Assembly: GCF_030463535.1 (NCBI RefSeq)
Contig: NC_132878.1
Location: 90,381,507 to 90,445,506, forward strand
Direction of reading: 5' to 3'
DNA length: 64,000 nt
Origin: Salminus brasiliensis
Lineage: Eukaryota; Chordata; Actinopteri; Characiformes; Bryconidae
A program made the position numbers and the translations under genes. The notes under the pieces are model-generated. The model had not been told where the DNA came from, ran no database searches, and was given only the letters and a program-made list of their open reading frames with translations. Of the stretch, positions 1 to 64,000 are shown one piece after another. Position 1 is the first letter of the stretch, and every line of letters starts with the position of its first letter.

Positions 1-20
1 CGGAGGTCGGACATATTTTC

Positions 21-78
21 ATGTCAAGCTCGAACAGCAATCTCTGTGACCCCAGCAGAGAGGAGCACGACTTTACAG
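21..78 (+). CDS. phf1: phf1 candidate first exon (coding or 5' UTR)
   Basis: An ATG at 21 opens a 58-nt stretch ending at a good donor (ACAG|GTAAAG). The peptide begins MSSSNSNLCDP, loosely like the serine-rich N-terminus of mammalian PHF1 with its LWDP motif. Joined to the obvious acceptor at 623 the frame meets a stop, so this would be an upstream ORF with translation starting at 625. Joined instead to an AG ending at 634 it reads straight into the Tudor exon (about 519 residues in total). The sequence alone does not decide between these. Confidence 0.45.
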
Positions 79-176
79 GTAAAGCCCGGAGCGTTTCTCC
101 TCCCTCTCTTCCTCCTCTGGTGTCATTTCTACATCGCATGTCTAGAACCGGCAGAGTAACGCAGCTAGCCAACATT

Positions 177-265
177 CAAAAAAAAAAAAAAAAAGCCCCC
201 CTCCTCCCCTCCTCTCCCCTCATCTCCCCTCCTCTCCCATCCCCTCCCCTCCCCTCCCACCCGCA
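177..265 (+). repeat. poly(A) followed by C/T-rich polypyrimidine tract
   Basis: About 18 A residues, then roughly 70 bases of almost pure C and T made of CCCCTCC-like units. It sits in the first phf1 intron just after the candidate first exon. Confidence 0.85.
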
Positions 266-543
266 CCCCACCGCCACCTCCATAACTCTTCTTCTTCATC
301 TTCATCATCCCGAGCCGCGTTTTACCGGGCCCGCGAGCTGCTGTTGCATAAGGAAACGCTGGACCCTGTTGTGGCCGTGCAGCACCAGAAACAGCAGCGC
401 TGGCTAATGCCTCCGTCTCTCTGTGCATTCACACTGTCGCTATGCACTGAGTGTGAGTTTAACCCTTTGGGTCGGAGAGCGCCTCGCTCCCGAGGCCCTC
501 AGGGCTTTCTCCTGCACTTTTAACTCCACTGCACTCTCTCAAA

Positions 544-544
<1 letters not shown>

Positions 545-608
<64 letters not shown>
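545..608 (+). repeat. (CT)n microsatellite
   Basis: About 30 CT dinucleotides with a single interruption, ending about 15 bases before the acceptor of the phf1 Tudor exon. It therefore serves as the polypyrimidine tract of that intron. Confidence 0.95.
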
Positions 609-623
609 CTACTTCATGCTCAG

Positions 624-702
624 GATGGGGGTAGTCAGTGAGGGAGAAGATGTTTTAGCACGGTGGAGTGATGGACTGCTGTACCTGGGCAATGTCAAAA
701 GA
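624..702 (+). CDS. phf1: phf1 exon: first half of Tudor domain
   Basis: Contains [17 protein letters not shown], the signature start of the PCL Tudor domain, with cage residues W and Y. The acceptor is CTCAG at 619-623, preceded directly by a long CT tract; the donor AGA|GTGAGT is at 703. An in-frame ATG lies one base into the exon. Confidence 0.9.
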
Positions 703-738
703 GTGAGTTTTCAGATCGTATTGTATTGGTGTGTAAGA

Positions 739-811
<73 letters not shown>

Positions 812-3800
812 TGTGTGTGTGTGTGTGTGTTTCATTTTCTACACAAATGTAGCCAAGGATTGGGACAGGGCTCCTGTACGTTATGTGGAGCTTCTTCAAA
901 CTTTGAGAAGGTTCCTCACAGTTGTGCATCTTGTTTAGAGTAAAGGTTCTCTAAAGAACCCCCGTCACTGAAACTGGAATTTAAGGGTGTCTTCTACCTC
1001 TCACAAAAGGTTCTTTAAAGAACCGTCCACTGAAAGTGGAATTTAAGGGTGTTGAACATTCGTAGGTTCCTCACACTTCTACCTCTCACAAATGGTTCTT
1101 TAAAGAACCGTCCACTGAAAGTGGTCATACTTCTACACTGTGTTTAAGGGTGTTGAATATTCCTAAGCTAAGGGTCAGGGATAGGCTCGTAAAAATTAAG
1201 GTTCCTAAATGGTCCTTGGCTCGGATGAACCTTTAATTGGTAGAACCTTTACATTATGTGAGCTTTATCAGGCTTTAAGAAGGTTCTCTAAAGAACCCGT
1301 CACTGAAAGTGGAATTTAAGGGTGTTGAACATTTGTAGGTTCCTCACACTTCTACCTCTTACAAATGGTTCTTTAAAGAACCGTCCACTAAAAGTACCTT
1401 GTGTTTAAGGGTGGTAAATATTTCTTCTACTCTTTGGTTACTGAGGTGAAGCGAAGGGTCAGGGATAAGTTCCTAAAAATGAAGGTTCCTAAATGGGTGG
1501 TTCCTTGGCTCGGATGAACCTTTAATTGGTAGAACCTTTACATTATGTGAGCTTTATCAGGCTTTAAGAAGGTTCCTCACACTTGTGTGTGTTGTTTAGA
1601 CTAAAGGTTCTCTAAAGAACCCATCATACCTCTCACAAATGGTTCTCTAAAGAACCGTCCACTGAAAGTGGAATTTAAGGGGGTTGAACATTCGTAGGTT
1701 CCTCACACTTCTACCTCATACAAATGGTTCTCTAAAGAACCGTCCACTGAAAGTGGAATTTAAGGGGGTTGAACATCTGTAGGTTCCTCACACTTCTACC
1801 TCTCACAAATGGTTCTCTAAAGAACCGTCCACTGAAAGTGGAATTTAAGGGTGTTGAACATTCGTAGGTTCCTCACACTTCTACCTCTCACAAATGGTTC
1901 TCTAAAGAACCGTCCACTGAAAGTGGTCATACTTCTACACTGTGTTTAAGGGTGTTGAATATTCCTAAGCTAAGGGTCACGGATAGGCTCTTAAAAATGA
2001 AGGTTCCTAAATGATGCTTGGCTTAGTTAGTAGAACCTTTATGTTTTGTGAGCTTCTTTAAACCTCAAAAAGGTTCCTCGCACTCGTACCACTTTTTTCC
2101 ACTAAAGGTTCTTTAAAGAACCGTCCACTGAAATGGTCTTACTTCTACGTTGTGTTTAAGGGTGGTAAATATTCCTTTTAGTCTTTGGTTACTGAGGTGA
2201 AACGAAGGGTTGGTGTAAGGCTTGTAAAATGAAGGTTCCAGAAGGGTTATTGGCTTATTTGGTAGAACCTTTACATTATATAGAGCTTCTTCAGACTTTA
2301 AGAAGGTTCCTCACACTTGTACATCTTATTTATGCTAATGGTTCCGTCACTGAAAGTGGTACTTCTGTGACACATTTGAGTGGGGTGGAACATTCGTAGG
2401 TTCCTCACACTTCTACCTCTCACAAATGGTTCTTTAAAGAACCGTCCACTGATTGAGGTCATACTTCTACATTTTGTTTGAGGGTATTGAATATTTCTAA
2501 GCTAAGGCTCGTAAAAATTAAGGTTCCGAGATGGTTCTTGACTTATTTGGTAGTACCTTTATATTATTTGGAGCGTCTTCAAACTTTAAGAAGCCTCCTC
2601 GCGCTCATAACTCGTATTTACACAAAATGTTCTTTAAAGAACCATCCACTGAAAGTAGTATTTATATTTAAAGACCCCTCAACTGAAAGTAGTGGTACTT
2701 CTAGGGCATTGAATATTCGTATGGCACATTGGTTACTGCGATGAAGCTAAGGGTTCCCAAATGCTTCTCGGCTTGGTTGCACCTTTAATTGGTGAAACCT
2801 TTACAGTACAAGAGCCTCTTCAAACTTTAAGAAGGTTCCTCACACTTGTACCTCACATTGACTCAAATTGGCCTTTAAAGACAAGAACAAACTGAAAGTG
2901 GTTCTTCTACATGTTGAATATTCATATTGCACTTAAGCTAAGGGTTGGGTTATGTTCTTAAAACGAAGGTTCCTAAATGGTTCTTTAAAGAACGTGGTGG
3001 TACTTCTATGAAAGTTGAATATTCGTATTGCACTTGGGTTGCAGAGGTTAAGGGGTAGGGTCTCAAAAATGAAGGTTCCTAAAGGTATCTTGGCTTGGGT
3101 GCACCTTTAATTGATAGATCCTGAAAAATGCCATAGAAGTACCATTTTCAATTGACAGATCCGTTTGTGTAAATGAGAGGTGCAAGTAGAAGGAACCTTT
3201 TTAAAGTTTGAAGAAGCTCACGTAACATAATAATGTTCTACCTATTAAAGGTACAGCCAAGACTATTTAAGCCAAAACACACTGAAAGTGGAATTTAGGG
3301 GTGTTGAACATTCATAGGTTCCTCACACTTCTACCTCTTACAAATGGTTCTTTAAAGAACCGTCCACTGAAAGTGGTCATACTTCTACACTGTGTTTAAG
3401 GGTGTTGAATATTCCTAAGCTAAGGGTCAGGGATAGGCTCGTAAAAATGAAGGTTCCTAAATGGTCCTTGGCTTGGATGAACCTTTAATTGGTAGAACCT
3501 TTACATTATGTGAGCTTTATCAGGCTTTAAGAAGGTTCTCTAAAGAACTCGTCACTGAAAGTGGAATTTAAGGGTGTTGAACATTCGTAGCTTCCTCACA
3601 CTTCTACTTCTCACAAATGGTTCTTTAAAGATCCTACAAAAATGCCATAGAAATACCATATCAATTGACAAGTCTTTAAAGAACCGTTTATGTAAATGAG
3701 AGGTGCAAGTAGAAGGAACCTTTTTAAAGTTTGAAGAAGCTCACGTAACATAATAATGTTCTATCTATTAAAGGTACAGCCAAGACTATTTAAGCCAAAA

Positions 3801-6800
3801 GACTATCCCTTAGCTCCACCTCAGTAACCCGTGCAGTGCAGATATACCCCTATAACACTGTTAAAGGTGCTGAACATTGAATTTGCACTTGGGTTACTAG
3901 GGTAAAGCTAAGGGTTTGGGTAAGGTTCATAAAAATGTTTCATAAAAAACGTTTCTAAATGGTTCTTGACTTGGATGCACCTATAATTGCTAGATCATTT
4001 ACATTATGTGGGCTTCTTCAAACTTGAAAAAGGTTCCTCACACTTGTACGTTGGTTACTGAGGTTAAGCTGAGGGTCTTAAAAATAAAGGTTCCTAAATG
4101 GTTCTTGGCATGAGTGTACTTTTAATTGTTTTTCATGTTTTTCATGAATGGGTTATATTATTATTATATATAGCTACTAGGACCTATGATATGCTATTGC
4201 ATATGAGCACTTACATATCCTCACTGTCACACGCGAATCTTGTATGTCCAAAATGTCAACTTTACAGGAAAAACGTCCTCATATTCAATAAAAGTCAATG
4301 TAAACTGAGTTTCGTTCCAAGGCATTTCTATTTTTGACGTTTTTCCACTTTTTGACATCATGAATCCGGCAGTTGTTACAATTACTGCAACTTTCATGAC
4401 CAGACCAATATAAATGCTCCAAAATGGGCTGGACTAAAATCTTTTTACATTGACTTCCATTGAAGGTATTGCATTTTTTTCCCTTCTCTTGTAAAGTTGT
4501 CATAGAAGGTTATTAAGTGACAGCACCCGTATATGTTCTATATAGTATAAGTAGGACGTTTAAATACATATGAGTATTTATATATAATTCACATAGGATA
4601 GATCTCGGACCCCATATCCTGACATCGCAAGAAGTCAAGAGTGTGTGTGTATTCATTCTCTTGTGTGTCTCTTACTATAACTAGTACTGGGCTTCAGCAA
4701 CTCCTGTAACTTCTGCTCCTCAGGTAGATGTAGTGAAGCAGTGCTGCCTGGTCAGATTCGAGGATAATTCAGAGTTTTGGGTCCTCAGGAAAGACATTCA
4801 TTCATGTAAGTAATCTAGTCTTAACCCTTCACTTGCTGTGCAGCAGCTTTCTCAGCAACAACAGTGCATTCACACTGCCAGCAGGATCCAGGACAAGATT
4901 CAGTATGTGTGTTACATATGCTCACGCTCGGGTTAATGGTGCTCAATGGATCAGAAGAGAAATTGTTGAATAGCATTTTCACTGTCTTGATAAGTCTATA
5001 TGTGTGATTTACACTAAATCTAAAAAGACTGGATCAGTATAAACATGTGCGCAAATGTGATTGTGTTAGTTAGGGTTAGTTAACTTTGATATGTGGGATT
5101 TTTATTACTTTTAAACATTAATATTAATATATTTCTGGTGAGTATTTTGATTTTGCTGATGTGCTGTGTGTGAAAAAAGCCATATTTGGGCGCTTGGTTG
5201 GCGTACATTGTATAATTACATAGTTTGGGACAAAATAGCTTTAACTCAAAACAGCAGATTATTACATATAATAAGATCCCTTTTCTGTTGTAACACTGAT
5301 ATGAGTCTCGAAATCCTGAATATCACCTCGTAATTGATATATGTACTTTAAAAACTGCTAAGCTTTTAAATGAGCTGTTCTAATTGAACTTTCAACGCAT
5401 CTATACACACACTATACGTCTTGATGTAATGAATGCATTGAGCTACTTTACGTTGCAGCCATTATAAACACAGTTTGCACTAGGGCTGCAACCTAAAGTA
5501 TCTTAAATGCACACTCACACAGCTTATCTAGTCCCTGTAGAGAAGTAAAGTAATGCCAATAGGACTCTCTGGAGCAAATTATGGCCTCATGCCTAAAGCC
5601 AGGCGTGGGCTAGAGGAGTATAAAGCCCCCCCAGCATTGAGCTGTGGAGCAGTGGAACTGTGTTCTCTGGAATGATGGATGGAGCTCCATCCAATACTTT
5701 TGTGATGAGTTGGGGAATTGGACATGAGGTGGGATGGTGATCATTCAACATCTTGACCTTTTCCTAACGCTCTTGTTGCTGATTGCAATCAAATTCTCAC
5801 AGCCATGCTCTAAAATCTAGTAGACAGCCTTCCCAGGGCAGTGGAGACAGTTACTCCAACAGGATGAACAGCAGCAGCTTTTTTAATACCCTTCATTTCA
5901 GAAGAAACAACAAATGAGCATGTGTCCCCATACTTTTGTACATATAGTGCACATGCAGTATTGCAGTTTTTACTGTACAAACTCTAGATAAATCCAGTGA
6001 AAAGAAGCGAGATCTTCTCATTCTGAAGAAAGTGAGTGAGATCTTGTGAGCTGGTCTTAAAAGCAGAGCTTGGTTCCAGGTTTCTCCTGGATGTCCCCCA
6101 GTCTAGCCAGCACAGCGTGGAGGATGTGTTCAACTCCAGCAGCAGCAGCAGCAGCAGCAGCAGCTCACCTGATTTACCAAACCAGGTGTTGGAGGAGAAC
6201 TCTAAATAACACTAGACTCCATGAGGAGAACCTTTGAGATGTTTTAATGATGAACACAGTGATGGAAAACCACCACGGCTTCCTGTAGGAATGTTATATA
6301 AAATTAAATATATATATATATATATAATTTATAACATTATACATTACTCCTTAGAGTGATATATAGTGTGTTTGTGAATATTTCTAATTATTTATTTGAT
6401 AATTGAATGTATTCTGTCACTAATCAGATTATTAGGACTGAATGTTGCAGAATTTGTTCTCAGTTTAGTTCATTTACATGCCACATCCTATTCATGCTCC
6501 CTCTCATTCTCTGTTTCTCTCGCCCCCTCCTTCTCTCTGTCAGTCTCAGCCAGTGGAGAGGAGGTTTGTTGTGTCTGTGACGGACCGCCTCTAAAAGAGC
6601 CTCTCATAAACTGTCTGAAATGCCGCCACGGTAAGCAAACAAGTGTAACCAACATCTTCCTATTAAAGCACAACAATTACTGTGTGATATCCACCCATGA
6701 AGACTGGAGAACTGAATCTAAGAAGTAGTCATAATGTGAAGTTGGCACTGATTTGTGAATCTTAACCATAAACTGTTGTTTCTGGTACACTGTTCAAAGT

Positions 6801-9800
6801 CTGTACTATTTCTTCACACCATAGATTTTACTGTGAGGAGATTTCTCTTTTATGTAGCCCAAAATAAGTCACATGACCACTGACTGACTACCACAAGTGA
6901 CTGCCACCACTGGGTATTGTCCACTACTGTGCAGATATGCGTTTGCTCATCGAGGTACAAACAATGTAAATGTACCCTCAGAGGCACAGCATGACTCTTA
7001 AGGTTCAGTTTGCTAGTTCAGACCGTGCCTTCAGCGCATGGTGATTTGGGAGGAGGTTGTAAGAGAGTAGAGAGAACTCTAGGCTGAGTGAGCTTGGGCT
7101 GGAGTTCAAGTGGCTTGTGCTTATGCTTGTGGTAGGAAGCCAGTCCCCCTTCTCTGATAAATGGAGCAAGGAAGGATGAGGAGATGATGGGGTGATGGAG
7201 GGTTGCGAAGACTTAGACAAGGTAGAGGGTTGCGAAGACCTTGTCATAGATAAGGTAGAAATGGTATTTATAAGATATTCGATTTGGACGAGGGGCTGAA
7301 TATGGTACAGTCATGTCCCTTAACTAAAGTTACTGCAATGGTACCTTTGAGGGTACTACCCCAGAGATGAGGGAGGTACCATCCCAGTGTCACTTTGATA
7401 CCCTAGATTCTTCCAAAGTGACTTTACAGCACAAAATCATGTACAAATTAAACTGAATTAAAGTTTCATTTTATGAAAGACCAGAAACTGGTTACGGCCA
7501 TTTTTATGATGTTGTTGTTTTTTTTTATCTCCAGAACACTTTTTACAGAGTTTGTGCAGGTGTTGTTTATCACATATGTAAATTGAGGTATAGGCAGCTC
7601 AAGTGTTTACTTGCTGCACATTAAACCTGATTAAAAGCTGAAAGCTTTTTAGTTTATTGGGGTCAGAAACTCTCAGTTTGAACAAGAAAACGCATGAATA
7701 GGAATAGAAATCACACATCACTTATAAGAAGATGAGTGATCATAACTCTGCATGAGCGGAAGAGCACTGAAAGCTCAGATTCCACATGCTGGTAAGTTTG
7801 TGACATGAGCACGACCTTATTTTAAAGCAAATTGAAACCAGTAAAGAAAAAAATCTGACCGGTTGACTTCCATTCAGCCAGCAGAATGGCCACTAGGGGG
7901 CCTGTGGAAAAGGTTAAATATTTAATTGAACTTTTGAAAGGGCATTTTGAACTGTGGTTCAGCTGTGTGTGAACTGATCTTTCTTTGTCATTTCAGGTTA
8001 TCATCCACAGTGCCATACTCCAACCATTGAACCTGAGGTTGACAGCAACTCCTGGATCTGCCGCCAATGTGTCTTTGCTGTTGCAACCAAGGTTTGGATG
8101 TGCACTGTGTGAATTAGGGCTGCATGATATGGACAGAACACTTGTGTTGTGGTCAGAGTGAAAAATTGCTCTACCTTTCACTACCTTTCCCTACCATATT
8201 GTTAATTAATTTTTAAAGCAATACCCCTTAGGGTATTTAGTAAGTTTAGTAAGTAAATTTTTACTTACTGAACCTAGCTACCTATAACTACACTCTTAAA
8301 AATAATGGTGCTTCCAAGGGTTCTTTGAGGGATGCCAGATAAAAACCAGTAGTGGTTTCATGAAGACCTTTGTAAACCTTTTATTACCCTCACACATCTC
8401 TTCTACAAACATCGTTCTTTATGGAACCAAAAGTGGTTCCTCTAAGGGTTCTCCCTCAAAGAACCCTTTGAAGAGTGTGCTGTAGGTAAGCAGTAGTCTA
8501 CACTTGGAACCAGTGGATCAGGGTAATGCTGTGTGTACATGTTTCAGTTTGTTCGGTAATGTAAAACAGTAACGGTACACGACCGATGGAGGCGCACCGC
8601 CGTGTACTCGTTGCCGTGGCGACAGTGGGTGCCCAAAATTGTGGATGATCAAAGGAGAGCTGCCGGTGACTTTTATATCTGGGTGAGCCTTCTTTTTTTT
8701 TTCACCTTGAAGAAATAAAAGTCCCACCAGCTCTCCTTTGATGTATTGTAAGAGCACAAGACATTGTGGTGGGGAGTGGTGGTACCTGGTGACCTCAGAG
8801 ACCCCAGATGATCTGTTTTACCATGACCACTGTGAACTTGCTTGTTCTGTAAACGAGTTAAAGAGGGCATCAGTAGTTTGAGGTGCTATGTCGTATTCGT
8901 TAGGTCATAACTGTTAAAAAATGCATTTAATAATTTTTGATCAATGGCTATGGGCCAACTAGGGACCATGGGCTAGTTTTTTTTAGGAAATGAGAAGCAA
9001 GTTGCTACCTGTATCTTCAAAATAGCAAATTTACAGAAGAAGGTAAAACCCTTCTTAAGTTTCAATAGAAGTCAATGTAAAAAGATTTTATTGCCAGTCA
9101 TTTCAGAGCATTTCTATTGGTCCATTCGTCATGAAATTCGTCATGGGCACAATGGACAGAACAACTGCCAGATTCACAATATGTCAAAAAGTGAAGAACA
9201 ATAAAAATGGAGATACAAGGTTTTTGCCTTAAGCACTTGAGATGTGAGGAAACAGCACGGGTGCGCTTCCAATCTCTACCTTTGGTGCGACTCTTTGTGA
9301 AAGTCCATGAATTACTTATGCTGGGCTGTGTGTTTATTAGGTAGCAGTGCTCTGCAGGTGATGGCTGGGAGTCTGCTTCGCTAAATGGGCTTGTTCTTTA
9401 ATCTGTCCGTCAGCTCTGGCGTTTTACACCCCCGGCTGACAACCCCATTTGACGATAGAAATCTTATTCGTCTGACCTCAGTTCGGAAAATATAATGACT
9501 TTCCCTTTCAGCTGTTCTTTTCTCAACTCCAATCTTCAAATAAGATCTCTATTAAATCTGCTTACATGACAGGAGGGGGGTGGGAGGGGGGTGATGAGTG
9601 ATGCGATGCATTGAACTGACAGGATGCGTTTCATCCTAGAGAGGAGGAGCCTTAAAACGAGGGCGCTTCGCCCGACTCATGCAGTTAATGAAACTGAGGC
9701 TGCCCTATCAGCTGTCGTCCTTAGACTGGGACCCCCAGCACCTGACCAACCAGCAACAGTGTTACTGCTACTGTGCCGGACCTGGAGAGTGAGTCAAACC

Positions 9801-12800
9801 TGCACTTTTCACTGTGGCCTCAAATGTCATTTTTTTTCTAATGGAACTTTTCTGCAGTAAATATGGTAGCAGTCTTTGGGTCTGTATTTCCACTTTTTAC
9901 AGTAATAGTGAAACTCAGAACTGTGAAATTAGTAATAGTGCCCTACCAAGCATGGCTTTTTAGACTTATCCTACCTCACAACACACCTGATTGAAAACAC
10001 TAACAAGGACAGTAATTGCACTATTTCACCTTTAATAAGGCACACAGTAATTTAGCTGATTTAAGGAAAAAAAAAAAAATTCACTGATAATATTATACTA
10101 ACAAACACATTTCAGGCATTTAAGCATAAGCCCTTGCTTCCAGACCTTTGACTTCTGATGTAAAGTATTTTTTGAAAACCTTGAGAACTGGTGTTTGTTT
10201 TCCAGGGAATTCTCTTTTTCAGTGTCTCGGTAAAGGTGACTGTATTAAATGGCTGGTTCTGGTCTCTAGAGATAAGGTCAATTTTTTAACTTGAAGTGGA
10301 GTTATGAAAGGACCATGCCTCAAACTCCTCCTCCTGTTCTTCAAGACCCTTATATAAACTGCTTAGTTGAAGAATTCTGATTTCCTGTGTTTAGAGAATT
10401 TCTCAAAACAATGGAGATCAGAATTTCAGATCAAATTCTCTGTTATCCGGTAAAATGAGTTAGGGTTGCATGCACGCACACACACACAAGAAATTTTTAT
10501 GTTATTTGATGATTAATTTGCCATTATCTACTGTCATTATAGAAGGAAAATCTGTATATTAAGTAAGATTAATTTAAAGTCAAAGCTCCTTATTGTTATT
10601 TAGTGAACTATTCCTTTAAACTCCTTTAAAGTGATGCCAAATGCATTTATAGCTTATAGACAGTTCTAAAATGCAGGCTGACTGATTTAACACCTCCATC
10701 AGTTCTCATCGCATCTTCTTTTATTAGGTGGAACTTGAAGATGTTGCAGTGCGGCAGTTGCGGCCAGTGGTTTCACGAAGCTTGCACCCAGTGCCTGACT
10801 AAACCTCTGCTTTATGGAGACAGGTGAGGATATCGGTGGCATTAAATCTACGCTGGTGCTGCACTACTGGTTTTACATGCCACCCTCTTTCCAATCTCCC
10901 TTTAAGGTTTTATCAGTTCCAGTGCTCGGTTTGTACAAACGGACCAGAGACCATTCAGAGACTGCCTATGACCTGGTAAGACCGCCTTTCTGTTTACTGT
11001 ATTCGGTCAGCGAGCACGCATAACTAAAAAAAGCGTGATATCGACTTGTGTAAGTGATGTTATTTTGGGTCTCTGTTCCATCCATTTAGGGTAGATTTGG
11101 CCCATTTGGTGCTGTATCATCTGTCTCTGTGCTGCAAGAGGAAATACTTTGATTTCGATCACGAAATAATGTCCTTCACGAACGAGAACTGGGATTCTTT
11201 GCTGCTGGGCACGGTACGAGGAAAATCTTGTATATACAGACATGCTAATCAAACCAGCCCTGAGGATAAGACTCGATTAAACATAGCACAAACTCAGCAT
11301 TCTATGAGGTTGAACAGCCGTGTTTTTAATCACTGCCATCTTCTCGCCTCTTCTCATTTTTCCAGTGTTACTAAATACAACCACCTTCTACTGAAATGCA
11401 TGTCCCACTGCATTCGCATCGTGGCTGACAGTTATTTATATGCATCTGAAGGTTTCTTTGTGTTCTTGCCGTCCCTCAGTTGTCAGATACACCCAAGCAA
11501 GATCGCTGCAACAATCTGCTCAACGCTTTAAATTCCCACAAAGACAGGTGAGACAGATCTTATATAACCAGAGAACAGTGCTGTAATTTCTCCAGATCTA
11601 CTTTTAACCCTCAATATGAGTGGGCTACTCGAATTCTGCACTAGTGCGTTGTCCTAATTGCGCCCGAGGAATCGCTGTATTATGTAATTACAGACAATGT
11701 GGATGCAGCTTTATTCTTGACGTGATAGCAGCCTTACAATTACTGCAGTAATCCCCAGATCACTTTATCAAATTTGCAAGCCATTGCCTTTTTTATTGCA
11801 TTTGCACGTAATACACAGAGCGCTGCCCAGCTCTGTGCTGCTGCTGTAACGGCTCACGTTCTCACCCCAGCATTTTCATTTGCTGTTAAGGTTCGTCTCG
11901 GGCAAAGAGATCAAGAAGAAAAAATGTCTTTTCGGCCTTCAAGTGCGGGCTCCTCCCCCGCTGTCATCTGACTCATCGCCCCTCATCGCTGACCAGCCTG
12001 TCAGCATCACACATCGCAGAAGGTCAGCACAAGGGCTGCGCTAGGCTTTCTTCTCACACACCTTGATCATCAGCCAAACACACTCATACGTGGACAAATT
12101 GTGCTCTTATATTCTACCTGAATGTCACTTGAATTTGCATATTGCTCAGTAGCTATTTGAGCAGCTTTATAAATCTGCCAGTCTGGTATTGTAGGTTTAT
12201 ACACTTGTATACTGTATTTGTAGGCAGTACACTTTGTCGTCACGGCCACGGTACACCTCCGTATGTCGCGCCCTTTGAAGGATGCGGCCCCTGAATTGGG
12301 ACACAGCTATTGTCGTGAATTGAGTGCTGAGAACCTCACATAAATTGAACAATACTGTTCCCATCGTACAAGGTCAGCGGTGGCTCAGCGGTTAGAGCTC
12401 TGGGCTATTGATGACAGTGCTGTCGGTTCAATACCCGGGCTCGGCAAGCTGCCACTGTTGGGCCCTTGAGCAAGGCCCTTCACCCTCTCTGCTCCCCAGG
12501 GGCCGGAGTTGGCTGCCCACCACTCTGGGTGTGTGTGTACTCACTGCCCCTAGTTCACTAGTGTGTGTGTGAACTACCACAGATGGGTAAAACGCGGAGA
12601 ACACATTTCACAAATACATGCATCTTTACTGAAACCCATAAAACTAGGACTCCTTATCTGACCACATGAAATTCGGAATTTGGAAATTCCCTGTTTGACC
12701 CCTGAATACATCCATTTTTTCTGGATTGGTCTACTAATTTACCTTGACTGCATTAAAGTACATTTTTGTACATTGACATTTTTGTTAGACAATTAGTAAA

Positions 12801-15800
12801 AATGATTTAAGGACACAATATATACGAAGGCATAGCATTCGAAAGGCTGCGTAGACCTCAGTGTTGGCACGTAATGAATCTCGAGATCTGTTGGCTTTTA
12901 AAGGATTCGCCCGTTCGATCCTTCATCGCCATGAAAAAGAAGGAAAGGTTTCTCGGCCGCATATTAATGAGCCTTAGACATGGGACAGCCTAGTTGCACT
13001 GCTCTGACGGTATTCAACTGTATTTGAACTCAACCTCCGAAGGATGCAGCCCCTGAATTGGAATTTCTAATGTAATTAAAAGTAATGGCCTCTCTGTTGC
13101 ATTCATTTAATTGACTTAGTTCATTTTGTTCTCTTAGTGAATTTCTGTTGCAGTATTTCTTCTAGGTCATTAACTTTTATATCTGATAAATCAGAAAAAT
13201 GGATTCAATCAGATTAAGAAATATGTTTCAGAGACTACTGAAAACCCAGTCTCCCTACATCATCAAGTCTAACTAGGCTGGCACTATTAATCAGTACTGA
13301 ACAATGTTAGCAAGCTAACTGTAACTATGCCATCTTGCAAGAATTGAAAAACAGCAGGGGTCGCAATTATGCCCTGTTTATGTGGAAAAGGACTGGTTTG
13401 GGAAGGGCGGGATCTGTCAGTTCAGTTTATCACTGTAGTTAAATGGATTTTACTGGAAAATATTCACATTTCCATCTAATCATAGTACCCAAACTCAGAT
13501 CTGCTTCCTTTTCTCACAAACCAAAAGTGATGGCGCTCTGCTCTGTTGAGCTCTGGCTCAGTTAAACCTCTGGCTTTTTTGGATGCTTTCTTAGAGGTTT
13601 GTTAAGCTTTAGAAGTCCCAGTTATCCTCAATAGTAGACGGCATGTTGCAGCTCATTGAAACAGTTGGACCAATCTCATTCAAATAACATAACATTTGTG
13701 ATGATAAGAAGAAAAGGAGATGTTTTATTATGATTTGAATTTACTCAAATTACTGATTTTTGTAGAGTTTTGTCTTTCTTGGTCTTGAAACAGTTCATTA
13801 TGTAACTAACAAAGTCATTTGTGTAATAGTTTAATTTGTGCAGCCAAGCGACAATAATAACTGGTTAAATGGTTAGCATTTTAACCATTTCCTGGAGCAA
13901 ATTCCTCTTTTTTAACAATTTCTTATAGAAAATAGACCCACTGTCACATCCAAAAGTTGAGTAGCAAGCAAAATGATTTCCTTTCTCTCTCTGAAGAGAA
14001 AAGCTCATCCATATGCGATATTATTTTGCATGCCTTCTCCGCGTATTGACACACGTTCTACCATTCCAGCTCTGTGGAGGAAACTCATCAAGGTTACTGA
14101 ATGATCTTCTGTCATTTGGTCCACAGCCCCCTGTCACTGCCCTGCCAGAGACGAACGGTAGGGCCAGAGCCTCGCAAATCAAAGCGGCGCATCGTGGAGA
14201 CACAGGTCAGTGCTTCTGTCTTTAACTGCAGCCCGGTCAGGAGGAAGACCGGCAGGGGCCACGTCCGCCTGCATCAAAAATGAGCTCCTCTCAAACGTGA
14301 AAGTGACCCGGCAATCCCAGCCAGGCGACGAGATTCACCTGTTAACTTCAATTGTCTTTGTGTTTACAGCTCGCTCCTGGTGACACATGCGAGATTGCCG
14401 GCCTGCCATTTTGCTTTCTGGTGTTTAACCCTTGGAGGCTTAGGATGCATCCTCCTTCATTTATTCCATTTCCAGTCAAAACAGACATTAAGTTCTATGT
14501 ACACTATCTGGACACAAGTATTGGGACACCTGCACGTTCGTTGTGTCTTCTGTAATTAAGGGTATTAAAAAGAGTTGATCCTGCTTTTGTTGGAGTAACT
14601 GTCTCTACTGTCTAGGGAAGAAGGATTTCTGCTAAATTGTGGAAGACCATTGCTGTAAAGATTTTATTGGATTCAGCAACAAGACTGTTAGTGAGGTCAG
14701 GGTATTGGATGATCACCACCCAAACTCATCCCTAACTTTAATTTAATTAATGAAATGCAGTCTCTGATCTCTTTTGCACATTGTCTTAAATATATAGTCA
14801 TGTGAAAACATTAGGAGCCCCAATGGAAACCTGGTAGCACTTTATTCGGAGTGGTCCTTTGTGACTCTTTACAGAGTATCAGTAACACATCAGCAGCATA
14901 TCAGTGCTGTAGCAGCAGTGAAACATCTGAATACACTGAGGTGAATATCTTGAAGATGGTCTGTTGATGCCGCACTTAGAGTAGACTTTATCCATGAAGA
15001 AAACTAAACCAGCCTTATCTTTACCCTTACTAAAACCCTGAACCTTAACCCAAAGGCTAATCCTAAACTTAACCTCAACCCAAAACCTAACCCTAATCCT
15101 GGTCCTATTCCTTAACCTAATCCTAACCCTCATCCTGGCCCTACTCCTAACCTTAACCTCAACCCAAAACATAACCCTCCTCCTGGCCCTACCCCTAACC
15201 TTAACCTCAACCCAAGACCTAACCCTAACCCTGGTCCTACTCCTAACCTGAACCTCAACCCAAGACCTAACCCTAACCCTGGTCCTACTCCTAACCTTAA
15301 CCCCAACCCAAGACCTAACCCTAACCCTGGTCCTACTCCTAACCTGAACCTCAACCCAAGACCTAACCCTAACCCTGGTCCTACTCCTAACCTTAACCCC
15401 AACCCAAGACCTAACCCTAACCCTGGTCCTACTCCTAACCTTATCCCCTGGAATGAAGTCTTCAGTAAAAGTCTCTTGATGACCAACTGAAAGTGCCGAT
15501 ACTGCTACATCACTGAGACGTTGTTGATCTGTTTCTGAGAGTCTGATCAGTGTTTTACTTCGTCTAAAAAGGACCACTCCAAATAAAGTCCCACCAGAAA
15601 CATCTGGACATTTGATCTTCATGTGAGCAATATTGGGAGGTGGAGCTAATCTAACACACACAGCTGAAGCAATATCTTTAAACATCATTTAATGAAATAT
15701 AATTTTCTTGTGAAGGAATGGTTGCTTTTAATTGGAGTTGTGTAAGAAGAAAGCCTATACTGTCAAAAAACCCAAAAACTTCAGGGCAAGACTTAAGATT

Positions 15801-18800
15801 CTTCTGTCGAAAGCTCTTTCCAGAAGTCCTGGTCTGGGTGTCAAGGTCCTTCAGTCCTGTCCTGATTTTTTTTTTTTATTTCTTTTTTATTTTGTCAGCA
15901 AGGATTTCCCCCATGTGCACCTCCCATAAAAGCCAAACTTGTGCAGTCTCTTTCTGATGGTAGATGCTGTACATTAACATTAACTGTGAGAAGAGCCGCC
16001 TGTAGGTCCCCTGATAGCATTTTGGGATTGTTAGGGGCTTCTTTACTCGTTTTGTGGTCTGCTCTTAAACTAAACTTGCTAGGAAGGCCTGATTAAGCCA
16101 TGTTGGCAGTTGTTTTAAATGTTCTCCACTTGTATATGATTTAGCAGACAGTTAAACAGCTGATTTCTAATTGTTCTGAGATCTTTTAAAGCCCCTTCCC
16201 AGACTCCTCTGCATCTACGGCCTTCTTTCTGAAGGCCTCAGAGAGCTCTTTGGATCTGGCCATGGTGATCTTCACCACTCACTAGCAAACCAAGCTAAAT
16301 GTCTGAGGTTTCAATACAAGACAGGCTCCTCCAGAATCTGCTCTAACCATGTTTTAATCATCTGCAGCTGATGTTCTGCACCTGCTTCTTTTTTAACCAT
16401 TTTAAGTAGTGATAAATGTGGAGTGTTCTATTTTTTTCCTCACAAGAAAACTGCATTTCTGTTAATCGCATTTTACAGTTGATTATTAAAGACATTTCTT
16501 CAGTTGTATGAGTTTAGTTAGATTGCTCCCATCTCTCAATATTGTCTAAATAAAGATCTAATATCCAGATGTTTAAATATGCTCAAAATGTCAAAGTTTT
16601 TTTTATCGGGTCTTCTAATTTTTCACATGTCTGTAATTACAGGTAAACATTAATAACTGTAGGCTTGCTTGGTTTGGTTTAGCTCATATGGGTCTGAGAA
16701 ACCCACTTCTCTGGTGAGCTTATTGTCATATGGGTGCAGGAAAATGCAGTCATGTTTGGTAGATGGTTCGGCAGTTTGTCCAGATGCGCTTTGCCGTCGA
16801 TTACAGTCTGGCCAGGTGGCACTGGCAGGCTGACAATAGTGTTGCTGGAGCTTTGCAAATTTAAAGTGGCAGTGCATCATCTGCACACTGTACTGTGATA
16901 TTTTCTCCTTCTTCGCCACGGTCCTGCACTGTAGAAAGATCTGCACAGGAGAAAGGAGCAGGGGAACTATCCTCGGATACAAATCTGCAGTCTGTGCTAT
17001 AAAATGAGATGTAAGCTAAAGCACTTCCCAAGCAATAATAGAACGTTTACAGTGGTCCCGCCTTTGATGCCTTCTTATCTGGCCATGTTGCAGCGAGATT
17101 ACGGGTGCCTTTGAGATGCTGTGTCATGCTGCTATTGTCAAATGACTTGTGCAGAAGGGAAATGCACCACCGAGTAATGCCGTCATTTAGATTCTGCATG
17201 AGTGCCGAAACTCTGACACCGTGCTCTAACACACTGCTGCCATGCACCGAGCATACACTCACCCACAATATGCTCTCGCTCACCCCTGTTTATCAAGCCT
17301 CTCTAGCTAAGAGTGCTGATCTTGGTTCCGGTCTCATTTGCCCGCGTCCTTGTATTTATAAGCATATCACAGACAGAAAAACAGTGCTAGATCAAAGCTT
17401 AGCGCATAAGTGGGATCAACACGAGCAAGGTTAGATACGGGTTTATGTGATATTCTCTGACTCTTAAAGGGGGATTTCACCAAGTTTTCAAAATTTCAGC
17501 ATAATTTAGTGTAGTGGGTTAGAGTCATTCAGAGTGGGGTTTGCAGTGCAGTTGTTCATTGCAGAGAAACAGACTCACTCTGATTTCTTTATAGTGGTGG
17601 TGATAGGAATCAGGGGTCTATAACTCATACACTGTAAAAAATTATTATATATTTTATAATAATTCTATGGAAAATAACTCTAGATATTTTAAGTAGTTTT
17701 CTTTTTTTATTGTATACAAAACCCTGTAAATGTATGGTCATCATCTGTAAATTAACAACCAAACTGCCAAACTGGTATTTTAAGTATTTTGCCAATAATG
17801 ACATATTATGTTTATTTTTTATACAGAAAATAAATAATTTATACAGTCGTTTTTCTACCTTTTTAATTACAATCAAGTATATGTCAAATTACAAGAATTA
17901 CTAAATCTGTAGTTAAACATGCAGATTGTCCATGCTAACAATTAAAGTTTTATCTTTGTAATTTTAGGGTTAATTTTATTACTGTTATATTTATGTTTAC
18001 AATTCTTAAATGACAAACAAGAACCGCAAAATAAAGGCCAATAGTCCTAGTGCTGTCTTGTGCTGGCTGTGTGCTAGTGTATACCCATGGGGTACCACAG
18101 AATAATTCTTGTCAGTGTTTGGCAGATTAATTTTGTTGCAGCGCCTTCAACACTGTTCCTTTATTGAAGGTGATTGATTGCAATAGTTCAAAAATAATGG
18201 TATTTTACTTTAGACTTTTATTATTGTCACTTTATTTAAAGTGGATCATAATAATTCAGGACAAATCTGATATAGATATGAAGATATTGATGCGTCTCTG
18301 CCGACACTTTCATGAAAATTGCTCTAAATGTTTTGTTTTTCACTGAATTTTTTACAGTGTATCTAGCTGCTCTATTTTCTACCTAAAATTACCAGTGAAC
18401 TATTTTTCCAGTGTGTCTTTGGTGTGAAATTATGCATATTTGTAAAAAAATTAATTTACATTTCATATCACTGCCATGAAAATGTTTTTAAAGATTTTGT
18501 TTTAGGACCAAATTCTAACTCATGACTATGGGAAAACGGTTGTGAGTTCGAATCCCAAGCCATGCCGCTTTGTCATCAGTGGCCGGAGTCCGAGAGAGCA
18601 CAATTAGCCTTGCTCTCTCCGGGTGGGGAGATCCTGCTCTCTTAGCTGTTAGCTGGTGTGTTGGAGCAGTGGCTGGCTTCGCATGTATCAGAGGGGACGT
18701 GTTAAGTCTTTACTCTCCTAGTGTTCGAAGTATTGCTAGTGCTAAGAAGAGATACAAATGGTGGGTTAATTGGCAGTACCAAACAGGCCGAAAATCTACT

Positions 18801-21800
18801 GAAAGTGTTCTTATCTGTCATGCTATCTAGTGGGATCAGATCACGTTCAGATTTCACTTGTCCGCACGAAAATTCAGGTGTAAACAAGTCTAAAAATGCA
18901 TTGTAAATGAATTACGATTGGATCACTCAAACCATGTTCAGTATGTGTATAAATGCAATGTGATCCGTTCTCTGTGATCAGACTCCTGTTCTCTGTCAGA
19001 CAAGCGGAAATACGCCTGTCGAAATTTTTTTTAATATGAGTAATTGTTCCTGTGGATCTTGGCTTCTCTCTCCCTCGCTGTATGTGTGTGTGTGTTTATT
19101 TGCCGGTAGATGAGAGCAGTATTACACAGTGTGTTTTCTTGCAATTTAAATAATCAGTTGCATTTTCTCTTAGAGCCGTTACGCCAATCCGAGAACCATC
19201 TATTGTTCCACCGCATTGTAGAAGCCCCACCTCCCCTCTAAACTGTTCAGTCTTCCAGAGCAGGACAATTTTGATGAGAAGCCTCTGTTTACAGGAAGTT
19301 AAGGGGAAATGCTGTTTGTGCTGGTGTGCTTTTTTACCCTGGAAAGTAAGATGGGATCTTATCTGGTCACACTGGGGGCCATTTTAATGACAAGTGTGAA
19401 CAGATTCCAGTCAAAGTCGACTGAGATACTATCTGGACACAAAACGCATGTTAATGCCAGGTGAGAGCTAAGGTCCCAACAGTGACAGTGTAGCTAACCA
19501 GGGTATTAAAGCCACAACCCTGTGATCGATAGCCCAGTACTCTAACCACTGAGCCAGCACTGCCCAAGCCAACATGCTATCCACAATACAGTACCATACG
19601 GTATGCTGTCCTGCTAAATCCTTACCACAGTAGCTGTGAGTGAGTACGTTGGTGGGTTATACCAGGCATTATTTCAGCCATTATTGGGTTGTTGTTTTTT
19701 TTGTAAATTGTAACCAGTGTGTTCTGTTCCCTCCAGACCTGTCCACCAGGTGTTACTGCCAACCCCATAGATCTGGTGCCATGTTGCCATGGATATGTAG
19801 GTGGGGCGAACGTCTACAACACCCGGAAATCTGAGGAAGAACTAGGATTGGGGTTAGTATTGACTCTCTGAAAACACACCAAGGTCAGTCACCACCTTGG
19901 GTTTAGGTGGAAGTCAGGCTCTCAGGCTCTTCTCAGCACTGATCCTGGAGCTCCACTGCCCTCTATTCTGTAGTGTTTTCCTGCTCTAACACACCCACCT
20001 CGCCTCGGGAGGGGTCTGTTAATTAGTTCATTAGTTGAATTGAGTGTGCTGGGAGCAGGGGAAGCTCTGAAATGCGCTGGGCAGTGGCACGCCAGAATGC
20101 GACTGAGAAGCCCTGCCCTAGACAATTCCTGATGTTTTGATAACTGACACTGTGTTTAGCTGCTCTAATGAATGGCTTAATGAGATGCACTGGAACTGGA
20201 CACTGATTTATTAATCAATTCTGTATTCTGAATAGCAGGGTTGGTCAGCAGTGCACACATTTTAAGGGTGAAACATGTGTTTGTTTGAACAGGTCTCCTC
20301 CCAAGAGAATGTTTGCTCTGTATCATCCATCATACAATGGATCTCAGGGTCTGTCTCGAACTCTGCATCACTACAGGTCTGTAAACAGAGGCCGGTTTCT
20401 GTTTGTTAATACTCTCTGATGTTTTGGTATATGAGATATTAAAGTCAGCAGTATGTAATGGAGATAGATTTGGCACTTTTGAAATTGATGTCTGTGAAAT
20501 TATGTTATCACAGTTTTATTATTTGAGCTGCGGCTACTGTTCATGTAGTATTAGTAATAGAAGTCAGCAATTCCACCTGTCATGGTCACATCTCCTATTA
20601 TAGAAGTATTGCCCAGATGCCTTCAGCGTATTATTGGCTTTTCCCAAAGCTGTTGAACACTTCTGCCTCATGTTGCTTTACTGACTTAACTTCTTAATCT
20701 TCTTAAGGCTTATTACACACTAAAGTGTATTAATCAGTAGCTACATGGAGTTCTGTACAAACCGGTGGGGCTATGTTCTGGTAATGAACGTTTGGAAAAA
20801 CATTTTCGGCCCACCGGGTGACCATAGGCTGTTTAAGGGGTTAAAATAACAGCTTCAAAATCGTGGTAATGCTCCATAGATAGAACAGCGCCTCCATAAT
20901 TCCCACTCTGGGCCCAGATCGCTGCTAACTGCACTATGGAAGTGAGGTGAGGCAGGCAGGACACACTTACGAGAACTGTGTAACTCTGCGAAACCCCATT
21001 CATGTTCATGAAAAACCCTGTAATAGTACTCTGCCGGCTCAGTCCACATGCCTTCTTCACTTTCAGGGTGTGTTTATACTTGTCAGCTGTGGTTCGATTA
21101 AAACAAAGCCTGGTGTGATTGCTCCATTCATGCGGTTCGTTAGAGTAAGTGTGAACGCTGCCTGTGGAACTTTGTTGCGCACCAAACAAGCTTCAAATTT
21201 TATAGTTCAGTCTCTAAACGAACTCTGCTGTGGTGCGTTTGAAGTATGAACACATTAAGAAACCGAAGGGGTCTAAATGCACCGAAAGCAGGACGTGATG
21301 TCACAAGATAGTTGTGTTATAGGCGTTCTTGCAGCTGAAATTGGGAGTCTCTGTGCTTTAACTTTTTCTGTCTGATGCTTTAGTTTAGCAGGGCTGTGTC
21401 CCAAACCACACACTAACATGCTACACAGTGTTTCAACACTAGTCATCATTAGAATCGCACTCATTAGTGTAGTGTAGCAAAGTCAGATGTGTGTGAGTTG
21501 GGATGCAGCCACAGTAAAAAAATTTTTAAGCTTTATCATAACATACGTTTCTTCCTGCTAGTTACTCGGTGGATCACGCAGGACCCGCGGACATGCCCCT
21601 CCTTGTGCAGACCTCTACTTGAAGTCATACGTGCGTCATACGTCACATTTCTTCCCCCTAATTTTGGATTGATTGCAGATATATATTTCAGTATGAACGT
21701 AAAGTAAACCAGGACTAAAATGCAACATAATATGCAATGTATGATTTTCTTGTTTGGTCTGGATCAAGGGAACCGAACTACAAGTATAAACACACCCTTA

Positions 21801-23715
21801 GTGACGGTTCTGTATCTCTCAGCTTGTCCAGAAATGCATGTGTGTAAAGCAAATATCTTAGAGGTGGCTCAAAGAGCAAATTACACTTCGCAAAGAAGTA
21901 CCAATTCTTGCGTAATGCAGCTTTAAGCGAAGCCAGAGAAAAACTCATTTTCATGTTTGTTAAAGACGTGTGAGTGTGAAGAACCTTTAAATTGTTATTG
22001 AACCGTTATATCAAGTGAAGATTCTTCAGACCTTCTCTCACACATCTCTTTTATAAACACGGTTCTTAATGGAACCTAAATTCGTTCTTTTATGGCATCG
22101 CTTAAGGACCCTTTGTAGCACCTTTGTTTTTTACAGTGTACATACAATCAGGTCTCAGGTACCTCATCCCTATTCCTCATGTCCAATCCAGTGCACACTG
22201 ATACATATAGACAATGGACCCTTTTCACAACAGCCCAAGATTTCTTCTGATTAAGACAGTAGGACTCTGTGGTGGTTTGATACTCCACTGACCTGTGATA
22301 GTGTCATTACAGGTCAACTACATTACATTACAACACTATTGTTGCTACTCCAGGCTCACTGCACTATGTGACTCAGGGCACAAAACTGTGTAATGCCACA
22401 TAACCTTAATAATAATAATAATAATGATAGTAACAGTAATTAGTGTAACATCCTATAATATTACTTTACTACCTTAATCCACATGCTTCTCTCACCTTCA
22501 CTGGCGGTTCTTGTCTCTCAGCCTTTGCAAAAAAGCAGGTCATTAAGGGAGGCTCAAATAGCAAATTACTCTTCCCAACTGTAGGGGGAGCCCAAAAGCA
22601 AGAAATACCAATTCTCCATAATGCTGCTCTAAGTAAAAGTGCCAGTGTTCTGGTTCAAAAAGTCTGGTAAAAGTAGGGTTTAATTTTTTTTACTTAAGTA
22701 AAAAAAATCTAATATATCTAACTATTTCTACTAATTTTATTTTTAAAACAAGATAGATGAATATACATTGAGTGTGATTGACAGTTTATGCTGGAACTGC
22801 AGTATCATCTGCGAAATCATTATAACATCAGCTTTTTATACAGAGAAAACCTCAAAACTTAAACTTTTTCAGTTCACAGACGGTAAATGTGGCGTTCTCA
22901 GCTCTGTTATCCTAAACATGTGATTAACACTAATGACCTGTGTCTGGTTTTTCTGTCTTAGAAACTTAGATTTCCATTTATATATTAGATTCAATTTATA
23001 TTGCAATGACATAACTGTCATTTCATTGGTCGTTGTGAAAAGGATTCATTCTACCACCCACCCCCCACCCCCCCTCCAACTCCATCTTCCGTACACTAGT
23101 CTGTACTGTTCTGTGCTTAATGTTTATGGTCTATACAGTGTTTTTGTATTGTGTATAGGACAGTGTTGGTCCGGTCTGGTCCCTGTTCCTCATCTAGCAC
23201 ACCTGATACAATTCTTAACTTATTAACAAGCTTCTAAGGTGTTGGGTCAGGTGTGTTAGAGTAGGAAAACACAAACTCAAGGTCCCCAGGACTGACTTTG
23301 AGACCATCGTAATGAGAATGGGCTCTTGTTTAGCCGTATCTTCCTAAGAACTGTCTAAAAAGTGTCCCCATTGTCCTTAAATAAGAACGATTGGTGATTA
23401 AGACTCAGCGTCTTGTCTTTCACATTGTCATCTTCTCCTTTGTCTCCTCGCATCTCCCACAGTGCAGAGGACCCTTGTCGGCTTCCGGCGCCCTGCCTGC
23501 CCTTCTCGGCCTCTCATCAAGCTGGCCAGAGGTTCGAGCAGTGCCCCTCACTGTTCCTGCGAGATGTGACTCCCTACCCAAACGGAGTGAGCATGGACGG
23601 GCCCTCAGCGAGAGGCTGGGGCGGCGGGGAGGCCGTCAGGATTCTGGCTAGACGCGTCACGCCGGACGGGAAGGTCCAGTACCTGGTGGAGTGGGGAAAC
23701 GTGAGAGTCTACTAA
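625..23715 (+). CDS. phf1: PHF1-like Polycomb-like protein (PRC2 accessory factor), spliced
   Basis: PHF1/PCL1 proteins bind trimethylated H3K36 through a Tudor domain and help recruit PRC2 to chromatin in the nucleus. I joined exons 624-702, 4724-4805, 6544-6630, 7997-8091, 9640-9788, 10728-10823, 10907-10975, 11090-11213, 11480-11547, 11891-12022, 14127-14205, 19737-19852, 20293-20376 and 23463-23715. All junctions are GT-AG and in phase; from the ATG at 625 the sum is 1,512 nt, 503 residues. Order: Tudor (about 8-52), PHD1, PHD2, extended-homology region, basic segment, and a C-terminal end with LVEWG near the stop. The Tudor aromatic cage is complete (W14, Y20, F38, F44). Human PHF1 is somewhat longer. 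The C-terminus matches PHF1 better than MTF2 or PHF19. The true start is uncertain (see exon 21-78). Confidence 0.92.
738..831 (+). repeat. compound (GT)n(GA)n microsatellite
   Basis: Alternating blocks of GT and GA dinucleotides: GT, GA, GT, GA, GT. They begin about 35 bases after the donor of the phf1 Tudor exon. Confidence 0.95.
945..4115. repeat. palindrome-rich complex repeat array in phf1 intron
   Basis: Dozens of diverged units built from GGTTCTTTAAAGAACC (a perfect 16-bp palindrome, at least six exact copies), GTCCACTGAAAGTGG, GTAGGTTCCTCACACTTC and GGTAGAACCTTTACATTATG. Four units at 1641, 1726, 1811 and 1896 repeat every 85 bp. Segments around 3120-3260 and 3640-3800 carry the same motifs in reverse orientation. 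No coding potential is seen. Confidence 0.9.
4240..4512 (-). repeat. dispersed repeat copy
   Basis: On the minus strand this reads like 9015-9240 on the plus strand. Shared words include AGTCAATGTAAA and TGTCAAAAAGTG. No coding potential; family not identified. Confidence 0.6.
4724..4805 (+). CDS. phf1: phf1 exon: second half of Tudor domain
   Basis: Encodes [20 protein letters not shown] and the following LRKDIHS, supplying cage residues F38 and F44. Flanked by CTCCTCAG and GTAAGT. It follows a 4-kb intron filled with a repeat array. Confidence 0.9.
5410..5952 (-). mobile_element. Tc1/mariner-type MITE, reverse orientation, diverged
   Basis: The reverse complement matches the element at 24621-25115, with shared blocks around the stretch reading CAATACTTTTGTGATGAG. 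The right end CATACTTTTGTACATATAGTG is the diverged terminal repeat; the left end near 5410 is worn. Non-coding, within a phf1 intron. Confidence 0.65.
6060..6195 (+). repeat. dispersed repeat with (CAG)n tract
   Basis: A (CAG)n run of about nine units lies at 6137-6164 within sequence that looks like a worn dispersed repeat. It is intronic, so no polyglutamine is encoded. A short (AT)n follows at 6308-6326. Confidence 0.6.
6544..6630 (+). CDS. phf1: phf1 exon: start of PHD finger 1
   Basis: Encodes [11 protein letters not shown] and INCLKCRHG, the first zinc ligands of PHD1. Two acceptors six bases apart (AG at 6543 and at 6549) both keep the frame and would give HSFSASGEE or HSSSGEE. Donor GTAAGC at 6631. 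Confidence 0.88.
6631..7996 (+). other. phf1 intron, little recognisable content
   Basis: No gene seen. A run of GGTACC-type motifs around 7330-7390 (GGTACCTTTGAGGGTAC) looks like a dispersed repeat. A CTCF-like word is listed separately. Confidence 0.6.
7890..7903 (+). promoter_or_regulatory. CTCF-like core motif
   Basis: CCACTAGGGGGCCT fits 12 of 14 positions of the usual CTCF core. It sits in a phf1 intron, and many teleost repeats carry similar words, so function is uncertain. Confidence 0.3.
7997..8091 (+). CDS. phf1: phf1 exon: end of PHD finger 1
   Basis: Encodes YHPQCHTP and [13 protein letters not shown], the His and final Cys ligands of PHD1. Acceptor TTTCAG at 7996; donor GTTTGG, a weaker match. 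Confidence 0.88.
8291..8479 (+). mobile_element. short non-autonomous DNA-element-like repeat
   Basis: Begins ACACTCTTAAAAATAATGG and ends CCCTTTGAAGAGTGTGC, forming a worn terminal inverted repeat. The interior contains GTTCTTTATGGAACCAAAAG. A related copy lies at 21965-22137. Family name not assigned. Confidence 0.6.
8646..8744 (+). repeat. intronic hairpin (imperfect inverted repeat)
   Basis: ATCAAAGGAGAGCTG at 8648-8662 pairs perfectly with 8728-8742. After a small internal mismatch the arms continue with ACTTTTAT near 8669-8676 and its complement ATAAAAGT near 8715-8722. The loop holds a poly(T) run. Confidence 0.75.
9015..9240 (+). repeat. dispersed repeat copy
   Basis: Partner of the reversed copy at 4240-4512. 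It shares AGAAGTCAATGTAAAAAGAT and CAACTGCC followed by a TTCA word. Lies in a phf1 intron. Confidence 0.6.
9573..9594 (+). repeat. G-rich tract
   Basis: Runs of six, three and six G separated by single bases. It could form a G-quadruplex on the sense strand of a phf1 intron. Confidence 0.5.
9640..9788 (+). CDS. phf1: phf1 exon: inter-PHD linker and start of PHD finger 2
   Basis: Encodes [19 protein letters not shown], then LDWDPQHL and [12 protein letters not shown]. This matches the PCL linker and the first Cys pair of PHD2. Acceptor CCTAG, donor GTGAGT. Confidence 0.9.
9789..10727 (+). other. phf1 intron, no recognisable element
   Basis: AT-rich intron with a poly(A) run near 10067 and a short CA run near 10477. 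Nothing else stands out. Confidence 0.6.
10728..10823 (+). CDS. phf1: phf1 exon: core of PHD finger 2
   Basis: Encodes [20 protein letters not shown] and [12 protein letters not shown], with the middle CxxC and the HxxC ligands of PHD2. Acceptor ATTAG, donor GTGAGG. Confidence 0.92.
10907..10975 (+). CDS. phf1: phf1 exon: end of PHD finger 2
   Basis: Encodes [20 protein letters not shown] and MTW, carrying the last CxxC of PHD2. The intron before it is only 83 bp. The donor GTAAGA splits the Trp codon in phase with the next exon. Confidence 0.9.
11090..11213 (+). CDS. phf1: phf1 exon: extended-homology region
   Basis: Encodes [21 protein letters not shown]-like [12 protein letters not shown] and [11 protein letters not shown]. 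This is the PCL extended-homology (winged-helix-like, DNA-binding) segment. Donor GTACGA. Confidence 0.92.
11480..11547 (+). CDS. phf1: phf1 exon: extended-homology continuation
   Basis: Encodes [20 protein letters not shown] and KDR, matching the PHF1 segment after LLLG. Acceptor CCCTCAG, donor GTGAGA. Confidence 0.9.
11891..12022 (+). CDS. phf1: phf1 exon: [13 protein letters not shown] segment
   Basis: Encodes [16 protein letters not shown], a hallmark of PCL proteins, followed by a proline/serine-rich stretch ending ITHRR. Acceptor GTTAAG, donor GTCAGC. Phases fit both neighbours. Confidence 0.88.
12372..12606 (+). mobile_element. tRNA-derived SINE
   Basis: The head carries an A-box-like TGGCTCAGCGG and a B-box-like GGTTCAATACC about 45 bases later, followed by AAGCTGCCACTGTTGGGCCC and a LINE-like body. 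Related copies lie at 19470-19565 (reversed) and 46560-46760. Intronic. Confidence 0.8.
12607..14126 (+). other. phf1 intron, repeats only
   Basis: No gene seen. Two similar words, GAAGGATGCGGCCCCTGAATT (12277-12297, just upstream) and GAAGGATGCAGCCCCTGAATT (13038-13058), suggest fragments of one dispersed repeat. Confidence 0.5.
14127..14205 (+). CDS. phf1: phf1 exon: basic segment
   Basis: Encodes [20 protein letters not shown], a likely nuclear-localisation region equivalent to the RRRPEPEP segment of mammalian PHF1. Acceptor CCACAG, donor GTCAGT, ending in phase 0. Confidence 0.82.
14500..14735 (+). mobile_element. truncated Tc1/mariner-type MITE
   Basis: Starts TACACTATCTGGACACAAGT, matching the left end of the full element at 24621, and runs for about half its length. 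The right half is missing. Confidence 0.75.
14831..15597. mobile_element. inverted-repeat element carrying telomere-like minisatellite
   Basis: Terminal inverted repeats of 27 bp match at 24 positions (CTGGTAGCACTTTATTCGG on the left, CTGGTGGGACTTTATTTGG read inward from the right). Between them lies a minisatellite. No transposase is encoded. Nested in the Tc1 relic, so younger than it. Family not assigned. Confidence 0.75.
15012..15440. repeat. 48-bp minisatellite rich in CCTAACCCTAACCC
   Basis: GGTCCTACTCCTAACC recurs at 15233, 15281, 15329, 15377 and 15425, exactly 48 bp apart. Alternate units carry CCTGAACCTCAACC or CCTTAACCCCAACC, giving a 96-bp higher-order period. Earlier units are more diverged. 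The 48-bp period keeps antisense frames open, so the apparent 269- and 118-codon proteins with [14 protein letters not shown] or arginine-rich repeats are by-products. Confidence 0.93.
16636..18514 (+). other. phf1 intron, AT-rich, no gene
   Basis: No coding or RNA feature supported. The stretch 17600-18450 is strongly AT-rich. Confidence 0.5.
18515..18800 (+). mobile_element. SINE (tRNA-derived, second family)
   Basis: Contains a B-box-like GTTCGAATCCC near 18546, then CAGTGGCCGGAGTCCGAGAG and a tail with GGTGGGTTAATTGGC. The layout is that of a common teleost SINE. The A box is degraded. Confidence 0.6.
19470..19565 (-). mobile_element. tRNA-derived SINE fragment, reversed
   Basis: The minus strand reads GGCTCAGTGGTTAGAGTACT, then GGGCTATCGATCACAGG, as in the head of the SINE at 12372. 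Only the head is present. Confidence 0.75.
19737..19852 (+). CDS. phf1: phf1 exon: linker with [11 protein letters not shown]
   Basis: Less conserved exon, chosen because it has a good acceptor (TTCCCTCCAG) and an open frame, and its 116 nt restore the frame between the basic exon and the RMFALYHPS exon. [13 protein letters not shown] resembles the YNFRPTDAR stretch before SSPIRMFA in mammalian PHF1. Donor GTTAGT is acceptable. No other candidate was found in the 6-kb gap. Confidence 0.68.
19930..20120. repeat. dispersed hAT-like non-autonomous repeat
   Basis: Near-symmetrical sequence with CTGCTCTAACACACCCACCT and GGGAGCAGGGGAAGCTCTG. A related fragment lies at 23165-23305. Family assignment is from memory of similar teleost repeats. 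Confidence 0.45.
20293..20376 (+). CDS. phf1: phf1 exon: [13 protein letters not shown]
   Basis: Encodes [19 protein letters not shown] and SRTLHHY, matching the SSPIRMFASFHPS block of PHF1. Acceptor GAACAG, donor GTCTGT. Confidence 0.85.
20377..21964 (+). other. phf1 intron, no gene
   Basis: No feature with coding support. Short open frames here have no recognisable similarity. Confidence 0.5.
21965..22137 (+). mobile_element. short non-autonomous DNA-element-like repeat
   Basis: Diverged relative of 8291-8479 with TCACACATCTCTTTTATAAA and GGTTCTTAATGGAACCTAAA; ends near TTTTTTACAGTGTAC. Confidence 0.5.
23165..23305. repeat. dispersed repeat fragment
   Basis: Shares CACACCTGAT and GGTGTGTTAGAGTAGGAAAA-type words with 19930-20120, in a phf1 intron just before the last exon. 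Confidence 0.4.
23463..23715 (+). CDS. phf1: phf1 terminal exon
   Basis: Begins after CTCCCACAG. Ends [20 protein letters not shown] then GNVRVY and TAA, the conserved C-terminal domain of PCL proteins used for PRC2 binding. The preceding proline/serine-rich linker is poorly conserved. Confidence 0.93.
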
Positions 23716-24620
23716 CGGAGAAAGAGAGAGAAGAGGGCAGAAAGATGCAGAAAGAGGGAGCTTTGGAGCTCTTGGGTTAGAGATAAACAGCGAGAGTACA
23801 TAACATTAAACAAGTAGGGAGTGACCAAGGAAAGCTCGATGAACCTGTGTGATCAGAGTGGGCTGTATATGTGCGGCTGACAGAGCACTGGACTCGAGTC
23901 TCAGCAAGCAAAGAGGAAAAAAATTACATAAAACAAATCCAGGTTGAGCTCAACAGCAACTTCACTCTGTGGGATTATACTGTTAGATCTCTTTTCCCCC
24001 CGCAGGCGTCTCCTATATTTTGAATACTGTTAGAAAACACCTTTAGAATGCCTTGAACTTTACTATCATGATTTGTATTATATATATACACGATATAAGC
24101 TATTCTATGTTGTTTATGCACTCATCACAGTCTTAAGAGTTATGATTTGCCAGAGAGATGTTTATCGGGAGGTCATAAAGTACACCAGTAATTGTAATAT
24201 TACCTTAACAGGGAAGAAGGGCACCCTTGAGAAATACTGATAATACTGATAAATCTGAGTCGTAATTAGGTATTCCTTCCTAATATGCAACCTTTTAATG
24301 ATCGATGACCTAGAAAGAGCCGGTCTGATCAACAGTGTAATTAGGCAATAGAGAAACGTCCATTTTGCACGTCTAGGGATCATCTGATATGGAGACGTTG
24401 AATAACACCTTCATCATTCACTTTATTTAAGTACACCTTCAAGTGCTCAAGCTTAGTAGACCCTTTCTAGACCAGAACATGACCCACAATGAGCAAAGCC
24501 AAAATCCCGGCAGTTAACCTCATATTAAACACTCATCTTAGTAAAGTAAACAATTTTAAGCTCATGTTGTAACCAGAAGATGCTAAGCAGACTACACTAA
24601 ATCAGAACTGATGTTCTACC
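23716..24620 (+). other. phf1 3' flank, no gene
   Basis: 3' UTR and intergenic sequence. Purine-rich directly after the stop codon, AT-rich later. Nothing else recognised. Confidence 0.5.
23805..23810 (+). terminator. candidate poly(A) signal ATTAAA for phf1
   Basis: ATTAAA lies 90 bases after the phf1 stop codon, in a purine-rich 3' region. It is the closest signal-like hexamer I saw, but 3' UTRs in this family may be longer. Confidence 0.3.
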
Positions 24621-25115
24621 TACACTATATGGACAAAAGTATTGGGACACTGCTCATTTGTCGTTTCTTCTGAAATCAAAAAAAGAGTTTATCCTGTTTT
24701 TGTTAGAGTAACTGTCCCTACTGTCCAGGGAGGAAGACTTTCTACTATTTTGAAGGAGTATTGCTGTGCGGATTAGATTGCATTCATCAACAAGAGCATT
24801 GGTGAGGTCAGGATGTTGGTTGATCGCCACCATACCTTATCTCCAACTCCCCAACTCATCTCAGACGTTCTGAATGGAGCACCGTCATCATTCCAGAGAA
24901 CACAGCTCCACTAATCCACAGCTCAATGCTGGGGGGTATTATACCCCTCTAGCCCAATGGAGTGTACTACTCTATTGGCAGTTCTTTGGAAAGAACCATA
25001 GGGACTAGACAAGCTGCATATGTGCGCATCTGCACATCTGTGTCAGCAATGAACTTAAAGTGGCTGAATGCATTCATTAGAAGGGGTGTCTACAAACTTT
25101 TGGACATACAGTGTA
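24621..25115 (+). mobile_element. complete Tc1/mariner-type MITE
   Basis: Begins TACACTATATGGACAAAAGT and ends with the complement of TACACTGTATGTCCAAAAGT, so both ends are intact inverted repeats starting with TA. Length 495 bp, no transposase. It is the best-preserved member of a family seen six times in the window. Confidence 0.88.
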
Positions 25116-25678
25116 GGCGTCACATTTGTCATACCTGATTCTGTTATCCAGCAGGTAAAACGTAAAACCTTCACTTTCTGGTTTTGGAGAAATACTGTCT
25201 GCACCATCAATAAGTGTGCACTGAAGAAAAATAGAGAAGTTGAAGTTAAAGGGGATCAGCTAGAAGATGTTTCTTCAGTTTTTAAATTAGCTCAGTGAAT
25301 GTAATCACTACAGATTTACTTTCTACTGATTCAGCTGCACTGAGCTCATTTAAAAGTTTCAGATGTGGTAATTATGTGTGTGCGCAGCGTACTCAAATGA
25401 CTTAAGCAGCCTACTGTAAATCCTGTAACACAAATAGTAGGGAGGAATGTACAGCTATGGATATACCCAGAGTCTTCACACAGTGTCCTACATAGCAGCT
25501 CTACTGGATAACCATGCATAAGATCACATATTTGTCAATGGTTTCTCAAACCAAACTTTTAATTGCTCAGATTTCAATAAATAAGAACTTTCAATGAATC
25601 TTGAAGACAAACTATAAGAGGAAAGCTTTATCTGGCTGGTAGTAATGATAGAAAATATATTGATAACAATTTAAAAAA

Positions 25679-25990
25679 CTAATCTGCTGGACAATTCAGA
25701 TTGTTTTGAAAGAACAGGTGAAAATGGTCGCTGGTAGCTATTGGTATCTGTCCCCAAGACATTAGCAGCAGACCCTTTAAGTTGCAAAGTGGAGCTGTTG
25801 AAGATCTGATCTTCTGCTCCAGCACATCCCACAGAAGCTTGTTCGGATTGAGGTCTGGGGAAAATGTGGAGGCCAAGGCAAAAAATCTTCCATTCCTCCA
25901 AGTTCCAGTATTAAGTCTTGTGTGTCTATTGTTGGATTTTGCATGGTGGACAGGGGTTAGCATAGGCACTGCTGACGGGTGCTGCGTTGT
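25679..25990 (-). pseudogene. Tc1-like transposase 3' fragment
   Basis: The minus strand encodes SPDLNPNKLLWDVLEQKIR within a 96-codon open stretch. Tc1 transposases have a catalytic Glu in the NPxExLW region; here it reads NPNKLLW, so that acidic residue is lost. The 5' two-thirds of a transposase are absent. Confidence 0.7.
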
Positions 25991-26324
25991 GTCTTGTGAC
26001 GCATTCCTCCTGTAACCATTACCAAAAAAAATGGGAGATTTATGCTACAGTTTGGATCAGACAAAATAGCATTTATTCCCTCACACAACAATGAACCTTG
26101 GATGACCAAAGCTTCAGTTATCACCCCGCTATCAGTTGGAGCACTGGTGGGTGTTCACCACTGCTCACCCCACAAGGCACTTACCACTGCTCACCCTACA
26201 CCGCACTCACCACTGTTCACCCCATAGGCCTTTATTGTCCAGTCATAATGATTTGGCCCCTGACAGAGTCACTGAATGACAACATCACCCTTCCAATAGC
26301 AGACTAGGGGCCCAAAGACTAGGG

Positions 26325-26452
26325 CATACCACACCAATAGGAGTCCTTGAGCAAGACTCCTAACACTACATTCTCCTACTTGTAACATGATGTAGATGTA
26401 AGTCACTCTGGATAAGAGCATCAGACAAAAGCTGTTGATGTAAATGTAAAAC
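26325..26452 (+). mobile_element. SINE/LINE tail fragment
   Basis: Contains CCTTGAGCAAGACTCCTAAC and GTCACTCTGGATAAGAGCAT, ending in ATGTAAATGTAAA. This is the typical shared tail of teleost SINEs. The head is missing. Confidence 0.65.
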
Positions 26453-27278
26453 AAACTAGTCCAATCAGTCCAATCAGAACTGGGCATCAGGCTTATAAGG
26501 ACATAACGTAGAGGACGAGTGCCTCCAAAAGGTCCAGCAGTAGTTGGCTTGTACGCAAAGTATTGAAGTACATTTGAGACGCTTGATCTGTTACTTAATG
26601 TGGAAGCTGTGGTGATAAATATTAGCCTTAATTAAATGTATTTTTATAAATAATGGCCTTAAATTCTCCAAAAACTCAAAAAGCAAGTATACTTTGCGCA
26701 TTAAGTATTATGATTAATAATCAAATGCATTATGCCAAGATCAGCAGAGTTACAGGATTTATCAGTTTCACTGTAGTTAAATCATTTGAATAGTTCACGC
26801 TTGGATTTTACTCTAAATGTTGTCCCATTTATGACATTTATAAACCTTAAAAGACAACTAAGGCCTTTGGATGCAAGACGTCTCTGCATGGAACGTTAAA
26901 GAAGCAACACAGTCCTTTTCTAGATTAGAGACTTTGATGAGTCTGAGCAGTAATTCCTCATGCGAGTGAGGTTAACTTCATCAGTGGATGAAATGAATGT
27001 ATTGTATTTTTTTCTTTCTTTTCCTTCATGAAAAATCATGTATGATGCACCTGTGAAGTGTTTTTTAGACCATAGATGGATTTTTAAAAAACAATTCAGG
27101 GTTAACTTTAAAGTCAAGGGACAAAAACTAGCAGACTGTACTCTTTTATTTTTGTTTTCTTTTGTTTAGTTTAGTTTGTTTTTGTTTGTTTTTATGGGTT
27201 GAATTGTTGTCCAGTACAAGTTTGGTTCGATGTTCTATATGACTTTTGGTCAAATTAGGTTTATACATTGTGTACAGT
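26453..27278 (+). other. intergenic AT-rich DNA
   Basis: No gene seen. A TTTG-rich low-complexity run lies near 27150-27200, just before the first tandem unit. Confidence 0.5.
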
Positions 27279-27281
27279 AGG

Positions 27282-27545
27282 TCAACACCTAAAATGTGAA
27301 CGACTAATAAAAGCATTGCCCATCACATCGTAGTGGATTCTGATGAGTAGCCTTTCATTGACCACTCCTTCCAGACGTCCCTTACGCTTGGTCATGGGAC
27401 TATTTGGAGATACACTCTTTATGTTTCTCTCTACCATTATTGACTCCTAGTTTCTCAAATGTTCACAATAGTTGTCAGCTAACTGTTTGGGTAGCCCAAC
27501 CGAGAACCAGAAGCTTTTGTACTCGGGCTCCCACCCGGGTCAGTA
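27282..27545 (-). pseudogene. broken copy of an unrecognised conserved ORF (unit A)
   Basis: Same sequence as the open frame at 38694-38945, but the Trp codon of LRNWE is TAG here, and the region upstream is deleted. Ends in the shared IHYDVMGNAF segment. Confidence 0.6.
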
Positions 27546-27739
27546 ATGGGACCAGGTCCAGCCTAGACGTGGGATTAAGGTGGGCTGTAACGATGGGCCC
27601 ATCTGAATTTGTTCAGAACTATAAATAAATAAATGTAACATTAGACATTACTTAAATGTAAATTGAACATTAGACAAACTTCATCAAACACAAAACACAT
27701 TTTTGATGATTATTTTATTTATATGAGGAGCAAATCACC

Positions 27740-27925
27740 AACATGCAAACGATCACCACCCCACCTCCTCCCTAATTCCCCAACTCATTCCAAAAGTATT
27801 GAATGGAGCCCGATCATCATTCCAGAGAACACAGTCACACTGCTCTTAATAAGAGTCTTATTCTATTGCCAGGACTTCTCTACAGGGACCAGACAAGCTG
27901 AATGTGTGCATTTGCATCTGTGTCA
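27740..27925 (+). mobile_element. MITE fragment in unit A
   Basis: Interior of the family at 24621-25115 (GATCACCACCCCACC, CATTCCAGAGAACACAG), with a short deletion. No terminal repeats remain. Confidence 0.7.
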
Positions 27926-27935
27926 AATTATACAC

Positions 27936-28045
27936 ACACACACAGTATACACACCTTATACACACACACTATACACACATTATACACATAATACACAATA
28001 TATATACACATACATACACTATATACACACTATACATACAGCATG
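27936..28045. repeat. CACACTATA-type minisatellite, unit A
   Basis: Irregular tandem TATACACACACTATACACAC units. Expanded at the matching place in unit D. Confidence 0.85.
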
Positions 28046-29940
28046 TACTCACAGTCCAGAATGGGCCAAACATGAATCTATGAATTGTACAGAAGTGTTT
28101 CAGTGTTGTTTTAATGCTAAATGTAATGAATAAAATGTTAAGAAATACATTTATACCATTTCCTCTCATTCATAACTGAGAGAAAAATGAATATTATCAA
28201 TGTTCATTCAGACTAACCGAGTCAGAAAAACAGGTGCTGCTTAAAAGCTGCTTATAGTGAGTACCGTTCAGCTGTGTAAGAGCTGTGTAAATGTACTGCT
28301 GCAGTAATATTTCCCTCAGTGCAGTTTACAGGAAGGGACACATTAGTTGCTATTACATATAAACCCAACATATCAACCAATTCTATTTCCTGTATGTCTG
28401 TTTCCTTTAATGAAAAGAGAGCAGACAGGATCTATAGATATTCATTCCAGGCCTGCACATCACCCGATTTTCCGATTTCAACAGTGTTCAGTCTTGTATT
28501 ACCACAGGATTATACCATAGGGTTGGGCAGTATAAGGGTAATATTGTATACTGCTGTATTTACTGTGTCTGATCTGTCAATCTTCTGCTCTGTTGCTCAA
28601 TAATCCAGGGGTCCATAGAAACAGGGCATTGTGGTAAACTGAGATGTTGGTGCTATTATTGCTAATTGCACACATTTGTAGATGGTGGAGAGGATGGATG
28701 CCAGTTTTTCAAGGTGCTCTCGTGTCTGTGTTATCTTCTGGTTCTCTCCATTTAGTTAAGCTGTTATCGTCAGACTTGCCAGAGTCACAAGCCACATTCT
28801 GCTAATGTCACATTCTCTGTTATCTATAAATGAGAGAATTCATTCCATCTCTTTACTGTTTTCTAAATAAAATGACTGCCCACCTGTCCAGCCTGACACT
28901 GATAGAAGATTATCCGTTAGGCTCTTCTGCTGCCCACCTCAGACCAGCGACTGACCCTCCAGCTACCGCTACCTGCCTCAGACTAGTTGCCCACTTTCCA
29001 TTTTGAACTACATTGAAGTTGAAATGGACTTAAACTATTCATCTACCAATTGCTGCTATTATTATTATTATTATTACTATTATTATATCATAATTACTTT
29101 TATTATTGTATTAACATCACTACTATGACATTATCAGTACACCAAACATAACAAGAAAAATAACTACTCTTTTATAGTTTGTGTAAAGAGCATAGAGAGA
29201 ATAGAGAGGCTAATTTTAATGGTTATTATCTTGTAAATAGGATTTACAGCAGCCTTTGTAAAAGTAAAAGTAAAGCTCAAATAAATTGGGTTGCCAGATT
29301 TGGGCATGGTGCTGCTTTCCTTGTTTCCACTCTAAAACTGTACAAATTTAAATAACATCCCGTTATATAGGATATTATAAGCTATAATTATTATAGCATA
29401 TTGTAGAATATAATCTATAATATATTTCTAACAGTGTAAATAATATAAACTACACATCAGAAGTTTTAACATGTTCTATACAATATTTCAAGTGTGTTTA
29501 ACTTTTGAATTTACTGTGTCTATCTGAAGCATTTTGTTTCCATCATTCCCTTTTCAATATTTCATTACTGACGTAGCTTTTTCTGTGTTCTTTAATCCTA
29601 TGATGTTACAATCATTTAAACCTGTGAAGAACAATGGGTTTTATACTATTGAACAACGATGAAAGTAAGAAAACAAGAAACAGAATTGTTTGTGAATAAT
29701 TATTTATTATAATATTTTACATTTTTATTGATCCTCTATAAGATACTAGAACAGCTGTGTTTTATTAAGGAATATTTATTATTATTGTATTATCTTATAA
29801 TAAAATCTTTCTGATAAATGATCAGCTCTTTAAATTTACACACTCTGGGTCAGTTCTGAGATCTTACACCTGGACTAATCGGAGATTCATCTTCAGAGCT
29901 CAGACTCAGGTAGAGAGATGGTAAATATCTAGTTTTTACT
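28046..29940. other. unit A non-coding spacer
   Basis: AT-rich spacer shared with units B, C and D, including a (TTA)n run near 29056-29085. No gene seen. Confidence 0.6.
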
Positions 29941-31200
29941 CTAGGAGGAAAAAAGAAACTGGCTTTCCTCGACACAATGGAGCAGCAGCTCTACTCTGAG
30001 CCTCTCCGAGATAACAGAAGACTGAGCGGGAGACCACCATGGCCTCAGATCTGGAGGTGCTGATTCTAATACTGACCACTGCAAACTGCTCAAGTGCTGC
30101 TGAAGGCCTTCACACGCAGAAGCCAGCAGGACAATGTCATCTGCAAACAGCAGAAACAAGCCCCCGGCCCCCCGCCTGAAGCCATCCTGCCCATGCCTTC
30201 GCATTGCTATCCTGTCCATGAATATCACAAACAGGAAGTGAGAGAAGGCACAGCTCTGATGGAGTCCAACACCAACACTGAACAAGCTTCAGTGCTGAGA
30301 ATACGGACACAGCTCTCACACCGAGAGTACAGGGACTGCACGACTCGCATCAGCACCTGTCGCACCCCCGATACCCCAGGAGCACTTCCTACAAGATGTC
30401 TTGGGGAACACAGTCGTAAGCCTTCTCCTTCTCCACAAAACACATGTAGACTGGAGTGATGTACTCCCATGTCCCCTCAACAATCTCAGAGAGAGTGAGG
30501 AGCTGGTCCAACGTTCTACAGCCAGGACAGAATCCGCATTACTCCACCTGAATCTGAGGGTTAACTATCAGGTGCATTCTCCTTTGCACTATACTGGACT
30601 AAACTTTCCAGGGAGGCTGAGATATGTGATGCATCAATAATTTGCATGCACTCTCCAGTCCCCTTTCTTAAAAATGGGGACCACCACCCTGGTTAGCCAG
30701 TCCAGAAGCACTGCGCCCGAGGTCCATGCAACACTAGAAAGTGTCTCGACCAAGACAGCCCCCCAATGTCTAGAGCCTTTAGCAACTCTGGGCAAATCCC
30801 ATCTACTCTTGATTTGCCACTGTGTGACTTTCCAGCTACCTCAGTAACCTCAGCCATAAAAGATGGATGATGCCCCAGTAGCCTCCAGCCCTGCCTCCTG
30901 GATAGAAGCCATGTTCCTCGGGTTTAGGAGTTCCTCAAAGTGTTCTATCCAGCACCCAACAATACCCTCAGCTGAGTTCAGAGCTTCAGCACCCTTACTG
31001 AGCACAGTTTGGACAGTGTCGCTCCTTCCCCTTCTGAGTTGTCGGAGTGCTTTCCAGAACCTCCTTGTGGCTGCACTGAAGTCTTTCTCCATGGCCTCTC
31101 CAAACTACTCTGCAATAGCTGTTACCTTTTTTGCCTGCTGCCTCAATGGAATCGAGAGTACCCAGAGCCTTCCTCCACTTGACAGCCTCCCTGATTACAG
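29941..31200 (-). pseudogene. LINE reverse-transcriptase fragment, unit A
   Basis: Minus-strand pieces in order: RFWKALRQLRRGR and EHFEELLNPRNMAS (pre-RT linker), SLYSRCESCVRIL, GVGLHQSCAFS, then LLFADDIVLLAS, the RT catalytic box. Frames are broken by stops and shifts, and the interior of the RT is deleted. Non-LTR clade not assigned. It lies just downstream of the kinase gene in every unit. Confidence 0.8.
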
Positions 31201-31221
31201 GTTGCCATCAAAAGAAGCACC

Positions 31222-31455
31222 AAGTAGTCGAGTCAAATTTGGTTATACTGCTTTTGAGAACCTGATGTTGTTGCAAAGCAGCTTTACAGAAATATGGAAA
31301 TAACAGATCAAACTAATAAATCAATAAATAAAAACAAATAAAATTGTAACCCCAAGTGAGCAAGCCAAAGGCAACAGTGGCAAGGAAAAACTCCCTCAGA
31401 GCTGGAGGAAGAAACCTTGGGAGGAACCAAGACTCACTTTGGGGGACCCATCCTC
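31222..31455 (-). mobile_element. L2-type LINE 3' tail, unit A
   Basis: Matches the tail of the LINE at 56151-56400: GTCAAATTTGGTTATACTGC, GCAAAGCAGCTTTACA, then AACTCCCTCAGAGCTGGAGG. 5'-truncated on the minus strand. Confidence 0.78.
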
Positions 31456-31682
31456 CTCTGATCAAAAAAACCTATAAATTACTAAAAATGGTGTAAAGTC
31501 AGGTGTAAAGGTGTGAATGTAAATGTAAATATAAGTCACCCAAGAGACACTATGAGTGAACCAAGGTACAATCTCTGGGTTTTGAACATGGTGTTTCCTA
31601 TCAGGGACAAATTGTGTGCACTCCAAACCCAAACCTTAGAGGTGGTGGGTCCAGATAGTCGCCCCAAGTTATTTGTTCAGGC

Positions 31683-33966
31683 TCAGGCCAACTGGGGTAA
31701 CCTCAGTTTGAATAATGTCAGTTTGAATAATCTGAAGGGGAGCCTAAGTCTCCAGGTTTCCTGCATCACTGTGGACTGTGGGAGCACAGGCTCTGCTTCC
31801 ACCACCAGCCCATGGAGCAGGATTTTTCCTTCAGAATGGAATCCACCCAGTATGTTATCATTACCGGGAGCCATGAAAGACATCTACAGGGGGTGAACCG
31901 CATTTGTCTTCTTTGGGATCTGTTGGAAGGACAAAAGGACAAAGACTGATCAGACATTTCTGCCCAATATTAAAGTGATTATACAGTGAAAAATCTGGAT
32001 CACTCAGAAATCGACTCACATACCTTAAACTTGGGGAATTTCAGCCTCCTGGATTTCTGCCTCACTGTGGGCTGTGGGAGAACAGCTTCATCCTCAACCA
32101 CCGGCCCACAGAGCAAGATGTCCGAAATCCCATCCTCACAGCTTTGTTTAGAACTGGAAGAAGCAGGAGCTTCTGTAGAGGCAGCACTGGAGGAGTTGTG
32201 CACCTTACAGTTCACTGTGAAGAACCTCTTCATCCTCCCTCGAAGTGACTGGGAGGTTCTGAGGAACGGTGCTACAAGGTAAGCTTTAGCTGCCCTTTTA
32301 ATTGCAGCACAAAGTGGACTGCAGCTGAAGCAGCCACACTCCTCCCCCACCGCCTCTACGCTTCGGGAAGTGAGACTTGCCCCAGCTCTACTGCTGTTGT
32401 CTTCCTGAGGTGAACTGATGTCCTGATGAGAAGTGCTTACCCCATCCTGTTCATCAATGACTTCCACAGTGAACCTGCCTATAACTCTGGGGACATAAGT
32501 AATAAAGAAAAGGTCCTTAGTGTTAGTGAACTAATGCTGTACGTTACCTATTTACAGAACAGCTCTGCACTCTGAGTAACCTTTATCAGTGCATACTATG
32601 TACAGTACACCAAGTGTGTCTCCTTAGTTCCAGTGTTTTCAGAGCTGAGATAGAACACATGGAACAAATGAAGCACTTAATAAATGAATTCATAAGTAAT
32701 ATATATTCATAATAATAAATAAACAAACAAACATACCGTATTTTCTTTAACCGCTTAATGGTGTTCTGCTCATCAGCGTCAGTTTTGGAGGAGAAACCAT
32801 CGACCTTCTCCCAAACATCTACTTTAGGGTGTTCCTTAGGCGTCCCAAACAGATTTTCCTGTGGAGCGCTTTTACCCTCAGCTACAGACGGGCCTGCAGC
32901 CTCACCCGTTTCACTGTTGATGACAATAAAAGAAACAAATTATAAACCAAACAGCTCAAAGAATCTGGGGGTGTTTCACAAAGCAGGATTCTTAGTTCAG
33001 CCAGAAAAGCCCAGATCCCAGCCTGTCCAATAGAAGAAGAGCTGAGGGACATTCCTATCCTCACCATTGGGCTAAAGTTATCTGGCTAGCTGAGAAATGC
33101 TGATTTGTGAAACACCCCCTGCAGATATTTCTAATGCAGCGGTTTGCTTACCATTCTTGACGTGACTGCAGCCATGGGTGCTTTTCCACATCTGTCACAG
33201 ACGGGCGAGTGGAAGGGTCGTACTGCAGCATGTAGGAAATAAAGGCCCGACAGGGCTCCTCCACTGTGATCCCAATTGGATACTGCAGGGCTTTACGCTG
33301 GACTCGTAGCAATTTATGCGCACGCTTTTCTTTAAAGGGCACGGACCCGGTAACCATTTGGTAAAGAACCACTCCCAGGCTCCACACATCACTTTTCTTT
33401 GGATCATAAGGCTGACACCTAATCACCTCCGGTGCAGCGCAGAAAAGAGTGCAGCAATATGTCTCACTCATTTCTGGGAAGCCTTTTGAAAAGCGTGAAA
33501 GACCAAAGTCTGCTAGCTTGACTTGATAATCAGCTGTCAGCAGAACATTTGTACATTTGAGGTCTCGATGCACAATGTCCTGCTTGTGCAGGTAGACCAC
33601 AGCACTGACAAGCTGGGAGAACCAGGTTTTGGCCAGGCCAGTGGGGATGTGGTGGCGCAGCTTGATCTCCCGTTTGAGATCGCTTATAGCAGCTTCCATC
33701 ACGATACAGACCTGTCCGTTATTCATCTTAAGAATGTTGTGCACCTCAACAATGTGAGGGTGCTTCACTTTTTTCAGAATGGCGAGTTCCCGGGGCAGAT
33801 ATTTCTGAACTAAAGTACTTGACCCCCTCCTGCTGTCTATTATTTTAATAGCCACCATGTTGGGGTGCTTTTCAGAGGTGGCCAGTTTAACCTGGCCAAA
33901 ATTCCCTTCACCTATTTTGCGCAGCACCGTGTAGCCCATTCGTCTCAGGACTGTCTCAGTGGCCAT
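31683..33966 (-). CDS. TSSK6-like serine/threonine kinase, copy A
   Basis: Testis-specific serine kinase family, closest in my reading to TSSK6, which acts in spermatid chromatin and sperm maturation. Exons (minus strand): 33966-33152, 32913-32737, 32486-32024, 31883-31683; 551 residues. Kinase motifs are complete: GEGNFG 19-24, K41, E60, HRD 133-135, N140, DFG 153-155, APE 178-180. The first exon seems to end in TAA after residue 272, but that TAA lies inside the donor TG|GTAAGC, and splicing continues in frame. The C-terminal extension of about 280 residues has a Cys-rich patch (CGCFSCSPLC) and a basic helix-like stretch, and I do not recognise it. The activation loop reads YCCTLFCAAPE. Mammalian TSSK6 is intronless and about 273 residues. 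The last exon starts at a TAG acceptor; a nearer upstream CAG would end the protein after IPKKTNAVHPL. Confidence 0.85.
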
Positions 33967-34170
33967 TTACTCCCTGTGGATCAAAAGAGAAGCTGAAAGT
34001 TAGAAAGTTTTAAAAGAGAATCAGATGTAGAACCTGTTTCTGGTTCTAGATAAGATGGCCCTAGATAACTGTGTTAACCAAATGACATCACTGTCATTTA
34101 GACCGTAGAAATCAAGTGTCTCGAGAGCTGCTGAATCCTTGACTGAGCCAATGAGGGAGAGAACACCCCT

Positions 34171-34262
34171 TTTATAGGGTTCTGTGATGTCATCGGTATG
34201 ACATCACAATGGAGAGGTGAGCTGGGGTCAGTGAGGTCAGTTTCTTCATTGGCTGTACAGGA
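34171..34262 (-). promoter_or_regulatory. kinase copy A core promoter
   Basis: Read on the minus strand toward the gene: CCAAT (34262-34258), a direct repeat of TGACCY half-sites spaced by 3 (34239-34225), a 24-bp imperfect palindrome with TGATGTCA and TGACATCA CRE-like cores (34207-34184), then TATAAA (34176-34171). The ATG is 205 bases after the TATA box. The spacing is that of a compact TATA promoter; CRE-type sites bound by CREM are typical of spermatid genes. Confidence 0.72.
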
Positions 34263-34268
34263 CTGTAT

Positions 34269-34270
<2 letters not shown>

Positions 34271-34322
<52 letters not shown>
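34271..34322. repeat. (AC)26 upstream of kinase copy A
   Basis: Pure AC run of 52 bp, ten bases beyond the CCAAT box. The equivalent runs in the other copies are shorter. Confidence 0.97.
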
Positions 34323-34324
<2 letters not shown>

Positions 34325-34399
34325 TGCTGTGAAAATGTGTCAAAATAAAAGTCACACAAACAAAACAGAAATACAAAATTCTTTCAAACTAAAAGCTAA

Positions 34400-35914
34400 A
34401 ATTACTGCTGCACATTTGTGTGCCCTTTTTTGTGCTAATCTGAAAAATGATCTGGAATTTTTTTGTGATGCGTTACACCACTACCTCTGACAGAGACCCA
34501 GCTTTTTGACACTAGGCTCTACCTTGAACTCCAAAATACTTTGACAGTCTTCAGATTTATGTAGCACCTGTGCTTACTAAAAGGAGTAATAAAAGTGTCA
34601 CTAACATCTAACTAGGTTCGGTCAGCGGCATGTCTTTAAATCAGAGACAATTTGACGGGAAGTTGAAGGATTAACACATTTATTGCTCCACAAATGATGC
34701 AATAAAACATTCAGCGCTGATTTTATAAAATAAAGAAGAATAATGAAGTAAAATAGAGCTCTTTCAAACAAAATAGAAAAAACGGTTTCGAATAGGAAAA
34801 TAGGGAGGAGTCCCTTTTATGAAAAACACACTGTCCCTTAATTAAGTGGAGTTCCGGATCCAAGATAGAGTTCAGTTCGTATCCTTCAATGGATGTAGTG
34901 AAGGAATGATGCTTAATGCGGTTATGACTGTGTCTAAGACCTGTCTACCCGGGTAGGATAAATGGTATGCTTAAGGTCTTATATGCTGTCGTATAAGCAA
35001 CTGGAGATATCCGAAAGTTCTTCTGCAGGCAGTCGTACGGTAGGCCACACCGCTTCTACAACCATCAGCAGTCTCACTGCGCTGGACTCGCCATCAGACC
35101 ATTTCCCCACTCATTTTCTGGCTCTAGAAAAAAAAACAATCTACACAACAGTGCAGTACAGTAAATTATTCTGTTTCTAACATAAGATCTCATGAACTCT
35201 TTCTCTTTCAGTTCAGAATAACATGTTACAACCAACTAATGGTATACTTACAAAATATGAACTGGCTTTTTAAACATCACAGCAACATTAATATTTAATC
35301 ATGTAAGGAATTACCATACATCACAATAACAATTTAGTATTTTATCAATGACAATGAATTGCTGTTTTACTGTTTTTATCTATTTTAATCTGCAACTAAT
35401 ATTTTTATCCTTTTTAACATTCATTTGAATAAAACCATAGCTACACTTATTTAAAGTGCACATTCTGATATCCATAATATATCCAATAACAACATTACTT
35501 ACACTATAAACCATTAAAGTACATAAAATCAACCAACAAATGTTATAAAGCTCATCAAAATACATGTACTGTCACTTTAAGGCTTCACTAGGCTAGTGCT
35601 GGTACTAACCGACTAGCCTTAACGTAAGGTGAAATCTCCCATTCAGAGTTTAGCCAAGATAGCAGAGCAAAGGAATTGCTGCTCTGACTCACCGGAGCTC
35701 TTTAAACACTTTAAATACTCGACGGAAATACTCGACAGAACTGCTTCCTTTCAGGCTTTATAGCTGAAATACTGACATAAGAGCAGCGTATTAGTCTTAG
35801 TATATGACAATATTCAACATTTTAGGGGTATTATGCAATATTTTCGTACCAGGAATCTTCTATCTACCGCAGCACGATGCACACGCGGTTCTACCATCAG
35901 AGAAAAAAGGAAAG
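34400..35914. other. unit A distal flank, no gene
   Basis: Shared with 54480-56150 of unit C. AT-rich, with no convincing coding frame. B lacks the part after about 34550. Confidence 0.55.
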
Positions 35915-36042
35915 ACGATAGAAACCACTTCTTTTACCACTATAGACGCACGGACAATGTATGGTGCCCTCGTTTGGATGCTACATGCTATTGCTCTTCT
36001 AAATGATATATGGGGTTCTGGTAGCTCCATATTTCATAAGGG

Positions 36043-36588
36043 TTACACCAGGAAGGGGATCTCGCTGACATGGAATACACATTTCTGTAATTTAGCGTAT
36101 AGCAGGTGGGCCCTGAGCCTCGCCAGGACCAGTTGAACATGACGAACATGCGTGGGCAGGTCGGGGAAGTGCACTAGAATGTCGTCCAGAAAGACCACCG
36201 AGAAGCGTCCGAGGTAGTCTTTGAGGACGTCATTGATGAATGCCTGGAAGACGGAGGGAGCGTTAGCTGACCCGTACAGCATGACCCGGTACTGGTAATG
36301 CCCCCTGGTGGTCATGAACGCCATTTTCCACTTGCCCCCCTCCCTGATGCGTACTAAGTTAAGATCTAATTTCGTAAAGGTCCGGGCTCCCCACAACTGT
36401 TCGAGGGCGGACGGGACTAACAGCATAGGATAAGGATATCTCTCTGTGATAGTGTTGAGTGCCCGATAATCAATGCATGGCCTCAACCCACCTCCCTTCT
36501 GCCGGATTAAAAAGAACCCTGAAGCCACCGGAGACTTGGATGGGGTGATGTATCCCTGAGCTAATGCTTCTGTAATATAGTCCTCCAT
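36043..36588 (-). pseudogene. gypsy reverse-transcriptase fragment
   Basis: Motifs in order: [47 protein letters not shown], and FLDDILVHF, the RT catalytic box with both Asp present. It ends shortly after, at the edge of the element. A stop near 36589 separates it from the protease region. Confidence 0.82.
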
Positions 36589-36759
36589 TGCCCGCTACTA
36601 TTCCCCGTGAGGGGGTAGATCCAAGCTTTGGGCAATGTGGCCGCTCCACTAGATCAATCGCGCAATTGTACGGGCGATGAGGGGGGGAGCTTAGCGGCAC
36701 TGGATTTACTGAACACGTCCTGCATATCGGCATACTCTGGGGGCAGCACTACTAAGTTC

Positions 36760-37203
36760 TCAGGTTCGGGGCTCTCTACAGAGGTCGACATGTGGGATGT
36801 GCAGTCGTTCCACGATGTCCGCTTGCAGGAAGCTGCCCTCCGCTCCGCAGTCGATCAGTCCTGTAACAACAACAGACTGGCCCTGGTAGGATATCCTTAC
36901 AGGCAACGTGATCGACCGGGAGACGAGTCCCTGGACGAGAACACTCACCGAATTGCCAACCGGATACGAAGTAAGGGAAGTCGTGACAGGGCTGGGAGGA
37001 CTAGTAGGCTCTAACGAAGACTGGACTAGTTTTGTGAGCCCTTGAACTGCTGCTGGTCCGCCTGTTGCTGCACCAGGTGACCAACAGTCTCTGACACACT
37101 CTGCAGAGTGAGCTGCTGTTGCCCCAGGAATTGATCTTCGGCGCGAACAGCCTGATTCAAGGCTCTCCGCTGTTCGGAGGCTGTCTGCCGAGAATTCTGT
37201 CAT
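36760..37203 (-). pseudogene. gypsy gag/protease fragment
   Basis: Contains VTGLIDCGAEGSF, an aspartic-protease active-site block in which the usual DSGA reads DCGA. The beginning also encodes a gag-like QQQ-rich stretch in another frame. Truncated and frameshifted. Confidence 0.65.
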
Positions 37204-38021
37204 GACTGGTTAGGTCTGACTACGAGGGCGAACACTCGCAGGGGATGGTCCAAAGCAAGAACGTTTAGTAAAACAATAAACTCAAGAAAAAGCAGCAAAC
37301 TTACAGAGACAAAGGATAAACCAAAATACAGCCGTGACAAATGAACTTGAGCAAAATAAAGGTGCACACCTGAGGATGATGAGACACTAGGGGCTAGGCT
37401 AGCATGGCGGGATTGAGTTGTAACTATAACACTAACCAAAACCTACAGACAGTGCCTGGGGAAACTAGTGACTTGAGAGCTGAGAGATCAGCTGCCGAAC
37501 CCAAAAGACAGAACCGATATGATAACGAGGCTCGCCCATGAACGGTACCACTAGCGTGAACCTGGATAGAGAGGAAGCCTTTCTCCGACGACCTCGTGGG
37601 TAATAGGACCGTGAACTTGAACCTTGTCGCCCTTGGTTAGTTAGGCTATGCCTATGCAAACAGTACCATGAATACCGAAACTACCTTAGCTGGGTACTGT
37701 CCGTACACTGAGTATGGCTCTACGAGATCCCGTCACTACCACGAACAACAGTGGTAGTTGGCTCAGTGACTTTGGCTCAATTCTCGGCAGTGGGCAGCTA
37801 GTGCTAGCCCCTAAATATCCCAGCCTCAGGTGAAACGTATTAATCAGACAATGAACATAAATGAACTTAACCGTGAAGGAAAACCTGAACATAAGTGTCA
37901 ACATAAGAGTCTGTGAAGCTTGACTTAAACGTGACTGTCAATATAAACGTCCTCATGAGAGCCTGCTGGCCGCGGCTCAAGACCGTCCCCAGAGCGGGCG
38001 CGGCGACGCGGGCGTGACATT

Positions 38022-38095
38022 TAAGTTATTTCTGTGACCATTGTGGGTTTTCCTTTCATTAACCCAGGGGTACCAACAATTTTGTCCACGTGTGT
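38022..38095 (-). mobile_element. Tc1-like element end
   Basis: The minus strand reads CACACGTGGACAAAATTGTT, then GGTACCCCTGGGTTAATG, a Tc1 terminus of the same family as 47455-47797 but inverted. Directly abuts the gypsy relic. Confidence 0.65.
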
Positions 38096-38244
38096 ATAGT
38101 GCAATAACACACATGCTGCTCTCGTACATACTTCATATATCCCCACCGGCCCTGCTTACGTTTATTTATTGTTTGTTGTTAATAGATCTTCTGTTGTTAT
38201 GCTCATGGTAATATGTGAACTTCAATGTAGTGACATTGTCAGAG

Positions 38245-38390
38245 TGTGGCTAGTGCGGCAGATCAGACTATAACAGTCTAACTAAAAAAGGAGAGCAAGA
38301 AGGTAACTCAGATACAGGAGCACCCTGAAATACTGTCATCCCTCCACTCCACCGTCCACAAACATGAGTGATCTTGTGGAAGCAGCAAGA
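38245..38390 (-). mobile_element. L2-type LINE 3'-UTR-like fragment
   Basis: Matches 56756-56880 of the larger LINE (GACTATAACAGYCTAA, GGAGCACCCTGAAA, CTCCACCGTCCACAAAC). Confidence 0.6.
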
Positions 38391-38394
38391 CAAT

Positions 38395-38690
38395 TCAATT
38401 CAATTACATTTTATTTATATAGGCTTTTTATAACAAAGCAGCTTTACAGAGATTTTTTAAAGAGCCTCTTTTGAGCAAGCTAGTCGAGAGGAAGAACCTT
38501 AAGAGGAACCTAGACACAAAAGGGGAACCCATCCTCCTAAGGTAAATAAAGGTAAGTGTGACGTCAAGCCACACAAGATGAAAATGTGAGTGAGATTATC
38601 AAGCCCATGCAGGTAAACAGTCAGAAGCATAGTCATGCAGTGAGGTGAGGATGAATCAGTGTGAGGCCCCAGAGCAGGACAGCGGGCAGC
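38395..38690 (-). mobile_element. related LINE 3' tail
   Basis: Starts AATTCAATTCAATTACATTT, then ACAAAGCAGCTTTACAGAG, and later AGAGGAAGAACCTTAAGAGG. It is a diverged relative of the L2 tail. It ends at CAGCGGGCAGC, which also precedes unit D. Confidence 0.6.
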
Positions 38691-38693
38691 AGG

Positions 38694-38945
38694 TCAACAC
38701 CTAAAATGTGAAAGACTGATAAAAGCATTGCCCATCACATCGTAGTGGATTCTGATGAGTAGCCTTTTATTGACCACTTCTTCCAGACGTCCCTTACGCT
38801 TGGTCATGGGACTATTTGGAGATACACTCTTTATGTTTCTCTCTACCATTATCAACTCCCAGTTTCTCAAATGTTCGCAATAGTTGTCAGCTAACTGTTT
38901 GGGTAGCCCAACCGGGAACCAGAAGCTTTTGTACTCGGGTTCCAC
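38694..38945 (-). CDS. unrecognised ORF at the left edge of unit B
   Basis: Open frame of 83 codons containing GLPKQLADNYCEHLRNWELI, KGRLEEVVNKRLL and IHYDVMGNAF. The composition is protein-like and it is repeated in units A and D, but I do not recognise a family. An upstream part in the same frame (AYTCGANVEPEYK) extends it a little before a stop. It could be the last exon of a host gene captured in the duplication, or an element-derived piece. No promoter or splice partner identified. Confidence 0.4.
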   Translation of the reverse strand: MEPEYKSFWFPVGLPKQLADNYCEHLRNWELIMVERNIKSVSPNSPMTKRKGRLEEVVNKRLLIRIHYDVMGNAFISLSHFRC

Positions 38946-39229
38946 GTTGGCCCCACATGTGTATGCCCACCAGAGTCAGTAATGGGACCAGGAGGAGTAA
39001 AACACGGGCACCATCTGGATTCTACACTGTATATGGAGCCTAGAAGTGGAATTAAGGTGGGCTGTAACGATGGGCCCATCTGAATTTGTTCAGAACTATA
39101 AATAAATAAATGTAACATTAGACATTACTTAAATGTAAACTGAACATTAGACAAACTTCATCAAACACAAAACACATTTTTGATGATTATTTTATTTATA
39201 TGAGGAGCAAATCACCAACATGCAAACGA

Positions 39230-39345
39230 TCACCACCCCACCTCCTCCCTAATTCTCCAACTCATTCCAGAGAACACAGTCACACTGCTCCACAGCTCAG
39301 TGCTGGGGGGCTTTATACTCCTCCAGCCCACTCCTGGCATTAGGC
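39230..39345 (+). mobile_element. MITE fragment in unit B
   Basis: Same MITE interior as in unit A, with CTGCTCCACAGCTCAGTGCT retained and a different deletion. Confidence 0.7.
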
Positions 39346-41845
39346 AGCATGGTGCTAATAGGTTCATGTTTATCTGAGCTGTGTAAATGTACTGCTCCAG
39401 TAATTTCCCTCAGTGCAGTTTACAGGAAGGGACACATTAGTTGCTATTACATATAAACCCAATGGACCAATCAACCAATTCTATTTCCTGTATGTCTGTT
39501 TCCTTTAATGAGAAGAGAGCAGACAGGATCTATAGATATTCATTCCAGTCCTGCACATCACCCGATTTTCAGATTTTACTAATGAGCTCTCCTCAGTGAA
39601 GGAGACCACCATTCTGCTGCTTAACAAAGAAGTGAAGCAAATTAGAGAAATTAGTATTGTGGTGCATGGGTGGAAATAAGACTTGTGAACAATGCAGCAG
39701 CCGATGGATCCAGATTAGTGCAGATACTCCGACCCTCGGCTACCCGGCTCCCGTCAGTAAGGATTAGGCTTTAGATTAAGGCACTAATTTAAATCACCAT
39801 TAAAAAATCCTTCTTTTGAAATTTTCTGTTACTATGAAGAGAAAAGTTGTCACAACATGATATATAGAAATTGTTGGCCAAAAATATGTTGGGCCATCAG
39901 CTGTAGCCTTCTTCCCATTGAGCTTAAAATCTAATGTTCAATGAATGAGCTGTACTGTACATTTTCATTCATCTTTGAGTTAAATGAACTGGTAATAATG
40001 AATTATCCAATTATTAATTGGAAAATGAATAGTAATTGGTCCATGAGAGCCTAAAACATATTAAAATGAAATAAAAATACCAACATATTCCAGTAACCTG
40101 AGTCAGCTGTGCTGTTTCAGTAACTTACAGTGGGTTTGTGGTGCAATACAATATTCTAAAGTAAACCTTGGGTTCTCCTGGTTCTCCTTGCACATTTTGT
40201 GTGTCCTCACTCCCCTTCACTCACCGTCAGGGTGTAGTCATTCCCACAAGGCCACATTTCCTTAAGTATTCAGTTATATTTTACTGAATGGTTGATTGCT
40301 TGGTTTCAGTGTGAAAAGCTGTGAGAGCAAGTTTATCATTTTTCTGTGCTACAGAGTGTGATTATATGCTGGCTGAGTACAACAGTGTTCAGTCTTGTAT
40401 TACCACAGGATTATACCATAGGGTTGGGCAGTATAACGGTAATATTGTATACTGCTGTATTTACTGTGTCTGATCTGTCAATCTTCTGCTCTGTTGCTCA
40501 ATAATCCAGGGGTCCATAGAAACAGGGCATTGTGGTAAACTGAGATGTTGGTGCTATTATTGCTAATTGCACACATTTGTAGATGGTGGAGTTGATGGAT
40601 GCCAGTTTTTCAAGGTGCTCTCGTGTCTGTGTTATCTTCTGGCTCTCTCCATTTAGTTAAGCTGTTATCGTCAGACTTGCCAGAGTCGCAAGCCACATTC
40701 TGCTAATGTCACATTCTCTGTTATCTATAAATGAGAGAATTCATTCCATCTCTTTACTGTTTTCTAAATAAAATGACTGCTGACCTGTCCAGCCTGACAC
40801 TGATAGAAGATTATCTATTAGGCTCTTCTGCTGCCCACTTCAGACCAGCGGCTGACCTCCAGCTACTGCTACCTGCCTCAGACTAGTTGCCCACTTTCCA
40901 TTTTGAACTACATTGACGTTGAAATGGACTCAAAATATTAATCTACTAATTGCTGCTATTATTATTATTATTATTATTATTATATCATAATTACTTTTAT
41001 TATTGTATTAACATCACTACTATGACATTATCAGTACACCAAACATAAGAAGAAAAATAACTACTTTTTTATAGTTTGTGTAAAGAGCATAGAGAGAATA
41101 GAGAGGCTAATTTTAATGGTTATTATCTTGTAAATAGGATTTACAGCAGCCTTTGTAAAAGTAAAAGTAAAGCTCAAATAAATTGGGTTGCCAGATTTGG
41201 GCATGGTGCTGCTTTCCTTGTTTCCACTCTAAAACTGTACAAATTTAAATAACATCCCGTTATATAGGATATTATAAGCTATAATTATTATAGCATATTG
41301 TAGAATATAATCTATAATATATTTTTAACAGTGTAAATAATATAAACTACACATCAGAAGTTTTAACATGTTCTATACAATATTTCAAGTGTGTTTAACT
41401 TTTGAATTTACTGTGTCTATCTGAAGCATTTTGTTTCCATCATTCCCTTTTCAATATATCATTACTGACGTTGCTTTTTCTGTGTTCTTTAATCCTATGA
41501 TGTTACAATCATTTAAACCTGTGAAGAAAAATGGGTTTTATACTATTGAACAAGTAAGAAAGTGAGAACAGAACAGAACAGAATTGTTTGTGAATAATTA
41601 TTTATTATAATATTTTAATATCTTAGTTTTTATTGATCCTCTATAAGATACTAGAACAGCTGTGTTTTATTAAGGAATATTTATTATTATTGTACCATCT
41701 TATAATAAAATCTTTCTGATAAATGATCAGCTCTTTAGTTTTACACACTCTGGGTCAGTTCTGAGATCTTACACCTGGACTAATCTGAGATTCATCTTCA
41801 GAGCTCAGACTCAGGTAGAGAGATGGTAAATATCTAGTTTTTACT
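39346..41845. other. unit B non-coding spacer
   Basis: Contains the 0.8-kb segment that unit A lost and a (TTA)n run near 40958-40982. No gene seen. Confidence 0.6.
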
Positions 41846-43110
41846 TTAGGAGGAAAAAAGAAACTGGCTTTCCTCGACACAATGGAGCAGCAGCTCTACT
41901 CTGAGCCTCTCCGAGATAACAGAAGACTGAGCGAGAGACCACCATGGCCTCAGATCTGGAGGTGCTGATTCTTATACTGACCACTGCAAACTGCTCAAGT
42001 GCTGCTGGAGGCCTTCACACGCGGAAGCCAGCAGGACAATGTCATCTGCAAACAGCAGAAACAAGCCCCCGGCCCCCCGCCTGAAGCCATCCTGCCCATG
42101 CCTTCGCATTGCTATCCTGTCCGTGAATATCACAAACAGGAAGTGAGAGAAGGCACAGCTCTGATGGAGTCCAACAACAACACTGAACAAGCTTCAGTGC
42201 TGAGAATACGGACACAGCTCTCACGCCGAGAGTACAGGGACTGCACGACTCGCATCAGCACCTGTCGCACCCCCGATACCCCAGGAGCACTTCCTACAAG
42301 ATGTCTTGGGGAACACAGTCGTAAGCCTTCTTCTCCACAAAACACATGTAGACTGGAGTGATGTACTCCCATGTCCCCTCAACAATCTCAGAGAGAGTGA
42401 GGAGCTGGTCCAACGTTCTACAGCCAGGACAGAATCCGCATTACTCCACCTGAATCTGAGGGTTAACTATCAGGTGCATTCTCCTTTGCACTATACTGGA
42501 CTAAACTTTCCAGGGAGGCTGAGATATGTGATGCATCAATAATTTGCATGCACTCTCCAGTCCCCTTTCTTAAAAATGGGGACCACCACCCTGGTTAGCC
42601 AGTCCAGAAGCACTGCGCCCGAGGTCCATGCAACACTAGAAAGTGTCTCGAACAAGACAGCCCCCAATGTCTAGAGCCTTTAGCAACTCTGGGCAAATCC
42701 CATCTTCTCTTGATTTGCCACTGTGGTGCTTTCCAACTACCTCAGTAACCTCAGCCATAAAAGATGGATGATGCCCCAGTAGCCTCCAGCCCTGCCTCTT
42801 GAACAGAAGCCATGTTCCTCGGGTTTAGGAGTTCCTCAAAGTGTTCTATCCAGCACCCAACAATACCCTCAGCTGAGTTCAGAGCTTCAGCACCCTTACT
42901 GAGCACAGTTTGGACAGTGTCGCTCCTTCCCCTTCTGAGTTGTCGGAGTGCTTTCCAGAACCTCCTTGTGGCTGCACTGAAGTCTTTCTCCATGGCCTCT
43001 CCAAACTACTCTGCAAGAGCTGTTACCTTTTTTGCCTGCTGCCTCAATGGAATCGAGAGTACCCAGAGCCTTCCTCCACTTGACAGCCTCCCTGATTACA
43101 GGTTGCCACC
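41846..43110 (-). pseudogene. LINE reverse-transcriptase fragment, unit B
   Basis: Same fragment as in unit A with the FADDI box and EHFEELLNP linker. Broken in several frames. Confidence 0.8.
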
Positions 43111-43125
43111 AAAAGAAGCTCCAAC

Positions 43126-43370
43126 AAGTCAAGTCAAATTTGGTTATACTGCTTTTGAGAACCTGATGTTGTTGCAAAGCAGCTTTACATAAATATGGAA
43201 AAAATAGATCAAATTAATAAATCAATAAATAAAAACAAATAAAATTGTAACCCCAAGTGAGCAAGCCAAAGGCGACAGTGGCAAGGAAAAACTCCCTCAG
43301 AGCTGGAGGAAGAAACCTTGGGAGGAACCAAGACTCACTTTGGGGGACCCATCCTCCTCTGATCAAAAAA
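43126..43370 (-). mobile_element. L2-type LINE 3' tail, unit B
   Basis: Same insertion as in unit A, at the same place in the unit. Confidence 0.78.
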
Positions 43371-43574
43371 AAAAACTATAAATTACTAAAAATGGTGTAA
43401 AGGTGTGAATGTAAATGTAAATGTAAGTCACCCAAGAGACACTATGAGTGAACCAAGGTACAATCTCTGGGTTTTGAACATGGTGTTTCCTATCATGGAC
43501 AAATTGTGTGCACTCCAAACCCAAACCTTAGAGGTGGTGGGTCCAGATAGTCGCCCCAAGTTATTTGTTCAGGC

Positions 43575-45832
43575 TCAGGCCGACTGGGGTAACCTCAGTT
43601 TGAGTAATGTCAGTTTGAATAATCTGAAGGGGAGCCTACGTCTCCAGGTTTCCTGCATCACTGTGGACTGTGGGAGCACAGGCTCTGCTTCCACCACCAG
43701 CCCATGGAGCAGGATTTTTCCTTCAGAATGGAATCCACCCAGTATGTTATCATTACCGGGAGCCATGAAAGACATCTACAGGGGGTAAACTGCATTCGTC
43801 TTTTTTGGGATCTGTTGGAAGGACAAAAGGACAAAGACTGATCAGACATTTCTGCCCAATATTAAAGTGATTATACAGTAAAAAATCTGGATCACTCAGA
43901 AATCGACTCACATACCTTAAACTTGGGGAATTTCAGCCTCACTGTGGGCTGTGGGAGAACAGCTTCATCCTCAACCACCGGCCCACAGAGCAAGATGTCC
44001 GAAATCCCATCCTCACAGCTTTGTTTAGAACTGGAAGAAGCAGGAGCTTCTGTAGAGGCAGCACTGGAGGAGTTGTCCACCTTAGAGTTCACTGTGAAGA
44101 ACCTCTTCATCCTCCCTCGAAGTGACTGGGAGGTTCTGAGGAACGGTGCTACAAGGTAAGCTTTAGCTGCCCTTTTAATTGCAGCACAAAGTGGACTGCA
44201 GCTGAAGCAGCCACACTCCTCCCCCACTGCCTCTACGCTTCGGGAAGTGAGACTTGCCCCAGCTCTACTGCTGTTGTCTTCCTGAGGTGAACTGATGTCC
44301 TGATGAGAAGTGCTTACCCCATCCTGTTCATCAATGACTTCCACAGTGAACCTGCCTATAACTCTGGGGACATAAGCAATAAGAAAAGGTCCTTAGTGTT
44401 AGTGAACTAATGCTGTCCGTTACCTATTTACAGAACAGCTCTGCACTCTGAGTAACCTTTATCAGTGCATACTATGTACAGTACACCAAGTGTGTCTCCT
44501 TAGTTCCAGTGTTTTCAGAGCTGAGATACAACGCATGGAACAAATGAAGCACTTAATAAATGAATTCATAAGTAATATATATTCATAATAAAAAAAATAA
44601 AAAAAAACATACCGTATTTTCTTCAACCGCTTAATGGTGTTCTGCTCATCAGCGTCAGTTTTGGAGGAGAAACCATCTACCTTAGGGTGTTTCTCAGGCG
44701 TCCCAAACAGATTTTCCTGTGGAGCGCTTTTACCCTCAGCTACAGACGGGCCTGCGGCCTCACCCGTTTCACTGTTGATGACAATAAAAGAAACAAATTA
44801 TAAATCAAACAGCTCAAAAAATCTGGGGGGTGGAGGGGGGGTCACAAAGCAGGATTCTTAGTTCAGCCAGAAAAGCCCAGATCCCAGCCTGTCCAATAGA
44901 AGAAGACCTGAGGGACATTCCTATCCTCACCATTGGGCTAAAGTTATCTGGCTAGCTGAGAAATGCCTCTTTGTGAAACAACCCCTGCAGATCTTTCTAA
45001 TGCAACGGTTTGCTTACCATTCTTGACGAGACTGCAGCCATGGGTGCTTTTCCACATCTGTCACAGACGGGCGAGTGGAAGGGTCGTACTGCAGCATGTA
45101 GGAAATTAAGGACCGACAGGGCTCCTCCACTGTGATCCCAACTGGATACTGCAGGGCTTTACGCTGGACCCGTAGCAGTTTATGCGCACGCTTTTCTTTA
45201 AAGGGCACGGACCCGGTAACCATTACGTAAAGAACCACTCCCAGGCTCCACACATCACTTTTCTTTGGATCATAAGGCTGACGCCTAATCACCTCTGGTG
45301 CAGCGTAGAAACGAGTGCAGCAATATGTCTCACTCATTTCTGGGAAGCCTTTTGAAAAGCGTGAAAGACCAAAGTCTGCTAGCTTGACTTGATAATCAGC
45401 TGTCAGCAGAACATTTGTACATTTGAGGTCTCGATGCACAATGTCCTGCTTGTGCAGGTAGACCACAGCACTGACAAGCTGGGAGAACCAGGTTTTGGCC
45501 AGGCCAGTGGGGATGTGGTGGCGCAGCTTGATCTCCCGATTGAGATCTGTTATAGCAGCTTCCATCACGATACAGACCTGTCCGTTATTCATCTTAAGAA
45601 TGTTGTGCACCTCAACAATGTGAGGGTGCTTCACTTTTTTCAGAATGGCGAGTTCCCGGGGCAGAAATTTCTGAACTAAAGTACTTGACCCCCTCCTGCT
45701 GTCTATTATTTTAATAGCCACCTGGTTGGGGTGCTTTTCAGAGGTGGCCAGTTTAACCTGGCCAAAATTCCCTTCACCTATCTTGCGCAGCACCGTGTAG
45801 CCCATTCGTCTCAGGACTGTCTCAGTGGCCAT
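43575..45832 (-). CDS. TSSK6-like serine/threonine kinase, copy B
   Basis: Exons (minus strand): 45832-45018, 44771-44613, 44363-43916, 43775-43575; 540 residues. Kinase motifs as in copy A. The activation loop reads YCCTRFYAAPE, closer to usual kinases. Exon 2 lacks 18 bp and exon 3 lacks 15 bp relative to the other copies. Both losses preserve the frame and lie between short direct repeats (ACCATCTACC and GCCTC). Other differences include Q37, T95, N98 and R184. The 15-bp loss removes QKSRR near the end of exon 3. No premature stop in any exon. Confidence 0.85.
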
Positions 45833-46037
45833 TTTATCCCTGTGGATTAAAAGAGAAGCTGAAAGTTAGAAAGTTTTGAAAGAAAATCAGATGTAGAACC
45901 TGTTTCTGGTTCTAGATAAGATGGCTCTAGATAATCGTGTTAACCAAATGACATCACTGTCATTTAGACCGTAGAAATCAAGTGTCTCGAGAGCTGCTGA
46001 ATCCTTGACTGAGCCAATGAGGGAGAGAACACCCCTT

Positions 46038-46129
46038 TTTATAGGGTTCCGTGATGTCATCGGTATGACATCACAATGGAGAGGTGAGCTGGGGTCAGTG
46101 AGGTCAGTTTCTTCATTGGCTGTACAGGA
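46038..46129 (-). promoter_or_regulatory. kinase copy B core promoter
   Basis: Same elements as copy A: TATAAA at 46043-46038, CRE-like palindrome 46074-46051, DR3-like half-sites and CCAAT further upstream. One extra T lies beside the TATA box relative to copy A. Confidence 0.7.
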
Positions 46130-46135
46130 CTGTAT

Positions 46136-46137
<2 letters not shown>

Positions 46138-46173
<36 letters not shown>
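46138..46173. repeat. (AC)18 upstream of kinase copy B
   Basis: Pure AC run of 36 bp at the same relative position as in copy A. Confidence 0.97.
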
Positions 46174-46175
<2 letters not shown>

Positions 46176-46559
46176 TGCTGTGAAAATGTGTCAAAATAAA
46201 AGTCACACAAACAAAACAGAAATACAAAATTCTTTCAAACTAAAAGCTAAAATTACTGCTTCACATTTGTGTGCCCTTTTTTGTGCTAATCTGAAAAATG
46301 ATCTGGTCCGAAACAGTTTTTTGTGATGCGTTACACCACTACCTCTGACAGAGACCCAGCTTTTTGACACTGGGCTCTACCTTTAACTCCAAAATACTTT
46401 GACAGTCTTCAGATTTAGTAATAACATGCACGTTATGCTGATGCATTTTTTGAAAGAAAGGCAGGGGTGCCAATATTTTTGGTCATGTCTTTATCTAGTG
46501 AAAAGAAGTACATTGTGTAGTGAAGTCAAGTGATAACTTAGGTTTCCTGTTACTATGCA

Positions 46560-46760
46560 ATGGGCAGTGGTGGCTCAGCATTTAGAGCACAGGGCTATTG
46601 ATGGTGGGTTTGCGGGTTTGATACCATGGCTCAGCAAGCTGCCACTGTTGGGCCCTTGAGCAAGGCTTTTAACACTCTCAGTGCCCTGGATGGTGCAGCA
46701 AAGGCTCCTCGCTAGTGTGTGTGTGTTTTCACTGCATGGATGGGTTAAAGTCGGAGGCCA
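46560..46760 (+). mobile_element. tRNA-derived SINE, diverged
   Basis: GTGGCTCAGCATTTAGAGCA, GGGCTATTGATGGTGG and AAGCTGCCACTGTTGGGCCC match the SINE at 12372. Inserted between units B and C. Confidence 0.75.
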
Positions 46761-47039
46761 AATTCCATTTCTGTCCAACAAAAATGGAGAACATGGGTGT
46801 TTTTGCTTTTATTTAACAGTTGCTGCTTTGTGGTTCTAGATTACTCTGATTCCAGTTTACTAACCACTTCACCTCAGGTTCAGTTCTCACATCGTCTAAC
46901 CCCAGTGCATCATGTGGGGTTTTTTTTTTGGAGCCTCTGTGTTCCAGTCAGATCTGCTGGAATATAAAATATATTTGATCTGGTTTATCCTGTTATTGTA
47001 ATGTACACTGACAGACAGACAAAGGTTTGTTTAACATGC

Positions 47040-47420
47040 CAAGATCAATGGCGCCATGGGTCCTTTTGCCCGATGGGCATCGCACTACAGTCCGAACCTA
47101 GACCTTAAGGGTGGTGGGTCCATGTTGTCGTCCCATGTTATTTTTACAACCAGGCTGTGGGAGAACATTGCCGGGAGCCATTTTAAACATTTAGAAGTCG
47201 TAATCTGTTAGAAGGACAAAATGACATATGACCAAACATTTCTGACCAACATTTAAAGTGATTTACAGTATAAAATGTGAATCACTAAAAATCCTTACAC
47301 TTGGGTATTTTCAGGGTCGGTACTACAAAGCTTTAGTTCCTCTTTGCACTGTTATTTCTACCTGACCTGCTGTTGTTACTGTAGTCTCACTCTCCTGCCA
47401 CTGTGGCTCCTAGTAATAAT
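47040..47420 (-). pseudogene. decayed relic of a kinase-gene 3' part
   Basis: Aligns, with many changes, to the exon 3 to exon 4 region of the kinase units: AGGGTGGTGGGTCCA, GTCGTCCCATGTTATTT, TTGCCGGGAGCCAT, AATCTGTTAGAAGGACAAAA and CATTTAAAGTGATTTACAGT follow the same order as at 31600-32040. It then continues with a worn exon 3. Much more diverged than A, B and C are from each other, and not open. Confidence 0.75.
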
Positions 47421-47454
47421 ATTTGATCTATAGTCTTACTCCCTTATATCTCTA

Positions 47455-47797
47455 CACACGTGGAACAAAATGATGGTACCCCTTGGTTAATGAAAGAAAA
47501 CCCACAATGGTCACAGAAATAACTTGAATCTGACAAAAGTAATAATAAATAAAATGCTATGTAAATTAATCAATGAAAGTCAGACATTGCTTTTCAACCA
47601 TACTTCAACAGAATTATTTTAAAAAAATAAAATAAACTCATGCCTAAAACAGGCCTGGACAGAAATCATGGTACCCTTAACTTAATATTTTGTTGCACAA
47701 CATTTTGAGGCAATCATTGCAATCAAATGATTCCTGTACCTGTCAATGAGATATCTGCAGCTCTTAGCAGGCATTTTGGCCAACTCCTCATGAGCAG
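47455..47797 (+). mobile_element. Tc1-like element, left end
   Basis: Begins CACGTGGAACAAAATGATGG, then GTACCCCTTGGTTAATG. Typical Tc1 left arm, cut off at the start of unit C. Confidence 0.7.
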
Positions 47798-49194
47798 ATC
47801 ACCCGATTTTCTGATTTTACTAATGAGCTCTCCTCAGTGAAGGAGACCACCATTCTGCTGCTTAACAAAGAAGTGAAGCAATTTAGAGAAATTAGTATTG
47901 TGGTGCATGGGTGGAAATAAGACTTGTGAACAATGCAGCAGCCGATGGATCCAGATTAGTGCAGATACTCCGACCCTCGGCTACCCGGCTCCCGTCAGTG
48001 AGGATTAGGCTTTAGATTAGGGCACTAATTTAAATCACCATTAAAAATCCTTCTTTTGAAATTTTCTGTTACTATGAAGAGAAAAGTTGTCACAACATGA
48101 TATGTAGAAATTGTTGGCCAAAAATATTTTGGGCCATCAGCTGTAGCCTTCTTCCCATTGAACTTAAAATCTTATGTTCAATGAATGAGCTGTACTGTTC
48201 TCAGTCATTTTCATTCATCTTTGAGTTAAATGAACTGGTAATAATTAATAATCCAATTATTAATTGGAAAATGAATAGTAATTGGTCCATGAGAGCCTAA
48301 AACATATTAAAATGAAATAAAAATACCAACATATGAGTCAGCTGTGCTGTTTCTGTAACGTACAGTGGGTTTGTGGTGCAATACAATATTCTAAAGTAAA
48401 CCTTGGGTTCTCCTGGTTCTCCTTGCACATTTTGTGTGTCCTCACTCCCCTTCACTCACCGTCAGGGTGTAGTCATTCCCACAAGGCCACATTTCCTTAG
48501 GTATTCAGTTATATTTTACTGAATGGTTGATTGCTTGGTTTCAGTGTGAAAAGCTGTGAGGGCAAGTTTATCATTTTTCTGTGCTACAGAGTGTGATTAT
48601 ATGCTGGCTGAGTACAACAGTGTTCAGTCTTGTATTACCACAGGGTTATACCATAGGGTTGGGCAGTATAACAGTAATATTGTATACTGCTGTATTTACT
48701 GTGTCTGATCTGACAATCTTCTGCTCTGTTTCTCAATAATCCAGAGGTTTATAGACACAGGGCATTGTGGTAATCTGAGATGTTGGTGCCATTATTGCTA
48801 ATTGCAAACATTTGTAGATGGTGGAGTTGATGGATGCCAGTTTTTCAAGGTGCTCTCGTGTCTGTGTTATCTTCTGGCTCTCTCCATTTAGTTAAGCTGT
48901 TATCGTCAGACTTGCCAGAGTCGCAAGCCACATTCTGCTAATGTCACATTCTCTGTTATCTATAAATGAGAGAATTCATTCCATCTCTTTACTGTTTTCT
49001 AAATAAAATGACTGCTGACCTGTCCAGCCTGACACTGATAGAAGATTATCCGTTAGGCTCTTCTACCACCCACCTCAGACCAGCGGCTGACCCTCCAGCT
49101 ACCGCTACCTGCCTCAGACTAGTTGCCCACTTTCCATTTTGAACTACATTGAAGTTGAAATGTACTCAAACTATTAATCTACCAATTGCTGCTA

Positions 49195-49225
<31 letters not shown>

Positions 49226-50074
49226 TATTATATCATAATTACTTTTATTATTTTATTAACATCACTATTAAGACATTATGTGTACACCAAACATAACAAG
49301 AAAAATAACTACTTTTTTATAGTTTGTGTAAAGAGCATAGAGAGAATAGAGAGGCTAATTTTAATGGTTATTATCTTGTAAATAGGATTTACAGCAGCCT
49401 TTGTAAAAGTAAAAGTAAAGCTCAAATAAATTGGGTTGCCAGATTTGGGCATGGTGCTGCTTTCCTTGTTTCCACTCTAAAACTGTACAAATTCCCGTTA
49501 TATAGGATATTATAAGCTATAATTATTATAGCATATTGTAGAATATAATCTATAATATATTTTTAACAGTGTAAATAATATAAACTACACATCAGAAGTT
49601 TTAACATGTATATAATATTTCAAGTGGGTTTAACTTTTGAATTTACTGTGTCTATCTGTAGCATTTTGTTTCCATCATTCCCTTTTCAATATTTCATTAC
49701 TGACGTTGCTTTTTCTGTGTTCTTTAATCCTATGATGTTACAATCATTTAAACCTGTGAAGAAAAATGGGTTTTATACTATTGAACAAGTAAGAAAGTAA
49801 GAAACCAACAAACAGAATTGTTTGTGAATAATTATTTATTATAATATTTTACATTTTTATAGATCCTCTATAAGATACTAGAACAGCTGTGTTTTTATTT
49901 ATTATTATTGTATCATCTTATAATAAAATCTTTCTGATAAATGATCAGCTCTTTAGTTTTACACACTCTGGGTCAGTTGTGAGATCTTACACCTGGACTA
50001 ATCTGAGATTCATCTTCAGAGCTCAGACTCAGGTAGAGAGATGGTAAATATCTAGTTTTTACTCTAGGAGGAAA
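47798..50074. other. unit C non-coding spacer
   Basis: Matches 39558-41845 of unit B, with a (TTA)n run near 49193-49228. No gene seen. Confidence 0.6.
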
Positions 50075-51330
50075 AAAAGAAACTGGCTTTCCTCGACACA
50101 ATGGAGCAGCAGCTCTACTCTGAGCCTCTCAGAGATAACAGAAGACTGAGCGAGAGACCACCATGGCCTCAGATCTGGAGGTGCTGATTCTTATACTGAC
50201 CACTGCAAACTGCTCAAGTGCTGCTGGAGGCCTTCACACGCGGAAGCCAGCAGGACAATGTCATCTGCAAACAGCAGAAACAAGCCCCCGGCCCCCCGCC
50301 TGAAGCCATCCTGCCCATGCCTTCGCATTGCTATCCTGTCCATGAATATCACAAACAGGAAGTGAGAGAAGGCACAGCTCTGATGGAGTCCAACACCAAC
50401 ACTGAACAAGCCTCAGTGCTGAGAATACGGACACAGCTCTCACACCGAGAGTACAGGGACTGCACGACTCGCATCAGCACCTGTCGCACCCCCTAAACCC
50501 CAGGAGCACTTCCTACAAGATGTCTTGGGGAACACAGTCGTAAGCCTTCTTCTCCACAAAACACATGTAGACTGGAGTGATGTACTCCCATGTCCCCTCA
50601 ACAATCTCAGAGAGAGTGAGGAGCTGGTCCAACGTTCTACAGCCAGGACAGAATCCGCATTACTCCACCTGAATCTGAGGTTTAACTATCAGGTGCATTC
50701 TCCTTTGCACTATACTGGACTTTCCAGGGAGGCTGAGATATGTGATGCATCAATCATTTGCATGCACTCCTCAGTCCCCTTTCTTGAAAATGGGAACCAC
50801 CACCCTGGTTAGCCAGTCCAGAAGCACTGCTCCCGAGGTCCATGCAACACTAGAAAGTGTCTCGAACAAGACAGCCCCCCAATGTCTAGAGCCTTTAGCA
50901 ACTCTGGCCAAATCCCATCTACTCTTGATTTGCCACTGTGGTGCTTTCCAACTACCTCAGTAACCTCAGCCATAAAAGATGGATGATGCCCCAGTAGCCT
51001 CCAGCCCTGCCTCCTGGACAGAAGCCATGTTCCTCGGGTTTAGGAGTTCCTCAAAGTGTTCTATCCAGCACCCAACAATACCCTCAGCTGAGTTCAGAGC
51101 TTCAGCACCCTTACTGAGCACAGTTTGGACAGTGTCGCTCCTTCCCCTTCTGAGTTGTCGGAGTGCTTTCCAGAACCTCCTTGTGGCTGCACTGAAGTCT
51201 TTCTCCATGGCCTCTCCAAACTACTCTGCAATAGCTGTTACCTTTTTTGCCTGCTGCCTCAATGGAATCGAGAGTACCCAGAGCCTTCCTCCACTTGACA
51301 GCCTCCCTAATTACAGGTTGCCATCAAAAG
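50075..51330 (-). pseudogene. LINE reverse-transcriptase fragment, unit C
   Basis: Same fragment as in units A and B, with an additional small deletion near 50720. Broken. Confidence 0.8.
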
Positions 51331-51339
51331 AAGCACCAA

Positions 51340-51580
51340 CAAGTCAAGTCAAATTTGGTTATACTGCTTTTGATAACCTGATGTTGTTGCAAAGCAGCTT
51401 TACAGAAATATGGAAATAACAGATCAAATTAATAAATCAATAAATAAAAACAAATAAAATTGTAACCCCAAGTGAGCAAGCCAAAGGCGACAGTGGCAAG
51501 GAAAAACTCCCTCAGAGCTGCAGGAAGAAACCTTGGGAGGAACCAAGACTCACTTTGGGGGACCCATCCTCCTCTGATAA
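51340..51580 (-). mobile_element. L2-type LINE 3' tail, unit C
   Basis: Same insertion as in units A and B, so it predates the duplications. Confidence 0.78.
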
Positions 51581-51799
51581 AAAAAAAACTATAAATTACT
51601 AAAAATGGTGTAAAGTCAGGTGTAAAGGTGTGAATGTAAATGTAAATGTAAGTCACCCAAGAGACACTATGAGTGAACCAAGGTACAATCTCTGGGTTTT
51701 GAACATGGTGTTTCCTATCATGGACAAATTGTGTGCACTCCAAACCCAAACCTTAGAGGTGGTGGGTCCAGATAGTCGCCCCAAGTTATTTGTTCAGGC

Positions 51800-54083
51800 T
51801 CAGGCCGACTGGGGTAACCTCAGTTTAAATAATGTCAGTTTGAATAATCTGAAGGGGAGCCTAAGTCTCCAGATTTCCTGCATCACTGTGGACTGTGGGA
51901 GCACAGGCTCTGCTTCCACCACCAGCCCATGGAGCAGGATTTTTCCTTCAGAATGGAATCCACCCAGTATGTTATCATTACCGGGAGCCATGAAAGACAT
52001 CTACAGGGGGTGAACCGCATTCGTCTTCTTTGGGATCTGTTGGAAGTACAAAAGGACAAAGACTGATCAGACATTTCTGCCCAATATTAAAGTGATTATA
52101 CAGTGAAAAATCTGGATCACTCAGAAATCGACTCACATACCTTAAACTTGGGGAATTTCAGCCTCCTGGATTTCTGCCTCACTGTGGGCTGTGGGAGAAC
52201 AGCTTCATCCTCAAGCACCGGCCCACAGAGCAAGATGTCCGAAATCCCATCCTCACAGCTTTGTTTAGAACTGGAAGAAGCAGGAGCTTCTGTAGAGGCA
52301 GCACTGGAGGAGTTATGCACCTTACAGTTCACTGTGAAGAACCTCTTCATCCTCCCTCGAAGTGACTGGGAGGTTCTGAGGAACGGTGCTACAAGGTAAG
52401 CTTTAGCTGCCCTTTTAATTGTAGCACAAAGTGGACTGCAGCTGAAGCAGCCGCACTCCTCCCCCACCGCCTCTACGCTTCGGGAAGTGAGACTTGCCCC
52501 AGCTCTACTGCTGTTGTCTTCCTGAGGTGAACTGATGTCCTGATGAGAAGTGCTTACCCCATCCTGTTCATCAATGACTTCCACAGTGAACCTGCCTATA
52601 ACTCTGGGGACATAAGCAATAAAGAAAAGGTCCTTAGTGTTAGTGAACTAATGCTGTACGTTACCTATTTACAGAACAGCTCTGCACTCTGAGTAACCTT
52701 TATCAGTGCATACTATGTACAGTACACCAAGTGTGTCTCCTTAGTTCCAGTGTTTTCAGAGCTGAGATAGAACACATGGAACAAATGAAGCACTTAATAA
52801 ATGAATTCATAAGTAATATATATTCATAATAATAAATAAACAAACAAACATACTGTATTTTCTTCAACCGCTTAATGGTGTTCTGCTCATCAGCGTCAGT
52901 TTTGGAGGAGAAACCATCTACCTTCTCCCAACCATCTACCTTAGGGTGTTTCTCAGGCATCCCAAACAGATTTTCCTGTGGAGCGCTTTTACCCTCAGCT
53001 ACAGACGGGCCTGCAGCCTCACCCGTTTCACTGTTGATGACAATAAAAGAAACAAATTATAAATGAAACAGCTCAAAGAATCTGGGGGTGTTTCACAAAG
53101 CAGGATTCTTAGTTCAGCCAGAAAAGCCCAGATCCCAGCCTGTCCAATAGAAGAAGACCTGAGGGACATTCCTATCCTCACCATTGGGCTAAAGTTATCT
53201 GGCTAGCTGAGAAATGCCTCTTTGTGAAACACCCCCTGCAGATATTTCTAATGCAGCGGTTTGCTTACCATTCTTGACGTGACTGCAGCCATGGGTGCTT
53301 TTCCACATCTGTCACAGACGGGCGAGTTGAAGGGTCGTACTGCAGCATGTAGGAAATAAAGGCCCGACAGGGCTCCTCCACTGTGATCCCAACTGGATAC
53401 TGCAGGGCTTTACGCTGGACCCGTAGCAATTTATGCGCACGCTTTTCTTTAAAGGGCACGGACCCGGTAACCATTACGTAAAGAACCACTCCCAGGCTCC
53501 ACACATCACTTTTCTTCGGATCATAAGGCTGACACCTAATCACCTCCGGTGCAGCGCAGAAAAGAGTGCAGCAATATGTCTCACTCATTTCTGGGAAGCC
53601 TTTTGAAAAGCGTGAAAGACCAAAGTCTGCTAGCTTGACTTGATAATCAGCTGTCAGCAGAACATTTGTACATTTGAGGTCTCGATGCACAATGTCCTGC
53701 TTGTGCAGGTAGACCACAGCACTGACAAGCTGGGAGAACCAGGTTTTGGCCAGGCCAGTGGGGATGTGGTGGCGCAGCTTGATCTCCCGTTTGAGATCGC
53801 TTATAGCAGCTTCCATCACGATACAGACCTGTCCGTTATTCATCTTAACAATGTTGTGCACCTCAACAATGTGAGGGTGCTTCACTTTTTTCAGAATGGC
53901 GAGTTCCCGGGGCAGAAATTTCTGAACTAAAGTACTTGACCCCCTCCTGCTGTCTATTATTTTAATAGCCACCATGTTGGGGTGCTTTTCAGAGGTGGCC
54001 AGTTTAACCTGGCCAAAATTCCCTTCACCTATCTTGCGCAGCACCGTGTAGCCCATTCGTCTCAGGACTGTCTCAGTGGCCAT
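51800..54083 (-). CDS. TSSK6-like serine/threonine kinase, copy C
   Basis: Exons (minus strand): 54083-53269, 53030-52854, 52603-52141, 52000-51800; 551 residues. Very close to copy A (differs in the kinase exon at F56, V79, V203 and V231) and shares the TLFC activation loop. The last base of exon 2 is A rather than G, so the junction codon becomes CAA (Gln) instead of CGA (Arg) and the donor context is weaker (ACA|GTATGT). All four exons are open. Confidence 0.85.
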
Positions 54084-54288
54084 TTTCTCCCTGTGGATTA
54101 AAAGAGAAGCTGAAAGTTAGAAAGTTTTGAAAGAGAATCAGATGTAGAACCTGTTTCTGGTTCTAGATAAGATGGCTCTAGATAATCGTGTTAACCAAAT
54201 GACATCACTGTCATTTAGACCGTAGAAATCAAGTGTCTCGAGAGCTGCTGAATCCTTGACTGAGCCAATGAGAGAGAGAACACCCCTT

Positions 54289-54380
54289 TTTATAGGGTTC
54301 CGTGATGTCATCGGTATGACATCACAATGGAGAGGTGAGCTGGGGTCAGTGAGGTCAGTTTCTTCATTGGCTGTACAGGA
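54289..54380 (-). promoter_or_regulatory. kinase copy C core promoter
   Basis: TATAAA at 54294-54289, CRE-like palindrome 54325-54302, DR3-like half-sites and CCAAT as in the other copies. Confidence 0.7.
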
Positions 54381-54388
54381 CTGTATGT

Positions 54389-54416
54389 ACACACACACAC
54401 ACACACACACACACAC
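54389..54416. repeat. (AC)14 upstream of kinase copy C
   Basis: Pure AC run of 28 bp at the same relative position as in copy A. Confidence 0.97.
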
Positions 54417-54479
54417 GGTGCTGTGAAAATGTGTCAAAATAAAAGTCACACAAACAAAACAGAAATACAAAATTCTTTC

Positions 54480-56150
54480 AAACTAAAAGCTAAAATTACT
54501 GCTGCACATTTGTGTGCCCTTTTTTGTGCTAATCTGAAAAATGATCTGGAATTTTTTTGTGATGCATTACACCACTACCTCTGACAGAGACCCAGCTTTT
54601 TGACACTGGGCTCTACCTTGAACTCCAAAATACTTTGACAGTCTTCAGATTTATGTAGCACCTGTGCTTACTAAAAGGAGTAATAAAAGTGTCACTAACA
54701 TCTAACTAGGTTCGGTCAGCGGTATGTCTTTAAATCAGAGACGATTTGACGGGAAGTTGAAGGATTAACACATTTATTGCTCCACAAATGATGCAATAAA
54801 ACATTCAGCGCTGATTTTATAAAATAAAGAAGAATAATGAAATAAAATAGAGCTCTTTCAAACAAAATAGAAAAAATGGTTTCGAATAGGAAAATAGGGA
54901 GGAGTCCCTTTTATGAAAAACACACTGTCCCTTAATTAAGTGGAGTTCCGGATCCAAGATAGAGTTCAGTTCGTATCCTTCAATGGATGTAGTGAAGGAA
55001 TGATGCTTAATGCGGTTATGACTGTGTCTAAGACCTGTCTACCCGGGTAGGATAAATGGTATGCTTAAGGTCTTTTCTGCTGTCGTATAAGCAACTGGAG
55101 ATATCCGAAAGTTCTTCTGCATGCAGTCGTACGGTAGGCCACACCGCTTCTACAACCATCAGCAGTCTCACTGCGCTGGATTCGCCATCAGATAATTTCC
55201 CCACTCATTTTCTGGCTCTAGAAAAAAAAACAATCTACACAACAGTGCAGTACAGTAAATTATTCTGTTTCTAACATAAGATCTCATGAACTTTGTCTTT
55301 CAGTTCAGAGTAACATGTTACAACCAACTAATGGTATACTTACAAAATATGAACTGGCTTTTTAAACATCACAGCAACATTAATATTTAATCATGTAAAG
55401 AATTACCATACATCACAATAACAATTTAGTATTTTATCAATGACAATAAATTGCTGTTTTACTGTTTTTATCTATTTTAATCTGCAACTAATATTTTTAT
55501 CCTTTTTAACATTCATTTGAATAAAACCATAGCTACACTTATTTAAAGTGCACATTCTGATATCCATAATATATCCAATAACAACATTACTTAAACCATA
55601 AACCATTAAAGTACGTAAAATCAACCAACAAATGTTATAAAGCTCATCAAAATACATGTACTGTCTCTTTAAGGCTTCACTAGGCTAGTGCTGGTACTGA
55701 CCGACTAGCCTTAACTTGGCGATTAGCGCTAGCTAGCGGTTAGCATCGGCCTGCGATTAGCAGTAACCATCTCTTTTTACTAAGCACTAGAACATTTTCA
55801 TAACTCTGATTGGTTTTTTATTTCCCCCATTTCTCTTGCATAATATCTAACTTTAATACAGTAAGGTGAAATCTCCCATTCAGAGTTTAGCCAAGATAGC
55901 AGAGCAAAGGAATTGCTGCTCTGACTCACCGGAGCTCTTTAAACACTTTAAATACTCGACGGAAATACTCGACAGAACTGCTTCCTTTCAGGCTTTATAG
56001 CTGAAATACTGACATAAGAGCAGCGTATTAGTCTTAGTATATGACAATATTCAACATTTTAGGGGTATTATGCAATATTTCCATACAGGAATCTTCTATC
56101 TACCGCAGCACGATGCACACGCGGTTCTACCATCAGAGAAAAAAGGAAAG
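54480..56150. other. unit C distal flank, no gene
   Basis: Matches unit A. Holds an extra GCTAGC-rich segment at about 55717-55862 and ends where the LINE is inserted. Confidence 0.55.
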
Positions 56151-56972
56151 TCAAGTCAAATTTATTTGTATAGCTTTTTACAACTGTTGTCGTCACAAAG
56201 CAGCTTTACATAATTAGTACTTAATAAAGAACAGAGACAGAGAAGAAAGAAGGAATAACATAAGGCGTCAAAGACCCCAGTGAGCAAGCCAACTGCGACA
56301 GTGGCAAGGAAAAACTCCCTCAGAGCTGGAGGAAGAAACCTTGGGAGGAACCAAGACTCACAAGGGGGACCCGACCCATCCTCCTCTGATCAGACTGTTT
56401 TAAACATTAATGATAAAAATTACCAAACCAGATACAACAGAAAGTTGATAGTGGTGATATTAATAGTGTCAGACAGGCACGAGTCCATCTAGGTTTCAGC
56501 ACGGCCACCAAACAGGCAGCAGCGGCTGGCGGGTGAGCCATGGGTGGTGGCGGGTTGGGGGGGGACCCGCTGGCCGGACTGGTAGGTGGCAGCTGGTTAG
56601 ATGCAGGTAGAGGGGACCTCAGCGGGCAATCTTCCTGCAGATCGGGCTGGGTGGCCATTTACTCGGGGAAGGTAAAGAGAGAGAAGTTAGTTCTAAGAGG
56701 AATTTTATGGAGTGCAGAGAATGTTGAGAATCAGCATCTGGGTATGTCTGACGACTCCGGCAGGTCTGACTATAACAGCCTAATTAAAAGGAGAGAGCCA
56801 GAAGGTAACACAGACACGGGAGCACCCTGAAAACGCCTGCATCTATCTGCTCCACCGTCCACAAACCTGAGTGATCGCATGTAAGCAGCGAGACGACAGC
56901 TCCAGCATCTCAGTATACTACAATTCCCTGGGTCCGCGAACCCCTGGACCTGCAGCCCTTATCTAAGAAACA
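56151..56972 (-). other. LINE 3' UTR
   Basis: Non-coding. Holds the tail shared with 31222, 43126 and 51340, and the segment shared with 38245-38390. Ends with GTCAAGTCAAATTTATTTG on the plus strand. Confidence 0.7.
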
Positions 56973-59945
56973 TTAATTACCAAAAGCTAAACTAAACATA
57001 TGAGTTTTCAGCTTAGATTTAAAGATTGAGACTGTGTCTGAGTCCCGAACATTATCTGGAAAGTTATTCCAGAGTTGGGGGGCTTTATAAGAAAAGGCTC
57101 TTCCCCCTGCTGAGGTTTTCTGAATTTTGAGAACGAGTAAGTTTCCAGCACCCTGAGATCTAAGTAGTCTTGATGGTTCGTAATATGTAATAAGATCCCG
57201 CAGGTACTCAGGAGCGAGGCCATGTAGGGCTTTATATGTTAATAGAAGAATTTTGTAATCAATACGGAATTTAACTGGGAGCCAATGAAGTGCTGATAGA
57301 ACTGGACTGATATGGTCAAATCTTCTAGTTTTAGTAAGGACCCTGGCTGCAGCATTTTGAACCAGCTGAAGTTTATTGAGGTTCCTGCTGGAACAACCTG
57401 ACAGTAGTGCATTACAGCAATCTAGTCTTGAGGTAATAAAAGCATGTACTAGTTTTTCTGCGTCCTATAGAGATAAGGAGTTTCTTAGTTTGGAGATGTT
57501 CCTAAGCTACATAAAGGCTGTTCTACTAATATTGGCTATATGCTGCTCAAATGATAAATCTGAGTCGAATATGACACAAAGATTTTTAGCTGCTAGATCA
57601 GGAATGATGGAAGCATCAGCCAAGTCTAACATTAAGTCTGATAGTTTATTTCTAGAGTCTTTTGGACCTAAAAGGAGAACCTCGGTTTTGTCACTGTTGA
57701 GAAGAAGGAAGTTATGTGACATCCAGAGTTTTATATCTTTTACACAGTCCTCCATTTACTGTAATCTAAATTTATCGTCAGGTTTGGCTGATATATAGAG
57801 CCATGTGTCATCTGCAAAACACTGGAATTTAACCCCATGTCTGCTTATAACTGAGCCCAGTGGTAATTTGTAAAATGTAAATAATAGTGGTCCTAAAATT
57901 GAGCCTTGCGGAACTCCATATCTTACTTCTACATAGTTTGAAGATAAATCTTTGTTCTTCACGAACTGATAGCGTCCAGTTAGATAAGATTGGAACCATG
58001 ATAGGACTGTTCCTGTGATTCCAACCATTTTCTCTAATCTTTCTAGTAATATAGTATGATCTATTGTAGCAAAGGCTGCACTAAGGTCTAGTGGGGCTAA
58101 TAAAGATACATAGCCTTGATCAGAGGCATGAAGGAGATCATTTGTAATTTTCACTAGGGCTGTCTCTGTGCTGTAAATGGGTCTGAATCCAGATTGGAAT
58201 TTCTCATACATGTAATTTTTACTCAGGTATAAGCAGAGTTGTTGGGCCACAGCTTTTTCTAATATCTTAGATACGAAAGTTAAGTTGGAGATGGGTCTAT
58301 AATTAGACAATACACTAGGATCAAGATTTGGTTTCTTGAGTAAAGGTTTTATGACTGCTATTTTAAGGGTTTGGGGTACATGCCCAAGGCTAAGGGATGA
58401 ATTTACAATTGTTAAAAGAGGTCTGATTATGATTGGGAGAATTTCTTTTAGTATGTTAGAGGGAATTGGGTCAAGTGCCCAAGTTGTACAATTTGCTGAG
58501 GAAATAATTTTTTCTAGTTCTGGCTGTGGAAGTGGGTAGAAGGCTTCCAGCCTTTGTTCTACAACTAAGTTATGTTCTAAAACAGCTCCACCAGGTGACG
58601 GCCATGTTTGATTTAATAAGCAGGGTTGGATTTGTTGTCTAATATTTTCTATTTTATTATTAAAATAATTCATAAAAACATGACTGGTTAAAGATGTTGG
58701 AATCTGGGGTTGAGAATCTGCCTGGCTTTTAGTAAGTTTAGAGATCTCACTAAAAAGAACTCTGGGATTGTTTTTGATTTTCTCGATCAGCGAGGCCAAA
58801 TACGCTGAGCGAGCTTTAATGAGTGCATTTCTATATTGACTAAGGCTGTCCTTCCAGTCAGAGTGGAACACCTCTAGTTTGGTCGTCCGCCATTTACACT
58901 CTAGTTTCCGCACTGATTGTTTTAAGGTACGAGTTTGATCACTGTACCACGGTGCGAGCCTTTTTTGCCTTGTCATTTTACTTTTAAACGGTGCTACTTT
59001 GCTTAAGGTTGATCGAAGGGTATTTTCTAGATCATTTGTTAATTTAATGAGCTCCGTTTGGTCTGATGGAGTGTGAGCTAAGGTCAATAGGGATAGGAGT
59101 TTTTCAGTAAACTGTACAGCTGTCATTGGGGTTACTGTGCGCTTTAGACAGTGTTGGGGAGAAGAATTAACATTTTGCCTAAGATGTAGCTCAAAGGAGA
59201 TTAGATAATGGTCTGATATTACTGAGCTCTGAGGTACAATATTTAGATGATCAATGCTCACACTCAGGGTCAGGACTAGATCTAGGGCATGGTTACAGTA
59301 ATGTGTGGGTCCAGTTACGTTTTGTATGATTCTGACAGAATCTAAAACTGATACAAACACCTTTGTTAATGGATCATCTGCTTTTTCAAAATGAATATTA
59401 AAGTCTCCTACTATTATAACTTTGTCGCTGCACACTGCCAAGTCTGCAGCAAAATCACTAAATTCTTTTATAAATTCAGAATATGGCCCTGGAGGCCTAT
59501 AGATATTAATTAGTGTGAATGCATTTTTATTTGTGGCTGAATTTGATATATTAATGTAGAGAATCTCAAAAGAAGTGAAGGTGTTACAGTGTTTTTGAAT
59601 AATATCTAGTGTATTCTGATAGATTATATATACTCCACCTCCTCTGCCTGATAATCTAGGGCTATGTACATATTTATAACCTGCAGGGGTGGCTTCATTT
59701 AGTGCTACATATTGATCAGGTCTAATCCAGGTTTCAGTGAAGCAGAGAACGTCTAGTTTCTGATCACATATAATTTCATTTACAATAACTGCTTTCGAGT
59801 TTAGTGATCTAATGTTAAGTAGACTTAGCTTTAGGTCTGAGTTGCTGCTGTTATCGTTTGATTGTGAGAATTTAACACTGATTAAATTATTAAAATGATC
59901 TGATCTAGATGTTCTATGTTTGGGTTTAATTCGGGGCACAGACAC
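56973..59945 (-). pseudogene. LINE ORF2: endonuclease and reverse transcriptase
   Basis: Open for 729 codons, then broken by stops at 57756-57758 (TAA), 57507-57509 (TAG) and 57465-57467 (TAG), continuing in the same frame to a final TAA at 56973. Endonuclease motifs: LLNIRSLN, TETW, GDFNIHF, SDHYLISF. RT motifs: NYRPISNL, FQSGFRP, LDLSAAFATIDH (usually AFDTIDH), GVPQGSILGP, CFADDTWLY. The C-terminal domain with LHWLPVKFRIDYK follows the stops. The stops make it inactive unless read through. Confidence 0.88.
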
Positions 59946-60052
59946 AGTCTCAATACAGTGAAACCTGGGTGACGCCTCAAAGCAGCTCTCAGACGGTGGG
60001 TTTAGCCTGTCTGTCTGCGGCCTGGTCTCGGCTCTGGATTGTCAGCAGCCTT

Positions 60053-60962
60053 TTACACTCCTCTGCGACTAACTAGCAGACTGTGGGCTATGCTGCACGA
60101 AAGTGGGGCAGCACCCTTCCGTGTGGGGTGGACGCCATCCCTACCTAAAAAAACAGGCTTGCCCTCAAACTTTAACCAATTATCTATGAAGCCCACATGA
60201 TTTTCTGAACACCACTTGGACACCCAGCGGTTCAGCACCGCGCCTCATTGGGATGGGACCAGAGCAAATTACAGCATCTGACATCGTCTGGGCCAGTTTA
60301 ACCACCTCTTTATTATTATCCTTACCCTATTATATATTATCCTTCATAACTTCTGACTGCCGCAGACGAATATCATTGGCCCCTACATGAATAACTATCC
60401 TTGAATATCTCCTGTTTGCTAACCGCTTAAGGTTGCCGCTAATGTCCGGTGCTCTGGCTCCCAGTAAACGGCTAACGGTCACTGCTGGAGCCCCTAAAGG
60501 ACTAGCTATCTTCACGTGAACAATAGAGTCTCCTATTACCAGAGTACTGTGAACAGGCTCCTCAGCGGGTGTTTCGCTGAGCAGGGCAAACCTGTTTGAC
60601 ACGCGAATCGGGGGGGGAGTGTGATGTTCCGGTGGGCTAGCTTCGGCCTTAGCGCTAGCATTAACCTTAGCTTTCCGACTATGCCGCCGAGACATCACCC
60701 ATTCGCCCTGTTATGAGGGCTCTAACGCCGGAGTGGGGGGTGCTGGCTCTCCATAAGGCATCCGGGGCTACTCCTGCTCTCTATCCTTCAGTAACCCCAT
60801 GATGCTCACCTCTAACTGCTCCACCTTTTCCACCAGAGAGCTAACTAACTCACATTTAGTACAAATGCTATCCTTATCACTAGTGGTGGAAAAAGGGTCT
60901 AGACTAAACATGCCACACTTCTCACGCTCAAAAAGTCCAGCAACAGCCATCATAAAATACAC
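60053..60962 (-). pseudogene. LINE ORF1: coiled coil and SGNH-esterase-like
   Basis: Three open pieces: 60962-60768 with a CTKCELVSSLVEKVEQLE coiled-coil-like start; 60698-60330 with the esterase blocks LVIGDSIV and HVGANDIRL; and 60238-60053 with GRDGVHPTRKGA, the His block. Stops and shifts separate them. Esterase-type ORF1 proteins are known in L2 and CR1 LINEs. Confidence 0.78.
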
Positions 60963-61241
60963 TTACTGCTTTCAGCTGATTTGGGCACAGAAATAAAGGT
61001 TGTTGTAGGGGTACTCCGCTGTTCAGTCTTTTTGTAAAACTGTGGACTGTAAACACAACCTAAAAGCAGTTACCACAAAGTAGATGACTAAACAGATATA
61101 AAAAATAAGCACTAGAAAGTGATAGAAAGCAGAAAACACAAGATAAACACGGAGACAGTGATTTCTCCAAGGTCCGGGTCAGGAGTCAGGATTTCCCACA
61201 AGGGTTAGCGGCAAGGGTCCAGTCCAGCGGGCAGCGGGTCA

Positions 61242-61500
61242 ACACCTAAAATGTGAACGACTGATAAAAGCATTGCCCATCACATCGTAGTGGATTCTGA
61301 TGAGTAGCCTTTTATTGACCACTTCTTCCAGACGTCCCTTACGCTTGGTCATGGGACTATTTGGACATACACTCTTTATGTTTCTCTCTACCATTATCAA
61401 CTTCCAGTTTCTCAAATGTTCACAATAGTTGTCAGATAACTGGGAACCAGAAGCTTTTGTCCTCGGGTTCCACGTTCCCACATGTGTATGCCCACCAGAG
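61242..61500 (-). CDS. unrecognised ORF at the left edge of unit D
   Basis: Homologue of 38694-38945 with DNYCEHLRNWKLIMVERNIK and IHYDVMGNAF. A small deletion removes the GLPKQLA segment, and the frame is open into a different upstream context. Function unknown. Confidence 0.35.
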
Positions 61501-61739
61501 TCAGTAATGGGACCAGGAGGAGTAAAACATGGGCATTCTACAATGTATTTGGAGCCTAGAAATGGGATTAAGGTGGGCTGAAATGATGGGACCATCTGAA
61601 TTTGTTCAGAACTATAAATTAATAAATGTAACATTAGACATTACTTAAATGTAAATTGAACATTAGATAAACTTCATCAAACACAAAACACATTTTTGAT
61701 GATTATTTTATTGATATGAGGAGCAAATCACCAACATGC

Positions 61740-61995
61740 AAACGATCACCACCCCACCTTCTCCCTAATTCTCCAACTCATTCCAGAAGTACTGAATAGA
61801 GCCCCATCATCATTCCAGAGAACACAGTCACACTGCTCCACAGCTCAGTGCTGAGGGGCTTTATACCCCTTCAGCCCACTCCTGGCATTAGGCAGCATGG
61901 TGCTAATAGGTTCATGTTTATCTGCTCTTGCTAAGAGTCTTATTCTATTGCCAGGACTTCTCTACAGGGACTAGACAAGCTGAACTTGTGCATTT
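61740..61995 (+). mobile_element. MITE fragment in unit D
   Basis: The longest of the three unit copies, retaining most of the interior up to the word CATTTGCATCTGTGTC. Confidence 0.7.
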
Positions 61996-62013
61996 GCATC
62001 TGTGTCAAATTAT

Positions 62014-62248
62014 ACAATCACACACAGTATACACACCTTATACACACACTATACACACATTATACACACACTATACACACACTATTCACACATTATACAC
62101 ATAATACACACCTTATACACACACTATACACACATTATACATACATTATACACATAATACACTATATACACACACTCTGCGCACATGCACACACTATACA
62201 TATATTATACATACACTATACACTATACACACACTATACATACAGCAT
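62014..62248. repeat. CACACTATA-type minisatellite, unit D
   Basis: Same array as 27936-28045 but more than twice as long. Units B and C lack it. Confidence 0.88.
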
Positions 62249-62964
62249 GTACTCACACTCCAGAATGGGCCAAACATGAATCTATGAATTGTACAGAAGT
62301 GTTTCAGTGTTGTTTTAATGCTAAATGTAATGAATAAAATGTTAAGAAATACATTTATACCATTTCCTCTCATTCATAACTGAGAGAAAAATGAATATTA
62401 TCAATGTTCATTCAGACTAACCGAGTCAGAAAAACAGGTGCTGCTTAAAAGCTGCTTATAGTGAGTACCGTTCAGCTGTGTAAGAGCTGTGTAAATGTAC
62501 TGCTGCAGTAATATTTCCTCAGTGCAGTTTACAGGAAGGGACACATTAGTTGCTATTACATATAAACCCAATAGACCAATCAACCAATTCTATTTCCTGT
62601 ATGTCTGTTTCCTTTAATGAAAAGAGAGCAGACAGGATCTATAGATATTCATTCCAGTCCTGCACATCACCCGATTTTCTGATTTTACTAATGAGCTCTC
62701 CTCAGTGAAGGAGACCACCATTCTGCTGCTTAACAAAGAAGTGAAGCAAATTAGAGAAATTAGTATTGTGGTGCATGGGTGGAAATAAGACTTGTGAACA
62801 ATGCAGCAGCCGATGGATCCAGATTAGTGCAGATACTCCGACCCTCGGCTCCCCGGCTCCCCTCAGTGAGGATTAGGCTTTAGATTAAGGCACTCATTTA
62901 AATCACCATTAAAAAAATCCTTCTTTGGATATTTTCTGTTAATATGCTATTATTATTATTACTA

Positions 62965-62995
<31 letters not shown>

Positions 62996-63849
62996 TATTA
63001 TATCATATTTACTTTTATTATTGTATTAACATCACTATAATGACTTTATCAGTACACCAAACATAACAAGAAAAATAACTACTCTTTTATAGTTTGTGTA
63101 AAGAGCATAGAGAGAATAGAGAGGCTAATTTTAATGGTTATTATCTTGTAAATAGGATTTACAGCAGCCTTTGTAAAAGTAAAAGTAAAGCTCAAATAAA
63201 TTGGGTTGCCAGATTTGGGCATGGTGCTGCTTTCCTTGTTTCCACTCTAAAACTGTACAAATTTAAATAACATCCCTTTATATAGGATATTATAAGCTAT
63301 AATTATTATAGCACATTGTAGAATATAATCTATAATATACTTTCAACAGTGTAAATAATATAAACTACACATCAGAAGTTTTAACATGTATATAATATTT
63401 CAAGTGGGTTTAACTTTTGAATTTACTGTGTCTATCTGTAGCATTTTGTTTCCATCATTCCCTTTTCAATATATCATTATTGACGTTGCTTTTTCAGTGT
63501 TCTTTAATCCTATGATGTTACAATCATTTAAACCTGTGAAGAAAAATGGGTTTTATACTATTGAACAAGTAAGAAAGTAAGAAACCAACAGACAGAATTG
63601 TTTGTGAATAATTATTTATTATAATATTTTACATTTTTATAGATCCTCTATAAGATACTGGAACAGCTGTGTTTTTTTAAGGAATATTTATTATTATTGT
63701 ATCATCTTATAATAAAATCTTTCTGATAAATGATCAGCTCTTTAGTTTTACACACTCTGGGTCAGGTCTGAGATCTTACACCTGGACTAATCTGAGATTC
63801 ATCTTCAGAGCTCAGACTCAGGTAGAGAGATGGTAAATATCTAGTTTTT
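62249..63849. other. unit D non-coding spacer
   Basis: Matches the spacers of the other units, with a deletion joining 62940 to the (TTA)n run at 62946-63000. No gene seen. Confidence 0.6.
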
Positions 63850-64000
63850 ACTCTAGGAGGAAAAAAGAAACTGGCTTTCCTCGACACAATGGAGCAGCAG
63901 CTCTACTCGGAGCCTCTCCGAGATAACAGAAGACTGAGCGGGAGACCACCATGGCCTCAGATCTGGAGGTGCTGATTCTCATACTGACCACTGCAAACTG
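63850..64000 (-). pseudogene. LINE fragment, unit D, cut by window end
   Basis: The end-most 150 bases of the shared LINE fragment (GGAGGAAAAAAGAAACTGGC onward); the rest lies beyond the window. Confidence 0.7.

Follow-up and report, generated by a model that had tools for sequence, protein, structure and literature searches.

A recent tandem array of long-tailed, TSSK6-derived kinase genes in Salminus brasiliensis and the characin subfamily to which it would belong

The window analyzed here, i.e., a whole stretch of 64,000 nucleotides from Salminus brasiliensis, probably carries a tandem array of recent origin, whose genes belong to a characin kinase subfamily that derives from TSSK6; for this array we propose an origin, a mode of spread and a role in sperm. 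The features on which this reading is based are listed in Table 1.

Table 1. Features of the tandem kinase array and its surroundings (positions are those of the window)
Feature	Position	Strand	Details
Unit 1	27275..38679		core 28479-35623; self-BLAST
Unit 2	38680..47793		core 40380-46417; self-BLAST
Unit 3	47794..61224		core 48615-55715; self-BLAST
Unit 4	61225..64000		window end precedes any kinase exon; self-BLAST, last 1 kb 95.9-96.5% identical to other units
Kinase gene copy 1	31884..33966	-	coding exons 33966-33152, 32913-32737, 32486-32024, 31919-31884; 496 aa; Pfam Pkinase E 7.4e-64
Kinase gene copy 2	43776..45832	-	coding exons 45832-45018, 44771-44613, 44363-43916, 43811-43776; 485 aa; Pfam Pkinase E 3.6e-66
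Kinase gene copy 3	52001..54083	-	coding exons 54083-53269, 53030-52854, 52603-52141, 52036-52001; 496 aa; Pfam Pkinase E 1.3e-63
Copy 1 promoter-like block	34083..34206	-	CRE-like sites 34199, 34185, 34083; TATAAAAG at 34169
Copy 2 promoter-like block	45949..46073	-	CRE-like sites 46066, 46052, 45949; TATAAAAAG between
Copy 3 promoter-like block	54200..54324	-	CRE-like sites 54317, 54303, 54200; TATAAAAAG between
Retrotransposon-like remnant downstream of copy 1	29941..31155	-	RVT_1 E 4.2e-4, below Pfam cut-off, for 29941-30288 only; matches ends of P0001, P0013, P0026
Reverse-transcriptase ORF in unit 1	36043..36588	-	Pfam RVT_1 E 1.7e-20
LINE ORF (endonuclease + RT) in unit 3	57756..59945	-	Pfam Exo_endo_phos and RVT_1

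A preliminary description of this DNA had proposed three intact minus-strand kinase genes starting at 33966, 45832 and 54083, and our exon models and open frames bear this out. The ends it had assigned (31683, 43575 and 51800) did not stand, the stops that match the conserved end of the family being those at 31884, 43776 and 52001. In these four-exon models the introns are 238-246, 249-250 and 104 bases long, and copy 2 differs from copies 1 and 3 by two length differences, of 18 and 15 bases, both in-frame. As the description had also stated, the catalytic residues are present in every copy: GEGNF at 19, VAIK at 38 (Lys41), Glu60, HRDLKCTN at 133, DFG at 153 and APE at 178 are kept in all three. 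Among the best matches listed, the nearest public protein was P0001, from S. brasiliensis, with a kinase 99.6% identical to that of copy 2; the next-best of the listed matches were also from Salminus. P0001 supports the splice models, because its exons agree with them as far as the end of exon 3; its last exon is different, and enters a retrotransposon-like remnant downstream. The ORF of exon 3 did not match any Pfam family. Two other readings of the locus were ruled out, i.e., an array of pseudogenes (all three frames are open) and a single long gene in which exons are repeated (a promoter block and a stop are found in each unit).

The units were described at first as near-identical and 8 kb long. 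That they form a recent tandem array was confirmed, but near-identity is confined to cores of 6-7 kb in units 1-3 (95.9-97.0% identical by self-BLAST), while the blocks that start the units (27275, 38680 and 61225 onward) are 83.8-97.0% alike, varying by piece. Nor is there an 8-kb period: the gene starts are spaced by 11,866 and 8,251 bp, and the segments that units 3 and 4 have in common are offset by ~13.8 kb. The unequal spacing is partly due to insertions, i.e., the RT ORF in unit 1 and the LINE in unit 3. A fourth unit, previously placed from 61236, does start there (at about 61225-61237), but a fourth gene is not within the window, because the window ends ~1.8 kb before the kinase exons of unit 4 would begin. 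When the three cores were aligned, the three possible pairings were favored by 72, 67 and 57 informative sites, and the favored pairing shifted along the unit. This pattern fits a near-simultaneous origin of the units with later exchange between them. It is very unlikely that the array is an assembly artefact, in which haplotypes or repeats were joined in tandem: although units that are 96-97% alike might be expected from such an error, the window has zero N bases, the units have insertions of their own and are distinguished by many sites, two haplotypes could not supply three gene copies and a fourth unit, and one more copy, not identical to these, appears to be represented by P0001.

To the left of the array, in 1-27274, no kinase relic was found by tblastn with 120 proteins, which at that sensitivity gave nothing below 30175. 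This part of the window contains a locally repeated block at 873-4047, in which an 85-bp unit is present in 3.5 copies at 1627-1926, and a tandem array at 15083-15443 with a unit length of 35-48 bp and abundant CCTAACCC, which resembles an interstitial telomere-like repeat and which accounts for a 269-aa ORF at 14879-15688. Rfam and tRNA scans of the window found nothing.

The kinship of the genes with TSSK6 (testis-specific serine kinase 6, also called SSTK) was evident both from structure matches and from the tree. The top solved-structure matches were TSSK6 in 8otz and 8iyj, at 275 and 271 bits, as against 151 bits for MARK2, the next kinase. In a tree of 77 rows rooted on TSSK1, the 54 rows from Salminus, Astyanax and the window formed one clade (support 100/100) within the TSSK6 group, with all 19 other TSSK6 rows, including those of Pygocentrus and Hoplias, outside it and no Salminus or Astyanax row in the canonical TSSK6 group. 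This tree was built without P0083 and P0099, which had very long branches in an earlier tree; there both sat inside the same clade, which had a support of 100/98. Three well-supported clades mixed the two species (P0012 with P0129; P0008/P0013 with four Astyanax rows; P0021/P0022 with P0033). Several paralogues thus predate the Salminus-Astyanax split; the other clades were of a single species, and duplication therefore continued in both lineages.

Thus, while the window kinase domains resemble TSSK6 in their position in the tree, their structure matches and their full set of catalytic motifs, the genes differ from it in having a new tail, four coding exons and many dispersed paralogues. They encode proteins of 485-496 aa rather than the compact, tail-less ORF of ~273 aa typical of TSSK6, and they lie within a multi-copy Salminus and Astyanax clade rather than being one-to-one orthologues. 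The initial view of the locus as an amplified small TSSK6 gene was accordingly right about the kinship, but what was amplified is a member of a long-tailed, multi-exon, dispersed offshoot family.

In the family, a tail that ends near RFPKFK follows the kinase and contains a cluster of Cys residues and a basic helix; exons 3-4 of the window genes match these tails. A tail-only protein search, which relies on shared exact words, returned seven proteins, all from Salminus and including the query, and we therefore used a profile. Built from 13 Salminus tails, this matched 13 of 15 Astyanax rows (E 5.9e-26 to 1.8e-6), the other two being P0053 (E 1.4) and P0078 (not listed), and it matched none of 113 control kinases (best E 0.69). 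Rows of 290 aa or less, i.e., 5 of 20 from Astyanax and 35 of 148 controls, were excluded from this test, among them most of the canonical TSSK6 rows, whose length leaves no room for the tail. Since they form one clade and share a tail, we conclude that a tailed offshoot of TSSK6 predates the Salminus-Astyanax split and kept duplicating.

Pfam searches with ten family members returned kinase-related families together with weak or repeat-driven matches. An AlphaFold2 model of P0006 (30 sequences, mean pLDDT 68.9) was confident for the kinase and mostly below 50 in the tail, with the exception of one helix at 405-439 (block means 64-84). The tail helix was basic and amphipathic in seven of nine members checked, the strongest moment lying elsewhere in P0004 and P0001. 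From these predictions, the tail may serve as an anchor to a membrane or an acidic surface. A GRFxV motif, which we take to be similar to the RFxV docking motif for SPAK/OSR1, occurs in 17 of 28 Salminus rows and in none of 15 Astyanax rows, and thus does not define the family; window exon 3 (32486-32024, with copies in units 2 and 3) has it as GRFTV.

The family is large in both species. Two whole-database protein searches, with the best 120 matches listed, gave at least 31 protein clusters (90% identity) in S. brasiliensis, on at least 15 contigs told apart by their length (one of 212 kb, the other fourteen of 28.9-99.4 Mb), and at least 20 clusters in Astyanax mexicanus, of which 10 had a contig, each of a different length. 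These clusters are not a count of genes, because several of them are near copies of one another or may be isoforms (P0008/P0013, P0016/P0020, P0018/P0019/P0023 and P0010/P0131). Pygocentrus nattereri (P0124, 267 aa) and Hoplias malabaricus (P0031, 273 aa), which like Salminus (Bryconidae) belong to the suborder Characoidei, had one cluster each among the same 120, and related animals mostly had one small gene among the matches listed. The array, the clade and these counts together uphold the earlier suggestion of recent tandem duplication within a lineage-specific expansion. Catalytic motifs were tabulated for 28 of the 31 Salminus and 15 of the 20 Astyanax clusters, and are altered in some paralogues (HCD in P0017; DFG lost in the second domain of P0002). 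P0002 and P0003, both from Salminus, have two kinase domains per predicted protein.

Annotated TSSK6-like or uncharacterised proteins of the two fish (e.g., P0001-P0023, P0024 and P0035) share the clade and the tail with the window genes, but their database names are piecemeal, some being TSSK2-like, S6-kinase-like or MARK3-like, and a description of them as one family was not found. Likewise, among the open-access literature matches listed there was no paper on this kinase expansion. A comparative genomic study reports 162 significantly expanded families in S. brasiliensis, and the words kinase, testis and TSSK are absent from its main text (PMC13071475); an account of Astyanax B chromosomes includes a protein-kinase gene, ENSAMXT00000043499.1, among those it lists (PMC7509943). 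Lineage-specific kinase expansion is a known phenomenon; the family and its tail look new.

The array is accompanied by retrotransposon pieces. The remnant downstream of copy 1 has counterparts at ~42080-43056 in unit 2 and ~50299-51271 in unit 3, each 1-2 kb downstream of the kinase; its remaining pieces had no Pfam match. Three of the nine family protein ends examined (P0001, P0013 and P0026, on three contigs) match the remnant with order and orientation preserved, and the end of P0009 enters an endonuclease-like piece with a weak match to the unit 3 LINE (E 0.002). The kinase and the retrotransposon may thus have spread together.

Selection on the window copies was estimated from their pairwise differences. 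For the whole protein, Ks was 0.030-0.038 and Ka/Ks was 0.35-0.45; by region, Ka/Ks went from 0.21 in the tail to 0.74 in the kinase, both for copies 1-2, with one-sided Fisher p values of 0.016-0.029 for three pairs that are not independent. Open frames alone prove little, because 36-67% of copies would stay stop-free under random substitution at the observed levels. These values are modest evidence of mild constraint. They bear on a possible, if less likely, explanation of the whole family as neutral birth-and-death, in which DNA rich in repeats is free to duplicate and the resulting copies, redundant or in decay, have no special role in sperm. The abundance of retrotransposon pieces in the units, the weakness of the constraint and the altered catalytic motifs of P0017 and P0002 would all be in keeping with this; however, all three window copies are intact with in-frame indels only, and Salminus and Astyanax share conserved tail motifs.

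Upstream of each gene, in a layout that is nearly unchanged between the copies, TGATGTCA and TGACATCA start 14 bases apart and are followed ~16 bases on by a TATA box and then by a third CRE-like site. Nine of the 12 TGAYRTCA sites in the window fall inside these three promoter-like blocks, which count as one observation because they are copies of each other. Spermatid promoters use CRE sites (CREM). Together with the known biology of the TSSK family, the promoter features point toward male-germline expression, and by analogy the window copies would be sperm kinases expressed in testis. Mouse TSSK6 is located, together with EFCAB3 and CFAP97D1, on the outside of the seam of the sperm doublet, and males in which it is knocked out are infertile (PMC13066092).

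We propose that the array arose in four steps. Before the Salminus-Astyanax split, as the tree and the tail profile show, a copy of TSSK6 gained 3' exons for a tail of ~200 aa, predicted to be disordered apart from one conserved basic helix. The tailed kinase then multiplied and scattered over many Salminus and Astyanax contigs, as is shown at the level of protein clusters and contigs. One member duplicated again in tandem in the genome that the window represents, the mosaic histories of the units fitting unequal exchange or gene conversion. Finally, we infer that the CRE/TATA promoter drives expression of the copies in spermatids and that they serve as sperm kinases; their kinase domain would function like that of TSSK6, and the tail would tie each paralogue to a membrane or an acidic surface. 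As for the driver, we favor birth-and-death turnover with males in competition; neutral turnover is a close second.

Genetic conflict would be another possible driver. Smok (sperm motility kinase) is a multi-copy rodent family, and its likeness to the fish kinases is one of description, Smok being a spermatid kinase and the fish copies putative ones. In the mouse, Smok1-Tcr, a mutant form of this kinase, is the responder of the t-haplotype and acts as a dominant-negative spermatid kinase (PMC3305403). Some fish copies might by analogy be selfish sperm kinases that bias transmission, and a multiplying family with sperm kinases as relatives and altered catalytic motifs in some paralogues would suit this; with all catalytic motifs kept in the three window copies, however, we regard it as quite improbable. 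A broader version, which we consider a long shot, is an arms race among characin sperm kinases: a tailed TSSK6 copy would have escaped single-copy constraint and spread over at least 15 Salminus contigs with its downstream retrotransposon, perhaps via read-through transcripts in male germ cells, and competing or dominant-negative kinases would bias fertilisation, as a fish counterpart of Smok/Tcr.

Under the preferred reading, i.e., turnover under competition among males, as under its rivals, the family poses the question of whether adaptation, drift or conflict is the driver. The window copies are distinct enough for copy-specific RNA-seq, and the tailed kinase family is also carried by Astyanax, an established laboratory fish. 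With dozens of clusters, the tailed kinases of these fish would provide a natural test of how sperm kinases duplicate and diverge.
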